Shown here piece after piece: positions 1-64,000 of a stretch of 64,000 nucleotides of DNA. A program made the translations under genes and the position numbers. Below the pieces are notes generated by a model. The model was not told the origin of the DNA. It did no database searches and worked only from the letters and a program-made list of their open reading frames with translations. Within the stretch, counting starts at the first letter, position 1; the number at the start of each line of letters is the position of its first letter. This DNA comes from Cucumis sativus. Lineage: Eukaryota; Streptophyta; Magnoliopsida; Cucurbitales; Cucurbitaceae. The stretch covers positions 1,984,001-2,048,000 of the forward strand of contig NC_026658.2 of assembly GCF_000004075.3 (NCBI RefSeq), in the 5' to 3' direction.

Positions 1-3000
1 TTGATCTTGCTCGCAACATTCGGGAGCGTCATAACAAACCTCTTAAAGCGCCTTTGAGGTTTGTAGATGCATATATTTTTGCTTCTTGCTGATTTTATTG
101 TAGCATTTTCCATGCTCATATCTAATTCTGTAATCTCATCAGAGAAATGATAGTGGTTCATCCAGATAAAGATTTTCTTGATGACATAGCCGGGAAGTTA
201 AGAGAGGTATCTATATCCTGAAAGCTAATATCATATTTACTTGAGGCATGTCTTAGGGTTGGGAACTCCTTTTGATTTCCAATCATTATGATGTTTTGGG
301 AGTTTCACACGATGCACTTGGAATGTCTATTGTCTCATTCTATCATAAATATTGGGGCTATTCTATTGAGCCTTTTGTCTTGGGTTTTCTTGGTACTTTA
401 ATGCTTAATATTATCTATTTATCTTTCCGTTAGTTTAATTTCTTACTTCTTGATCTTTTCCTAATTGTGCTGCAGTACGTTCTTGAGGAATTAAATATAA
501 GATCTCTTATCCCATGCAATGATACATTGAAGTATGCATCCCTTCGTGCTGAGCCGGATTTTAGGTATAAAAAACTTCCACTTGAAAGAATCTTCTTCTC
601 TTTGTCCAGATGTTTTGATATGATTGTTCTCTTCTAGTATGTTGGGAAAGCGTCTTGGAAAAGCTATGGGAGTCGTGGCAAAGGAAGTCAAAGCAATGTC
701 ACAGGAAGATATCTTGGCTTTTGAGAAAGTGGGAGAAGTTACAATTGCTACTCATTGCTTAAAATTATCTGAAATAAAGGTATCTGCTTTCACTTTGAAG
801 GCAGCAATTCTGTCTGTTCTTGATAGAATGTACTGTTTGATCCTGAATTGAATGATATGTCTGTTCATGAGGTTGAATCATAGGTGAATTTGTATGTATG
901 TGCCTTTGAGGGTAGATATAATTTTACTATTTTTTAAGAGCTTTTTTGTTAACTCTTTACCCTTAAGGGTAAGAAAGGCCTCCTGTCCTATTCTATATGG
1001 GCCATCTATGTTTCTCAAGGAAAACTTTGGTTTCTCTTAACTGAGATTCTTGGAAGTGGTTCACACATCTCGTTACGTATCTGCTTCTGATCATATTATT
1101 GCGGAAGAAAATTTCAAGTTGTGAACCAAATTATGAAAGTTGATGTTTTAGGCCTCTAGGAATCTTGCTGATGGTGAACCTTTTCTTTCTCGTGCTATCT
1201 TGGGAGAATTGAGGTGTCAGGTGTTGTGGTGTAGTTGGTTATCATTTTGGTCTGTGATGTGCAGGGAGGGCCATATTTTTCAACCGTTGGTAGTTTTTCT
1301 TTTGAAGAACTAATTAAGGCATACAAATTTCTAACTTCCCCCAAAATCCACTGTTGCCTTCAGGTTGTCCGTGATTTCAAGCGTCCTGATGGTATGACGG
1401 ACAAGGAAATTGATGCTGCTGGTGATGGTGAGAAAATTTAACAAATCAATGTTATTCAACTCTTCAAGGGTCTTAAATCTCACTCTTTGCTTGTGCTTCA
1501 TTTTAGGTGATGTACTAGTGATTTTGGATTTACGACCAGATGAATCTCTATTTGAGGCTGGTGTCGCTCGTGAGGTATCTTGCATTTTCCATGCTTCATC
1601 TCTATATATGATATACGATAATCATGAATACTCTGTACCATGTTAACTTGTTTAAAGTTGGTTGTAATAGTTGCATTGTATCCGTGGTCAAAGTCCCTGT
1701 GAATTGTCATTGCTTACTTGTTTATCCATTTCAGATTGTTAATAGAATCCAGAAGTTGAGGAAGAAAGCTGCCCTTGAACCTACAGATACAGTAGAGGTG
1801 TATTTTCGATCACAGGATGAGGATACATCAGTAGCGCAGAGAGTTTTACAAGCACAGGTCTGTAGCAAGCTACCTATTTTGGAACTACCATATCATCCTC
1901 ATCTCATAACTAACTGAAATTTGATCTATTGGATAGGAACTATACATAAGTGAAGCAATCGGTTCCCCTCTGCTGCCGTCTACTGTGTTACCTTCATATG
2001 CAGTAAGTTGCATCCCATAATATATGTTATGTTGCCTGTTTTATTGAATTGTAATACAAACACTAGGACTTTGTTCATTTTATTTGTTTGAAATTATCAT
2101 TTCTTTCAATATATGATATGCTGTATACACTTTCTTGAAAGAAAAAACTTAAATTTTTACAACAACGTTGTTCATTTTTCAGTAGCTCGTGGATGCATTG
2201 AGTGTCCCACTGAGTTATCTTCTGTTTGAATCTTGTTATTACTTTTTTGTTCTCCATCTTAGAGTGCTTAGCTTAAACATGAATGAAAGGGATGGTGCTG
2301 TCTTGCTCATACAGTATGTTTTGCATATCCATCATGTTGATATGAGCTTCCGGTGTTATAAAATTTGTAGGTCACGCTTGCTGAAGAAAGTTTCCATAAC
2401 GTAGCTGGGATTTCATTTTCTATTATCTTGGCCAGACCGGCACCTGTGTTTAATTCAGACGCTATAACGGCTTTATATGAAGGTATATGCACTATTTCTT
2501 GCACACACACTCCCTCGTTCTTGTACTCTCTTTCTCATGCTTGGTGAGCACAATTTTAGGTAATGAGAAATTTGCCCGATCACTTGAAGTTTACTTATTA
2601 TCAAGAGATCTCTCCAACTTGAAGTCTGAGTTCTCCAATGGAAATGGCAAGGTTTGTATTCTTCTCCATCTTGTGTTATAAAGGAATCTTTACGTTAAAT
2701 ACAATTGCTGTTCAATGAAACTATACGGGAAATGACAATATAAGAAAACTGCATCTCTTCAATCAACCAAAAATTGAAACTCCTAGAATTAGGATTAAAT
2801 ACTATTTTGGTTCCTATACTTTTCGCTTTAGTTTATTATAATTTCTTTACCTTGAAAATATTTGTTTTGGTTTCGCTTTAGTTCATTATGATCTCTTTAC
2901 TTTGAACATATTTATTTTGGAGGTTGTACTATGAAAATATTTTGTCATTCGTTCTCATTTATAAGAAACTAAAAATCACCTTTAAAAAGTTACAATCAAA

Positions 3001-3631
3001 TTGAACTTGTAAGTTTAGGTACAAGAAATGAACTAAAACCAAGAGTTCATTATTCAAAATAATATTTAAACTCCTAAAATTTAGTTAAAAGTTTGAAGTA
3101 AAAGATCTAATTTGTCCGTTAAAATAGTCTTGTGCAAATTTGCAAGTGATTTTGAAACGGTTAGAATCACTTTTGTTATGTTCAAAACACTATGAAAACG
3201 CTTCTAATTACACAAAAGCAATTCAATATTCAACTTTACCTTTGTAAATGCAATTTTCATATCATCCAAATGATTTTGAATTATTCAACAAGGTTTTGGA
3301 GTGACTTTGTCAATTTTAAAATCACTTCCAAATGTGCCCTTAATCTTCCTCGAGATCATGCATGTTATTTCTCCTAATTTATGCCTTTCTTTTCAATATA
3401 CAAAATATTTATTAGTTTCTTTTACCAGGAAAAAAATGATAGAAAATTTTCTTTCTATCTGTGTTCATGAAAATTTGGAATATGAAAAAAGGATAAAACA
3501 GTTGACATTGGTTCTGTGTGAAACAGATTAGGGTTGATTTCATCGACGGGCAGCCGAGCGTGGAGGTGGTGTTGGCCGAGCATGTTTTCTTAACGGCAGG
3601 CGACCAATATTTGAAGGCTAATTCTTCTTAG
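1..3631 (+). CDS. Isoleucine--tRNA ligase, cytoplasmic (C-terminal part)
   Basis: Charges tRNA-Ile with isoleucine in cytosolic translation. The window holds only the 3' part, about 326 residues of an enzyme usually near 1,170-1,200. Exons read from splice signals and frame: 1-58, 143-206, 476-564, 638-779, 1364-1427, 1507-1574, 1735-1857, 1937-2002, 2371-2482, 2560-2651, 3527-3631, with a TAG stop. All junctions are GT-AG and the frame stays open. The product carries the region after the catalytic core: a segment with MLGKRLGKAMGVVAKEVKAM, then VVRDFKRPDGM, then the alpha-helical stretch REIVNRIQKLRKKAALEPTD typical of eukaryotic IleRS C-terminal domains. The catalytic HIGH and KMSKS motifs lie upstream, outside the window. 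The last intron is long (2652-3526) and AT-rich. No damage seen. The family call is from recognition, not a search. Confidence 0.9.
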
Positions 3632-6577
3632 AATTCATTTTTGTATATCTCTGCATATTATTACCTTTTTTCTTTCAAACACTTTGTATTTTTTTCTCTT
3701 CATTTTTCATTTATATTTTTCTTTCATATGGGATAGAATTAAATCCCCCAACTTAACAGAGTAGATGCCTACCAAAGTTTAGGGCGCACAGTTTTGTATC
3801 AAAATCTCAAGGATTATATACTCATTTTTTAAAATTTGAGTGATTCTGATTTTAATGAAACCAGTTCTTATATAGTTTTCTTACAATATAGTTTTATTAT
3901 TATCCCCAATTATCATTTAGTTGACATAATGATTTGGTTAATGAAACCAATTCTTATATAGTTTTCTTACAATATGATGATGAACTTTCACTTTAACCTG
4001 TGGATTTAATTGATATTATACCAATCCAATTCATTTTGATTAAAGTTGCAATATTACTTCAAGTGTATTCTTAAAAGGTTAAAGAAAGTGTGATGAAAAA
4101 GACATGATTGTTATTTCTTATCATGGATACCATGGCTTGTTTTGTTGTTTGTAGGGTTTAGGGTTTAGGAACTCCTAGATTCATCTAATTTCAACTTTTT
4201 TTCTTTTTTCTTTTTCCCTAGAGCAGTTCAAATTCATTCAACCAGATTTGTGGGAGAACTTCCATAGATGAAATAAACTGAAATGTCATCTTCTTTGCAA
4301 AGGAAGTTGACTAAGAAAGAAGAATCGGCAAGATCGGGGTAAACACCACTGAGCCTAGTGTAATATTCCAGTTTGATATTTATAGACAAAATCAGAGTTA
4401 GATGTGTAATGTAAATGAGTTGATGTATAATGTAACTGAGTTGTAGAATTAACCAAGTTTCATTTGACGTCTCAACGATCATTGTACTAAAAATAGATTT
4501 GTGGTTCACTAATAGTGTTAGCTACATCCACGGTTCACTAATAGTGTTAGCTACATCCACGAACAAGGGGAGATAACAATATTACTTGAGAATGTTCTCT
4601 AAAGCGCACATATAAACCCAAGGTTATGTGAATATAAAATGATGTTACTAGTGAGACCCCTTTACTAAGTTATTCCTAATATTCACATGACAAATTCAAG
4701 ACATTTCAACAGAGTCAGTACTCGACAAAATCATAATTTGTCATCACACATTTGGATATGTTACTTGGATTCAGCACTATCCGACAGTATACGTGTGATT
4801 TTTTTCTCACAAGACCACAATTTGTCATGACACACTTGTATCCTTGACAAAACCACAATTTTTCATCACACATTTGTGAATTTCAAATGATTAAATATAT
4901 GAATATGACAAAAATTGATTTTACTCCCAAAACATATCCTTACTCTCATGATACAAACCTCTAGTCCTTACTGCATCAGGTATAAGGTTGCTTATTAAAT
5001 TTGAAGTGTGCAAACTATATCTTCATATTCCAAGATTGTTTTTGTTTCATCCTATATATATAACTTCCTTAAAAGAGTTCATTTGATCATATAGAAAAAT
5101 TATTTCCTGAGTTGGATCGAATATTCATCGCATACCATATCTGTACATTGCAATTGTCTGTCAAAATTGTATCATCACACATACCATATCTTAACAAATT
5201 TGTCTGTCATCTTATAGCCCTTCTATACAATCATGATATACAATTTCTACTTTTTTAAATGAAAGGCGTAGGGATGTCAATTACACTGTTTCAACCTCTT
5301 GAATAATTTAAAACCTGTTTGGATTCACTTGAGAAAATACTGTCTATAAAAATATAATACACATTTCTGTTACTATAATTTATTTGAATGTATTCCAAAT
5401 GCACCTTTTATCTTCCATAGGCATCGTGGCGAGTATCACAGTCTTCAAAGGTTTCACACACTTCAAAGGAAACAACATGTACTTAAATTCTCATCTTCGA
5501 CACACTCTTTAAGAAAAAGCTTTAATGAATGTATAAATCCTCAACACCTCTTTCCAACTCAAAACAAAAATAAGATAAGTTCCAAACCCTTTTAGAAGAG
5601 ATCGAGAGGAGCTTTTAATGTTCGAATTTAATACACTACGGTCATAAAGATGATGAAGATAATATCAATCCTTTCTGATACTCCTAAAGTTCGGTCAAAT
5701 TAGAATTTTCATCTAGACGACACGTTTTTAGGTGCAATTCCTAAGTCCTACCGATGTTTATGTAGCCTACACACAATTATCTAATTATCACAAACATTTA
5801 TTTCTAGTTTTTTTCAAAAAAATTAAGTCTGTCTCGTGATTGTTAAAGATTTGTAGAAGATCTAGTAAGTAGAAATCAGCCATACTGACATTTGGACATA
5901 AAACAGAATCTGATTTTCGTTAAGTTTATTTTGAGGAGGAAGAATGTGAGCAGGCCAACACCAAGAAAACCATGATACACACTGATACAGTGTTGGCCAT
6001 ATACACTATGTTTAAATCAAATGGGGAGATTAAGATTTGAGAGTGAAAATTGACTAACTTTCTCTCCTTAGAGTTATATAAGGATGTATTTATAAAAATT
6101 AATGACATTTGTTATCTTTCGTACAGTTTTAGAGTGACAATAAGATAACTCTTTACTTCTTTGGACGAAACGTCTCGTACCATTTTATTAAGGCGAAGCT
6201 GAGAAGAGAACATTGGCTTAGGTCCAAGGCCCAAGCCAACCCCTCTTTTAGGCTTGTTTTGGTCGTATTGCTTTTGTTCTTGTTTTATGTTTATTATAGA
6301 ATGCGATTCAAAATCATTCATCACAATAGTCCTAATAGTCCTATTCACTTTTGTGTTAATTTATAGTTTGTCGTTGAATCTCTTATTTTTTATATAAAGT
6401 CACTAACCGATTCAAATATTTAAATTGGTTTGTGAAGATAAATTTAATATTATATATATCTATAAAAATAGGGAAAGGTGAAACAGATGGCTATATAAGT
6501 AATGCATGCTTGACAGTTTTAAAATCACTGAAACAAATGCATGCAAAGGCTTTTCTTTAATTAGTTAGTACTTAACA
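3632..6577. other. Intergenic, AT-rich; short direct repeats only
   Basis: Begins with the probable 3' UTR of the tRNA ligase. No open frame here looks like a real gene; those at 4234-4509, 5926-6108 and 6112-6348 (all minus) have low-complexity content and no recognisable domain. Two 36-base near-identical copies lie at 3854-3889 and 3940-3975, and a motif around 'caatttgtcatcacacatttg' recurs three times at about 4735-4880, suggesting a worn small repeat. The last 100 bases are the probable promoter of the GDSL gene. Confidence 0.6.
4503..4560. repeat. 29-bp perfect tandem duplication
   Basis: Two adjacent identical 29-base units at 4503-4531 and 4532-4560, starting ggttcactaatag. No coding context; a recent local slippage product. 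Confidence 0.85.
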
Positions 6578-8099
6578 ATGGTGGTTGGGAGTAGTACTGT
6601 ATCAATTTTCTTCTCTTCTACCTTACTTCTTCTTCTTTTGGCTGTATTTCCATTTGGTTCAAATTCTGAGGATCTAAAAGCTTGTAAGTTGGATTCCATA
6701 TTTCAGTTTGGTGATTCCTTAGCTGACACTGGAAATCTAATTAGAGAGAACCCTTCAACTCCTTTCTCTCATCTTCCTTATGGCCAAACTTTCTTCAACA
6801 AACCCACTGGAAGATGTTCTAATGGTCTACTTATGGTTGATTATTTTGGTATTTGTAGCTTCTTTCCATCTCCTTTCTTTTCAATTTCAAGCTTCATTTA
6901 TGATTACAGCTGGACCAAATGTCCGTCTCTTTGGTTTAAGTACTCTTAATTAAACAATTAGTTCTTTTTCATTGTAGCTTTGGCAGCTGGACTTCCTTTG
7001 GTGAATCCCTACCTACAAAAGAAGGCATCTTTCGTTCATGGAGTGAATTTTGCAGTGGCTGGTTCTACCGCTTTGCCTTTAGACGTTCTTGCTCAAAACA
7101 ACATCACATCTCCTGTTACCAACACTTCTCTTTCTAAACAACTTGATTGGATGCATTCATATCTCAATACTATTTGTTCTAACAAAAGAGGTTAATTTAT
7201 CTTACACAATTTTTTCAATCTCTCAAAACTACTTTTCATTATATATATATCAATTTCCTTAATTAATTAATTTGTGCAGATGATTGTACTACGAAGTTAA
7301 AGCATGCACTATTTTTTATGGGGGAGATTGGAGGAAATGATTATAACTATGCTCTATTTGAAGGAAAGACTGTTGCTGAAGTAAAAAACATGGTACCTCG
7401 AGTTGTACAAACAATAATGGATGCAACTAAAGTATGTGAATCTAAACTATTTACATGTTATATTAAATTTAAGTTAAACTTTTAATTAGATTATGATCTC
7501 TACTGTATGTGTAGAGGGTAATTGATTATGGAGCTACTCGAGTTATTATTCCTGGACACTTTTCAATGGGATGTCTACCAATCTACCTCACTGGCTTTCA
7601 AACCAATGATTCAACTGCATACGACAAGTTTCACTGTTTAAAGGATTTCAACGGTTTAGCAAGTTATCATAACAAAAAGTTAAAGCAAGCTATAAAGTTG
7701 TTGAGAAAAGAGAATCCAAATGTGATAATTGCATATGGTGATTATTATAATGCGTTGTTTTGGGTTTTTCAACATGCTTCTTTGCTGGGTATGCTTCTTT
7801 ACTTGTTATTGTTGTTGTTGTTGTTCTATATTTGTATAATTTTTTTTGTATATCTAACTTTTGTTGTTTAATTTGTAGGATTTGATGAAACATTTCTACA
7901 AAAGTCTTGTTGTGGAACGGGAGGTGATTACAACTTTAATGTCATGCAAATATGTGGACTTCCGAGAGTACCTGTTTGTTCTAATCCTGATAAACATATT
8001 AGTTGGGATGGAATTCATTTAACACAAAAGACTTATCAAATCATGGCACATCGGCTCATGCGTGATATATCGCCAAAGTTTCGTTGCGGAAGTAACTGA
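6578..8099 (+). CDS. GDSL esterase/lipase, secreted
   Basis: A secreted serine hydrolase of the plant GDSL (SGNH) family; substrate unknown. Exons 6578-6848, 6978-7190, 7280-7431, 7515-7788, 7879-8099 give 376 residues, in the usual 350-390 range, and the five-exon layout is typical. An N-terminal signal peptide (about residues 1-30, leucine-rich core) is followed by block I FGDSLADTGN with nucleophile Ser47, block II GVNFAVAGSTAL, block III GEIGGNDYN with Asn181 of the oxyanion hole, and block V SWDGIHLT with Asp347 and His350 completing the triad. The ATG at 6578 opens the frame and begins the signal peptide. All catalytic residues are present, so it is probably active. It stands alone between the tRNA ligase and dead reductase copies. 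Confidence 0.93.
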
Positions 8100-9393
8100 A
8101 TTAGTTTAGTTTAAAGCTCTCAAATCAAGAAAAGCTCAAAGTTGAAGGTTTAATCTCTCCGTAGCTGTAGTTTTTTCTCTAATATATCTTGATTAGTCTT
8201 GTCAGTTAAAATTAGATATCGTAGTAAATTTAGTTTTACCTATCAACTTAAAATTTTGAGTTAATTGATGATTTGTAAAAACAATATCAAAACAAATGGT
8301 CCAAGAGATAAATATTGGTTCTGTATTCAATCTAATCTCATGCGTAAATACTTTATTCATCTACCTTTAACAAAGAGTTGAGCTTTTAGATCTGTTTGAG
8401 CTCAATTACTTTAGATAGTTTTTTTTTTAAAAAAATTTGCATTCCTTTAGGAGCAATTACCTATAAAATAATATATCTTAATAGAATACCAATAATGATT
8501 GTAAACTAATACCAATAATGATTGTGAACTAATATTGTGTTATGATTTGTTTTAAAAAATAGTAAAAAGAATTAAAATATTTATTAATATAGTAAAATAT
8601 GTGTAAGTAGTCTACCAACAAAATTTTATTATATTTAAAAATATTTTCAACAATTTTTTATTAAAATATTTTCTTATAAAATGAGGTGAAGTGTGAGACC
8701 AACCATTGAATTGATCATAAAATACAAACCCTTTCTCTCATCCCTGTAAGCGAAGAAAAGAAAAATATAACATACAAAAATTTGAATTGATGTGTTATGG
8801 AATTAAATTGTTGAATCAAGGAAATAGTGGTTAATATGCCCAAGGAACAAGTGGCAATCATTTCACATCTCATCATCCCTTTATTCATACCTCACTCACA
8901 CCAATACAAACAAATTCAATCCTAAGTGGCTATTCAAATTTTGGACAAATTTTAATAAAACAATCTCTTCTTTTTTTCTTTTTAAAAAATTAGTATTCGA
9001 AATTTTACAAAATATTAAAATTAGACTCTTAATACTTATATGGAAGTGGAAGAGAAATTGAACCCTAGGTAAGAAAATGTTACCCTATAACTTTAACTAT
9101 ATATATCTAGTAATTAGATGGAGGATAAATATAGTTTAAGCTAATGGAATTATACTCATTTCAACTAAATAAGTTATATGAGTAAAATCTTACTGTCTAA
9201 TTGAATCACCATCAACTTTTTTTTTCCTTCTCTTAACATGAAATCATAATTGTAGTAACAACTAACTCGATGTTCCCAGGTGGTTAATAACTAGAGGTAG
9301 AATCACATTCTCATATATCTAACATAAATCAAGATGAAACATGCATTTTGTATAAAACCGGATCATGAAGCACAAAAGAAAAGAGGAAAATCA
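8100..9393. other. Intergenic, AT-rich
   Basis: 3' flank of the GDSL gene, then AT-rich DNA with no recognisable gene. A 23-base imperfect tandem pair lies at 8487-8532. Confidence 0.6.
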
Positions 9394-9690
9394 ATGGTGG
9401 AGATGGGCATAGTGAAGAGAGTGATGTTGGGAAGTGAAGGATGGGAAGTATCGGAGCAGGGGCTGGGGTTGCATGGGGATGTCGGCCTATTATACGGCCC
9501 ACCCCAAGCCGGAAGAAGGTATGATCGGTCTCATTCCAGGGAGCCGTGGGGTAAGGGCGTGACGTTGCTGGTGGGAAAAGCTTTGAAGAGCGAGCCTGGG
9601 GTAAGGGATAAGCACCATTTGGTGGACGGAAAGTTTGAGGCCAACGGCGATGATATCTACAGAAAGAACAAAGAATGGGATAATAATGAA
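9394..9690 (+). pseudogene. Aldo-keto reductase fragment (exon 1 remnant)
   Basis: Resembles the N-terminal exon of the intact reductase at 25122-27430. It begins VKRVMLGSEGWEVSEQGLG and continues in shifting frames through pieces like GMSAYY, P-K-P-E-E and VDGKFEANGD. An extra base near 9470 and further indels break the frame, and the piece corresponding to the catalytic Asp/Tyr region (FLDTSDIYG in the intact copy) is missing. The end, RKNKEW at about 9660-9680, no longer matches exon 1. No later exons follow in the next 2 kb. It is a dead, truncated host-gene copy, the most decayed of the three reductase loci here, all on the plus strand. Confidence 0.8.
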
Positions 9691-11718
9691 TGTTAGATAC
9701 CCAAAACTAGGCTGTGATGAAGTCGTGTACTGAAACCGTGATCTGATTAATTTTGTGTTCGCATGTACTACTGGTGCTTGTCAGACCAACTCCATCGTAA
9801 TTAGGGTCTGTCACAATAGAGGGTAAGAGATACAACAAAGTTTGAGTTTAGAGAATGTGATTGAAAGGCTTCCAAACTAAATCGAGTAACCATACGACCA
9901 ACTTGAAGAACTATGATCATAACATCTGGCTTAGTCCCTTGCAAGACAGAGCACAGGATATTCCCTTTGTTGCCTCCACATATATTTTGGTCTAAACCAT
10001 CACTACTTACTTTGTAGCAGTGATATGATGGAGAGAAGTGTTTTAAAATTGAAAAAAATGTAAGAGTTCTATTATTAATAAAAAGGAAGCAGTATTGGGC
10101 AGTTGATTTGCCGCCACCATATCAAGTCAAAGTTTTCTTTATTTTTCTTTTCTTCTTCCTTAAGGTGGCGTCGCCTCAGAATGGCAACACAAGTTTTTCT
10201 TTCTTTCTTTCTTTTCACTATATGTATTAAAGAACCGTTAACCATGCCCATCTTCTTCTCCTCCACAATATCTCATGCCATCTATTCATCTTTCATATTC
10301 TAATTCTCATCATTTGGTTAAAAAAAAGTACATACCGTTTACATATCTTAAGTTTGAATATTTTTCAAGGACATCAATTCAATGACAACTGAATTATCAA
10401 GCAATGCCTCAAAAACCACTCGCATGAGCTATGACCATGGACTCATGGAGTATGGTTCAATCAACACGTTCCTCAATGGAGACGTTGAAAATACTATACA
10501 AAGAAAACAAAACAAAACAAATGATCTTTTAAATAATTAAAATGATAAAACCCTAACTTGTAACTTTTAAGATAAAAAAAAATAGTAAACAAAAAATTAT
10601 ACAAATTATGGAGTTTGTGCTTAAGGGTAAGGAAGAAGAAACCAAGTTTAAGTTGAGTAGTGAGATAGCCAAAATAATCTAACGTCCACATTCCAATAAC
10701 CTTTAAGAAAAAGAGGGCAATTTTCAAAATTGGGGTGCTCTTTTGAGACCCTCTACTTCAATTTCTCCTTTTTCAAGTGAAAGAAAAAAAGATTCATAAA
10801 GCAAAAAAGAAAAAAAAAGGGTCAAAATTTGGAATTAAGAATATTGATTTAAGGAATTAATCGTTGTTAAGTGGGAATTATTGATTCATTTTCCCAAAAG
10901 TAAAACAAGTGGCAAAATCATTTCATATCTAATCAAAATAAAACTGAGGGCGGCTAGCCAATCGGTAATTAATTACACTCTTAAACTTTTAATTAGATTC
11001 TTAAATTTATTATAAATATAGTTAATTATTTTTTATAATTGAAAATGTGAAGTTTAATCTCTTTATTCATGACTTCACTATTTATTTTAATTTTGTTCGT
11101 TACTCTAAGAAAAAATAGGAAGTAAAAAAATTATTTTTTAGTAACTTTTTTTATTTACGGTAGACATTATAATGATGAGGTTTTTCAAAAAAAAATTACT
11201 AACAAACAAAATTGATTACAATTGATTTTTGTAAATATTTGATCAACTGTTCTATTTTTTTTTTGCTATTTTTCTTTCAATTATGTATATTATAGTTGAA
11301 AATACAAACTTTAACATTTTTAGTTGAGGATATACATTGTTTGTGTAATTGAACCGTGCTTATATTAATAATATATTTGAATAACTTAAGTCGTAATTTC
11401 AAGATTTTGATAGCTCAAAATTTTGATAGGGGATTTTGATTTCCTCCAATTTCTCAAAAATTTGAGAATTGATTGAATTTGTTTGTTGGTATATTTTGAA
11501 TTTTTTTTATAAAAGCAATTAGTTACGTTAAGTTTAATTAAAGTTATTTTTGTTTTAGGTATAACTTGATTACAAATTTACCACTAAAATATAAGATTTT
11601 AGATATGATTCGATAGCCATTTGGTTTTTAATTCAACAATTTGTATATTTCTTACTGAATGGTGAGGGAAAGTGTGTAGAAAAGGCCAATTCAAAACACA
11701 AATTTGGAGGCAAAGACA
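9691..11718. other. Intergenic, AT-rich
   Basis: No supportable gene. The open frames at 10075-10303 (both strands) lie in a pyrimidine-rich stretch and look like chance. About 10.9-11.7 kb is very AT-rich and ends as the upstream flank of the second dead reductase. Confidence 0.55.
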
Positions 11719-13141
<1,423 letters not shown>

Positions 13142-14628
13142 AACTAATACATAATAATATATGTTGATCAAATTTAACTTGCTTTCTTGAAATAAAAAGA
13201 TCAACATGTCTCGTTCTTGAGATTACAATTAAGTTAAATCAAGAGAGGAATCTAGCTCCCTTTTCCCTCTTCCATATGATATATGTTATAATTAAGGCTA
13301 CTAAGTATATTGTATGTGTGTTACGTTAATTATATATAATAAAGATTGAGAGTTATAAAACTTTGATCTCTCTCCAAACTTATAGTGTGTATCGTTTTCT
13401 TGTATTATATTTGTTTTATTTGTTGGTTCATCGTTCTTTTGCATTGGATGATGTTGCAGGTTTCTTGTCAACATTGGCATTTTTTCCTTTTGGGATGGAT
13501 CATTCCCTACGCCTTCTCCTAGTATCTTACACGATTGAATATCATTGTCTTAAACGACCCTCAACAATATCAATTAAAATGATCAATTTAAAAATTAACT
13601 TAAAGCAAACATTTGATAGTTTCAATTTAAAACCTCAAGTACCATGCATATAGGAATTAAGTTTCAAATAAACACTTTTGTTTAATTTTAGAACGTTCCA
13701 TTTATTCTCATAACTTTCTAGTTAACTCTATCCCAAAACAAACAATTAAATCAATTTACATCATTTTAAAAATAAATGGAAAAGAAATAATTATATTCTA
13801 TTTTAATATCTCAAACTTTTAAAATATAATCCTTCCTAAAATAGTTTTACTCTTACCCTTTTTCCATGGTCAACCTTATATAAATAATAACCCTTAAAAA
13901 AAATTTAAGTAATATAAATTTTTTTAAAAGAAAATTGAAAAAGTTAGAGTTATGAACCTAAAAATAATAATAATAAAATAATGACAATATTTTCATAGAA
14001 AGACGTACAAATGGTAAAACTATACAAATAATGCAAACTTAAAATTCACTAACTAAAATCACTTCATCCTATACCTTTTGTGTTATAATGGATAAATTAA
14101 TACTTGTGAGTTATTAACTCAACCAAATAAAAACAAATAAGTTACTTTTTCTTTCACTTAAAACCTTTTCTCATTTTTATTTTCCCTTTTAAAAAAACGT
14201 AAGTCACTTGAACAATAAATTCTAACTTTTTTTTCTTATAAATCTAAAATTTATTAACAATAAAATCTAACCTTTTTTTCTTATAAATCTAAAATTAATG
14301 TAGTTAAGATTTAAAACGAATTAACATAACCAAATCTCAATGTAATAAAGTTATAATAATACCATATATAATTGGAATGAGAATATAAAACATTAATTAT
14401 TGTACTATATATATAATCAATTGTTTTTAAAAATATTTTTTACTCGGATAATCGTTTTAAAAATGTTCATATTATTTTTTAAATAAAAAGTAAAAGAATA
14501 ACCGTTCAACCATTAAAAAATAAAAATTAATGACTAAATCTTAACTAAGCATCCTATAATCAAGAAAAATCTCTATAACCACACCCATTTTAAGGGGAAG
14601 AAGGTGATTATACAGTTGAGCAAAGGTC
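13142..14628. repeat. Flank, then upstream part of duplicated cassette
   Basis: 13142-13680 is the 3' flank of the dead reductase; the open frame at 13363-13653 has no recognisable content. From about 13680 the sequence matches the flanks upstream of the other cysteine proteases (about 20400-21300, and in reverse 54.1-54.95 kb and 59.7-60.5 kb). The homology marks the left edge of the inverted duplication. Confidence 0.7.
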
Positions 14629-14636
14629 TATATAAG
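14629..14636 (+). promoter_or_regulatory. TATA box of CP1
   Basis: TATATAAG about 59 bases before the ATG at 14695, inside a block conserved upstream of all four protease copies. Confidence 0.75.
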
Positions 14637-14694
14637 TTGCTTTAAACTTGCTTTGCCAACCATCAATTCATCCTATTATTCAAATCTTCCCACC

Positions 14695-16066
14695 ATGACC
14701 ATGATGAAATTTCTTATTGTTTTAGTTGTTTTGATTGCTTTCACCACTCACCTATGTGAGAGCTTTGAGTTGGAAAGAAAAGATTTTGAATCCGAAAAAA
14801 GTCTAATGCAACTCTACAAGAGATGGAGTAGCCACCATAGAATCTCAAGGAATGCACATGAAATGCACAAACGTTTCAAGATCTTTCAAGATAATGCAAA
14901 ACATGTGTTTAGAGTGAACCACATGGGAAAATCATTAAAATTGCGGCTTAACCAATTTGCTGATTTGTCTGATGATGAGTTTAGTATGATGTACGGTTCC
15001 AACATTACTCACTACAACGGCTTACATGCCAATCGTGTTGGTGAATTTATGTATGAACGAGCAATGAATATCCCATCTTCAATTGATTGGAGGCAAAAAG
15101 GAGCTGTGAATGCCATAAAAAATCAAGGCCATTGTGGTAATTAATTTAATTTCATTTATGATCTTTCTAAAGCCTAATGCCTTCTAGCTAATAGTTACTA
15201 ATGCAATTATGTGTAATTTCATTTATGATCTTTCTAAAGCCTAATGCCTTCTAGCTAATAGTTACTAATGCAATTATGTGTTATGTGTTCGACAGGAAGT
15301 TGTTGGGCGTTTGCAGCTGTGGCTGCCGTGGAATCTATTCACCAAATAAAAACAAATGAATTAGTATCTCTATCAGAGCAAGAAGTGGTGGATTGTGACT
15401 ATAAAGTCGGTGGTTGTCGTGGAGGAAATTATAACTCTGCATTTGAGTTCATAATGCAAAATGGTGGAATCACAATTGAGGAAAACTATCCATATTTTGC
15501 AGGAAATGGATATTGTCGTAGACGAGGAGTGAGTATAATTCTAATTGAGCTATCTAAATTTGTTATATGAGTGCATTATTCATTATTGATCATAATATAA
15601 TTATGTGTATTGTGTTTGATATTTCATTAATAGCCTAACAATGAGAGAGTAACAATTGATGGATATGAGCGCGTACCTCGTATGCTTTGATGAAAGCAGT
15701 GGCACACCAACCGGTAGCAGTGTCGGTAGCTTCAAGTGGGAGTGATTTTAGATTTTACGGGGAGGCAAGTGTAGTTAATTTTGTTGTTGTTAATTATAAT
15801 TTGGTGCAACATATATAATTAAAAGAAAAAATGATAATTATTTGCAGGGAATGCTTAGAGAAGATAGCTTTTGCGGATATAGAATTGACCACACGGTAGT
15901 GGTAGTTGGGTATGGAAGTGATGAAGAGGGAGATTATTGGATAATAAGAAACCAATATGGAACTCAATGGGGAATGAATGGTTACATGAAGATGCAACGA
16001 GGAACACGAAACCCACAAGGTGTATGTGGAATGGCTATGCAACCTTCCTTTCCCGTCAAGTATTGA
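14695..16066 (+). pseudogene. Papain-like cysteine protease CP1 (frameshifted)
   Basis: Papain family (C1A) preproprotease with four exons: 14695-15136, 15296-15528, 15634-15764, 15848-16066. The product has a signal peptide, an I29 prodomain with a full ERFNIN pattern (E-x3-R-x3-F-x2-N-x3-V-x3-N in [21 protein letters not shown], split [10 protein letters not shown] / [11 protein letters not shown]) and NQFADLS, a maturation site before IPSSIDWR, catalytic Cys in GSCWAFA, His in [10 protein letters not shown] and Asn in RNQYGTQWG. Exon 3 is 131 bases rather than 141: ten bases are missing after CCTCG at about 15681, where the other copies read RNNEYALMK or QNNEYALMK. This shifts the frame and stops translation before the His and Asn. 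The start is the first ATG in a good context (CCACC before ATG). Otherwise very close to CP3. Confidence 0.85.
15148..15281 (+). repeat. 67-bp tandem duplication in CP1 intron 1
   Basis: Two identical 67-base units at 15148-15214 and 15215-15281, wholly inside intron 1. CP2 and CP4 carry different tandem duplications in the same intron; CP3 has no full one. Confidence 0.9.
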
Positions 16067-17648
16067 TTGGATTTCCTCTTTTTTATTTTAGAACGGGTAG
16101 CTAGCTAGCTAAGCTAGGGATAGGGTTTTATTCGTTTGCTATTTTTTATTTTTGAAAATAATGTAGCAGAAAGTACATTATTCTGCTTTTGCTTTCAATT
16201 TCCTTCGGTTGTAGCAATTCCAACATAAATAAATAATTAGTTTCACTCATAATTGTTCTCTAATTTTTCTTATGATTTACTATAAAATAATTAACATTAT
16301 AACACTTACTCAATCCGTTAACTACAAATCACTCATAAACATGTTAACTCACTCATCAAGATTTATAAGGTGATCGAACTACAAATCACTCACTCATATG
16401 GATGAACTACAATCTTTTTAAAAAAATCAAAATTGATATAGATATATATTTGTTGCTAAATTTTAAAACATTAATTAATTCTTAAAATATGTGTTAAGAA
16501 TTAAATCTTAACAAATATTCAAATCAAGAAAAAAATTACATGTATAAATATTTTAGTTGCTAATGGCCAAAAATAAAATTTTAAAAGAATAAAATTTTAG
16601 ATTCTATATTTTTTTAAAAAACATTTTCAAAGTTTTATTATTTACCTTTGTAATAATAATAATAATAATAATATAGTTTACATCGTAATAGACTACGTTA
16701 TCAAAAATAAAAGAAAAAAGAAAAATTGAAGTATTCAAATGCTTCTATTGAAAAAGATGGTGAAAACTAATATTAGGAGACAAATTGTTAAAATTATGCT
16801 TTCAAATAGGGTTTTGATTTAATTTGGCTTAATCTAATCATTGGTTTCCATCATTTGAATGTCTAACAAAAACAATTTTCTAATTTTAAAAATATATACC
16901 ACAAAAATTATAGACTCAAAATGCAATCAAGAATGGATCGTACTAACATGCAAATTGAATATTCTTCTTTCACATAATTCTCACAAATAACTTTCGCCAT
17001 TGTCATCAGCCCACGAAGACTAGGTATGATTTTTTTTTTTTTTTTTTGGTTTTAGCTTTCTGCCTTTGTAACCATTTTATTTTATCTGTAAATTCTGGTA
17101 AGATCCACTTCTAAAATTAATAAGAAAAAGTAAAATATCAGTATTGATGATATCAACACCTGACTATGATTACCATTGTTGGGGGAGGTGCATGCATAAA
17201 CATCTCACTTCCACCCACATGTCAAAGATGCATTATATATTTGGAGTGAATTTGAATGTTATTGTTGCAAAAATCAATATATTTGTGTACATTTGTTTTC
17301 TCCAAATTAGTTATTTTTATCCTTCAAAAAATTAATTATTCTTTTTTCTAAGATGAAGTTCTACAAAAGTAATTAGCAAATCCTAACATTTTGTTGAAAC
17401 GTTAACAAAATTTTAATAAAATGAACCAAATTAAGTATGTTTAATAAAGTTTAGTGGTTAAAATTGACATTTTTAAAAGTATAAACACCAAAATAGAATA
17501 ATATTTCATTAATTCTATGAATCAAATTATGATTTAAATAGAAAGTAACTATTATCATTACTTACATATAATTTTTTAGAATTGGAAACTAGAGAGTTAA
17601 TGAGAACAATCAAAACGGTACATAAAAATTATAAGGTTTTAATTTGAC
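16067..17648. repeat. Intercassette spacer between CP1 and MYB A
   Basis: 3' flanks of the convergent protease and MYB genes. Just after the protease stop is a 'gctagctagctaagctag' stretch present in most copies. An (aat)n microsatellite lies at about 16651-16673 and a poly-T run near 17031-17049. Homologous spacers occur at 22778-24140 and, inverted, at 51.1-52.66 kb and 57.26-58.2 kb. No gene seen. Confidence 0.7.
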
Positions 17649-18797
17649 TCATTGATCCTTGTTGTTGAGACGCTTCATGTGTTGCGCTATACGTGCTTCC
17701 GCTAAAGCAAAAAATTCAGGCTCGGCAGTGGTGATATCATGAATACTTGTTCTCTTATGCTTTGGTGAGGTCTGACGAAGAAAATACTTTTGTGCATGAC
17801 TAGCCACTTGTGTGTGTGTTTTTGTAATCACCACGTAGTTTGCAATTTTTTTCCATGCACCTTGGCCTAAAAGTTGCATCCCCGCTAGAAATAATCTGCA
17901 ATAATATGTATGTATCAGTAAATAACTTAGATGAGTTGCATATATTATATTTGTATTGTTGTATACGTACTTGTGCTCCCTTATGCTCCAATTTGTGGAG
18001 TTGTTTCTTATCTTCAATGAGTTTTGCGACAATAGCGGTTGTGGCGGTAATGATGACGATGGCAACAAATTTGTCGTTGACAAAGATATTGTTGGAACAT
18101 GTGGTCTAATCATTTGGGTAGGGATGTCAGAAAGCAAACCAGTATAACTAGTGGAGTCAGCAAATTGACCATTATTATGAGTCATTGAAAAAGTGGAAGG
18201 AGAGCAAAAATGTGATGTTTGAGGATCATGAAAGAGAGAAGGATTATTCAAATTGGAGTCAAAAGAACAACCGTTTTCAAATGTCATGGTTGTTTTAGTG
18301 GAGTTGGAATTGACGACGTCAGAGAGAAAACCATTGTTATATCTAATAGAATCATTAGATGAGTTATGGGTTGTTGAAAGAGTAGAAGGAGAACAAAGAA
18401 AAGCATCACCCATGTTGTTGTAGTTATTGTTGGGATCATTAAATTGAGTATAAGCAGGATGGTAAAATTGTGGAGTTTCAAAATTATCATTGAGAACATT
18501 AAATTGAGGGAAAGAAGGGTAATATTGTGTAGTTTCAAAGTTACCGTTGGGATTTGTTAATGATAAACTATGATTCACCCTTCTCAAACTAGTCTCTTCC
18601 ATCGTTGGTAGTTGCTCCGACCCTACATTATTTATCCAATTACATGAAGAAAACTCCAACCCCAATGACATCTCATGATTATCATCTATACTCGGGCTCA
18701 ATGCAACTGAATTTTGATCAAAATTATATGGACTGGTCGGAGTATGAAGAGAAGAACCAGAAGAATGAGGAAAAGACACATTCTTATTTTCTGCCAT
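17649..18797 (-). CDS. MYB-related transcription factor A (SHAQKYF class)
   Basis: Single-repeat MYB-like nuclear DNA-binding protein. Exon 1 is 18797-17971 and exon 2 is 17895-17649, giving 357 residues. The N-terminal about 265 residues are low-complexity, rich in Asn, Ser and Thr, with repeated FETTQYYPSF / FETPQFYHPA units. The one MYB repeat lies at about 268-318: tryptophan in NWSIREH, a second in GQGAWKKIANYV, then TQVASHAQKYF, the hallmark of this class. The start is the ATG at 18797; the frame extends upstream only through a GTG. The single intron (75 bases) cuts the repeat after EHK and is itself free of stops in frame. It is transcribed away from the dead farnesyltransferase exon, as its twin at 49947-51089 is from the intact gene. 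Confidence 0.87.
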   Translation of the reverse strand: MAENKNVSFPHSSGSSLHTPTSPYNFDQNSVALSPSIDDNHEMSLGLEFSSCNWINNVGSEQLPTMEETSLRRVNHSLSLTNPNGNFETTQYYPSFPQFNVLNDNFETPQFYHPAYTQFNDPNNNYNNMGDAFLCSPSTLSTTHNSSNDSIRYNNGFLSDVVNSNSTKTTMTFENGCSFDSNLNNPSLFHDPQTSHFCSPSTFSMTHNNGQFADSTSYTGLLSDIPTQMIRPHVPTISLSTTNLLPSSSLPPQPLLSQNSLKIRNNSTNWSIREHKYVYNNTNIIYATHLSYLLIHTYYCRLFLAGMQLLGQGAWKKIANYVVITKTHTQVASHAQKYFLRQTSPKHKRTSIHDITTAEPEFFALAEARIAQHMKRLNNKDQ

Positions 18798-19341
18798 TAT
18801 CAAAACACCTCTCGAATATGATTGAATGATCTTTTTTTTTTTTAAATTCAAATGGTATGACACGAAAGGGCATTTATAAGGAATTACAAAACCAATATTA
18901 TGTTGGAAAGGTTTCCAAATCGTTGGAGAAGTAGGAGTTGAAGTGATGAAACTAACTTGTGGTGGTAAATTTTATAATATCCTTTTCCAGTTCCTAATAG
19001 TATATATACTTTCAAAATGTGATTAATTAATATAAACGACTTTTATGTATAAGTGTATATAAGCATATAGTTTTAATTAGGATATATAAGTGATAGGTTA
19101 ACTATATACATTTAGTTGTATTTGTTTAGTGTATATAGAGAAGTAGAAGAATCATTAATCGTTTCTTTGTACTGTATGCTGTGTAGTCTCGGAGGATTGA
19201 ACTACAATGGAAAGTGGAAGCACAATCAGAATCTTACTCATGGAACTCTTCACGATCCCTAATTACCTTTCACTCAATCTCTGATTCTTCATCTTTCCTC
19301 ATCTTTTCTGGTTCCGATTGCCTATTTTCCCAGCAATATCC
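18798..19341. promoter_or_regulatory. Duplicated divergent promoter, left copy
   Basis: 544 bases between the MYB A start (minus) and the dead farnesyltransferase ATG (plus). It matches 49387-49946 in reverse. A TATAAA on the minus strand at 18873-18878 suits MYB A. The farnesyltransferase side is a probable 5' UTR (about 19190-19341). Since the right-hand homologue serves two intact genes, this is likely a copied bidirectional promoter. Confidence 0.65.
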
Positions 19342-19564
19342 ATGGATTTCGATGGCACTTTACCCATCAGCGAGCGACGAGAGTAGTACGACGTAACTCC
19401 GCTTCCGCAAGACGATGGTCCCAATCCGATTGTGGCGATTGCCTAAACAAGACTTCTCTGAGCTCATGGGTTACTTCCGAGCTGTTTATCGAGCAGATGA
19501 TCATCCTCCTCGTTCTCTCCACCTCACTGCTGAAGCCATTGCTATGAATCCTGGCAATTACACT
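19342..19564 (+). pseudogene. Farnesyltransferase alpha exon 1 copy
   Basis: Matches exon 1 of the intact gene (49386-49162). It begins [14 protein letters not shown], then stops where the intact copy reads [12 protein letters not shown], and it also lacks bases within the AIAYKEDF segment, where a stop now sits. The exon end before GTAATTTCT is kept, but no later exons follow; after about 19590 the sequence differs from intron 1 of the intact gene. A fragment carried along with the promoter and MYB A. Confidence 0.9.
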
Positions 19565-21299
19565 GTAATTTCTTCTTCCTTGAATGCATGAAAAAGCCTA
19601 CATCATTCTTACTCATAATGGAAGCTTGTCTATATGTACTAGTCATAATTACCTGCAGTGGCTGGCTTGGCATTTTTAATTTTTAGTATTTGCTCCCTTT
19701 TGGTCTGCATGCAGCATCGAGAAAGGCGTCAATTTTTAAATTCCATCTCAAATTCATAGGGAAAAAGAAGACTAAAAAAAAGATTGAAGCATTATAAGAA
19801 TCAAGAAGAAACCCATCATACCCTTGAAGGATTCTGGCAGCATGAAACACAATATTCATATGAATTGCAACATTGTAAAACAAGATTGCAGCCACTGCAA
19901 AGTGTAAACAGAAAATAAACAATAAGCTCGAAAGAGCCCTTACACTCATCATGAGCCATTGAAGATTTACTTTGGAAAAAAAAAACTCATTGACAAGGAA
20001 ATTTCTCCCCTTTTCCATGACAACAACGAGACGGTGGATCAACAGACAAAGCATCACACACATATAACCTGGAAATGAGAGCAAAATAATTATACTGAAT
20101 GAAAAAAGTATACATTAGGCTTTGAGAGAATTTCTATTTCGAACAAAAATATGAACGTAACAAGTTATAGGACTTCCCAGAATATTTAATATTTTATAGA
20201 ATACTATAGAGATATCGATACAATACAATAATAAGTAGAAAACATAAGTATTGTCATAGCCAGCAGATCGAGGTCATAGTTGAAAATTAAAATCATAGAT
20301 GAAATATCTAAATTGAAGTACAAGAAATAAATAATGCTTTATTACCGTGGAGGGTGACCAACAAAAGTATAGCAAATAGGTAGGCAATGCAACATGATTG
20401 ACTACCCAAGATTAACCTTTCACAACAATTAAATCAATTGATATCATTTTAAAAACAAATAGAAAAGAGAAAATTTATATTCTATTTTAATATCTCAAAA
20501 CTTTTAAAATATAATCTTTTTAAAAATAGTTTCACTCTTACCATTTTTAGTTATACTATTGATTTATTTTCATAGTCAACTTTGTATATAAATAATAACC
20601 CGTCTTTTAAAAATAAAATTAAAGTAATATAAAAGGTTATTTTTAAAAAATTGAAAAAGTTAGAATTATAAATCTATAAATAATAATTAAAAAAATAATG
20701 TTAATATTTTCGTAACTAAGATCATACAAATGGTAAAACTATACAAATAATGCAAACTACTAAAACCACTCCATCCTATACTCAGTGAGTTACTAACAAA
20801 CAAATAGTTTTTTTTTTTTCACTTTAAACCTTTTTTCATTTTTATTTTCCCTTTAAAAAAAAACTAAGTCACTTCTTCTAAACAATAAATTCTAACTTTT
20901 ATTTTTCTTTTGTTATAAATCTAAAATTTATCAACAATAAAATCTAACTTTTTTTTTCTTATAAATCTAAAATTTATATAGTTAAGATGATTGGATATGA
21001 CCGTAGATTGGAGAATATAAAACTGATAATCATAACAATTATAATTGGAATGAGAATATAAAACATTGATTATTCTACTATATATATATATATAACTAAT
21101 TGTTTTTTAAAATATTTTTGACTATGATAATTGTTTAGAAAGGTCCTATTAATTTTTTTTAATAAAAAGTAAAATAATAACGGTTCAACAATTGAAACTA
21201 ATGAATAAATCTTAACTAAGTATCCTATAATCAAGAAAAAATTCTATAACCACACCCATTTTAAGGAGAAGAAGGTGATTATACGGTTGAGTAGAGGCC
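19565..21299. repeat. Segment X and CP2 upstream flank
   Basis: About 19595-19740 (segment X) matches 55570-55730 in reverse; both lie downstream of dead farnesyltransferase exons but X was not seen in the intact gene's intron 1. The open frame at 19683-20084 (minus) is hydrophobic with no recognisable family and is not called. From about 20400 the sequence is the conserved flank upstream of the proteases. Confidence 0.65.
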
Positions 21300-21307
21300 T
21301 ATATAAG
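21300..21307 (+). promoter_or_regulatory. TATA box of CP2
   Basis: TATATAAG 58 bases upstream of the ATG at 21365, at the same place as in the other three copies. Confidence 0.75.
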
Positions 21308-21364
21308 TTGCCTTAAACTTGCTTTTGGAACGATAAATTCATCCATTATTCAAATCTCCTCACC

Positions 21365-22777
21365 ATGACCATGATGAAATTTCTTATCGTTTTTGTTGTT
21401 TTGATTGCTTTCACCTCTCACCTATGTGAGAGCTTTGAGTTAGAAAGGAAAGATTTTGAATCCGAAAAAAGTCTCATGCAACTCTACAAGAGATGGAGTA
21501 GCCACCATAGAATCTCAAGGAATGCACATGAGATGCACAAACGTTTCAAGATCTTTCAAGATAATGCAAAACATGTGTTTAGAGTGAACCACATGGGAAA
21601 ATCATTGAAATTGCGGCTTAACCAATTTGCTGATTTGTCTGATGATGAGTTTAGTATGATGTATGGTTCCAACATTACTCACTACGACAACTTACATGCC
21701 AAGGCTGGTGGTGGTGGTCGTGTTGGTGGATTTATGTATGAACGAGCAAGGTATATTCCATCTTCAATCGACTGGAGGGAAAAAGGAGCTGTGAATGCCA
21801 TAAAAAATCAAGGCCTCTGTGGTAATTAATTTAATTTCATTTATAATCTTTCTAAGCCTAATGCCTTCTAACTAATAATTAACTAATAATTATGTGTTAT
21901 TATGTGTTGTTCGACAAATCTTTCTAAGCCTAATGCCTTCTAACTAATAATTAACTAATAATTATGTGTTATTATGTGTTGTTCGACAGGGAGTTGTTGG
22001 GCGTTTGCAGCTGTGGCTGCCGTGGAATCTATTCACCAAATAAAAACAAATGAGTTAGTATCTCTATCAGAGCAAGAAGTGGTGGATTGTGATTATAAAG
22101 TTGGTGGCTGTCGTGGAGGAGATTATAACTCTGCATTTGAGTTCATAATGCAAAATGGTGGAATCACAATTGAGGAAAACTATCCGTATTTTGCAGGAAA
22201 CGGATATTGTCGTAGACGAGGAGTGAGTTTAAACCAATATAATTCTAATTAAACTATCTAAATTTATCATATGAGTGCATTATTGATTATAATATAATTA
22301 TGTGTATTGTGTTTGACATTTCACTAATAGCCTAACAATGAGAGAGTAACAATTGATGGATATGAGCGCGTACCTCGAAACAACGAGTATGCTTTGATGA
22401 AAGCAGTGGCACACCAACCGGTAGCGGTGGCTGTAGCGTCAAGTGGAAGTGATTTTAGATTTTACGGGGAGGCAAGTGTAGTTAATTTTGTTGTTGTTAG
22501 TTATAATTTGGTGCAACATATATAATTAATTAAAAGAAAAAATGATGATTATTTGCAGGGAATGCTTAGAGAAGGTAGCTTTTGCGGATATAGAATTGAC
22601 CACACGGTAGTGGTAGTTGGGTATGGAAGTGATGAAGAGGGAGATTATTGGATAATAAGAAACCAATATGGAACTCAATGGGGAATGAATGGTTATATGA
22701 AGATGCAACGAGGAACACGAAACCCACAAGGTGTATGTGGAATGGCAATGCAACCTTCCTTTCCCGTCAAGTATTGA
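21365..22777 (+). CDS. Papain-like cysteine protease CP2 (intact)
   Basis: Exons 21365-21821, 21990-22222, 22331-22471, 22559-22777 give 349 residues, the usual length for a plant C1A preproprotease. Signal peptide about 1-20, I29 prodomain with ERFNIN and NQFADLS, then mature enzyme from about [11 protein letters not shown]. Catalytic Gln and Cys in NQGLCGSCWAFA, His in [10 protein letters not shown], Asn in RNQYGTQWG. The usual N-S-W after the catalytic Asn region reads N-Q-Y. Exon 3 ends with a GC donor (gag, then gcaagt). A four-glycine run ([13 protein letters not shown]) near the end of the prodomain sets it apart from CP1 and CP3; CP4 has a shorter form. There is no C-terminal KDEL or granulin domain, so it probably goes to the vacuole or outside the cell. 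Its MYB partner is missing downstream. Confidence 0.9.
21845..21988 (+). repeat. 72-bp tandem duplication in CP2 intron 1
   Basis: Units 21845-21916 and 21917-21988. Each unit runs almost up to the acceptor, so most of the pyrimidine/acceptor region is doubled, but only the second copy is followed by the AG used at 21989. Confidence 0.88.
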
Positions 22778-25121
22778 TTTTCTCTTTTTTATTTTAGAAC
22801 GGGTAGCTAGCTAGCTAAGCTAGGGATAGAATAATTATTCGTTTGTTATTTTTTATTTTTGAAAATAATGCAGCAGAAAGTACATTTGGTACATTTCATT
22901 CTGCGTTTGCTTTTAATTTCTTTCGGTTGTAGCAATTCCAATATAAATAAATAATTAGTTTCTCTCATAGTTGTATTCTAATTTTTCTTATGATTTACTG
23001 TGAAATAATTAGGAAATATAAAAAGAAAAAAATGTCTAGTGTGATCGAAAACTTTAAACTTACAATAATTTTGAAAGATTACAATAATTTTGGAAGATTT
23101 CAACCTTACGCTTATAAATATTTTAAGTATTTTAGTTGCTAATACTATTTTAGATTCTATATTTTTTTTTGTGTAAACATTTTCAAAGTTTTACTCCATT
23201 ATAATAATTATAATAATAATAGTTTATATCATAATAAAAGTTAGGAAAAAAAAATTGAAATATTCAAATAGGGTTTTAGTTTGAAAATGGTGATTTAATT
23301 TGGCTATTCAAATGCATTTGAATGTCTAACCCAAAACGATTTTCTAATTTCACCTTGAATTTTGAAAATAATCCTAAAAATATATACCACAAGAATTATA
23401 GACTAGAAATGCAAATCAAGAATTAATCAACATATTAATATGCGAATTGAATATTCTTCTTTCACATAATTCTCACATAACTTCCGCTAACTTCTGCCAT
23501 TGTCATTAGCCCACAAAGACTAAGTATGAAATTTGTTTTGTTTTAGCTTTCTATTTATCCTTGTAACCATTTTATTTTAATTCATGATATCAACACATAG
23601 CTATGATCACCATTGTTGGTGGAGGTGCATGCATAAACATCTCACTTAAGATACAAGCAATAAGTTGTTTTAGTATTTTTTTTTATAGACCCGTTTAATA
23701 ACACCATTGCATTATATAATTTCGCAAGTGAATTTGAATGTTATTGTTGCTAATCATTATACTTGCGTACATTTATTTTTTTCAAATTAGTTATATTTAT
23801 CCTTTAAAAAAGTAATTATTTTTTGTTTTCTAAAATGAAGTTCCACAAAATATAAATTTGTTTAATTTTAACATAAGGTAGATTGGACAACGAAATTAAA
23901 TTGAAATGTTTGATATTTTTAAAAAAAATTATATTTTAAATGATTAGAATATAATAGTCATGTGCATGAATTTATTAACTTAAATCGCATTCGTCCAAAA
24001 ATAATTACCAAAATCCTAACAAAATTTTAATAACATGAATCAAATTAAGTATGTTTAAGAAAGAGGTTAAAATGGACCTTTTTAAAAGTATAACCACCAA
24101 AATAGAATAATATTCTATTTGTAAGAATCAAACTATGATTTAAGGCATTTTTTTCCTTCTAATTATAATAATACTATTTTAGTATCAAAACTTCTGTCTT
24201 GGGATTACTTTATCTTATATTTCTTAATATATTCATTTTGGTTTCTTTTCTCATTACTTCTAAAATATTTATTTTGACGTTTCTACTTTTTCATATCTTA
24301 ATTTTTCTTTAAGAAACCACAATAATGATTTCATGTAGATTGAATCTATAAAAGAATTGGATGGATAATAATAAAACGTAAGAGGTGACGTAGGGGTCCA
24401 ACGACTAAGAGACATGGGCACACCACCAAGACCAAGATGATCATAATGCCAACCTTTCTCCTTTTTAACCCTTTGACTTGGTCAATACCCATGAAATATT
24501 TAGCATTGTGGTTCTACGTATTCCTTTCCTTCATTATTAAACGCATTATTAGATAGTTAGTTAAATTAACACTTATTTTATTTTCAAAACATCACATATT
24601 ATTCATATTTAGATTTTTTTTTCTTATGACAATTTGAGAAGCTTTTTTATTTAAAAAAATATTTATCACAAAGTGAAAAGATAAAGTATTTATATTCTCA
24701 ACACACATTTCAAATTTCTAATTTCCATTCTTCTCTCGACTTATTTCCTCTTAAAACTCTCTTGTCAATGGTTCATGATTGTTAGCAACTTTCAATTTTC
24801 TCTTATTTTCATTTTGTTCTTTGTTGAGTTAAAGTTAGGTAAAAGTACTTCCAAAAGTTAAATATAAAATAATATATAGACATCCAAATCCCCAAAAATT
24901 CAAATTGAATAATATGTTACACACAATCTCAACAATTTGAATAATGCAGTCATATGCTAAATTCAATATACAAAAAGAAGGTTTTCAACAAATTCAATAA
25001 TTCAAACTATACAGAACAAAAAACGCAAGAGGTGACGCACTAGCTAACCCCAAGCTGCCTTTACTATAAATTAAACCACACAAAATCATATCATATCATA
25101 TTCCCAACTCATAAAATCAAT
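22778..25121. repeat. CP2 downstream flank, MYB-flank remnant, reductase promoter
   Basis: 22778 to about 24140 matches the spacer after CP1, including sequence that lies just past the MYB A stop, yet the MYB gene is absent. This marks a break in the second cassette. The rest (24.15-25.1 kb) is AT-rich upstream DNA of the intact reductase. Confidence 0.65.
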
Positions 25122-27430
25122 ATGGCCATTCCAACCATCAAACTTGGGTCTCAAGGCCTTGAAGTATCAGCTCAGGGGCTTGGGTGCATGGGCATGTCCT
25201 CCTACTATGGCCCTGCTTGCCCACAAGAAGACATGATCTCCCTCATCCATCGCGCTGTTGCTGCCGGGGTTACATTCTTGGATACCTCAGACATTTACGG
25301 GCCGTTCACCAACGAGGTTCTTCTTGGACAAGCTCTCAAGGGAGATGGGGTTAGAAAGAAAGTTCAGTTGGCTACTAAATTTGGACTCCATCTTGTCGAC
25401 GGCGATTTCGAGGTTCATGGCGATCCAACCTACGTGAGGGCTGCATGTGAGGCTAGCTTGGAGCGGCTCGGGGTTGATTGTATTGATCTCTATTATCAAC
25501 ATCGGATCGACACGAAAGTTCCTATTGAAGTCACGGTTAGTTAATATTATATTATATCTCGAGTTTGGTTTGAAGTTAGTTGTAAAAAATGTTTTACAAT
25601 TCCATTGTGAGGTTTTTGAGTTTTGTTTGGATATGACTGTAGATTGGAGAGCTAAAGAAGCTAGTTGAAGAAGGGAAAATAAAATACATAGGTTTATCAG
25701 AAGCTTCAGCCTCTACCATTAGAAGAGCTCATGCAGTTCATCCCATTTCAGCTGTTCAAATCGAGTGGTCTTTGTGGGCTCGAGATGTTGAACAAGATAT
25801 TATTCCTACTTGCAGGTATTAATTTCTTTTCTTTTTCTTAAGAGAAAACTCTTTCTCAATCACATCCATCTAGCAAGCTTAAATTAATCTCAAAACACAT
25901 TATTAATTAATGCTATTTTCTTTTACTAAGAATGATTATAAAAAACGCACTACAATTATATATTGAACAACTTGTTGTTTGATTCCTATTAGTTGTTGGA
26001 TTTCAAGTGTGAGGTTTCTCTAACTTTTTGGTCAATAAATGGAGTCAGGTAGTTATTATGGAGTAGATGTATGAGCATATATAATTCAATTAGTTAATAT
26101 ACATATTATTTTCTTTTAAAGTTAGAGTAAAGATTTAAAATTGAATGCACAATTTGAGTTTAAAATACAAAGTATTGCTATTTTTTAAGATTAAACTACA
26201 AGTTTAATAAACTATTATTAACATATTTTAAAAGATTCATACTCTGATCAATACTTTATGTATTCAACTAAAATTTCAAAATGTGATATATATTTAATAT
26301 GTATATTATATGGTGATTTGAATTTGAATTTTCTAACAAAATTTCAGCGATTTATTATTTTCCTTTTGTCTTTTTTAGGGAATTGGGCATTGGAATTGTG
26401 GCATACAGTCCTCTGGGAAGGGGTTTTCTATCCTCAGGGGCCACCTTCATTCAAAACTTAACAGAAGATGACTACAGAAAGGTATATAATTGATCCTTCA
26501 AAACTTGTGTGAATGTTAAAATTAGACATCTAATTGTAAAAGTAGGGTGTAACAATTGTGTACTTTGAAATTAAGTTCAATTTTTACCATTTATACGAGT
26601 CGAATTTTAACAACTATATTAAAAGTTTGAGTATTCATTTTTAACGCGGGTAGAAGTTGAAGTGTCAATTCTTACCATAGAAGGTTTGAGAGTATAATTG
26701 TAATTATTACCGTATCTCAAAAGTGATTTTTTGTAGCTCTTGGTTTGAAGGTGTTGTATTTATATGGTATTAGAGGCAATAAAATCTCAAAATGAAAATA
26801 AGGTGTTATTTTTCGAGAAAAAGCTATGAATTCTTATACACTTATTATCACCATTGCTGTTATAGTTTAGGTAAACACGATTTAGGTCTTTTTCAACGAT
26901 TTTCTACGTTAGGAAAATAATTTATTTCTTGTTGTGTGAAAATCAACCTAAATATTTTCGATTGCAATTCATTACAATTGATTTATAAATGAAATTTCAT
27001 TATGATTACATCAATTTACATTTGTTATCGTAGTCCATTTGACGATTTGGTAAACATAGCCTTAATCATTTGCGTTTTTTAATCCTTTTGACAGAAACTC
27101 CCTCGATTTCAACCTGAAAACTTGGAGCACAACAAGAGTATATTCGAGAAGGTTAGTGAATTAGCGGCTAGAAAAGGGTGCACCACATCTCAACTAGCAT
27201 TAGCATGGGTTCACAACCAAGGGAGTGATGTGGTTCCAATACCTGGAACCACTAAGCTTCAAAATCTGCAATCAAACATTGAAGCTTTGTCGGTGAAACT
27301 TACACCACAAGAAATGGCTGAACTTGAAGCTTATGCATTATCCGATGGAGTTAAAGGAGGAAGATATGGTGATGACATTTCCACTTGGAGCCAATCTGAA
27401 ACTCCACCACTTTCTTCATGGAAATTTTGA
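25122..27430 (+). CDS. Aldo-keto reductase, PCNT115/perakine reductase type (intact)
   Basis: NADPH-dependent carbonyl reductase of the plant 'auxin-induced PCNT115' group; substrate unknown. Exons 25122-25535, 25643-25815, 26379-26481, 27095-27430 give 341 residues, the normal length. The TIM-barrel tetrad is visible: Asp54 and Tyr59 in FLDTSDIYG, Lys86 in LATKFG, His127 in YYQHRID. Cofactor-side motifs include [16 protein letters not shown] and [15 protein letters not shown] near the C-terminus. Soluble; no signal peptide. It is the only working member of three reductase loci in the window, all on the plus strand, with cysteine protease cassettes lying between them. No lesions seen. Confidence 0.93.
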
Positions 27431-28137
27431 CCTACTTCTCCAAATATACAAAGCTTTCTTTACTGAGATTATAGTATGTTATGTTTAATTACTAATACAG
27501 TATAAGAAGGGATTGTGTACTTGAATAATTTTTCATATGATATGTTGTTATATATAGAGAGAGAGGTTGTTAGTGTGTGGTGTGTTTTTCAATAATAAAA
27601 AGTTATTTAATAATTTTTATTTGGTAGAACAAAACCATAAATGAATATTAATTGGGGATAAAATAATATTTGGACATGACTCATTCATCCGTTCTACTTT
27701 AAAATTATGTGTTGGTCGTCATTCTTTCATTTGATTTGTACTCTCGATAGTGTTGCTCAAGACAAGACCCAAATATAACCCTAAAGCCTACGTGGTATCA
27801 AGAAGGACAATATAGACCAATTGAAAAATAATCAAGGTAAGTTTTTAGACAAACACTTTGCAACCTTGACCATACAAAACATCTATAATACCACCCTTAA
27901 TTCTAGAACTAGTGTGTGTGAACTCAAGTATATAAAGAACTTCATTCAACCATCTCAAATGAGAGAGTAGATAGTCTCGAAGGAGACATCAATCCTAGAC
28001 CGATCCTATCCATCATTGTACAGTAGGTTTGACACGATGATCTCTTATGTATTGTTAGCTCTAGCTCGAAGAACAACCAGAAATCAAAGAGAAGTGAGTC
28101 AAAGGTAAAGGCACGACCATCAACATACCCTATTCTT
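27431..28137. other. Intergenic between convergent genes
   Basis: 3' flanks of the reductase (+) and the unknown gene (-). A minus-strand open frame at 27942-28265 overlaps the end of the unknown gene and looks like chance. Confidence 0.5.
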
Positions 28138-28968
28138 CTAAAGTTGCAGTGATAGTCCGTTGTATAATACCAAGGAGCTTCGTTGATTACAGGCTTCATC
28201 TTCATCCAGAGATAACACAACCTCATCCAACTCTGACCCCAATCCCTCCCGCCCATCGAATTCACGAAGCCCTAACAACGTTTCCATCGGTATTTCTTCA
28301 CGCCCCGCCCTATCCTTCTCCTCAAAATCTCTATCCACGGCCATTAATTTCTCTTCCCAACCTTTCCCAACGGAATTTCTGTTTCCCGGCCTGTTGAATC
28401 TCGAAGGAACAGCACCGATCCTCGGAACGCAAGCTTTCGAATCTCGCCTCTCCTTCAACTCCATCATCTCCGACGCTGCCGATCTCGAGTTAAACACGAA
28501 CCTCCTCTTCGGCACTTGATTCAGAGTAATTTTTCGTCCCTGAAATCGCATTCCATTATTGGAGTTTAGAGGCACAGTAGAAGATTTCAGTTCTTCCTTC
28601 CGCGGTGAAATCGCGAACCAGTTCCAATCCTCCATCGACTTCCATTTGATTTCATGTTCGAGCGGCCAGAACAACGGTCCGTCACGAATCTCGCCATCAG
28701 CATCTTCTATTGCTGCTAATTTCACTTCGAAATTAAACCCGCTACGGAATGAGGGACTCGGAAAGTTAGACTGAAACCAATCGAAATCAAACTCTCCGTC
28801 AGGAATCAGCTTGGAATCTTCTCTTTCAAGATTCAGCAAGAAAGCAGGGGATGAGTTCAAAAAATTCCAGCGGTTGTTGGAATCTAAAAATAGCCGTATC
28901 TCTGCAACTTGTTCATCGGAACTATTGTAGGCGTGGATCTGATCAGCGGTAAGGGAAGAGATCTCCAT
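28138..28968 (-). CDS. Unrecognised plant protein, 276 residues
   Basis: A single uninterrupted frame. The ATG at 28968 gives MEISSLTADQIHAYNSSDEQ; an upstream in-frame ATG at 29058 would add 30 residues, but that leader is low-complexity and less gene-like. GC content is clearly above the surroundings, which supports coding. The protein has an acidic N-terminal half with aromatic patches (DGEFDFDWFQSNFPSPSF; WKSMEDWNWF), a basic middle (RGRK-like FQGRKITLNQVPKRRF, NSRSAASEMMELKERRDSK) and an acidic C-terminus (ELDEVVLSLDEDEA). No signal peptide or membrane segment; the basic stretch could be a nuclear signal. The last about 15 residues (QRSSLVLYNGLSLQL) are unlike the rest and may be read-out past an unrecognised splice site. 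I do not recognise the family. Confidence 0.65.
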   Translation of the reverse strand: MEISSLTADQIHAYNSSDEQVAEIRLFLDSNNRWNFLNSSPAFLLNLEREDSKLIPDGEFDFDWFQSNFPSPSFRSGFNFEVKLAAIEDADGEIRDGPLFWPLEHEIKWKSMEDWNWFAISPRKEELKSSTVPLNSNNGMRFQGRKITLNQVPKRRFVFNSRSAASEMMELKERRDSKACVPRIGAVPSRFNRPGNRNSVGKGWEEKLMAVDRDFEEKDRAGREEIPMETLLGLREFDGREGLGSELDEVVLSLDEDEACNQRSSLVLYNGLSLQL

Positions 28969-29058
28969 TGAATAGTAATTAATTATAATTGTTATTGTGT
29001 GATCATGGAAGCTGTGTGGATTTCTGACGAGATGAGTTTTGCAATTTGCAATTTGCAT

Positions 29059-32000
29059 TTGAATTAGATTAATGGGTTGAATGTTTGAATGAAGAAGTAA
29101 ATGATAGTGAAATAATTGAATTATAATAGAAGATGAATTTTAACGGGAGAGTGATAGAGATCACTTAAAACAATAATAATAATAATGTTGGAAGTTTCAT
29201 TATTAAGAATTTAAAAACAAAGTAAATTGGATTTTCTAACTCAATCATGCTTACTCTAAACAAAATCAATGAATAAACCAAAATTTAAAAAAAAAAAAAA
29301 AAAACTAACAACAATAGTTTTAAAAAAGGATGTGTTGAAAAACTTGACTAACAATTTAATTACTTAACAAAAATGAAAATGATTGTAGGAGTGATTTATT
29401 CTATCCAAATGGTAAAGATCGAATAAGGTATGTTTGAATCTTTTAAATTTTTGTTCTTTTTGATTGAATCTCGGGTTAAATAAATTTCTTACTATGCTGA
29501 CCCACCCACACACACTTCTTTTGGAAGTGTTGAGTTTATAATTTTTCCATGTGTTTACTTTAGTTATGTTTGTCTTTGTTTAAAGTTTGCAATTGACATA
29601 AAAGATATTTGGTATTTAATATTTGAGTTTTAAGAAATTTTAGTTATATGTGATAGTAAGTTTAAATAATCTAAATTAATAAAAAAATAAATAAATATTG
29701 ACAATCCAATCCAAGGTTGGGTTGGAAAGATCTTTGAGATTGTCAACTTGACCAATTCAAAATTTCGATTTACTAAAAAAATCCATGACCCGACTTAAAT
29801 TCACCCGGAAGCTGCAAAAAAAAAAAAACTATAGAAAAAAATGACTTATTTCGAAGACCAAAAAACTAGCAAACAAAGAACAAGTATGACTTTGAAAATA
29901 TTTAATAATATGTTATGACTTATTAAAAAAAAACTTTAAAAACTATATGATCTATAAGTATAAATCTGATTTTTATGTGGGGAGGATTTATATGACTAAT
30001 ACACAATCGAAAATTGAAACAAATAAAGTGTTGATAATATTTATTGTCAAAGTGAGTTTAGTTCAATTGAGATAGACTTCCAAATTACAAAGTATAAAGA
30101 TAACATTATTGTCAAATTGATATCAACCTAGCAACAATTGAATTGGTCTTCCACCCTAGTTTGTTTGATTGATTCTAAAGGATAACGGTACTAATAAAGA
30201 TTGATCCATTAATAAAATTTGGATTGGATGAATTTGGCCGGTAGAAGTTGAATTTAAGACAATTTAATTTTGATGTGTAGTAATGTAAAGCTATAAATTG
30301 GTTTAGTTTATACTAAAAGATATGACTAATAATTGCACACGTGGCAAGCAGAGAGCAAAGGTGAGAGAATATCCGTACAACTTCTGGTGAAGATGCCGAT
30401 GAAACTACCGACCAAAATCCGGCCATTTCTTCCTTTCTCGACTTTCAACCTTCACAATCACACGTGCTATCTCCAACCCCAATCGCTCTTTTACCGAAAG
30501 TACGCTTGCCTTTCCCTTTCAATTACGTCACTGCCACCATCTCAACTGAGTCAAAAGTGACTCAAATCGTCTGGGTAAATTCGAAAATAGCGAGAACTTG
30601 AAGGGGCAGTATGGAAAAACTTTGGTGTTTGGAGTGCAGGTCTGAATCGAAGCTTCTCTGTTCAGCTGTGAAAATTTCTTTCTTGGCGTTGTATTCTCTT
30701 TTTGACTTTGATTCTAAACCGAACCCATATCTCTTTTCTTGTGAAATTCTTGAGTTTCCTCATGCCTATTCATATCTCTGACTATAATACTTTTCTGGGT
30801 CTTCGATCGTCTCATAATTTCCTTCGATTTTCCCTTTCCCATTCAAGTAGCTTCCTGGGTGAGTTGCTTTCTTTGCTTTTATGGCTTTTTTTTTCTTTTT
30901 TTTTGCGTTCTTTGTATTTGGTGATTTGGGTTTGATTGTTTTATTGCCTTGTTGTGTTAAAGAGGTGTAATTTTGTTTTCTGGGTCTTGGATTTTTGGGA
31001 TTTTGATTGAGTAATCGGACTGTTTAGATCAGCTTCTTCGTTCTTAATTGTTGCCAGGCTTGATTGCTATTCAACAACTAAGGCTTTGGGTTGGATTTTC
31101 TAGATACAGAGATTGAATTTCTAGTTTGATTGGTATTTTGGGTAACTTCATTGTTCGGTGTATTTGTTTTCATTGGATATGAAGTGCTGTGTGTGATTTT
31201 GTCCTTCCCCTTTTCAGATCTTCAAACCTATATGTTTACATGAAACTGGAGGTTACTTTGGATTTCAATTTTGATGGATCAATACATGATTCATTTTCAT
31301 TCTCCTTTGTTTTTTTTTCTAAAAGAAAGCTATTTGGTGGTCTATTAATGTTTATGGTTATGGTTGGTGATTTTGGCTACCTTTTTGAGGAAGTTCTTTT
31401 TCGATTATTTCCATCTTAGTTTTGAAACTGCTTTATTTTTATGTATCATTTTAATTCGAACTATTAGAATATAATATTTGAGCTGGTACTTGCTGTGCAA
31501 TTTCAAATGATACTACTATTTCTCAGTATACGTGGACTATGATAACAATGCTTGTTTGGGGAATTGTGCGTCGTGTGAGTATGTGTATTATAATTTTTAT
31601 GATACATTTGAGCATCTAAATGAGCTAGATTAATGCATGAAAATAATATGCATCACTAATAGAAGTTTTACTTGATCTCTTTACCAACCGGCTTTGGTCC
31701 TTCCATTTATTTATTTATGTTTATTCAATTGCTGAGTGTGATAGTATGTAGCGAGATCTCATCTATAAAGGACCACATTTCTTGTATATATATAGCTGCA
31801 AAATCAAATTGCTAAGTTTCTCATAAGATGCTACTTCATTTCCAGTTTTTGACAGCTAGATGATTTTATGTCCGTTTTTATTTGTTTGGAGAACAATTTT
31901 GCCAATCATATATATGCAGAAGTTTACCGTAACAAACTTCAGTTTGGTGCCTCTTTTGTGTCTCCATTTATCTTTCTTCTTTCTAGCAAAGGGTTTCTTG

Positions 32001-33801
32001 GACTTGAATAGGAAGATTATATATGGAAGAGTTAGATTAGGACTACGAGAGAGGTGGTTTTTAATATTTTTTATCATGGTTGACAGCCAATATAGAATGG
32101 CTGGCCGGTAGGCGATACCTTTTCTAACTTTGATCTAAGTGCCAGAATGATTAGGAAATGGCAAGTGGGAGTGTCTCCTCTAGGTGAAGACAATTATGAA
32201 CTAAAAATATTTTTGAAGAAATTATGGAGCTTGAAGAAGATGGAAAGAAACAGAAACAAAACTTGGAGAGAGATTAGTTAACAAAACTTAGAAAGAAACA
32301 GAAACAAAAATTGATAAAAATGATTGGAGAGAGATTAGAAAACCTGGAGTAAAGCTTTGTCTCCTCCATGTATCCCTGCTCCTCTGTAAAAGAGAATGTT
32401 CATATGTAGAGGCAAACAGTAGTTAACTGCCCCTAGAGCACCCATTTTTCTTTCCCTGCTATTAAACTCTTGGTCTCTGAGCCCACTAACTGTCTCTCAG
32501 AGTGTGCTGAGTTCTTCAAAGTCCTTTGGGATTTTACTGTTGTGATCACCATGCTGATTCTACAATAATTGTTTCACGTTCAAGATCACTTAAAACGTCA
32601 AGCTTGTTGGATCCATGGTTTATGTTAAACCATTTCACCCTCGAAGTGGGAACTTTATTTCCTGGTAAAAATCAAGAAAAAATGAACCTCACGCTCAAGT
32701 AAAGGGCAGTTAACTTCAAAAAGTGAAATTCATTTATTGCCTCACCTCTGTCATTTCTCTAACCTTCTTGTGTTGGTTGTTGGATTTAAATTTTCATTAT
32801 CATTTAACATATGGAATGAGGACAGTTTGTGCTACTAGTGAGTTGTGTAAAAATTTTATTCAATGCTACTGTCAAGACATTATCTTTGGAGATTTTCAGA
32901 AGCTTCCATTTTCTGAGTCTTTAACTAGGCTCAAATTCCCAGGAGGGACTTTAGTTTTGGTTTAGATCTCAATGCCTTTCAATCTCAATTGGTTTCCATG
33001 GAAGTTTCTTCGCTCATTGTGTAGTCTTGCCATGGTTGCTAAATATTTTCTCACTGATGTTAGTTGTTCTCTGGTCCTATTTCAAGATATCTGAGGAGGT
33101 GTTAAAATTAGGCAAGGTCTTTCAAGTTTCAACCTCAGTTGGTAGAAGTCATTCTTTCGAATAATGAAGATTTCTTTTTTTCCAAAATTTACTTAACTGT
33201 TTGAGTACTGTTGAATGTTGATGTTGGCATGATGGAATCTAACACTGTTGACCTCCCTCCGGTCAATACAAGTAACCTTACATAACCTGATAAGTGAAAT
33301 AGCTTCTTTCGTAGTTATAATGTGGAAACTCTCCTTCGTTGGAAGTGCTCCTTAGGCTGAGACTTCTCCAAGTGGATCTCAAGTGTCTACGGTCCTCTCT
33401 CCTACCATGGAAGGAACCATTTTATGGATGAGCTTGAAACTCTCGTGGTAATTTTGATCATCTGGTTATTGAGTGACACCATATGCTTTGATTTAATGAG
33501 CTAATCTGGTCCAATGGTAGGGATCAACAAGTTTTCTCCCTAATTATCAAGAGATTTCGTAATTAGAATATGCTGATGAGTTTTGCCAATTTGCATCTCT
33601 CTCTCTCTCCTTTGTAAACCCCTTGATTTGTTGGGGTTGGAGCATTCCTTATCTACCCTGTTGTGAATAAAGTTATTTTTCCTATATAAAAGAATGATCT
33701 ACATCGTGATGAGGTTTTGGGTCTGGGTGAGAATAGTAACCACTTTTTGTTTATAAATTGTCCTTACAATGCGCAGGTATCTTTTAATTCCTTGAGGTAT
33801 A
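29059..33801. other. Divergent promoter, probable METTL18 leader and long 5' intron
   Basis: 29.1-30.3 kb is AT-rich and gene-free. At about 30330-30650 base composition rises and a 55-codon frame begins at the ATG at 30393 (MPMKLPTKIRPF, ends 30560). This looks like the transcribed leader of the downstream methyltransferase, with an upstream frame; I infer a long 5' UTR intron ending at the acceptor near 33777 (ATGCGCAG). The intervening 31-33.7 kb holds no recognisable gene, though 32.2-33.6 kb has the mixed composition of an old interspersed element that I could not name. Confidence 0.4.
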
Positions 33802-36800
33802 ATGAGAGCGCCATCACTACTTTCACAGTGCTTGCCTGGCTTGTTGCCGCAAGATAAAGGAAGCCACAGCTCTCCTTCCATTTCAGAGAGAGATGTCCAC
33901 CTCCCCTCACCGGCTGTTGAGATTCTCCCTTCAAAGGTAATTCAATTCATTTACACCTATCTTCCTGTTATTGCAAAGCACCCCTTATAATTGTGAAAAA
34001 CTATTTTTAGTTATCAAACCAATATTAACTAGGTCATTTCAATTAACCCATCTGTTTGTTTTTCCATTTTACACCTACTTTTGGAATACCATTAACACTT
34101 CCTTATCTTTTTTATCAGACAGCTCATCCATACAAATATGCAGGGGAGAACGTAGATTTGCAAGGTCTCAATGTTTTTAAGGTATCTATTTCATTCTTTT
34201 ATACTGGGAGGGTGATGGGATTCTCTTACACTAGAGGTTATCTAAATTATACATTTATACTATATTGTTTGTTCGATGGTTAGTTGCCTTCTATTTTTCA
34301 CTCTGAAACTTGATTAACATGAAACCAAATTTCCAGTAAGATTTTTGCTTTTCCTGGATTAGATAACTAGAACAAATTTTAATGGAGTTCTTCATTTGTG
34401 CTAATTGGCATCCATCTCTCCAGGGCAGAGTTAGTGTAGCTGATATAATTGCCTTTAACGGCTCGGAATCTACATCTTCAAAACCTGAAGGTATTTTTAT
34501 GCTTTCTACCCTCGTAATTACCTGAAATCTAATTTTTCTTTTCAAAATCTGTTTTAAAAGCAAGTATTAAGGCTGAAGTATATCTTTATTATGTAGGTCA
34601 TCTGAAATCGTGGGACAGTTCCATTGATCTTGTAAATGTCCTTAAGCATGAGATTCGTGATGGACAACTGAGCTTTAGGGGTAAAAGAGTACTTGAGGTA
34701 ATAATCCTTCATAGTAATTTTAGAATAGGACAAAATCGCTTGAACTTTTTAGTGTCCTCTAGTTGTAAGTATAATTTTTATGTTGGTTGTAATAATTTTA
34801 CAACTTCGGGGATGACATTGCAAAGCTTTTTTTTTATATGGTCAATGTACTGACATTCTCTTCCATCCCAAGGTTTGTTTATTAATTATTGTGCATGACT
34901 AATTATATCACGAAATATCTTTTGTCTTAGGTGAATGATCGTGTGTTTTTTAATTGTTGATTCCTCGTTTCATTGCATTCCAAATGTTTATATGTTTCTG
35001 TTTCCTATATGCAAAAAGTAGCATACACGTGATTTTTACGCTAAACTCTTTAGTTTGTGTTTTGCAGCTAGGTTGTAGCTATGGACTTCCTGGGGTTTTT
35101 GCTTGCCTCAAGGTACCTTTAAATAATTTTTTATTCATTTCTGTTCGTACGTTCGTTAATAGTATGCACCATGTCTGTTACTAGTTAACATATGTTGGTT
35201 TTACTTTGTTAAGTTTTCTGTTGCGCTTTTATAGAGTTCGAACTGTTTGACAGTATTTAAATCATTTTTCTAATTCATTCACCATTAGTTTATTTATTAC
35301 GACATGGTATAATGTAGACTAGGACGTCGAGTGCAAGTTTGATTGACTGAAGCATCATTTGGATACATTCTTAGATTTTATATATCCATACTATAATTAT
35401 AATAAAGATATACTGACATGATTTGTTATTGATTTTTACTATTCATTTCGTTTACTAGTATTTAGATGTTCAAATGGTCTTTACACTGGAGTTTGTAACA
35501 ACAACTATTTCTACATCAAAATCTTTGTTTATCTGTTGAGAAGTCAATTAATACTTACTAGACTCTAACCGAGGAAGCACAGACTCTTTCATGTCAAATA
35601 TATGTTGGAAACCGATTCATTTCAACATGCTTCCAAAGATGTGTCTAGCACGTGAAAAATAAAATATCTTATTTTATTTCTATTTTTCTCAATTTCGAAC
35701 ACACAAAGGACACACTTGGGACGAAATATTTAACCGACATCATTACTACACCATTAGCCAACCTATTACTTATCTTATTATGATCCACCCTAAAATCTAA
35801 CCCAACCTTGAAAACTTATCTGAAGTATGCGTTTATTTACATCATGATCTTCTTGAAATACATAATCCGTGGAGGTTTACTTTAGAACTCAAAGAACACA
35901 ATTGTACAACCTATAGAACAGATCCTATTCAAGGTGGAAGGTCGTTTGTGGTGGTTTACTTTGGAGGTTGTAAGTTTGTAACAATGTAGTATTGGGGATT
36001 GTCCATAGTGGAGCGCTTAGCTAGTGGCTTTTACGTATTGGTTACTGAAGCCATAAAATACATCAACTGAAAAATGTTGAAATAAGGAATGGGGTTTTGT
36101 CGGTTTAGTAGGAAGTAAAAAGTGAAGCATGTTTGTTTTAAAATTATATAGAGGATGAATTATGGCAGTGCATTTCCTTCCTTAAGCAACTGTGCTAATA
36201 CCTCAGTTTTCAATGTTGTTACAGGGAGCAAGCATAGTACATTTTCAAGACCTGAGTGCAGAAACTGTTAGATGCACAACCATACCGAACGTTCTTGCCA
36301 ATCTCGAACAAGCTCGGGACAGGCAGAGTAGACAGCCAGAGAGTCCTTTAACTCCATCTCGACACACTTTGGCCCCATCAGTACATTTTTATGCTGGTGA
36401 CTGGGAAGAGCTCCCAACAGTTTTATCTGTTGTTAGAGGTGATGGATTCGAAGCACCCACCGGAATGAGCTTGAGTTTCTCCGAAGAAGATTTTATGGAT
36501 GGTTGCAGCAGTCAAGATGGTAGCATCATCGGCCACGAGTCTTCCTCAAGGAGATCGAGGAAACTATCAGGAAGTCGAGCATGGGAGAGGGCTAGCGAGG
36601 CCGATCAGGGAGAAGGTGGATACGACGTCATTTTAATGGCAGAAATCCCATTTTCGCTTAACTCTTTGAAGAAGCTATATGCACTGATAAAAAAGGTAAA
36701 GTCTCTAATAAAGAACTTCAATACTTTATGGAATACAAACATCTAATACCTTTGGAAAATGGTCGCTTTTTGTTGAAAATTAGTGTGTGAGACCGCCCTA

Positions 36801-36954
36801 TGGTGTGCTGTACTTGGCCACAAAGAAGAATTACGTCGGTTTCAATAGCGGTGCAAGGCATTTGAGGAATTTGGTCGATGAGGAAGGCGTTTTTGGAGCT
36901 CACTTGGTGAAGGAGATGACCGACCGAGACGTTTGGAAGTTCTTTCTCAAGTGA
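33802..36954 (+). CDS. METTL18: METTL18-like protein-histidine N-methyltransferase
   Basis: Class I SAM-dependent methyltransferase related to METTL18/yeast Hpm1, which methylate a histidine in ribosomal protein L3. Exons 33802-33936, 34119-34181, 34424-34490, 34597-34697, 35068-35112, 36225-36695, 36784-36954 give 350 residues. The SAM-binding motif I is LELGCSYGLPGVFACLK, followed by the acidic end of strand 2 (VHFQDLSAETV), then HFYAGDWEELP and the post-motif YDVILMAEIPFS, where family members usually read D-x-I-x-x-S/A-E-T. The C-terminus has RPPYGVLYLATKKNYVGFN and ends VWKFFLK. A Ser/Arg-rich insert (SSRRSRKLSGSRAWERAS) interrupts the fold, as is common in plant homologues. Intron 5 (35113-36224) is the longest. 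All junctions are GT-AG. Function is inferred from family; the L3 target is not shown for plants here. Confidence 0.86.
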
Positions 36955-38136
36955 AAGAATGGAAAAAGAAAACAGGACAAACTCTTGAAGAAACCATGGG
37001 GTGAAGTCCATGTGCAGGTGCCTTTTACTACAACATTCAAGTTTTATGTAATAAATTTTTTATCACAAAGCATATGTTTTTAAGGGAGTTTGCTTAAGTT
37101 AGAATGGGAATTGTTTAGTCAGTGGATCATTTATTATTATACTTCTTTGATTGTATAATCTGTCTTTTTCTTTCTTTAATTTCTTATCAATTTTGTGAGG
37201 ATTCTCCTTGCTATTGCTGTAAATTAAACACTCAGTAAATCAAAAGTTCAATGTTCTTATTATTTTATTTCATTATTTTATATATATATATATTTTGTTA
37301 ATGCCATGGTTTAGCTTTGATTTGGTTATAATTATATTTTTTAGATTGTTCTTCTAGTTCTAAAAGGAACACTTGAAAGTCAAAATATTGTTTTGGTGTT
37401 ATTTGGAAACTATTTCTAAAATATTTTTTTCTAACTTGAATTTATATGAGCATTTTCTTTTGAATATAGCAAAATAGTAAAATTATTTTGCTATATTTTA
37501 TTATTTAAAATAATCTCTTTTACTTACAACTCTTGGTGGAATCTTCACTTCTTATTAAATATTGAACTATATATAATCAATATAGAATTACATAATTTTT
37601 TTAATCTAAAATATTAGAATATATCATATCAGCCAATCAAGAAAGAAAAAAAAAAAACTTTTATTCAAATAATGAAGTGAGTCTACAAACCTACATTATT
37701 AATAACACCTTAGTAATTATTTTTGTCTATTTAAACTTACTTTAATTGATAAGCTACATAAATCAATGGTTAGATTCTTCGCAACGTCGAACAATTGAAA
37801 AGAAGATCTTCCTTTCAAACATCCTATTCTTTGGTTGTACCTATTTCCACGTAGTTCCTTCCATTACAATGTAATAACAACAATCATATGATTGTGAATT
37901 TAAAAAATTTGATGTAATTCAAGTTTCATCAAGATATTTTTCATTGCAGATTGTAATAATGAAAAACTCACAATGTCAATCTTGAGAGATGTGGTGGTAT
38001 CAAAGAAGACGACATAGAGAGCCCAGTACCCATCTTGATCAACCAATCTGCGGTTTCCAAGAAGCAAATATTTGGAACTTGAGCGTGCAAAAATGGACCC
38101 TTTTTAGATTGGATTGTTCTACTTCTACTTATTACC
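36955..38136. other. Intergenic between METTL18 and NTH1
   Basis: METTL18 3' UTR then AT-rich DNA with an AT dinucleotide run near 37280-37292. 37.95-38.13 kb is the likely NTH1 5' UTR. Minus-strand frames at 36718-37011 and 37968-38210 are shadows. Confidence 0.55.
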
Positions 38137-41100
38137 ATGTTTTTTGCTTGTCCTATTCGAATACCGGCGCTTTCAATCACATTTGCTCGAAGAATTACAT
38201 GCAGCGCCATGTCGAAAGGAAGTTCGTCCTCCTTGCCAACAAGTTCGAACGAAGTCCCTCCAAACCCGGGTTCTTAAAATCTTCTACTCGATCATGTTTC
38301 ATTTTCCGCTTAATTCTTCCGTCTATGTTAATCTTATGGGTATTTCTTATCTGGGTTTTCACTGATTTTAGGAATTTCGAGTGTTAAGTCCTCGAATGGC
38401 GTTTCTGAGCCTGAAACTCGGGTATTTGTGAGGAGAAGAGTGAAAAAGATTGCAGAAAGTCAAGATAGTGGGTTTGAAGTTGAACCTAAAATCGACACTA
38501 AAGTAAGAGCTTCACCATTTTTCTTTTCATCTTCCAAATATATCTTTCATCCTGGAAAATGGGCCTTTTTAGCTTTAGATGGTCGTTTTTATGGCGGTTA
38601 CCTTTGTTAAGACTATACAGGCATATTGTTTTTCTTGGGTTTTGGGGTTTGGGCTTTTTACTCTCTGTGTGTCGCTCTCTGTTTCACTCATAGTTTAGTT
38701 GATGCATTCAGTTAATGCTATATAAGCTCACAAACATTCATAGCCTTGCCGGTATTGTATTCTAGAAACTTGTTTGATTAGATTATAATTCCTCTGTAGA
38801 CAAAAGTCAATGGCGAAAGTTAATTAGTTGAACTTCTTATCTTTTCACTGTACAGCGCTCCTGTCCTCCTAATATTGAAGATTTTGCATTCAAAAGAACA
38901 AAGGATTCCCCTGGATCAAGTAATTTCTTACCTAAGTAGCACTTTTGCTTGTATGAATTTAGCATTTCCACTGGATGACCAATGCATCCAAATTATGAGA
39001 ACCCTCCCATCTGACATCCTTTTTAATGAATTGGCACTGCAGGGAAGTTAAAGCCTCCTCTAGATCTTCTTCTCAACGGAATTGAAGATTCTAATCCAAC
39101 TACACATAAAGGCAAGGCAGAACGAGGTGATTGATAATTTTTTTTTCTCCGGTGGAATTTGTGCTGTGTATGCATTTAGTAGAGATTTGATGTGGCAAGT
39201 CACTGATTAAGAGAGTACATTCCCCCAGAATTTTGATTAGTTAATGTTAGGTTAGTTAAGTACTTAACGTAATTATTAGATAAGTTTCCTAAGAAAAACA
39301 ATGAATTATGGTATAGGTAAACCACCTGTGAATTGGGAAAAAGTTCTTAAAGGAATTCGGGAAATGAGGTCCTCTGAAGAAGCTCCAGTAGATACCATGG
39401 GATGTGGACGAGCTGGTAGTACTCTTCCTCCCAAGGTAAATTCCATATTTTGAATGGACACCCCAGTTTTACTTAGTGTAGTTGTATACTTCTTTTCAAG
39501 ATCTATTATCGTCTCAAGTTTGAACTTCAAATTTTTAGAGGCACGATGGATGGTTACTTTTTAACCTTTTGTTTCCTATCTTTCTTCACTTGATGCCAAG
39601 AAAATCTTTCAAGTAATCCTAAATGCTATCTCTGGCACGAACATTCATTTTTTTTTATGCATCATGAATCTGTGAATACATCAATAATCAGATGTGAAGA
39701 TGACATGATAACGCTTATATTACCAATCAGTAGCCTGTTGGTCTTTAGAAGTAAATACCTTTTGAATGATAGAGATTATGGTGGATCTGGCCACCAAAAT
39801 GTTTTCATCCCAGATTTAACAGGGGCACCAAGGAGCTAGCTAGGTGCTTTAGTAACACACTTCACGTTCTTTTTCTTTTGCTTTTTCTTTTTCTTTTTTT
39901 CTGTGGCCTTGCGGTCACTATATACTGATAACAGAAGACTCGTTGCTCTTTTCATAATTGTATTTGATATCTACAGCATTATATAAACCAATAACTACTC
40001 ATTTACTTTATTTATATTAGGAAAGAAGATTTGCTGTCTTGGCATCTTCTCTTCTCTCAAGCCAAACCAAAGACCACGTGACTCATGGCAAGTTCTTGTA
40101 CTCTGAAATCATTGGTTGATTATTTTAATTTAACACACTTTCCTTGACTGTTTCTGAAAATTCATATGATTATTGATTACTTGGTCTTTCAAGCAACCAG
40201 TAAACAAAATTTTTAAGGGGAGGAATGTTCCTTCACGCTTTGAATATCTGGTGGTTTTTTACCATTTCACCATTTCGAGAGGTTCACTCCTTGGCCAACA
40301 CCAACATCACTCCTGTAAGTACAACCATGATTTTATCCTCCATGTCTGGTGGTTCCCCTTTTGTCAGTTACCAAATGCCCGTGCTCTTATCTTTTTCAAC
40401 TTTCCTCCTTATGCTTTCATGATTCTTCCGTTGTGCCCCACAGTTTTTATGCCTCATTCTCAATTGTTCATCCAGCAATCAGCCTTTCTTTGGATGTTAT
40501 TCATGAGATCCTAACTCACTGACTGTAAACCTGCCAATTTGAAATTTTCCCTTCCAGAAATTACCAAAGAGTCAAAGAAAAAGACTGCCTGTACTGTTTT
40601 CAGAGTAGCTGTTACTATCTTTGATAGCTTTTAATAGGGTTTGATGTTGTTCTCAGAAACATGTTTTAACCCTTAAATCTTCGGTTAGGGACTATATTTT
40701 TTTTTTCCATATGATGGTGCTTTCTCAGTGCCTAAAAATGTCACCCTGCCATCAAATCCTGTATCATGAGATGGCAGAACAAAAGGAAATTCTGCTACGA
40801 ACATCAGTTGAACAAATTATTTTCTTAGCTTTTATTCCAGAACTACAGATTTAAATTACAGTTTTCTTGACGTACTTATAAGTTATTAATTATAATGTAT
40901 TGGGGTGGGATAACGGAAGAGTTCTAGCTTCAAAATGTCATGCCACCCCATTGTAAAATAAATGCCTTTCAATAAGTAATGGGAGCTGAAAGAACTAGTG
41001 TCTCGTGAGACTGCTGCCTTCAAGAGGTCTGGGCTCTTCTTCTGCACAATTCAGACTACTTCTCTTCTCCCGTCTCTAATTCCTATACTCCCCTATAACC

Positions 41101-43629
41101 GATTTCCCATAACTACCAGCAATCAACAGCGGATCGTTACAGCCCAGGAATTGTCAAACTACCTTTGCACCACCATCACTGACAGTAAAAATTGAACCCT
41201 CAAGCTGTCCTCTTGGCATGTTTGGAAGCAGGAAAGTCTATGAAGGAGAAACAACAGGCTCAGATATATAAGTTTTTTCTTCATGAATCATGATAATAAA
41301 ATAAGAATGTCAAAATTTTATATTTTGAAGGTATACTTTTAATTCTCAGGGCCGCACATTATTTGTTATTTCCCAAACCCAAAGATATCAAGCTCCCCCT
41401 TGTCTCTTCTAATATTTTTTTAATTGACAAAAGAACTTTCAGGAGTGCAGGAGCAGCATTGCGTCTCCAAGAAAGTGGTCTTCTTACAGCCGATGCCATG
41501 GACAAAGCTGATGAAGAAACCATTAAAAGTTTGATTTACCCGGTATTTGTTTTTGGAAATTATTGAGCCATGGCACATAAGTTTTCTCGTTGCATTTGAA
41601 TCACGTGAACAGAAATATCTGAAAAATAGCATTTATATTTGTATGGCTGTTCTGTTTTTCACTTCTTTTCTCAACGAATGTTCCACTTTCTGCCAATAAT
41701 TTAGAGTTTTTTTGTTATCCATCTTGCAGGTTGGATTTTATTCTACAAAGGCTAAGAATTTGAAGAAGATTGCAAGAATATGTCTTATGAAGTATGGTGG
41801 GGACATACCTAGATCATTGGCGGAGCTACTTCTGCTACCTGGGATAGGCCCTAAGATTGCACATTTGGTATGAATGATTGTAATTTTTTAGAAAAGAAGG
41901 AATTTACGCCGGGTAATGGGTATGCTTCCATGACTAATTATATTTCATATGTGGCATTTAGATCATGATTATGGCTTGGAACGATGTTCAGGGGATATGT
42001 GTAGACACTCATGTGCATCGCATTTGCAATCGGCTTGGATGGGTGTCTGGGAAAGGCTCAAAACAGGTAACGGTAGAGTGTGGAATGTGTACTCAACTCC
42101 ACTTGTTTACTAACATGAGTAAATTCTGACTTCAGATTTGAATATCTCTTTTTCCTAACTTCAAAATTTTGCTATGTTACTGGACTTGCCTCCCTCAAGT
42201 GAATCAAATTATTCCTCTTAAGTTGTTTCATTCAATAGATTCAACTTATTGTGGCAATTATTCTTGTCATATCACATATGATTGTTTCCAAACATGTCAT
42301 TGCTATAATTTACTTTCTTTTTTCCTTTCCTAGAAAACATCAACTCCTGAAGAAACTCGAGTAGGATTAGAACTGTGGCTGCCAAAAGAAGAATGGGTTC
42401 CAATTAATCCTCTTCTGGTATGTAATGTTCTTTCACAAATAGTTGCTGCCCTGGGTACCATGAGTCAATGAATTTGATGACATTGTTTCCTTGTAAATGT
42501 ACTGTACCTATACTTTACCCGTAAGCAGCGATATTCTTACTCATAATTGTGCATTTGTATATCTGTATATTCACACACGGTGTAGGATGTTTACCCCTTG
42601 GGAAAACACCCTACTGCATCTACAAATTTAGTATCTAGGTAACTTCTTATTGCTATTTGTAATGATTTATGCTGCTTTTAGTTCAAAGTACACTTGAGAA
42701 AATGATTTCCAAGTAAAAATTGCAGATATATTATCAATTTTATGAGTTAAACTAACTTTGGTAAAGTAAGGGTTTGTACTTGCTCTAATCATCTGCCATT
42801 TAAACTAGTGGCCTGGGAGAAATATGCTCTTCCCCATGCCTTTTTTTTCAACAATTTTCGTTGAAAAGAATCAAAGAATACACGAGCATAGAAAAAACCT
42901 GAGTTCACAACAAAGGTCACATTCCTATGCAGGAAAGGACTCTGACTATGCAAAATAACTACTATAGAATAGTTACAAAAGTCCTTTGAAACCAAAGCCC
43001 ATGAAAGAACATGAAAGCAAACGAGGGATCAAATCCTCGCTAAGGTGTTTAACCACCCCTCTAAAAGACATACTTTTCCACTCACGCCTAGAAGTCCAAA
43101 AGATCACACAAACATCCCATGAAACCATAAAAAGTGACCCTTCTCTCCACAAGTCAAATTGAGGTGGAACTCATCGATCATAGCATTAGGAATGCAATAG
43201 GCAAACAGAATTCTCAAGTTTTATACTGTACAAGTATACTTCAAATTGACAAAGTTCAATTGTTTTTTTTGTTAATGTCCTTCATTTTTAGGCTTCAGGT
43301 CTACTTTCTTTAAGCAATTAATGAGTTAGTGACTTGTGCTATTTTGCTTCCTATGATATGAAGTTTGTTGGGTTGTGTGGATTATAGGTTTAAGGAACAT
43401 TCTCCCCTATAATTTCTTATTACATCTCCATTTATTGATTATTTCTTTAATTATTTTTTTTAATCATTGTTGGCATGTGAAACAGGTTGGATTTGGACAG
43501 ACTATTTGCACTCCCCTTAGACCCAAATGTGGAAATTGCAGTGTTAGTGACCTATGCCCATCCGCATTCAAAGAGTCTTCAAGCCCATCTCCCAAATTAA
43601 AGGGTTCAAGTTCTACCAAAAAGTTATGA
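38137..43629 (+). CDS. NTH1: Endonuclease III homologue (bifunctional DNA glycosylase/AP lyase)
   Basis: Base-excision repair enzyme removing oxidised pyrimidines and cutting the abasic site; plant members act in chloroplast and nucleus. Eleven exons: 38137-38269, 38372-38502, about 38856-38919, 39043-39126, 39317-39435, 40021-40087, 41451-41542, 41730-41867, 41962-42066, 42334-42417, 43486-43629; 386 residues. The first about 35 residues ([19 protein letters not shown], then [10 protein letters not shown]) look like a transit peptide. The helix-hairpin-helix is [12 protein letters not shown] with the catalytic lysine; the catalytic Asp is in [15 protein letters not shown]. The 4Fe-4S loop is [17 protein letters not shown] (C-x6-C-x2-C-x5-C). 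Exon 6 ends with a GC donor (catg, then gcaagt), and exon 7 has two AG acceptors eight bases apart; only the downstream one keeps frame. Convergent with the farnesyltransferase gene. Confidence 0.92.
42789..43170 (-). mobile_element. LINE 3' end fragment in NTH1 intron 10
   Basis: On the minus strand this reads, with interruptions, as text typical of the tail of plant L1-type ORF2 proteins: [20 protein letters not shown], then [10 protein letters not shown], followed by a short non-coding tail. It sits wholly inside intron 10 in antisense to NTH1. A frame of 68 codons remains open (42995-42789). A 5'-truncated, dead insertion is normal for LINEs. The assignment is from memory of such tails in cucurbit introns, so only moderately sure. 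Confidence 0.5.
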
Positions 43630-45332
43630 TCATCTTTCCGTGTGGATGAATATATTTACTAGTCATACATTTCCCTCCAAGTTTTTGCTTTTCTATCTTT
43701 TTTTTTGGGCACCATAATGGTTTAGAGATTTAGAGCTTCCATTATGGTTTCTATCACCAAGTGTTGATAGATAGATAGATAGGTGGATATTGAAGGATCT
43801 CAATTGGTCAGTGTTGTGTAGAACAAACATTGTTACTGATGTTATGATGTATTGATGTTCTTGGTACATGTCGTACATACCATAATTTCTTCATCATTAT
43901 TATCGACTAATTCTTCATGGAACTGTTTTGTGATGCAATGTCACTGAGAATTTATAGACTTTTGTTTTACAGAAAAAAAAGATCTTTGTTATCAATTTTG
44001 GATTGGAACGTATTTGAATTTGAAGCTACGTTTTTCTTGGAGAGTATCTTCAACACCTCTAGCTTGGCGCTTAAATACACATACAAGTTAGCTTGGATTT
44101 ATATATGGCACGCTTAATCTACCCTTATCTTTTAACACATGTTTTACAGACATTTTGTTTTCTATGCATATCTAAATTTGGTATCAATATAAGGTTCCTT
44201 TGGAGGAACTCTTGTTCATGGACGACTCAGAGAAAAGAAACGTGGGGTTTGAATGGTAAGCAAATTGTCTTTTAAGATAGTTAAAAATAAGTGCAAATTG
44301 ATATGAATACTAAACAAAAACTCTTTTACTTCCAAATTTATTCAATGCATTTAAACAGACTGTCATAATATGTTGATAATACTCTTGTTAGTAATTTCAA
44401 ATTTCTTAGTGTTGAACTCTCAGTTTGCATGCCTTCCTTCATTTAGAGCAAGTTAACTTCATTGGCTATTATCATTGATGCTAGTTTCATATCCACATAA
44501 GTGAAACACATTGTATCTTTAGTGCTCTTGACCAAAGTGGTGTCTAGCTAAGCTAGGGTAATATTGCATAGTTTGTCAATGAAATGAGTTTTCGGTACCT
44601 ATATGTAACTAATATAATACTATAGCAAACACAGGCTTAATTAGGTCCGAGTTTAGTAGGCCGATGTTGCTCCTTCACTTTCAATCCTAGGGGCACATAG
44701 ACGGCCCTCCCCAACAATAATAGTAATGGATGAGTTGAAACTACCGTTGGCATTGCTACTAAGAATTTACATCTTTTAAGGTTATAACTTTGAACCTCTA
44801 TGGCCTGTGGCAGGTCATTTTGTTGACTAGATGCTTTAGCTTTAGTTGATAGAGTTGAGCTGAGATGATCATTCTTGACTTGAAATCATCGTGTTTTTTA
44901 AATTTTCTTACCTATTTTTGCAATGCCACATACAAATAAACCTGTCTGGGAAAAAAAGTCATAATATCAAATATATCATACCCGATATTAATATTAATTT
45001 AATCATTCTCGGGGTATATAGCAGCATAATATACACAAGTACAAATTGCGAAAGAATTATAAAGATATTGAATGTACAAAACTTGGTTTGATATTACCTG
45101 TTTTCAGTATACAAGCGAAATAGACAGTGGCTTGCCATCTAGCAAAAGAGTTTTTCTTTTTTCTTTTTAATTCTTTTGTCAATCACGTTGAATTAGAGAG
45201 TTATCTTTAGTGGCAGAGTACTATTCTCAAGATTTGGTCACCAAAAAACTGTGGATGTTGAATCCAATTCTCAACAGTGAACATTAAAATGAACCTTGAG
45301 GATGGCTAAAATGAGCTGATGAATTGAACTTG
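43630..45332. other. Intergenic between convergent NTH1 and farnesyltransferase
   Basis: 3' flanks of two convergent genes. A short GATA microsatellite lies at about 43767-43782. Open frames at 43917-44275 and 44891-45091 are AT-rich and unrecognised. Confidence 0.55.
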
Positions 45333-48300
45333 TTACTGAGGAAGCTTACTCTTCTGCCAGAGCCAATAGTTAACTCGGATTGGATCAACACGTTCCAAGA
45401 TTAAACATGCAGTTTTGGCTAGGTTGGAATCTGTTTGATTGTCGTCTGGTACCCTCAAAGCATCAACAGCATCTCTGAACGCTTGGGTTGACGGGAAACC
45501 ATGGGAGAGAAGATCCAACAGGGTGCTCAAAGCAAACACAAAGTTAATTCTACTTCCCAAAACTTTCAAACAGACTGAAGAAACTTGAGGAGCAATAATC
45601 CATGACTGTGTGTCACCGGCATAAAGTCCGCGCAGATATCTCCAAGAACTCTCATTTTCAGGATGAGCAAGAATGGCTTCAACAGTATAATTCACTTCAG
45701 ATTCTCGCATGGATTTTAGGCCACCCAGTAAGGGAGATCTGGTTATGACAAAGTATCTCTACCACAAACAAAAAAGTGCAAGAAGGATTAAACTAATACT
45801 CTGAAAGAGATTAACTTGAGGTATATCGTTATTTAAGATTTCTTATGAAAGAAGATTATGTGTCAAACAGAAATTAGACGCCAACCATGTCAGAAAGAAT
45901 TCAAGATACTTACCAAAACTAGAGGATGAAAATAATAAAGTAATTACAAGTTCAGCGGAAAGATTTTAGTTATATCCCTGACTCCTCCATTCAATATCTC
46001 ACACAAAATTTTTAGTAGAAACAAGACAGTGAAGTCATTGACACCAGGGTTTCTCTGTCGCTCCAGATAAATTTGTTTCTTGAAATATGTGTTTGTCCCT
46101 TTTTTAGAAGAATTGAAAGAAACAGTCGCCTCTACAATAATGTGAAGCATGAGTTAACATCTTTTTATTGACTTTTTTTCTCTTAGATCTTGGAGCAAGC
46201 TAACGCCTTTTACTTTGCTCAATGAAAGCTTGATTTCTTTTTTAAAATAAAAATAATAAATAAAAAGATTTCACCATTCAATGAAAAGGTTATTATTTCT
46301 AAATAACTATTAAAAAGAAAGGGGAAAAGAATTCTGCCTAAGTTACTATATTTGGAAATTTGAACCACCTAACTTTCACAAACTTATCTTCATCTTATGC
46401 CAAAAACACTATTTTTAACCACCCAACTCTGCACATATTCCTAATGAAGCGCCTCCACATCAAAAAAATACTTCCTTTTCCAGCTATTTGGATTAAACTC
46501 AAGGAGCAAGGAGCAGATATGAAGTATGCGCTAACCTGATTCCATGCAGAATTATTAAAAACATCTTCCTTTAGAAGCTCGTGACAATAGTCAAGTTCAT
46601 CTTCCCATCCACCCAGTGCCTGAAGAACCCACTGCATTATAATTAAATAAACCGTGTCACTAAGGTCTGGATGGGAAACAAATTACATTGCATAGATTAA
46701 AATACAATAACAAATGGTAGTAGATTGGAGATCAAACCTGTCTATGAGACCAAGCATGATAATTTTTGGAATCAAGGGAGATAATCTTTCTGGTGAATTC
46801 AAGCTCTTTGTTTGCAGCATCAGTTCCCAGTTTCTGAGCAACCCATCTCCTATGATGCCTGCAAAGATATTTCATAAAGATTCATGCAGGCCTATTCTGA
46901 CGGAAGAGAGGATGAAAAGAACAAGTAGATCATAAATATAATGTCCGACGACATTTGAAAATCTTGACCATTCATCATGAGGGTAAAACCTTTCCAAGCT
47001 TTCTTAGCAGTCTACCCTGACTTCTGCCTTTCCACAAAGAACTTTCCATAATGATAGTCCCTCCTCTTCGTTACTGTTTGTTGCCACTGCCACTCATACA
47101 AAATATGAGAAGCCCATAAAAAGGGAACCAACTACACTAGAAGCTATTTGGAAAGTTGGAATGTAATTAGATTACTGGGAATTGATGGGTGTTGGGATGC
47201 TTGAGGAATCATGGATAGAACAAAAATGGGATTGTGAAGCGTCAAAACAGTAGAAAAGTGGATTGGGTTGAGAATTGTTGGAACAAAATGAATTTAGTAT
47301 TACAAATCAACCCTAAAACACACAATCCTAACGTGAATTTTAGATTACATACAATATAGACTCATCCCATTACTATCTTCCAAACAGCCCATTAAAGGGG
47401 CTTCAATCATGTAAATGACACCTAGTGTATGATTACAAAAATGCCTAAACACTGATGCCCAAAGGAAAACTGAGAATCTAACAAGGGACCAAACATCACG
47501 GGATGAAATCTCTCTCCCCTAAAGATTCTATTCTTTCTTTCACCTCACATCTAAAAACCCCACAGAATAGCACATGCTCCAATCTGCCAAAGCTCAAATA
47601 TTAAATTTGTTTTGATGATAAACTGATAAGAGATAACTTAACATAAGGAAAAAGCTACAGTGCTTTCATAAATTAAGTATGAATAAACAGTAAACAAACA
47701 GTCTTCTTTATTATAGACACATCTTTAATATCAATCAAAAGATTAAAATTTAGAAAAGAAAAGAAAAACTTCAAGCTCATTAATTCAAACATTAGGCTGA
47801 CCATATCTGATAGTTTTTGGTGTTAGACTCAGCAATGTTGTCAAGGAAATTTAGTTCATCATGCAAATCAACATTAAGAGCCTCGAGTATCAAACGCCTG
47901 AAATGCCAAACCTACATAGAAGAAAGAACTTCATTTACTGACTTATAAAGGTAAAAGTAAATGAACGACCTTATATCAAAGCACATTACAACAAGCGTAG
48001 GTTTTAGAATGATCTGTATTTAGGTTGAATTAAAAAGTCTACAGGCTTTTAATAAAATAAATTGAAGTTTGAATTTAGTTCATAAGGCTGAATTGACAAG
48101 TGCTGCACCACTAAATGTAATAATTAATTGACATCAAAGGATTTTTCATGACAAAGAAAGAAGCCCAGAGGAATTATTGGATACACCATCTTTACGGATT
48201 CTTATTGCTGTAAAATCTTTTGCCTTTTTGCAACCATAATATTGATAAACTGTAGAAATTTTTTTGTAACTTCACAGGACGGTCTTTTTTTTTTTTTTTT

Positions 48301-49386
48301 TGTAACATTTCATATCATCAATGGAATTATCTCCTATCTAAGAGAAACAAATAAAGTAACTAAAAATATTAGTTCAAAAGGTAGAACTAGTACTAGATAT
48401 CACATCCTTGCTAAGCCACTCAGGAACTCAAACTCATCTTATACACTACAAAGTCAACTTCTGTTAAATCAAATCCGAGGAAAAGAAACGTTTCAACATG
48501 ATGAGACGGAGTTTCTCAAGTTACAGCTTGTTAGAGCTTTTATGCTTCCTGCGGACGGAAGGAACAACCAAATATCCAACAGCAAATCCCTCTCTGTGGA
48601 AAGGATCTATGAGTTTGTTTTATTCAAGCTTCAACTTGGTACAAATATTTGTTCTCTCCTTTAACAAATTCTAGCTTAACTGGTCTTTTGGCAAATTGGA
48701 AGGTTTTCCTGTAAAAATCATTTGGCTTTGGGAAATGGCAAAAAAGTTGGGATGCTTCGGCTCTTTGAATCTCTCTAAACTAGCCAAACAATAGTACAAA
48801 ATCCTTTCAAATAAACAAGTAAGCAAACATAAAAGCCCAAAATACACAATCTTTGATTCTCCTAAGAATAAAAAAACACTCCAACCAAGGCCTCAAGGTT
48901 AAGAAGCATGAGAAGAACACGCATTAGTTGTAGTATACATTATCAAAATATTGAATAACTAAACACACTCCCTTTTCCGTATAAACATTGCAATAGCTAG
49001 TTCAAGTCAAGGAAACATCAAGTTGGAATTTTAGAAATTGCCCGACCCCAAACGAAGCAGATCATCAGTCACTCTCATCCACTCCAGTCCTTGTCCAACT
49101 CCAAACATAAATCCAATCAGGCATCAAACACAAAAATAAAAAAGAGGGTAAAAGAAATTACAGTGTAATTGCCAGGATTCATAGCAATAGCTTCCGCAGT
49201 GAGATGGAGAGAACGAGGAGAACGCTCATCTGCTCGATAAACAGCTCGGAAGTAACCCATGAGCTCAGAGAAGTCTTCTTTGTAGGCAATCGCCACAATC
49301 GGATTGGGACCATCGTCCTGCGGAAGCGGAGTTACGTCGCACCACTCTCGTCGCTCGCTGATGGGTAAGGTGTCATCGAAATCCAT
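45333..49386 (-). CDS. FTA: Protein farnesyltransferase/geranylgeranyltransferase type-1 alpha subunit
   Basis: Shared alpha subunit of the CaaX prenyltransferases (PLURIPETALA in Arabidopsis); cytosolic, pairs with either beta subunit to attach farnesyl or geranylgeranyl groups. Exons, in gene order: 49386-49162, 47911-47802, 46858-46738, 46631-46536, 45758-45333; 325 residues, matching the family. The five prenyltransferase-alpha repeats are visible: [51 protein letters not shown] and [12 protein letters not shown]. The start is the ATG at 49386 ([15 protein letters not shown]); the longer frame upstream begins only with TTG. Exon 1 and its promoter have been copied twice, to 19342-19564 and to about 56525-56700, both dead. 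This is the only complete copy. Confidence 0.94.
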
Positions 49387-49946
49387 GGATATTGCTGGGA
49401 AAACACGCAATCGGAACCAGAAAAGTTGAGGAAAGATGAAGAATCAGAGATTGAGTGGAAGGAAATTAGGGATCGTGAAGAGTTTCCTGAGTAAGACTGT
49501 GCTTCCACTTCCCATTGTAGTTCAACCCTCCGAGACCACACAGCTTACGGTACAAAGAAACGATTAGTGATTCTTCTACTTCTCTATATACACTAAACAA
49601 ATACAAAAGTTTAGGGATATTTCTTTTTCCTTTTTCATATAATATTAAATCACTAAATGTATATACTTATAACCTATCACTTTATGTACTTATACATAAA
49701 TAAAGGTTGTTTATATTAATTAATCACATTTTCAAAGTATATATACTATTAGGAGTTGGAAAAGGATATTACAAAATTTACTGCAAGTTAATTTCATCAC
49801 TTCAACTCCTACTTCTCCTATGATTTGGAAACCTTTCCAAGGTAATATTGGTTTTGTTATTCCTTATAAATGCCCCATTTGTGTCATAGTATTTGAATTT
49901 AAAAAAAAAAAAGATAACTCAACAATAATCGAGAGGTGTTTTGATA
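49387..49946. promoter_or_regulatory. Bidirectional promoter of FTA and MYB B
   Basis: 560 bases between two divergent ATGs. It includes the FTA 5' UTR (about 49387-49540) and a TATAAA at 49865-49870 about 80 bases ahead of MYB B. Its homologue at 18798-19341 is inverted. Confidence 0.65.
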
Positions 49947-51089
49947 ATGGCAGAAAATAAGAATGTGTCTTTTCCTCATTCTTCTGGTTTTTCTCTTCAT
50001 ACTCCAACCAGTCCATCTAATTTTGATCAAAATTCAGTTACATTGGGTCCGAATATAGATGATAATTATAAGATGCCATTGGAGTTTTCTTCATGTAATT
50101 GGATAGATAATGCAAGGTTGGAGCAACTACCAGCGATGGAAGAGACTAGTTTGAGAAGGGTGAATCATGGTTTATCATTAACAAATCCCAACGGTAACTT
50201 TGAAACTACACAATATTACCCTTCTTTCCCTCAATTTAATGGTCTCAATGATAACTTTGAAACTCCACAATTTTACCATCCTTCTTATACTCAATTTAAT
50301 GATCCCAACAATAACTACAACAACATGGGTGATGCTTTTCTTTGTTCTCCTTCTACTCTTTCAACAATGCATAACTCATCTAATGATTCTATTAGATATA
50401 ATAATGGTTTTCTCTCTGATGTCGTCAATTCCAACTCCACTAAAACAACCATGACATTTGAAAACGGTTGTTCTTTTGACTCCAATTTGAATAATCCTTC
50501 TCTCTTTCATGATCCTCAAACATCACATTTTTGCTCTCCTTCCACTTTTTCAATGACTCATAATAATGGTCAATTTGCTGACTCCACTAGTTATACTGGT
50601 TTGCTTTCCGACATCCCTACCCAAATGATCAGACCACATGTTCCAACAATATCTTTGTCAACGACAAATTTGTTGCCATCGTCATCATTACCGCCACAAC
50701 CGCTATTGTCACAAAACTCATTGAAGATAAGAAACAACTCCACAAATTGGAGCATAAGGGAGCACAAGTACGTATATAACAATACAAATATAATATATGC
50801 AACTCATCTAAGTTATTTACTAATACATACATATTATTGCAGATTATTTCTAGCAGGGATGCAACTTTTAGGCCAAGGTGCATGGAAAAAAATTGCAAAC
50901 TACGTGGTGGTTACAAAAACACACACACAAGTGGCTAGTCATGCACAGAAGTACTTTCTTCGCCAGACCTCACAAAAGCATAAGAGGACAAGTATTCATG
51001 ATATCACCACTGCCGAGCCTGAATTTTTTGCTCTAGCGGAATCACGTATAGCGCAACACATGAAGCATCTCAACAAAAATGATCAATAA
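49947..51089 (+). CDS. MYB-related transcription factor B (SHAQKYF class)
   Basis: Near-identical twin of MYB A. Exon 1 is 49947-50767 and exon 2 is 50843-51089, giving 355 residues. Same plan: long Asn/Ser/Thr-rich N-terminus with FETTQYYPSF and FETPQFYHPS units, then one MYB repeat (NWSIREH, GQGAWKKIANYV, TQVASHAQKYF) near residues 266-316, ending HLNKNDQ. The ATG at 49947 is chosen; the frame starts upstream with TTG. It differs from MYB A at scattered residues in the first 70 (for example two residues fewer near LEFSSCNW) and near the C-terminus, while the middle is almost unchanged. The 75-base intron is free of stops in frame, as in MYB A. Shares a promoter region with FTA. Confidence 0.88.
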   Translation: MAENKNVSFPHSSGFSLHTPTSPSNFDQNSVTLGPNIDDNYKMPLEFSSCNWIDNARLEQLPAMEETSLRRVNHGLSLTNPNGNFETTQYYPSFPQFNGLNDNFETPQFYHPSYTQFNDPNNNYNNMGDAFLCSPSTLSTMHNSSNDSIRYNNGFLSDVVNSNSTKTTMTFENGCSFDSNLNNPSLFHDPQTSHFCSPSTFSMTHNNGQFADSTSYTGLLSDIPTQMIRPHVPTISLSTTNLLPSSSLPPQPLLSQNSLKIRNNSTNWSIREHKYVYNNTNIIYATHLSYLLIHTYYCRLFLAGMQLLGQGAWKKIANYVVVTKTHTQVASHAQKYFLRQTSQKHKRTSIHDITTAEPEFFALAESRIAQHMKHLNKNDQ

Positions 51090-52661
51090 ATCAAATTAAA
51101 ACCTTATAATTTTTATGTACTGTTTTGATTGTTTCCATTAACTCTCTAGTTTACAATTCTAAAAAATTATATGTAAGTAATGATAATAATTACTTTCTAG
51201 TTTAAATCATAATTTGATTTTTACCGATGAAATATTATTCTATATTGGTGTTTATACTTTAAAAAATGTCAACTTTAACGTCTCAAGTTTATTATTCATA
51301 CATAATTGGGTTCATGTTATTAAAATTTTATTCTTTTTAACAAAATCTTAGGATTTGCTAATTATTTTTACCATATATATTTGTTTTACCCCATTTTTAT
51401 TCTTTTAAAATAACCCACATGCACACATGACTATTACATTCTGATCATTCAAAATATAATTTGAAAAAGAAATCTCAACATTTCAATTTAATTTCCTTGT
51501 CCAGTCTCTTATATTAAATTTAACAAATTTATATTTTGTAGAACTTCAATTTAGAAAACAAAAAATAATTAATTTTTTAAAGAATAAAAATAACTAATTT
51601 GGAGAAAACAAATGTACACAAATATATTGATTTTTGCAATACTGACATTCAAATTCACTTGCAAATATATAATGCAATGGTTACTAAACTGGTGTATTAA
51701 AAAAAAAAATACTAAAACAACTTATTGCTTGCATCTTGGATATGTAGGATTGTTGCTCAAGGTCTCCATTGTCGATGGAAGTAAGATGTTTTATGCATGC
51801 ACCTTCACCAACAATGGTGATCATAGCTATGTATTGATATCATGAATACTCAACTTGAGATTTTACTTTTTCTTATTAATCTTAGAAGTGGATTTTACAA
51901 GAATTTACCCATAAAGTAAAATGGTAAAGGCAAATAGAAAGCTAAAACAAAACCAAATTTCATACTTAGTCTTCGTGGGTCGAAAGTTATTTGTGAGAAT
52001 TATGTGAAAACATCATTTTAACAATTTGTCTCTTAATATTAGTTTTCACCATGTTTTTCAATAGAAGCATTTGAATACTTCAATTTTCTTTTCTCTTTTA
52101 TTTTTCATAACTTAGGCTATTATGATGTAACTATTATTATTATTATGACGGTAAATAGTAAAACTTTGAAAATGTTTAAGAAAATATAGAATTTAAAGTT
52201 TTATTTTTGGCCATTAGCAACTAAAATATTTATAAATGTAAATCTTTTCTTGGTTTGAATATTTGTTAAGATTTAATTCTTCTTACATATTTTAAGAATT
52301 AATTAATGTTTTAAAATTTAGCAACAAATATATATCTATATCAATAGTTCGATCACATTATAAATTTTTATGAATGATTTCAGTTCAATAACCTTATAAA
52401 TAATTGATTGAGTAAGTGTTATAATGTTAATTATTTTATAGTAAATCATAAAAAAAAAATTAGAGAACAATTATGAGTGAAACTAATTATTTATTTATAT
52501 TGGAATTGCTACAACGGAAGGAAATTGAAAGCAAAAGCAAAGCAGAATAATGTACTTTCTGCTGCATTATTTTCAAAAATAAAAAATAGCAAAAGAATAA
52601 AATCCTATCCCTAGCTTAGCTAGCTAGCTATCCGTTCTAAAATAAAAAAGAGGAAATCCAA
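51090..52661. repeat. Intercassette spacer between MYB B and CP3
   Basis: Inverted counterpart of 16067-17648: the convergent 3' flanks of MYB and protease with an (aat)n-like tract near 52130-52145 and the gctagctagc motif near 52617-52629. The open frame at 51612-51845 is AT-rich and not called. Confidence 0.7.
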
Positions 52662-53987
52662 TCAATACTTGACGGGAAAGGAAGGTTGCATCGCCATTCC
52701 ACATACACCTTGTGGGTTTCGTGTTCCTCGTTGCATCTTCATGTAACCATTCATTCCCCATTGAGTTCCATATTGGTTTCTTATTATCCAATAATCTCCC
52801 TCTTCATCACTTCCATACCCAACTACCACTACCGTGTGGTCAATTCTATATCCGCAAAAGCTATCTTCTCTAAGCATTCCCTGCAAATAATTATCATTTT
52901 TTCTTTTAATTATATATGTTGCACCAAATTATAATTAACAACAACAAAATTAACTACACTTGCCTCCCCGTAAAATCTAAAATCACTCCCACTTGAAGCT
53001 ACCGACACTGCTACCGGTTGGTGTGCCACTGCTTTCATCAAAGCATACTCGTTGTTTTGAGGTACACACTCATATCCATCAATTGTTACTCTCTCACTGT
53101 TAGGCTATTAGTGAAATATCAAACACAATACACATAATTATATTATGATCAATAATGCACTCATATAATAAATTTAGATAGTTTAATTAGAATTATATTG
53201 GTTTAAACTCACTCCTCGTCTACGACAATATCCATTTCCTGCAAAATATGGATAGTTTTCCTCAATTGTGATTCCACCATTTTGCATTATGAACTCAAAT
53301 GCAGAGTCATAATTTCCTCCACGACAACCACCGACCTTATAATCACAATCCACCACTTCTTGCTCTGATAGAGATACTAATTCATTTGTTCTTATTTGGT
53401 GAATAGATTCCACGGCAGCCACAGCTGCAAACGCCCAACAACTTCCTGTCGAACATATAACACATAATTATTAGAAGGCATTAGTAACTATTAGCTAGAA
53501 GGCATTAGGCTTTAGAAAGATTATAAATGAAATTAAATTAATTACCACAACGGCCTTGATTTTTTATGGCATTCACAGCTCCTCTTTGCCTCCAATCGAT
53601 TGAAGATGGGATATTCATTGCTCGTTCATACATAAATCCACCAACACGATTGGCATGTAAGCTGTTGTAGTGAGTAATGTTGGAACCGTACATCATACTA
53701 AACTCATCATCAGACAAATCAGCAAACTGGTTAAGTCGCAATTTTAATGATTTTCCCATGTGGTTCACTCTAAACACATGTTTTGCATTATCTTGAAAGA
53801 TCTTGAAACGTTTGTGCATCTCATGTGCATTTCTTGAGATTCTATGGTGGCTACTCCATCTTTTGTAGAGTTGCATGAGACTTCTTTCAGATTCAAAATC
53901 CTTTCCTTCCAACTCAAAGCTCTCACACAAATGAGACGTGAAAGCAATCAAAACAACGAAAACAATAAGAAATTTCATCATGGTCAT
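52662..53987 (-). CDS. Papain-like cysteine protease CP3 (intact)
   Basis: Exons in gene order: 53987-53546, 53445-53213, 53104-52964, 52880-52662; 344 residues. Signal peptide ([16 protein letters not shown]), I29 prodomain with ERFNIN and NQFADLS, then the mature enzyme from about [11 protein letters not shown]. Catalytic Cys in NQGRCGSCWAFA, His in [10 protein letters not shown], Asn in RNQYGTQWG. Exon 3 has the full 141 bases, reading [11 protein letters not shown], so unlike CP1 it is intact. The GC donor after exon 3 is kept. The frame upstream of the ATG reaches a TTG only. The closest relative is CP1: both share the HANRVG prodomain end and the same 5' leader. Lies convergent to MYB B. 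Confidence 0.9.
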
Positions 53988-54045
53988 GGTGGGAAGATTT
54001 GAATAATAGGATGAATTGATGGTTGGCAAAGCAAGTTTAAGGCAA

Positions 54046-54053
54046 CTTATATA
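54046..54053 (-). promoter_or_regulatory. TATA box of CP3
   Basis: TATATAAG on the minus strand, 59 bases ahead of the ATG at 53987. Confidence 0.75.
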
Positions 54054-56520
54054 GACCTTTGCTCAACCGTATAATCACTTCTTCCCCTTAAAATCGGTTT
54101 AGTTATAGAGATTTTTCTTGATTATAGGATGCTTAGTTAAGATTTACTCATTAATTTTTATTTTTTAATGGTTGAACGGTTATTCTTTTACTTCTTATTT
54201 AAAAAATAATATGACCATTCTTAAAACGATTATCCTAGTAAAAAATATTTTTAAAAACAATTGGTTATATATATAGTACAATAATTAATGATTTATATTC
54301 TCACTTTATTTAGTTGAAATTTGTGTCCGTTAATTCAATTTAAATCTTAACTACTTAAATTTTAGATTTATAAGAAAAAATTATATTTTATTGTTAATAA
54401 ATTTTAGATTTATAAGAAGAAAAAAAGAGTTTAGATTTTATTGTTCAGAATAAATGACTTAGTTTTTTAAAGGCGAAAATAAAAATGAAAAGAAGTTTGT
54501 TTAAAAAAAACATTATTTGGTTTAGTTAATAACTCACCAATATATATTCATTATAGCACAAAAGTATATCTCCATTATAACACAAAAGGTATAGGATGAA
54601 GTGAGTTTAGTAGGTGAATTTTAAGTTTGCATTATTAGTATAGTTTTACCATTTGTATGGTCTTGTGATGGAAATATTAACATTTTTTTATTATTTTTAT
54701 GTTCATAATTCTAACTTTTTCAATTTTTTAAAAATAACATTTTATATTACTTAAATTTTATTTTTAAAAGGGTTATTATTTATATACAGAGTTGAATAAA
54801 GTAAACTATATTTTAAAAGTTTGAGATATTAAAATAGATTATAAATTTTTTTTTCAATTATTTTTAAAATGATTTCAATTGATTTAATTGTTTGTTTTGT
54901 GATCTGAAGTAGAGTGTGTGATGAGAAGGTTGGAATCTAAGAATAAATGGAAACGTTTTAAAATTAAATGTTGTTGACATTATTAATTATCCAGTTCTAG
55001 GATTCGGAATTCAGGTGTCTAACAAGTTTACCAAATTAATGGATAGACATTTTGCAATGGCAAAGTTATCTATTGGAAAACTTGGACATCAACAAAGCTT
55101 TTCACGTATGAAAAGATGATGTTGCAAGTGGTGTTGTGCTCACACAGTGGTATAAAAAGATCCCAAGATCATATGTGTATATACACACACTGTGGCAAAC
55201 GAAAGATCAAGAGTGGTGGGTACAATATAGCTACATGGCAAGTTCGAGAACAAGTTCAAGTGATTCTCCTCATGTCATGTATCTAATATATCTTATCATG
55301 GCTGAGTGGTCATTATCCTATCTATTCTCTTATCATCCATTCACAAGGAAACAATTATATTTGACTCATAATGAATATGTCAAAATCCCAGATGTAGGAC
55401 ATCAAGAGACCTTTTAATCAGACAAATATACCTTAGATGATTCCGACGGCCATAGGGGGAGTGCTATGCGTGGGTAAAGATGTCCACGCCTAATAAAGAC
55501 ATCTTTACTAACTGATATGCATTCTTACAGAATCCACTATACATTCTTACAGTAAAAACATAGCGTCCTCCAAGTAAAATTGAAGCCTTTCTGGATGCTG
55601 CATGCATGCAGACCAAAGGGGAGCAAATATAAAAATTAAAATTGCATAGCCAGCCACTGCAGGTAATTACTAATGACTAGTACCTATAGACAAGCTTCCA
55701 TTATGAGTAAGAATGATGTGTAGTAGGTTGTATTTAAGCTTATTCCGTTTCTTATATTCTTAAAGAAACTTCTGAAAGATGGATTATCCCACCTAAAAAG
55801 ATCATTTTTTAACTACAATTTTTTTAACTGCTTTTAATTGTTAATACTTTTATTTTTCAAAATTTATATTAGATTTTTTTTCATCTAAAATCATATTAAA
55901 AAGTATTTTTTTTTAGTATTAATTCTTCCCAAGGCACTTGAAGAAAATTTGAGTCTGTCCAAAAGCATTTTTTTCCACAAGTTATCCCAAAGACACTGTT
56001 AATATCAGATTAAACATGTAAAACTACGTTAAATCTTGCAGGGACATATGCTAGCGTCCTTGATTTCTGTGTTGGGAGGTGTGAGTGTTGTAAGTATCCT
56101 GCATTGATATTTTTTTCATGTTTAAAATGAGTTCAGTACTATTGCATTTTATTTGTGTCATTGATTGTTTCTTATTAGTAATTTTGTATGATTTTTACGA
56201 AAAAGTGTATTTACTTACCTTCATATAAACCCGGCTAAACGTGTGTAATTTTTTTTCTACTTATTATGTAATGTTTATAAAATGGAAGAAGTTTTTCTAT
56301 TTGTAGAACATACGTTTAAGTGTCATTTGTGTCATTATTGATGATGCTCCAACGAGTCAGGCAAGGTTGAATATACATTAATGGATACGAAGTGCCACTC
56401 CATTTAGGAATATCTTTTGAATGATTTACACAATGCTTTCATTTCGATTTATAGTCCTTGTAAACTATGATGAATGTGTATAATTTATCATCATATGTTT
56501 TATTTTCGTTGTTCAGATAT
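54054..56520. repeat. CP3 upstream flank, unresolved stretch, segment X copy
   Basis: Up to about 54970 this is the conserved protease upstream flank (matches 13680-14640 in reverse). 55.0-55.45 kb contains an open frame (55136-55417, CTG start) rich in Trp, Tyr and Ser that I do not recognise. About 55570-55730 is segment X, inverted relative to 19595-19740. The remainder to 56.5 kb shows nothing recognisable. Confidence 0.55.
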
Positions 56521-56524
56521 TTGC

Positions 56525-56860
56525 GAGGATTCATAGCAATATAGCTTCAGCGGTGAGGTGGAACGAGGAGAACGCTCATCTGCTTGATAGACAGCTCGGA
56601 AGTAACCCATGAGCTCAGATTTGTAGGCAATTGGGACCATCGTCCTGCGGAAGCGGAGTTATATCGCTCGCTGATGGGTAAAGTGTCATCGAAATCCATG
56701 AATATTGCTAGGAAAACAAACAATCGGAACTAGAAAAGTTGAGGAGAGATGAAGAATCAGAGATAAAGAATCGTGAAGAGTTCCATGAGTAAGATTCTGA
56801 TTGTGCTTCCACTTTCCATTGTAGTTCAGTTCACTCCTCCGAGACTACACAGCGTACAGT
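56525..56860 (-). pseudogene. Second dead copy of FTA exon 1 with leader
   Basis: On the minus strand about 56700-56525 matches FTA exon 1 but the start codon region is altered (ATTCATGGATTT order kept, frame lost), with several internal gaps including a stretch before the MGYFRAVY-like part and one near the end. The leader (about 56860-56701) shares with the left dead copy an insertion that is absent from the intact gene, within 'cacaatcagaatcttactc'. No later exons. Confidence 0.85.
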
Positions 56861-56869
56861 ACGAAGAAA

Positions 56870-57256
56870 CCATCCTCAAACATCACATTTTTTAATAATC
56901 CTCTCTCTTACATGATCCTCAAAATCACATTTTTGTTCTACTAGTTATTCCGGTTTGCTTTCCGACATCCCTACTCAAATGGTCAAACCACATGTTCCAA
57001 CAATGTGTTTGTCTTTGACAAATTTGTTGTCATCGTCAGCCACGACTGCAAAACTCAATGAATATAAGAAACAACTCCACAAATTGAAGCATAAGAGAGC
57101 ACAAGTAGGTATATAATGACAAAAATATAATATATGTAACTCATCTAAGTTCCTTACTAATACATCCAGTGGGAATGCAACTTTTAGGCCAAGGTGCATG
57201 GAAAAAAGTTGCAAACCACGTGGTGAACCCATGAAACGTCTCAACAACAAGGAGAG
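56870..57256 (+). pseudogene. Dead MYB factor copy (fragment)
   Basis: Resembles MYB B from about the HDPQTSHF segment to the end, with large internal gaps. It keeps a piece matching TGLLSDIPTQM (here with V-K-P-H following), then the end of exon 1, the intron, and the start of exon 2 (GMQLLGQGAWKKVANHVV), then jumps to the last residues (MKRLNNK-like). The N-terminal two thirds and the SHAQKYF helix are missing. A minus-strand frame across it (57250-56975) is a shadow. Confidence 0.85.
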
Positions 57257-58218
57257 TCAAATTGTGTATATAAGTAATGATAATAATTACTTTCTAGTTT
57301 AAATCATAACTTGATTCTTAGAAATGAAATATTATTCTATTTTTAAATCATAACTTGATTCTTAGAAATGAAATAAAAATTTATTAACTTAAATGATTCC
57401 TCTGAACTTAAATTATTTGGCATTCGTACAATCCTAACTTCTCTTATAAATTATTTGGCATTCATGCAAAAATAATTAGTAAATCCTAATTTTATTCTTT
57501 TAAAATAACCCACACGCACATGACTACTATATTCTAATCATTCAAAATATAATTATAAAAAAAAATTATTTCCTTTGTCCAGTCTACCTTATATTAAAAT
57601 TAAACAAATTTATATTTTGTAGAAATTTTAAAAGATAAAAATAATTAATTTGGAGAAAACAAATGTACACAAATATATTGATTTGCAACAATAACATTCA
57701 AATTCACTTGCAAATATATAATGCATTGTTGCTCAAGGGCTCTGTTGTCGATGGAAGTGAGATGTTTATGCATGCACCTCCACCAACAATAAGGATCATA
57801 GCTAGGTGTTGATATTTGTTAAGATTTAATTCTTCTCACATATTTTAAGAATTAATTAATATTTTAAAAATTAGCAACAAACATATTCTATATCAATTTT
57901 GAGAATATCAATTTTGATTTTTTTAAAAAAATTGGGTGCTCTAATTTGTAGTTGGATCACATTATTATTAAATGAACATTTTTTTCACTGATTTTAGAGC
58001 ACCCAATTTTATAGTAAATCATAAGAACAATTAGAATACGAGAGAAACTAATTATTTATTTATATTGGAATTGCTAACACGGAAGAAAAAAAAAGCAAAA
58101 AAAAAAAAATGCAAAAGCAGAATGAAATTAAAAAAAAAATGCAAAAGCAGAATGAAATTTACCAAATGTAGCAAAAGCAAAAGCTAGCTACCCGCGTCCT
58201 AAAATAAAAAAGAGAAAA
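57257..58218. repeat. MYB-protease spacer, shortened
   Basis: A shorter version of the spacer at 51.1-52.66 kb with internal losses and duplicated short units (for example near 57290-57370). It contains a small 17-base inverted-repeat element at 57928-58010. Confidence 0.65.
57928..58010. repeat. 83-bp element with 17-bp inverted ends
   Basis: Left end aaaattgggtgctctaa (57928-57944), right end its reverse complement (57994-58010). I did not see it in the matching spacers at 16-17.6 kb or 51-52.6 kb. Possibly a tiny MITE remnant or a hairpin. Confidence 0.6.
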
Positions 58219-59598
58219 TCAATACTTGACGGGAAAGGAAGGTTGCATTGCCATTCCACATACACCTTGTGGGTTTCGTGTTCCTCGTTGCATCTTCATA
58301 TAACCATTCATTCCCCATTGAGTTCCATATTGGTTTCTTATTATCCAATAATCTCCCTCTTCATCACTTCCATACCCAACTACCACTACCGTGTGGTCAA
58401 TTCTATATCCGCAAAAGCTACCTTCTCTAAGCATTCCCTGCAAATAATTCATTTTTTCTTTTAATTATATATGTTGCACCAAATTATAATTAACAACCAC
58501 AAAATTAACTACACTTGCCTCCCCATAAAATCTAAAATCACTTCCACTTGAAGCTACCGACACTGCTACCGGTTGGTGTGCCACTGCCTTCATCAAAGCA
58601 TACTCGTTGTTTTGAGGTACACGCTCATATCCATCAATTGTTACTCTCTCGCTGTTAGGCTATTAGTGAAATATCAAACACAATACACATAATTATATTA
58701 TAATCAATAATGCACTCATATAATAAATTTAGATAGTTTAATTAGAATTATATTGGTTTAAACTCACTCCTCGTCTACGACAATATCCGTTTCCTGCAAA
58801 ATATGGATAGTTTTCCTCAATTGTGATTCCACCATTTTGCATTATGAACTCAAATGCAGAGTTATAATCTCCTCCACGACAACCACCGACTTTATAATCA
58901 CAATCCACCACTTCTTGCTCTGATAGAGATACTAACTCATTTGTTTTTATTTGGTGAATAGATTCCACAGCGGCCACAGCTGCAAATGCCCAACAACTTC
59001 GTGTTGAACAACACATAATTATTAGTAACAACACATAATTATTAGTTAGAAGGCATTAGACTTTAGAAAGATTATAAATGAAAATAAATTAATTACCACA
59101 TAGGCCTTAGACTTTAGAAAGATTATAAATGAAAATAAATTAATTACCACATAGGCCTTGGTTTTTTATGGCATTCACAGCTCCTTTTTCCCTCCAGTCG
59201 ATTGAAAATGGAATATTCATTGCTCGTTCATACATAAATCCACCAACACGACCACCAGCCTTGGCATGTAAGTTGTTGTAGTGAGTAATGTTGGAACCGT
59301 ACATCATACTAAACTCATCATCAGACAAATCAGCAAACTGGTTAAGTCGCAATTTTAATGATTTTCCCATGTGGTTCACTTTGAACACACGTTTTGCATT
59401 ATCTTGGAAGATCTTGAAACGTTTGTGCATCTCATGTGCATTCCTTGAGATTCTATGGTGGCTACTCCATCTCTTATAGAGTTGCATTAGACTTTTTTCA
59501 GATTCGAAATCTTTTCTCTCTAAATCAAAGCCCTCACATAGGTGAGAAGCGAAAGCAATCAAAACAACGAAAACAATAAGAAATTTCATCATAGTCAT
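58219..59598 (-). pseudogene. Papain-like cysteine protease CP4 (splice acceptor lost)
   Basis: Exons by homology: 59598-59148, 59000-58768, 58659-58519, 58437-58219; all open, 347 residues if spliced as in CP3. Signal peptide, ERFNIN, catalytic Cys, His and Asn are all encoded. However the intron 1 acceptor, cgacag in the other copies, reads caacac here, so AG is AC just before the exon encoding SCWAFA. Without it, normal splicing should fail or shift, losing the catalytic Cys exon or the frame. Exon 1 and its donor are also partly duplicated (51-bp unit). The prodomain end HAKAGGRVGGF groups it with CP2. Probably non-functional at the RNA level though coding sequence is still nearly clean, so the loss is recent; a non-AG acceptor or a nearby AG cannot be ruled out. 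Confidence 0.75.
59056..59157 (-). repeat. 51-bp tandem duplication across CP4 exon 1/intron 1
   Basis: Units at 59056-59106 and 59107-59157. Each includes the end of exon 1 and the GT donor, so intron 1 carries a second, downstream copy of its own donor site. Confidence 0.9.
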
Positions 59599-59656
59599 GG
59601 ACAGAAGACTTGAATAATAGGATGAATTGATTGTTGAAAAAGCAAGTTTAAGGCAA

Positions 59657-59664
59657 CTTATATA
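59657..59664 (-). promoter_or_regulatory. TATA box of CP4
   Basis: TATATAAG on the minus strand, 59 bases ahead of the ATG at 59598; same block as in the other copies. Confidence 0.75.
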
Positions 59665-61850
59665 GGCCTCTACTCAACCGTATAGTCACCTTCTTCTCCT
59701 TAAAATGGGTTTGGTTATAGAGATTTTTCTTGATTATAGGATACTTAGTTAAGATTTATTCATTAGTTTTTATGTTTCGATTGTGAACAGTTATTATTTT
59801 ACTTTTTTATTTAAAAAATAATATGACCATTCTCATTCCAATTATAATTGTTATGATTATCAGTTTATTGCTTTGGAATTTGGGTAGGTTAATTCGATTT
59901 AAATCTTAACTGCATAAATTTTAGATTTATAAGGAAAAAAAAGTAGATTTTATTGTTAATAAATTTTAGATTTATAACCAAAAAAAAGTTAGGATTTATT
60001 GTCGAGAAGAAGTTACTTAGGTTTTTTTAAAAGGGAAAATAAAAATAAAAAAAGGTTTAAAGTGAAAAAAAAACCTATTTGTTTTTATTTGGTTGAGTTA
60101 GTAACTCACTGATTGTTTATCCATTATAACATAAAGAAGTGATTTTAGTAGTTTGCATTATTTGTATAGTTTTACCATTTGTATGATCTTAGTTATGAAA
60201 ATATTAACATTATTTTTTAATTATTATTTTTATATTCATAAATCTAACTTTTTCAATCTTTTAAAAATAACCTTTTATATTACTGTAAATTTTATTTTTA
60301 AAAGGGTTATTATGAAAGTAAACGAAAAAATGGTAAGTGAAACTATTTTAGAAAAAATTATATTTTAAAAGTTTGAGATATTAAAATAGAATATAAATTT
60401 TCTTTTTTCAATTTAATTTTAAAATGACGTCAATTGATTTAATTGTTTGTTATCAGAAATAGAGAGTGTGATGAGAAAGTTGGAAATTAAGAATAAATGG
60501 AAACCTTTTAAAATTCAATGTCGTTGACAATATGTAATGCTCAAGCCTAGGATTTAGAATCGTGACAACTCATTCGAATGTCGACCTAATAAGACTGATA
60601 TACACAACATAATCGCATCAACTTTACATGGCAAGCTAAGAGAACATGGGATTGAAGAAATTGTTGTATCTAACCTTACAAGGAAAAGAAAGGTTGATAT
60701 TAGAGACGTAGAGATGTTTTTATTGAGTTACAGTCATGTTCTCATGCTCTTGCAATAGAGGAGAATATAAGACTCTCCAAGTGAGAGTAAACAGATACCA
60801 ATAGAAGAGCATGAGGATATAAAGATAGTCTGATATCCCAGAATATAAACACATAATCATTGTGAGGAATGGTATCAAAGCGAAATAAAACATCATAGAC
60901 CCAAATTCCAAATTATAGTCTGGCGTTGAGCGTTGTTGTTATAAGTTTAAAACTCATATATAGTTAAAGTTATCACACTAAATATCAATAATCATCTTCA
61001 AGATAATAGGATATTTATTACCTATTTTACTCCTTATTTTTAAAAAACTAATATGGTTTTTTTTAAAACAATTTATCCTACTAAAAATATACTTTTAAAA
61101 ATAATTGCTTAAGAAAAAAAAAAAAGTTAGATTTTATTATTGTTTGACTTTACTTTTTTAAAAAATTAATACTTTTTTAAATGGAAAAATAAAAATAAAA
61201 ATAAAAAAGTTTGAAAATGAAAAAAATCAAATTAGTTGTTTTTATTTCATTTGGTAATTAATAACTCATATTTATTTGTTTTTATTTCATTTGGTAATTA
61301 ATAACTCATATTTATCCATGCTAAACATGAAGGTACACAAAAAAGTATAGGGTGAAGTAATATTGGATTCTTGGTATAGTTTTAATGATTTTAGTAATGA
61401 AAATATTACTGTTATGTTTTTTATTTTATGTAGGACAGGATCTTTTATACTCATAATTCTAACCTTTTCATTTAAAAGTTAACATTTTATATTATTTAAA
61501 ATTTATTTTTAAAACTATTAGTACTTATTTACAAGGTATAAAGTGAAACTATTTTAGAAAAAAATTAGTGTTAATGTTTCAAACTTTTAAAATTAGAACG
61601 TAATTTTTTATTTTTTTTAATTTGTTTTTAAAACGGTGACAATGGTCTCTTGTATGATTATTGCGCAACATTGTTTTATATTATGAAATATACGTTGAAA
61701 ATAAGGAGTGTAAGTTAAAATCTTGTGTTGAAAAATATTTCAAAATTAAATGTAGTTGACGATTAAGTCTATTATTATTACAAATTTAAAACATATTTAC
61801 AAAATTAAAGACCAGTCCAGTCCAGTCTCATCTAAGTATATTGAATCTCA
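59665..61850. repeat. CP4 upstream flank and decayed further flank copy
   Basis: 59.67-60.54 kb is the conserved protease upstream flank. About 61.0-61.75 kb repeats the same kind of sequence in more decayed form, with no protease attached. A 40-base tandem repeat lies at about 61236-61316. The minus-strand frame at 60720-60911 is not called. Confidence 0.6.
60600..60900. mobile_element. Possible Copia-type LTR retroelement scrap
   Basis: A short stretch with gag-like wording and a site near 60870 resembling the initiator-Met tRNA primer-binding site common in Copia elements. Fragmentary and broken; no paired terminal repeats seen. Weak. Confidence 0.2.
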
Positions 61851-61889
61851 TGAGACCAAATTTGCTAAATCTTTCATTTGAATATTGAA

Positions 61890-62600
61890 TATTTATATCG
61901 GATGCAACTTTTAGCAAAAGTGAATAAAAGACTGACTATTCACGATATCACCCTCTAGGATGCAAACACGTCTCTACACGATATAACAAAATTTCATATT
62001 ACATTTATAAAAGACCATAGTATAAACTTATGTTAATGTCTACCAATGCATCTATAATATAATCTAAAATTTTACTTAGTTAATTATGTTATATATAAAT
62101 AATAATAATCACTAAATAATGCCCTATAGCACCACACAAAAATATTTTCATATGTTTGGTAAACTTGGTGTTCATGGGCCAGGCTAGGCCAGGCCGGTCT
62201 TTTCGATAATGATGCATGTTTTGATAATGGAAAATAAGAACAACTTGTTTTTCCTCATTCTTCTAGTTCTTCTTAGTCTTCTAATTCTTCTGAGTCTTCT
62301 AGTTCTTCTCTTCAGACTCTACGACTTCACATAATTTTGATCAAAATCAAGATGCTTCGAGTATAGATTATCATGAGATGCGGCTGCACCTTTTATTCAT
62401 GTAATTGGATAAATAATGTAGGGTTGGAGCAACCAGATCATCAATTTATTATTATTGAAAACAGTGATTGGATAAATAATGTTTGTTTTTTTTGTGTAAT
62501 TATGAAACAACCCAAATGGGCAATAAACAATCTTCTAATAATTCTATTTTTTTCATTTTTCATTTTTATTTTAAAAATGGCTAGTATTTATATCCAATCG
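61890..62600 (+). pseudogene. Scraps of another MYB copy
   Basis: Two pieces. About 61900-61985 resembles the exon 2 region (MQLL, then SIHDIT-like text and a last piece near the C-terminus). About 62219-62490 resembles the N-terminus: an ATG followed by ENKN-like text, serine-rich expansion, then FDQNQD, YHEM, and SCNWINNVGLEQ. The order is jumbled relative to an intact gene (C-terminal piece first), so at least two remnants or a rearrangement are present. Confidence 0.7.
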
Positions 62601-62720
62601 TAACCACGAAACTAAACTAGAAATGTTATCGAAACTATTTCGTATATATTTAGGGTTAATATTTCAAATTTTAAAAATTAGAAATATTAAAATAGAAATA
62701 TGATTTTTCTTTTTTTTTTT

Positions 62721-62934
62721 CAATTTATTTTTAAAATAATGGTGTTACTCAATTTAATTGTGTTGTTTTGTGATCACCAACCATTATTTTGTATTATGAA
62801 AAATAATTTGGAAATAGAGACTTTATTCAATTTATTTTTAAAATAATGGTGTTACTCGATTTAATTGTGTTGTTTTGTGATCACCAACCATTATTTTGTA
62901 TTATGAAAAATAATTTGGAAATAGAGACTTTAGT
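62721..62934. repeat. 107-bp tandem duplication
   Basis: Two nearly identical units at 62721-62827 and 62828-62934, made of sequence from the conserved protease upstream flank (matches near 54840-54930 and 60400-60480). It belongs to a worn sixth copy of that flank. Confidence 0.85.
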
Positions 62935-63949
62935 GAGAAAGTTGAATCTCTCAAAGACTTTCGTGTATTGAAAAACATTTTAAAATTACCACAAAAACTA
63001 ATTAATGTTTAATATTTGTTGATAGTTTAGATTTCACCTAAATTTTATTATATTTTAATTAATCATGTAGATTATTTTTGGTACGGATTGATGTACTTAT
63101 TTTATCATGTGTAGCTATGAAATCTACTAAAATGCTTGGTTGTATTGATTTTAATATGCACAACTTAAAATGCTATTACATGACTTTATTGTAATAAGCA
63201 TGTTATGGAGATGTTTGAATATATATATATATCGAATTGGTTTTGGAAATGCAATAGGTTTATAAATAAGTATTAATAACTTATCCTCTCACGTTTGTTA
63301 TAATTAGTATTTATTCCTTTGATTTGAAAAAGGGTAAGCTCAATATTTTGGAATCAAGCAGATCGAAATGCAAACAAGACGAACACTAACATATTAGGTT
63401 GAACACTTCGATTCTCTTCTCATTTTCAAAGCATTTAGCAAACCACAGTTACACCTTGGAACAAAAGTAAACATGTACTCATTACACTTCAAAAACGTCT
63501 ATTTCACCCATCAATCTGGATTCTCATTCCCCAATCATTATCACTAAACTTAACAAGAACATTAAAAATAATAATAATAGTAATAATAACCAAATTTTGC
63601 ACAGCCTAATTAGTTAGTCTCATGAACAGATTGGTAGAGCCTTTGGTTCAAATGTTTAACATAAGTCACTTGAGAAACGCTTAATAAGTTTTTTCCTTCC
63701 AAAATTGCTCAAAGAAAAAGTAATTTTCTTAAAAAACGTTGTAGCAAAGGCATCATCCAAAAACCACATGGGAGTATTTGGAACATTTCAAAACAATAAT
63801 ATTGAATAAATTGCAAATAGATTACAACATCCAACTCTAGGAAGCTCGCCATCATATAAAAGTAAAAACTCTAGTTTTATCTCTTCCCAATTACACAATG
63901 CATTACAAAAAGATGCGGCGAAGAGAATAGACCTTAGAACGCGTCAAAA
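62935..63949. other. AT-rich, no gene recognised
   Basis: Contains an AT run near 63221-63232 and an (aat)n tract near 63567-63590. 63.4-63.95 kb may be 3' UTR of a minus-strand gene ending at 63950. Confidence 0.4.
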
Positions 63950-64000
63950 TTAGTTGTCGTGAAGAGCCTTCATCAAATGAAGTCTGTTGAAACTCTGTCC
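63950..64000 (-). CDS. Possible C-terminal end of a gene entering from the right
   Basis: The minus strand from the edge reads GQSFNRLHLMKALHDN then a stop at 63952-63950. The composition differs from the AT-rich flank. Only 16 residues, so the family cannot be named and it may be chance. Confidence 0.25.
   Translation of the reverse strand, partial: GQSFNRLHLMKALHDN

Follow-up and report, generated by a model that had tools for sequence, protein, structure and literature searches.

The region analysed here is a 64,000-nt window of Cucumis sativus DNA, in which self-comparison revealed an opposite-orientation match between a left block (13681-24143) and a right block (49152-60560), with a gap of ~25 kb between them. 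Each block holds two units, A and B on the left and C and D on the right. In a full unit, a gene for a papain-like protease is faced by a MYB gene of the one-repeat SHAQKYF type, and the 5' end of the farnesyltransferase alpha (FTA) gene completes the set. The units, their parts and their neighbours are as follows.

~9.4 kb, + strand: aldo-keto reductase relic (sequence match)
11725..13141, + strand: aldo-keto reductase copy 2, with a frameshift in the first part (sequence match)
13681..19574, + strand: unit A, with disabled protease, intact-frame MYB and damaged FTA exon 1 (inverted matches to C and D, gene models)
14695..16066, + strand: protease A, 4 exons; a 10-bp deletion in exon 3 causes a frameshift (gene model)
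17649..18797, - strand: MYB A, 357 aa, intact frame (gene model; Pfam PF00249 at 3e-08)
19342..19564, + strand: FTA exon 1 relic A, with in-frame stop and frameshift
19600..19736, no strand: A-B spacer piece, an inverted match to the D-C spacer (89% over 145 columns)
20424..24143, + strand: unit B, protease only (inverted matches, gene models)
21365..22777, + strand: protease B, four exons with an intact frame of 351 aa (gene model, Pfam)
25044..27430, + strand: aldo-keto reductase copy 3; the nearest solved relative of its first exon is perakine reductase
49152..55010, - strand: unit C, intact protease and intact MYB, joined to the FTA gene (inverted matches, gene models)
49162..49386, - strand: FTA exon 1 of unit C, open, joined to later exons, some matched at 45.3-46.7 kb
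49947..51089, + strand: MYB C, 355 aa, intact frame (gene model, Pfam)
52662..53987, - strand: protease C, four exons with an intact frame of 346 aa (gene model, Pfam)
55576..55719, no strand: D-C spacer piece, similar to the A-B spacer piece
56518..60560, - strand: unit D, protease with lost splice acceptor, MYB fragment and FTA exon 1 relic (inverted matches, gene models)
56874..57225, + strand: MYB fragment D, stop-containing (tblastn match)
58219..59598, - strand: protease D, with open exon frames and AC in place of AG at the acceptor of intron 1 (gene model)
61072..61763, - strand: probable old relic of the protease upstream flank, matching each of the four copies at 61-63% (relaxed scoring)
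62285..62433, + strand: old relic, 75-77% identical in DNA to the N-terminal region of MYB
62528..62944, - strand: possible further relic of the protease upstream flank, about 60-66% (relaxed scoring)

The inverted match consists of 15 pieces, each of at least 150 columns and 70-92% identical. Six pieces exceed 1 kb (79-92%), among them 13681-16808 versus 54968-52001 (85.1% over 3211 columns), 17365-19574 versus 51369-49152 (91.6% over 2238 columns) and 21121-23006 versus 59851-58006 (88.9% over 1906 columns). Six exact inverted stretches between the blocks reach at least 100 bp, two of them at least 200 bp. At the same threshold, ten Markov-shuffled control windows gave no off-diagonal matches. 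The large inverted array proposed by the first-pass annotation is thus borne out, its antidiagonal being present in the self-comparison and absent from the controls, and all four of the protease copies claimed were found. Weaker matches to further units extend rightward beyond D; these come from AT-rich DNA under relaxed scoring, and some of the matches in that zone have the reverse orientation. At ~61%, a match linking 37.4 kb with the right flank was read as AT-rich similarity, and like caution applies to the weaker relics.

Proteases B and C both contain an I29 prodomain (PF08246) and a Peptidase_C1 domain (PF00112), as in family C1A, with matches in B at 6.9e-11 and 2.4e-71, respectively. 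Residues 32-350 of B align to Triticain alpha (5.5e-82). Also present in B and C are Gln, Cys, His and Asn, the catalytic residues of papain-like cysteine proteases; those of B were placed on the Triticain alpha alignment, although the Triticain alpha entry shows a different residue at Cys. The defining tail of KDEL-tailed cysteine endopeptidases is a C-terminal KDEL, and that class is ruled out by the C-termini of B and C (...PSFPVKY). Ka/Ks was 0.085-0.169 across all six protease pairs and Ks was 0.088-0.178, which at usual plant rates means an age of several million years.

Two intact MYB genes, A and C, are present; the "three or more" previously counted hold for these two, but the others are the fragment in D and the short N-terminal relic at ~62.3 kb. 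MYB A has a single 75-bp intron (GTACGT...TTGCAG), itself open in frame. In both A and C we read one PF00249 stretch with a SHAQKYF motif, and they belong to the one-repeat SHAQKYF-type class, whose single MYB domain they share; they may differ in a long N-terminal region of ~265 aa that has no Pfam match at E up to 0.001. In unit B, tblastn at E up to 0.01 found neither MYB nor FTA sequence, and homology ends ~113 bp beyond the MYB stop, as positioned from C.

The FTA assignment draws on solved FTA chains, which match exon 1 and one later exon; a PPTA repeat was also seen in two FTA exons, scoring below its cut-off. Three copies of exon 1 had been reported. One is open and joined to later exons, but the other two, in A and D, are damaged, and only unit C is continuous with the later exons. 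Similarity in relic A stops just beyond the exon 1/intron 1 border, and the pieces in A and D both stop within ~20 bp of the exon border, in an alignment judged by eye.

The genes between the arms had been described as single-copy. This description fails for the reductase, which has a relic at ~9.4 kb and a frameshifted copy at ~11.7-13.1 kb to the left of the array. The three reductase copies flank the left block on both sides, all on the + strand, and because the left block lies within this cluster of same-orientation genes, the inner 25 kb looks collinear rather than inverted. Of the gene assignments in this segment, that of FTA is well supported, that of METTL18 comes from one weak match (E = 0.015) and that of NTH1 from an iron-sulphur motif in one open frame; several open reading frames of the window have no Pfam match.

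Along the unit, the nearest relative of a given copy changes. Between 13681 and 16440, 41 of 59 informative sites group A with C and B with D (AC/BD), versus 10 for AB/CD and 8 for AD/BC; between 17150 and 17520 the corresponding counts are 0, 2 and 3 (Fisher p = 0.004 for the contrast), two deletion-junction sites, both AD/BC, having been left out beforehand. This 3' switch comprises five sites and is alignment-dependent, the first alignment having given AD/BC 2 and AB/CD 2; the three AC/BD sites that it placed at 17565-17573, and all beyond, were excluded because B's homology ends at about 17536. An overall count (AC/BD 91, AB/CD 16, AD/BC 14) was set aside because it included columns beyond that end, and a tree of columns 3850-4240 (AD/BC, 99% support) was not relied on because A and D carry separate deletions there. 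Support was only 44% for the tree of columns 2712-3060, and 80% and 60% in the rooted upstream tree.

Three-way counts without B gave A=C 90, A=D 5 and C=D 4 in the MYB 3' part, and 77, 16 and 15 in the spacer preceding it; there being no outgroup, this A=C excess fits a long D branch as well as A-C pairing. The FTA 5' region was compared over its first 110 columns: A and D agree against C at 7 sites, A and C against D at 8 (5 of these within the initial 18 columns), and C and D against A at none, and a 6-bp stretch is common to A and D and absent from C. The protease sequence groups A with C and B with D; the cut FTA ends and the common spacer piece fit the mirror pairing of A with D. The arms are mirror images in order and orientation, as first described, but not in their protease sequences, where outer does not pair with outer.

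The three longest exact matches are all cross-arm (A-C 356 bp, B-D 250 bp, A-C 188 bp), versus 120 bp for the longest within an arm (A-B, and also C-D). Across the four copies, silent variation in the aligned protease region falls from 221/992 in the 5' part to 26/367 in the 3' part (p = 8e-12, with the cut point picked after the data were seen); constraint may explain part of the low variation of introns 2 and 3. A run test was nominally significant in three of six pairs (BD, CD and BC, not A-C), with the significant runs in the upstream flank and intron 1, outside the homogenised 3' half. Given these directly observed regional affinities, unequal exchange or gene conversion is suggested as the source of the mosaic ancestry, and the array copies have probably exchanged sequence among themselves. 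The earlier proposal that the arms drive rearrangement is thus supported in part, short of proof, for exchange between copies, by the shifting nearest relative and the three cross-arm matches. Two results weigh against ongoing flipping of the 25-kb segment: the pieces over 1 kb are 79-92% identical, with the six exact stretches given above, and the reductase copies to the left and right of the left block are co-oriented, as would be expected had the inner segment never turned.

We favour, as the likely origin, a birth-and-death array seeded at the FTA locus, in which the right array came first, an inverted two-unit copy was placed to the left, and decay and exchange followed. In the ancestral order, a protease would have been faced by a MYB, with the MYB and FTA standing head to head. 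Tandem duplication that proceeded away from FTA and cut close to where FTA exon 1 ends would have produced a direct array (the relics, D and C) in which only the innermost unit retained the FTA gene. A two-unit stretch would later have been copied in inverted orientation ~25 kb away, into the tandem reductase cluster, giving A and B. Separate decay and exchange, via unequal crossing-over or gene conversion, may then have left the nearest relative differing by unit part. Because only unit C runs on into later FTA exons, the left block is probably an inverted copy whose source was the right array; we infer this direction of copying from comparison within the window, and the order of events is likewise our reconstruction.

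A substantial, though lesser, possibility is that a longer ancestral direct array alternated A/C-type and B/D-type units and that the left block copied its middle part. This would account for AC/BD in the protease region and for the common spacer piece without post-copy exchange, and the relics suggest a formerly longer right array; yet it requires additional units, now lost, and still needs within-array exchange for the differing affinity at the unit ends. Somewhat doubtful is a stronger form of exchange, in which the arms hold a mirror-image frame while the proteases are repeatedly converted across the 25-kb gap, out of register (A-C, B-D), so that disabled and intact copies form one sequence pool. 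Staggered-break inversion leaves inverted duplicates flanking a unique segment, which is the arrangement seen here, and such an inversion of the inner 25 kb would have duplicated the breakpoint region inverted at both ends. Inverted duplication is mentioned by two Drosophila inversion papers, in the portions consulted (PMC3355041, PMC7584159). We regard this route as improbable at our locus: reductase copies inside and outside the segment share orientation, and the right array and relics are continuous with FTA, so that reversal is unnecessary. That one arm is an assembly artefact is very improbable indeed, because the copies bear separate lesions and diverge by 6-17% in the upstream flank; their flanks also differ. 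Divergence between the copies also argues against a very recent origin of the array.

Tandem clusters of plant papain-like cysteine proteases of family C1A exist, and the present array resembles them in its I29 prodomain and peptidase C1 domain and in having several copies, some disabled; unlike them, it has one inverted pair, and its copies are accompanied by MYB and FTA pieces. Among the matches listed for open-licence literature on the gene combination or on inverted duplicates with conversion, no title concerned this locus, and among those listed on cucumber proteases none dealt with such a cluster in its title or abstract start. At the chalcone synthase cluster of the soybean I locus, according to the part of the account consulted, identical 10.91-kb inverted repeats lie 5.71 kb apart, make siRNAs and are lost through non-allelic recombination in living lines (PMC6710647). 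As far as that part goes, the two loci share inverted clusters of duplicated plant genes flanking a unique segment, and hybrid genes formed by exchange between copies at the soybean locus parallel the exchange suggested here. In contrast to those identical, closely spaced arms, the long pieces here show 79-92% identity and 25 kb separates the arms; set against a soybean-I-like silencing inverted repeat, the array, compared at the level of DNA sequence, does not have near-identical arms.

We conclude that the locus is an ordinary gene-duplication cluster, fairly old and partly decayed, and it leaves general views unchanged. It records legibly how such a cluster of plant genes grows: the damaged FTA exons show where the copying probably started and in which direction it went, and the mosaic ancestry points to exchange at a later stage. 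Conversion between inverted copies in plants could usefully be tested at this locus.

Self-comparison of the window matched 13681-24143 to 49152-60560 in 15 inverted pieces of at least 150 columns (70-92% alike), six of them longer than 1 kb (79-92% alike), and 10 Markov-shuffled controls gave no inverted match. The matched bases number 9243 on the left and 9999 on the right, part of the latter beyond 60560 in a zone of relics. The inverted arms proposed by the first-pass annotation are thus clearly present, as are its four protease copies, one in each of four units and all pointing to the middle of the array:

13681-19574, + strand, unit A
20424-24143, + strand, unit B
55010-49152, - strand, unit C
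60560-56518, - strand, unit D

Judged by its genes, the window (G+C 32.3%) is plant DNA; among structure matches, the protease and the reductase both have as their closest solved relatives what, by name, are plant proteins.

A complete unit holds a four-exon papain-like cysteine protease gene, an opposite-strand MYB gene (one-repeat SHAQKYF type) facing it, and farnesyltransferase alpha (FTA) exon 1 head to head with the MYB gene. Exon borders were modelled on alignment and splice signals alone. In proteases B (351 aa) and C (346 aa) the reading frame is open, the borders are GT-AG and the two expected domains are present; solved plant proteases match B along its length. A 10-bp deletion shifts the frame of exon 3 in A; in D the exons are open and the intron 1 acceptor is AC, not AG. 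In three of the four protease copies a short tandem duplication, different in each, lies within intron 1 or at its edge (15147-15281, 21845-21988 and 59051-59159; units of 67, 72 and 51 bp; 98-100% alike), with none listed in protease C; these duplications look independent and young. Three or more MYB copies had been claimed: those of A and C are intact, each with a 75-bp intron itself open in frame, and the rest amounts to a fragment with stops in D and an N-terminal match at 62.29-62.43 kb. Unit B gave no MYB or FTA match, its homology stopping ~113 bp beyond the point where C places the MYB stop. The three claimed FTA exon 1 copies do exist in A, C and D, only that of C being undamaged: the A copy contains a stop and a frameshift, and its similarity ends just inside intron 1; in the D copy there are several deletions, and similarity gives out a few bases short of the exon end.

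Later FTA exons continue from unit C only, where Pfam repeats (below cut-off) and solved FTA structures match them. Given this, and the damaged and cut exon 1 copies of A and D, copying most likely began at the locus now represented by C. Right of D lie weaker matches:

61.07-61.76 kb, protease upstream flank, ~60-66%
62.29-62.43 kb, MYB N-terminus, 75-77%
62.53-62.94 kb, protease upstream flank, ~60-66%

The main matches are oriented as expected of older lost units, and some in the same AT-rich zone are opposite. Together with FTA continuity at C, they suggest that the array on the right is the older one and that the left block is a derived copy. A 107-bp tandem duplication (62715-62932, 98% alike) lies within a possible relic of the protease upstream flank.

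The reductase, previously described as single-copy, proved to have three aldo-keto reductase copies:

~9.4 kb, + strand, relic
11.7-13.1 kb, + strand, frameshifted copy
25.0-27.4 kb, + strand, copy

The 10.5-kb A-B block sits between the second and third, as expected if a copied block had been inserted into a tandem reductase cluster. That the reductase copies on either side share a strand speaks against a reversal, relative to the left flank, of the 25 kb separating the arms. This inner segment contains a 333-aa open reading frame (28138-29139, - strand), and the A-B spacer one of 143 aa (19683-20114, - strand) overlapping the spacer piece common to D-C; for neither did Pfam give a match at E up to 0.001. 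A GDSL lipase gene is likely at 6569-7871 (+ strand), where one open frame has a weak Pfam match (E = 0.0016, below the curated cut-off) and the other none.

The units appear to differ in affinity along their length. Of the 59 informative sites in the protease region (13681-16440), 41 pair A with C, and B with D. Trees give the same grouping at 100% for the upstream region and at 95% each for exon 1 plus intron 1 and for exons 2-4, and again, at only 44%, for the stretch directly 3' of the gene; with the 61-kb relic as root, the two groups have support of 80% and 60%. Other features fit a mirror-image order in which A corresponds to D and B to C. A and D have in common the cut FTA exon, a piece of the spacer that follows each (89% alike) and a 6-bp stretch in the FTA 5' region absent from C. 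Over the first 110 columns of that region, A=D against C occurs at 7 sites, A=C against D at 8 (5 of them in the first 18 columns) and C=D against A at 0, with 2 all different and 73 the same; past these columns the counts are 1, 10 and 6. The protease-to-MYB spacer (17150-17520) gives AC|BD 0, AD|BC 3 and AB|CD 2 with two sites dropped, and AD|BC 2 and AB|CD 2 in the first alignment. With A, C and D compared alone, A=C, A=D and C=D occur at 90, 5 and 4 sites of the MYB 3' part and at 77, 16 and 15 of the spacer before it; these counts are unrootable and as compatible with a long D branch as with an A-C pairing. Exchange between units is the simplest account we see of these mixed affinities, the switch itself resting on few sites.

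From the first to the second half of the protease gene, silent variation among the four copies drops from 221/992 to 26/367, at a cut point set after the data were seen. In each of the six pairs introns 2 and 3 are less divergent than the upstream flank (p 3e-7 to 0.006), and constraint on short introns could account for part of the low variation. The longest exact stretches join opposite arms (356 bp A-C, 250 bp B-D and, in MYB, 188 bp A-C); within one arm the longest is 120 bp, for A-B and for C-D. In a run test on all polymorphic sites, uncorrected p was 0.0008 for BD, 0.004 for CD and 0.024 for BC, with the remaining three pairs at 0.11 to 0.32. Because the BD and CD runs lie in the upstream flank and the BC run in intron 1, this test alone does not demonstrate that the 3' half was converted. 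All six protease pairs, including those with A and D, have a Ka/Ks of 0.085 to 0.169, so the lesions of A and D are probably recent, or their sequences have been kept alike by exchange. For MYB A against C the ratio is 0.43.

The closest published case we found is the soybean I locus, where identical inverted chalcone synthase clusters make siRNAs, and where a 138-kb deletion and hybrid genes arise through non-allelic recombination between duplicated copies (PMC6710647). The cucumber arms are less alike than those identical ones and by this comparison are probably older. The locus is of an ordinary plant kind: a birth-and-death cluster of genes that includes an inverted copy.
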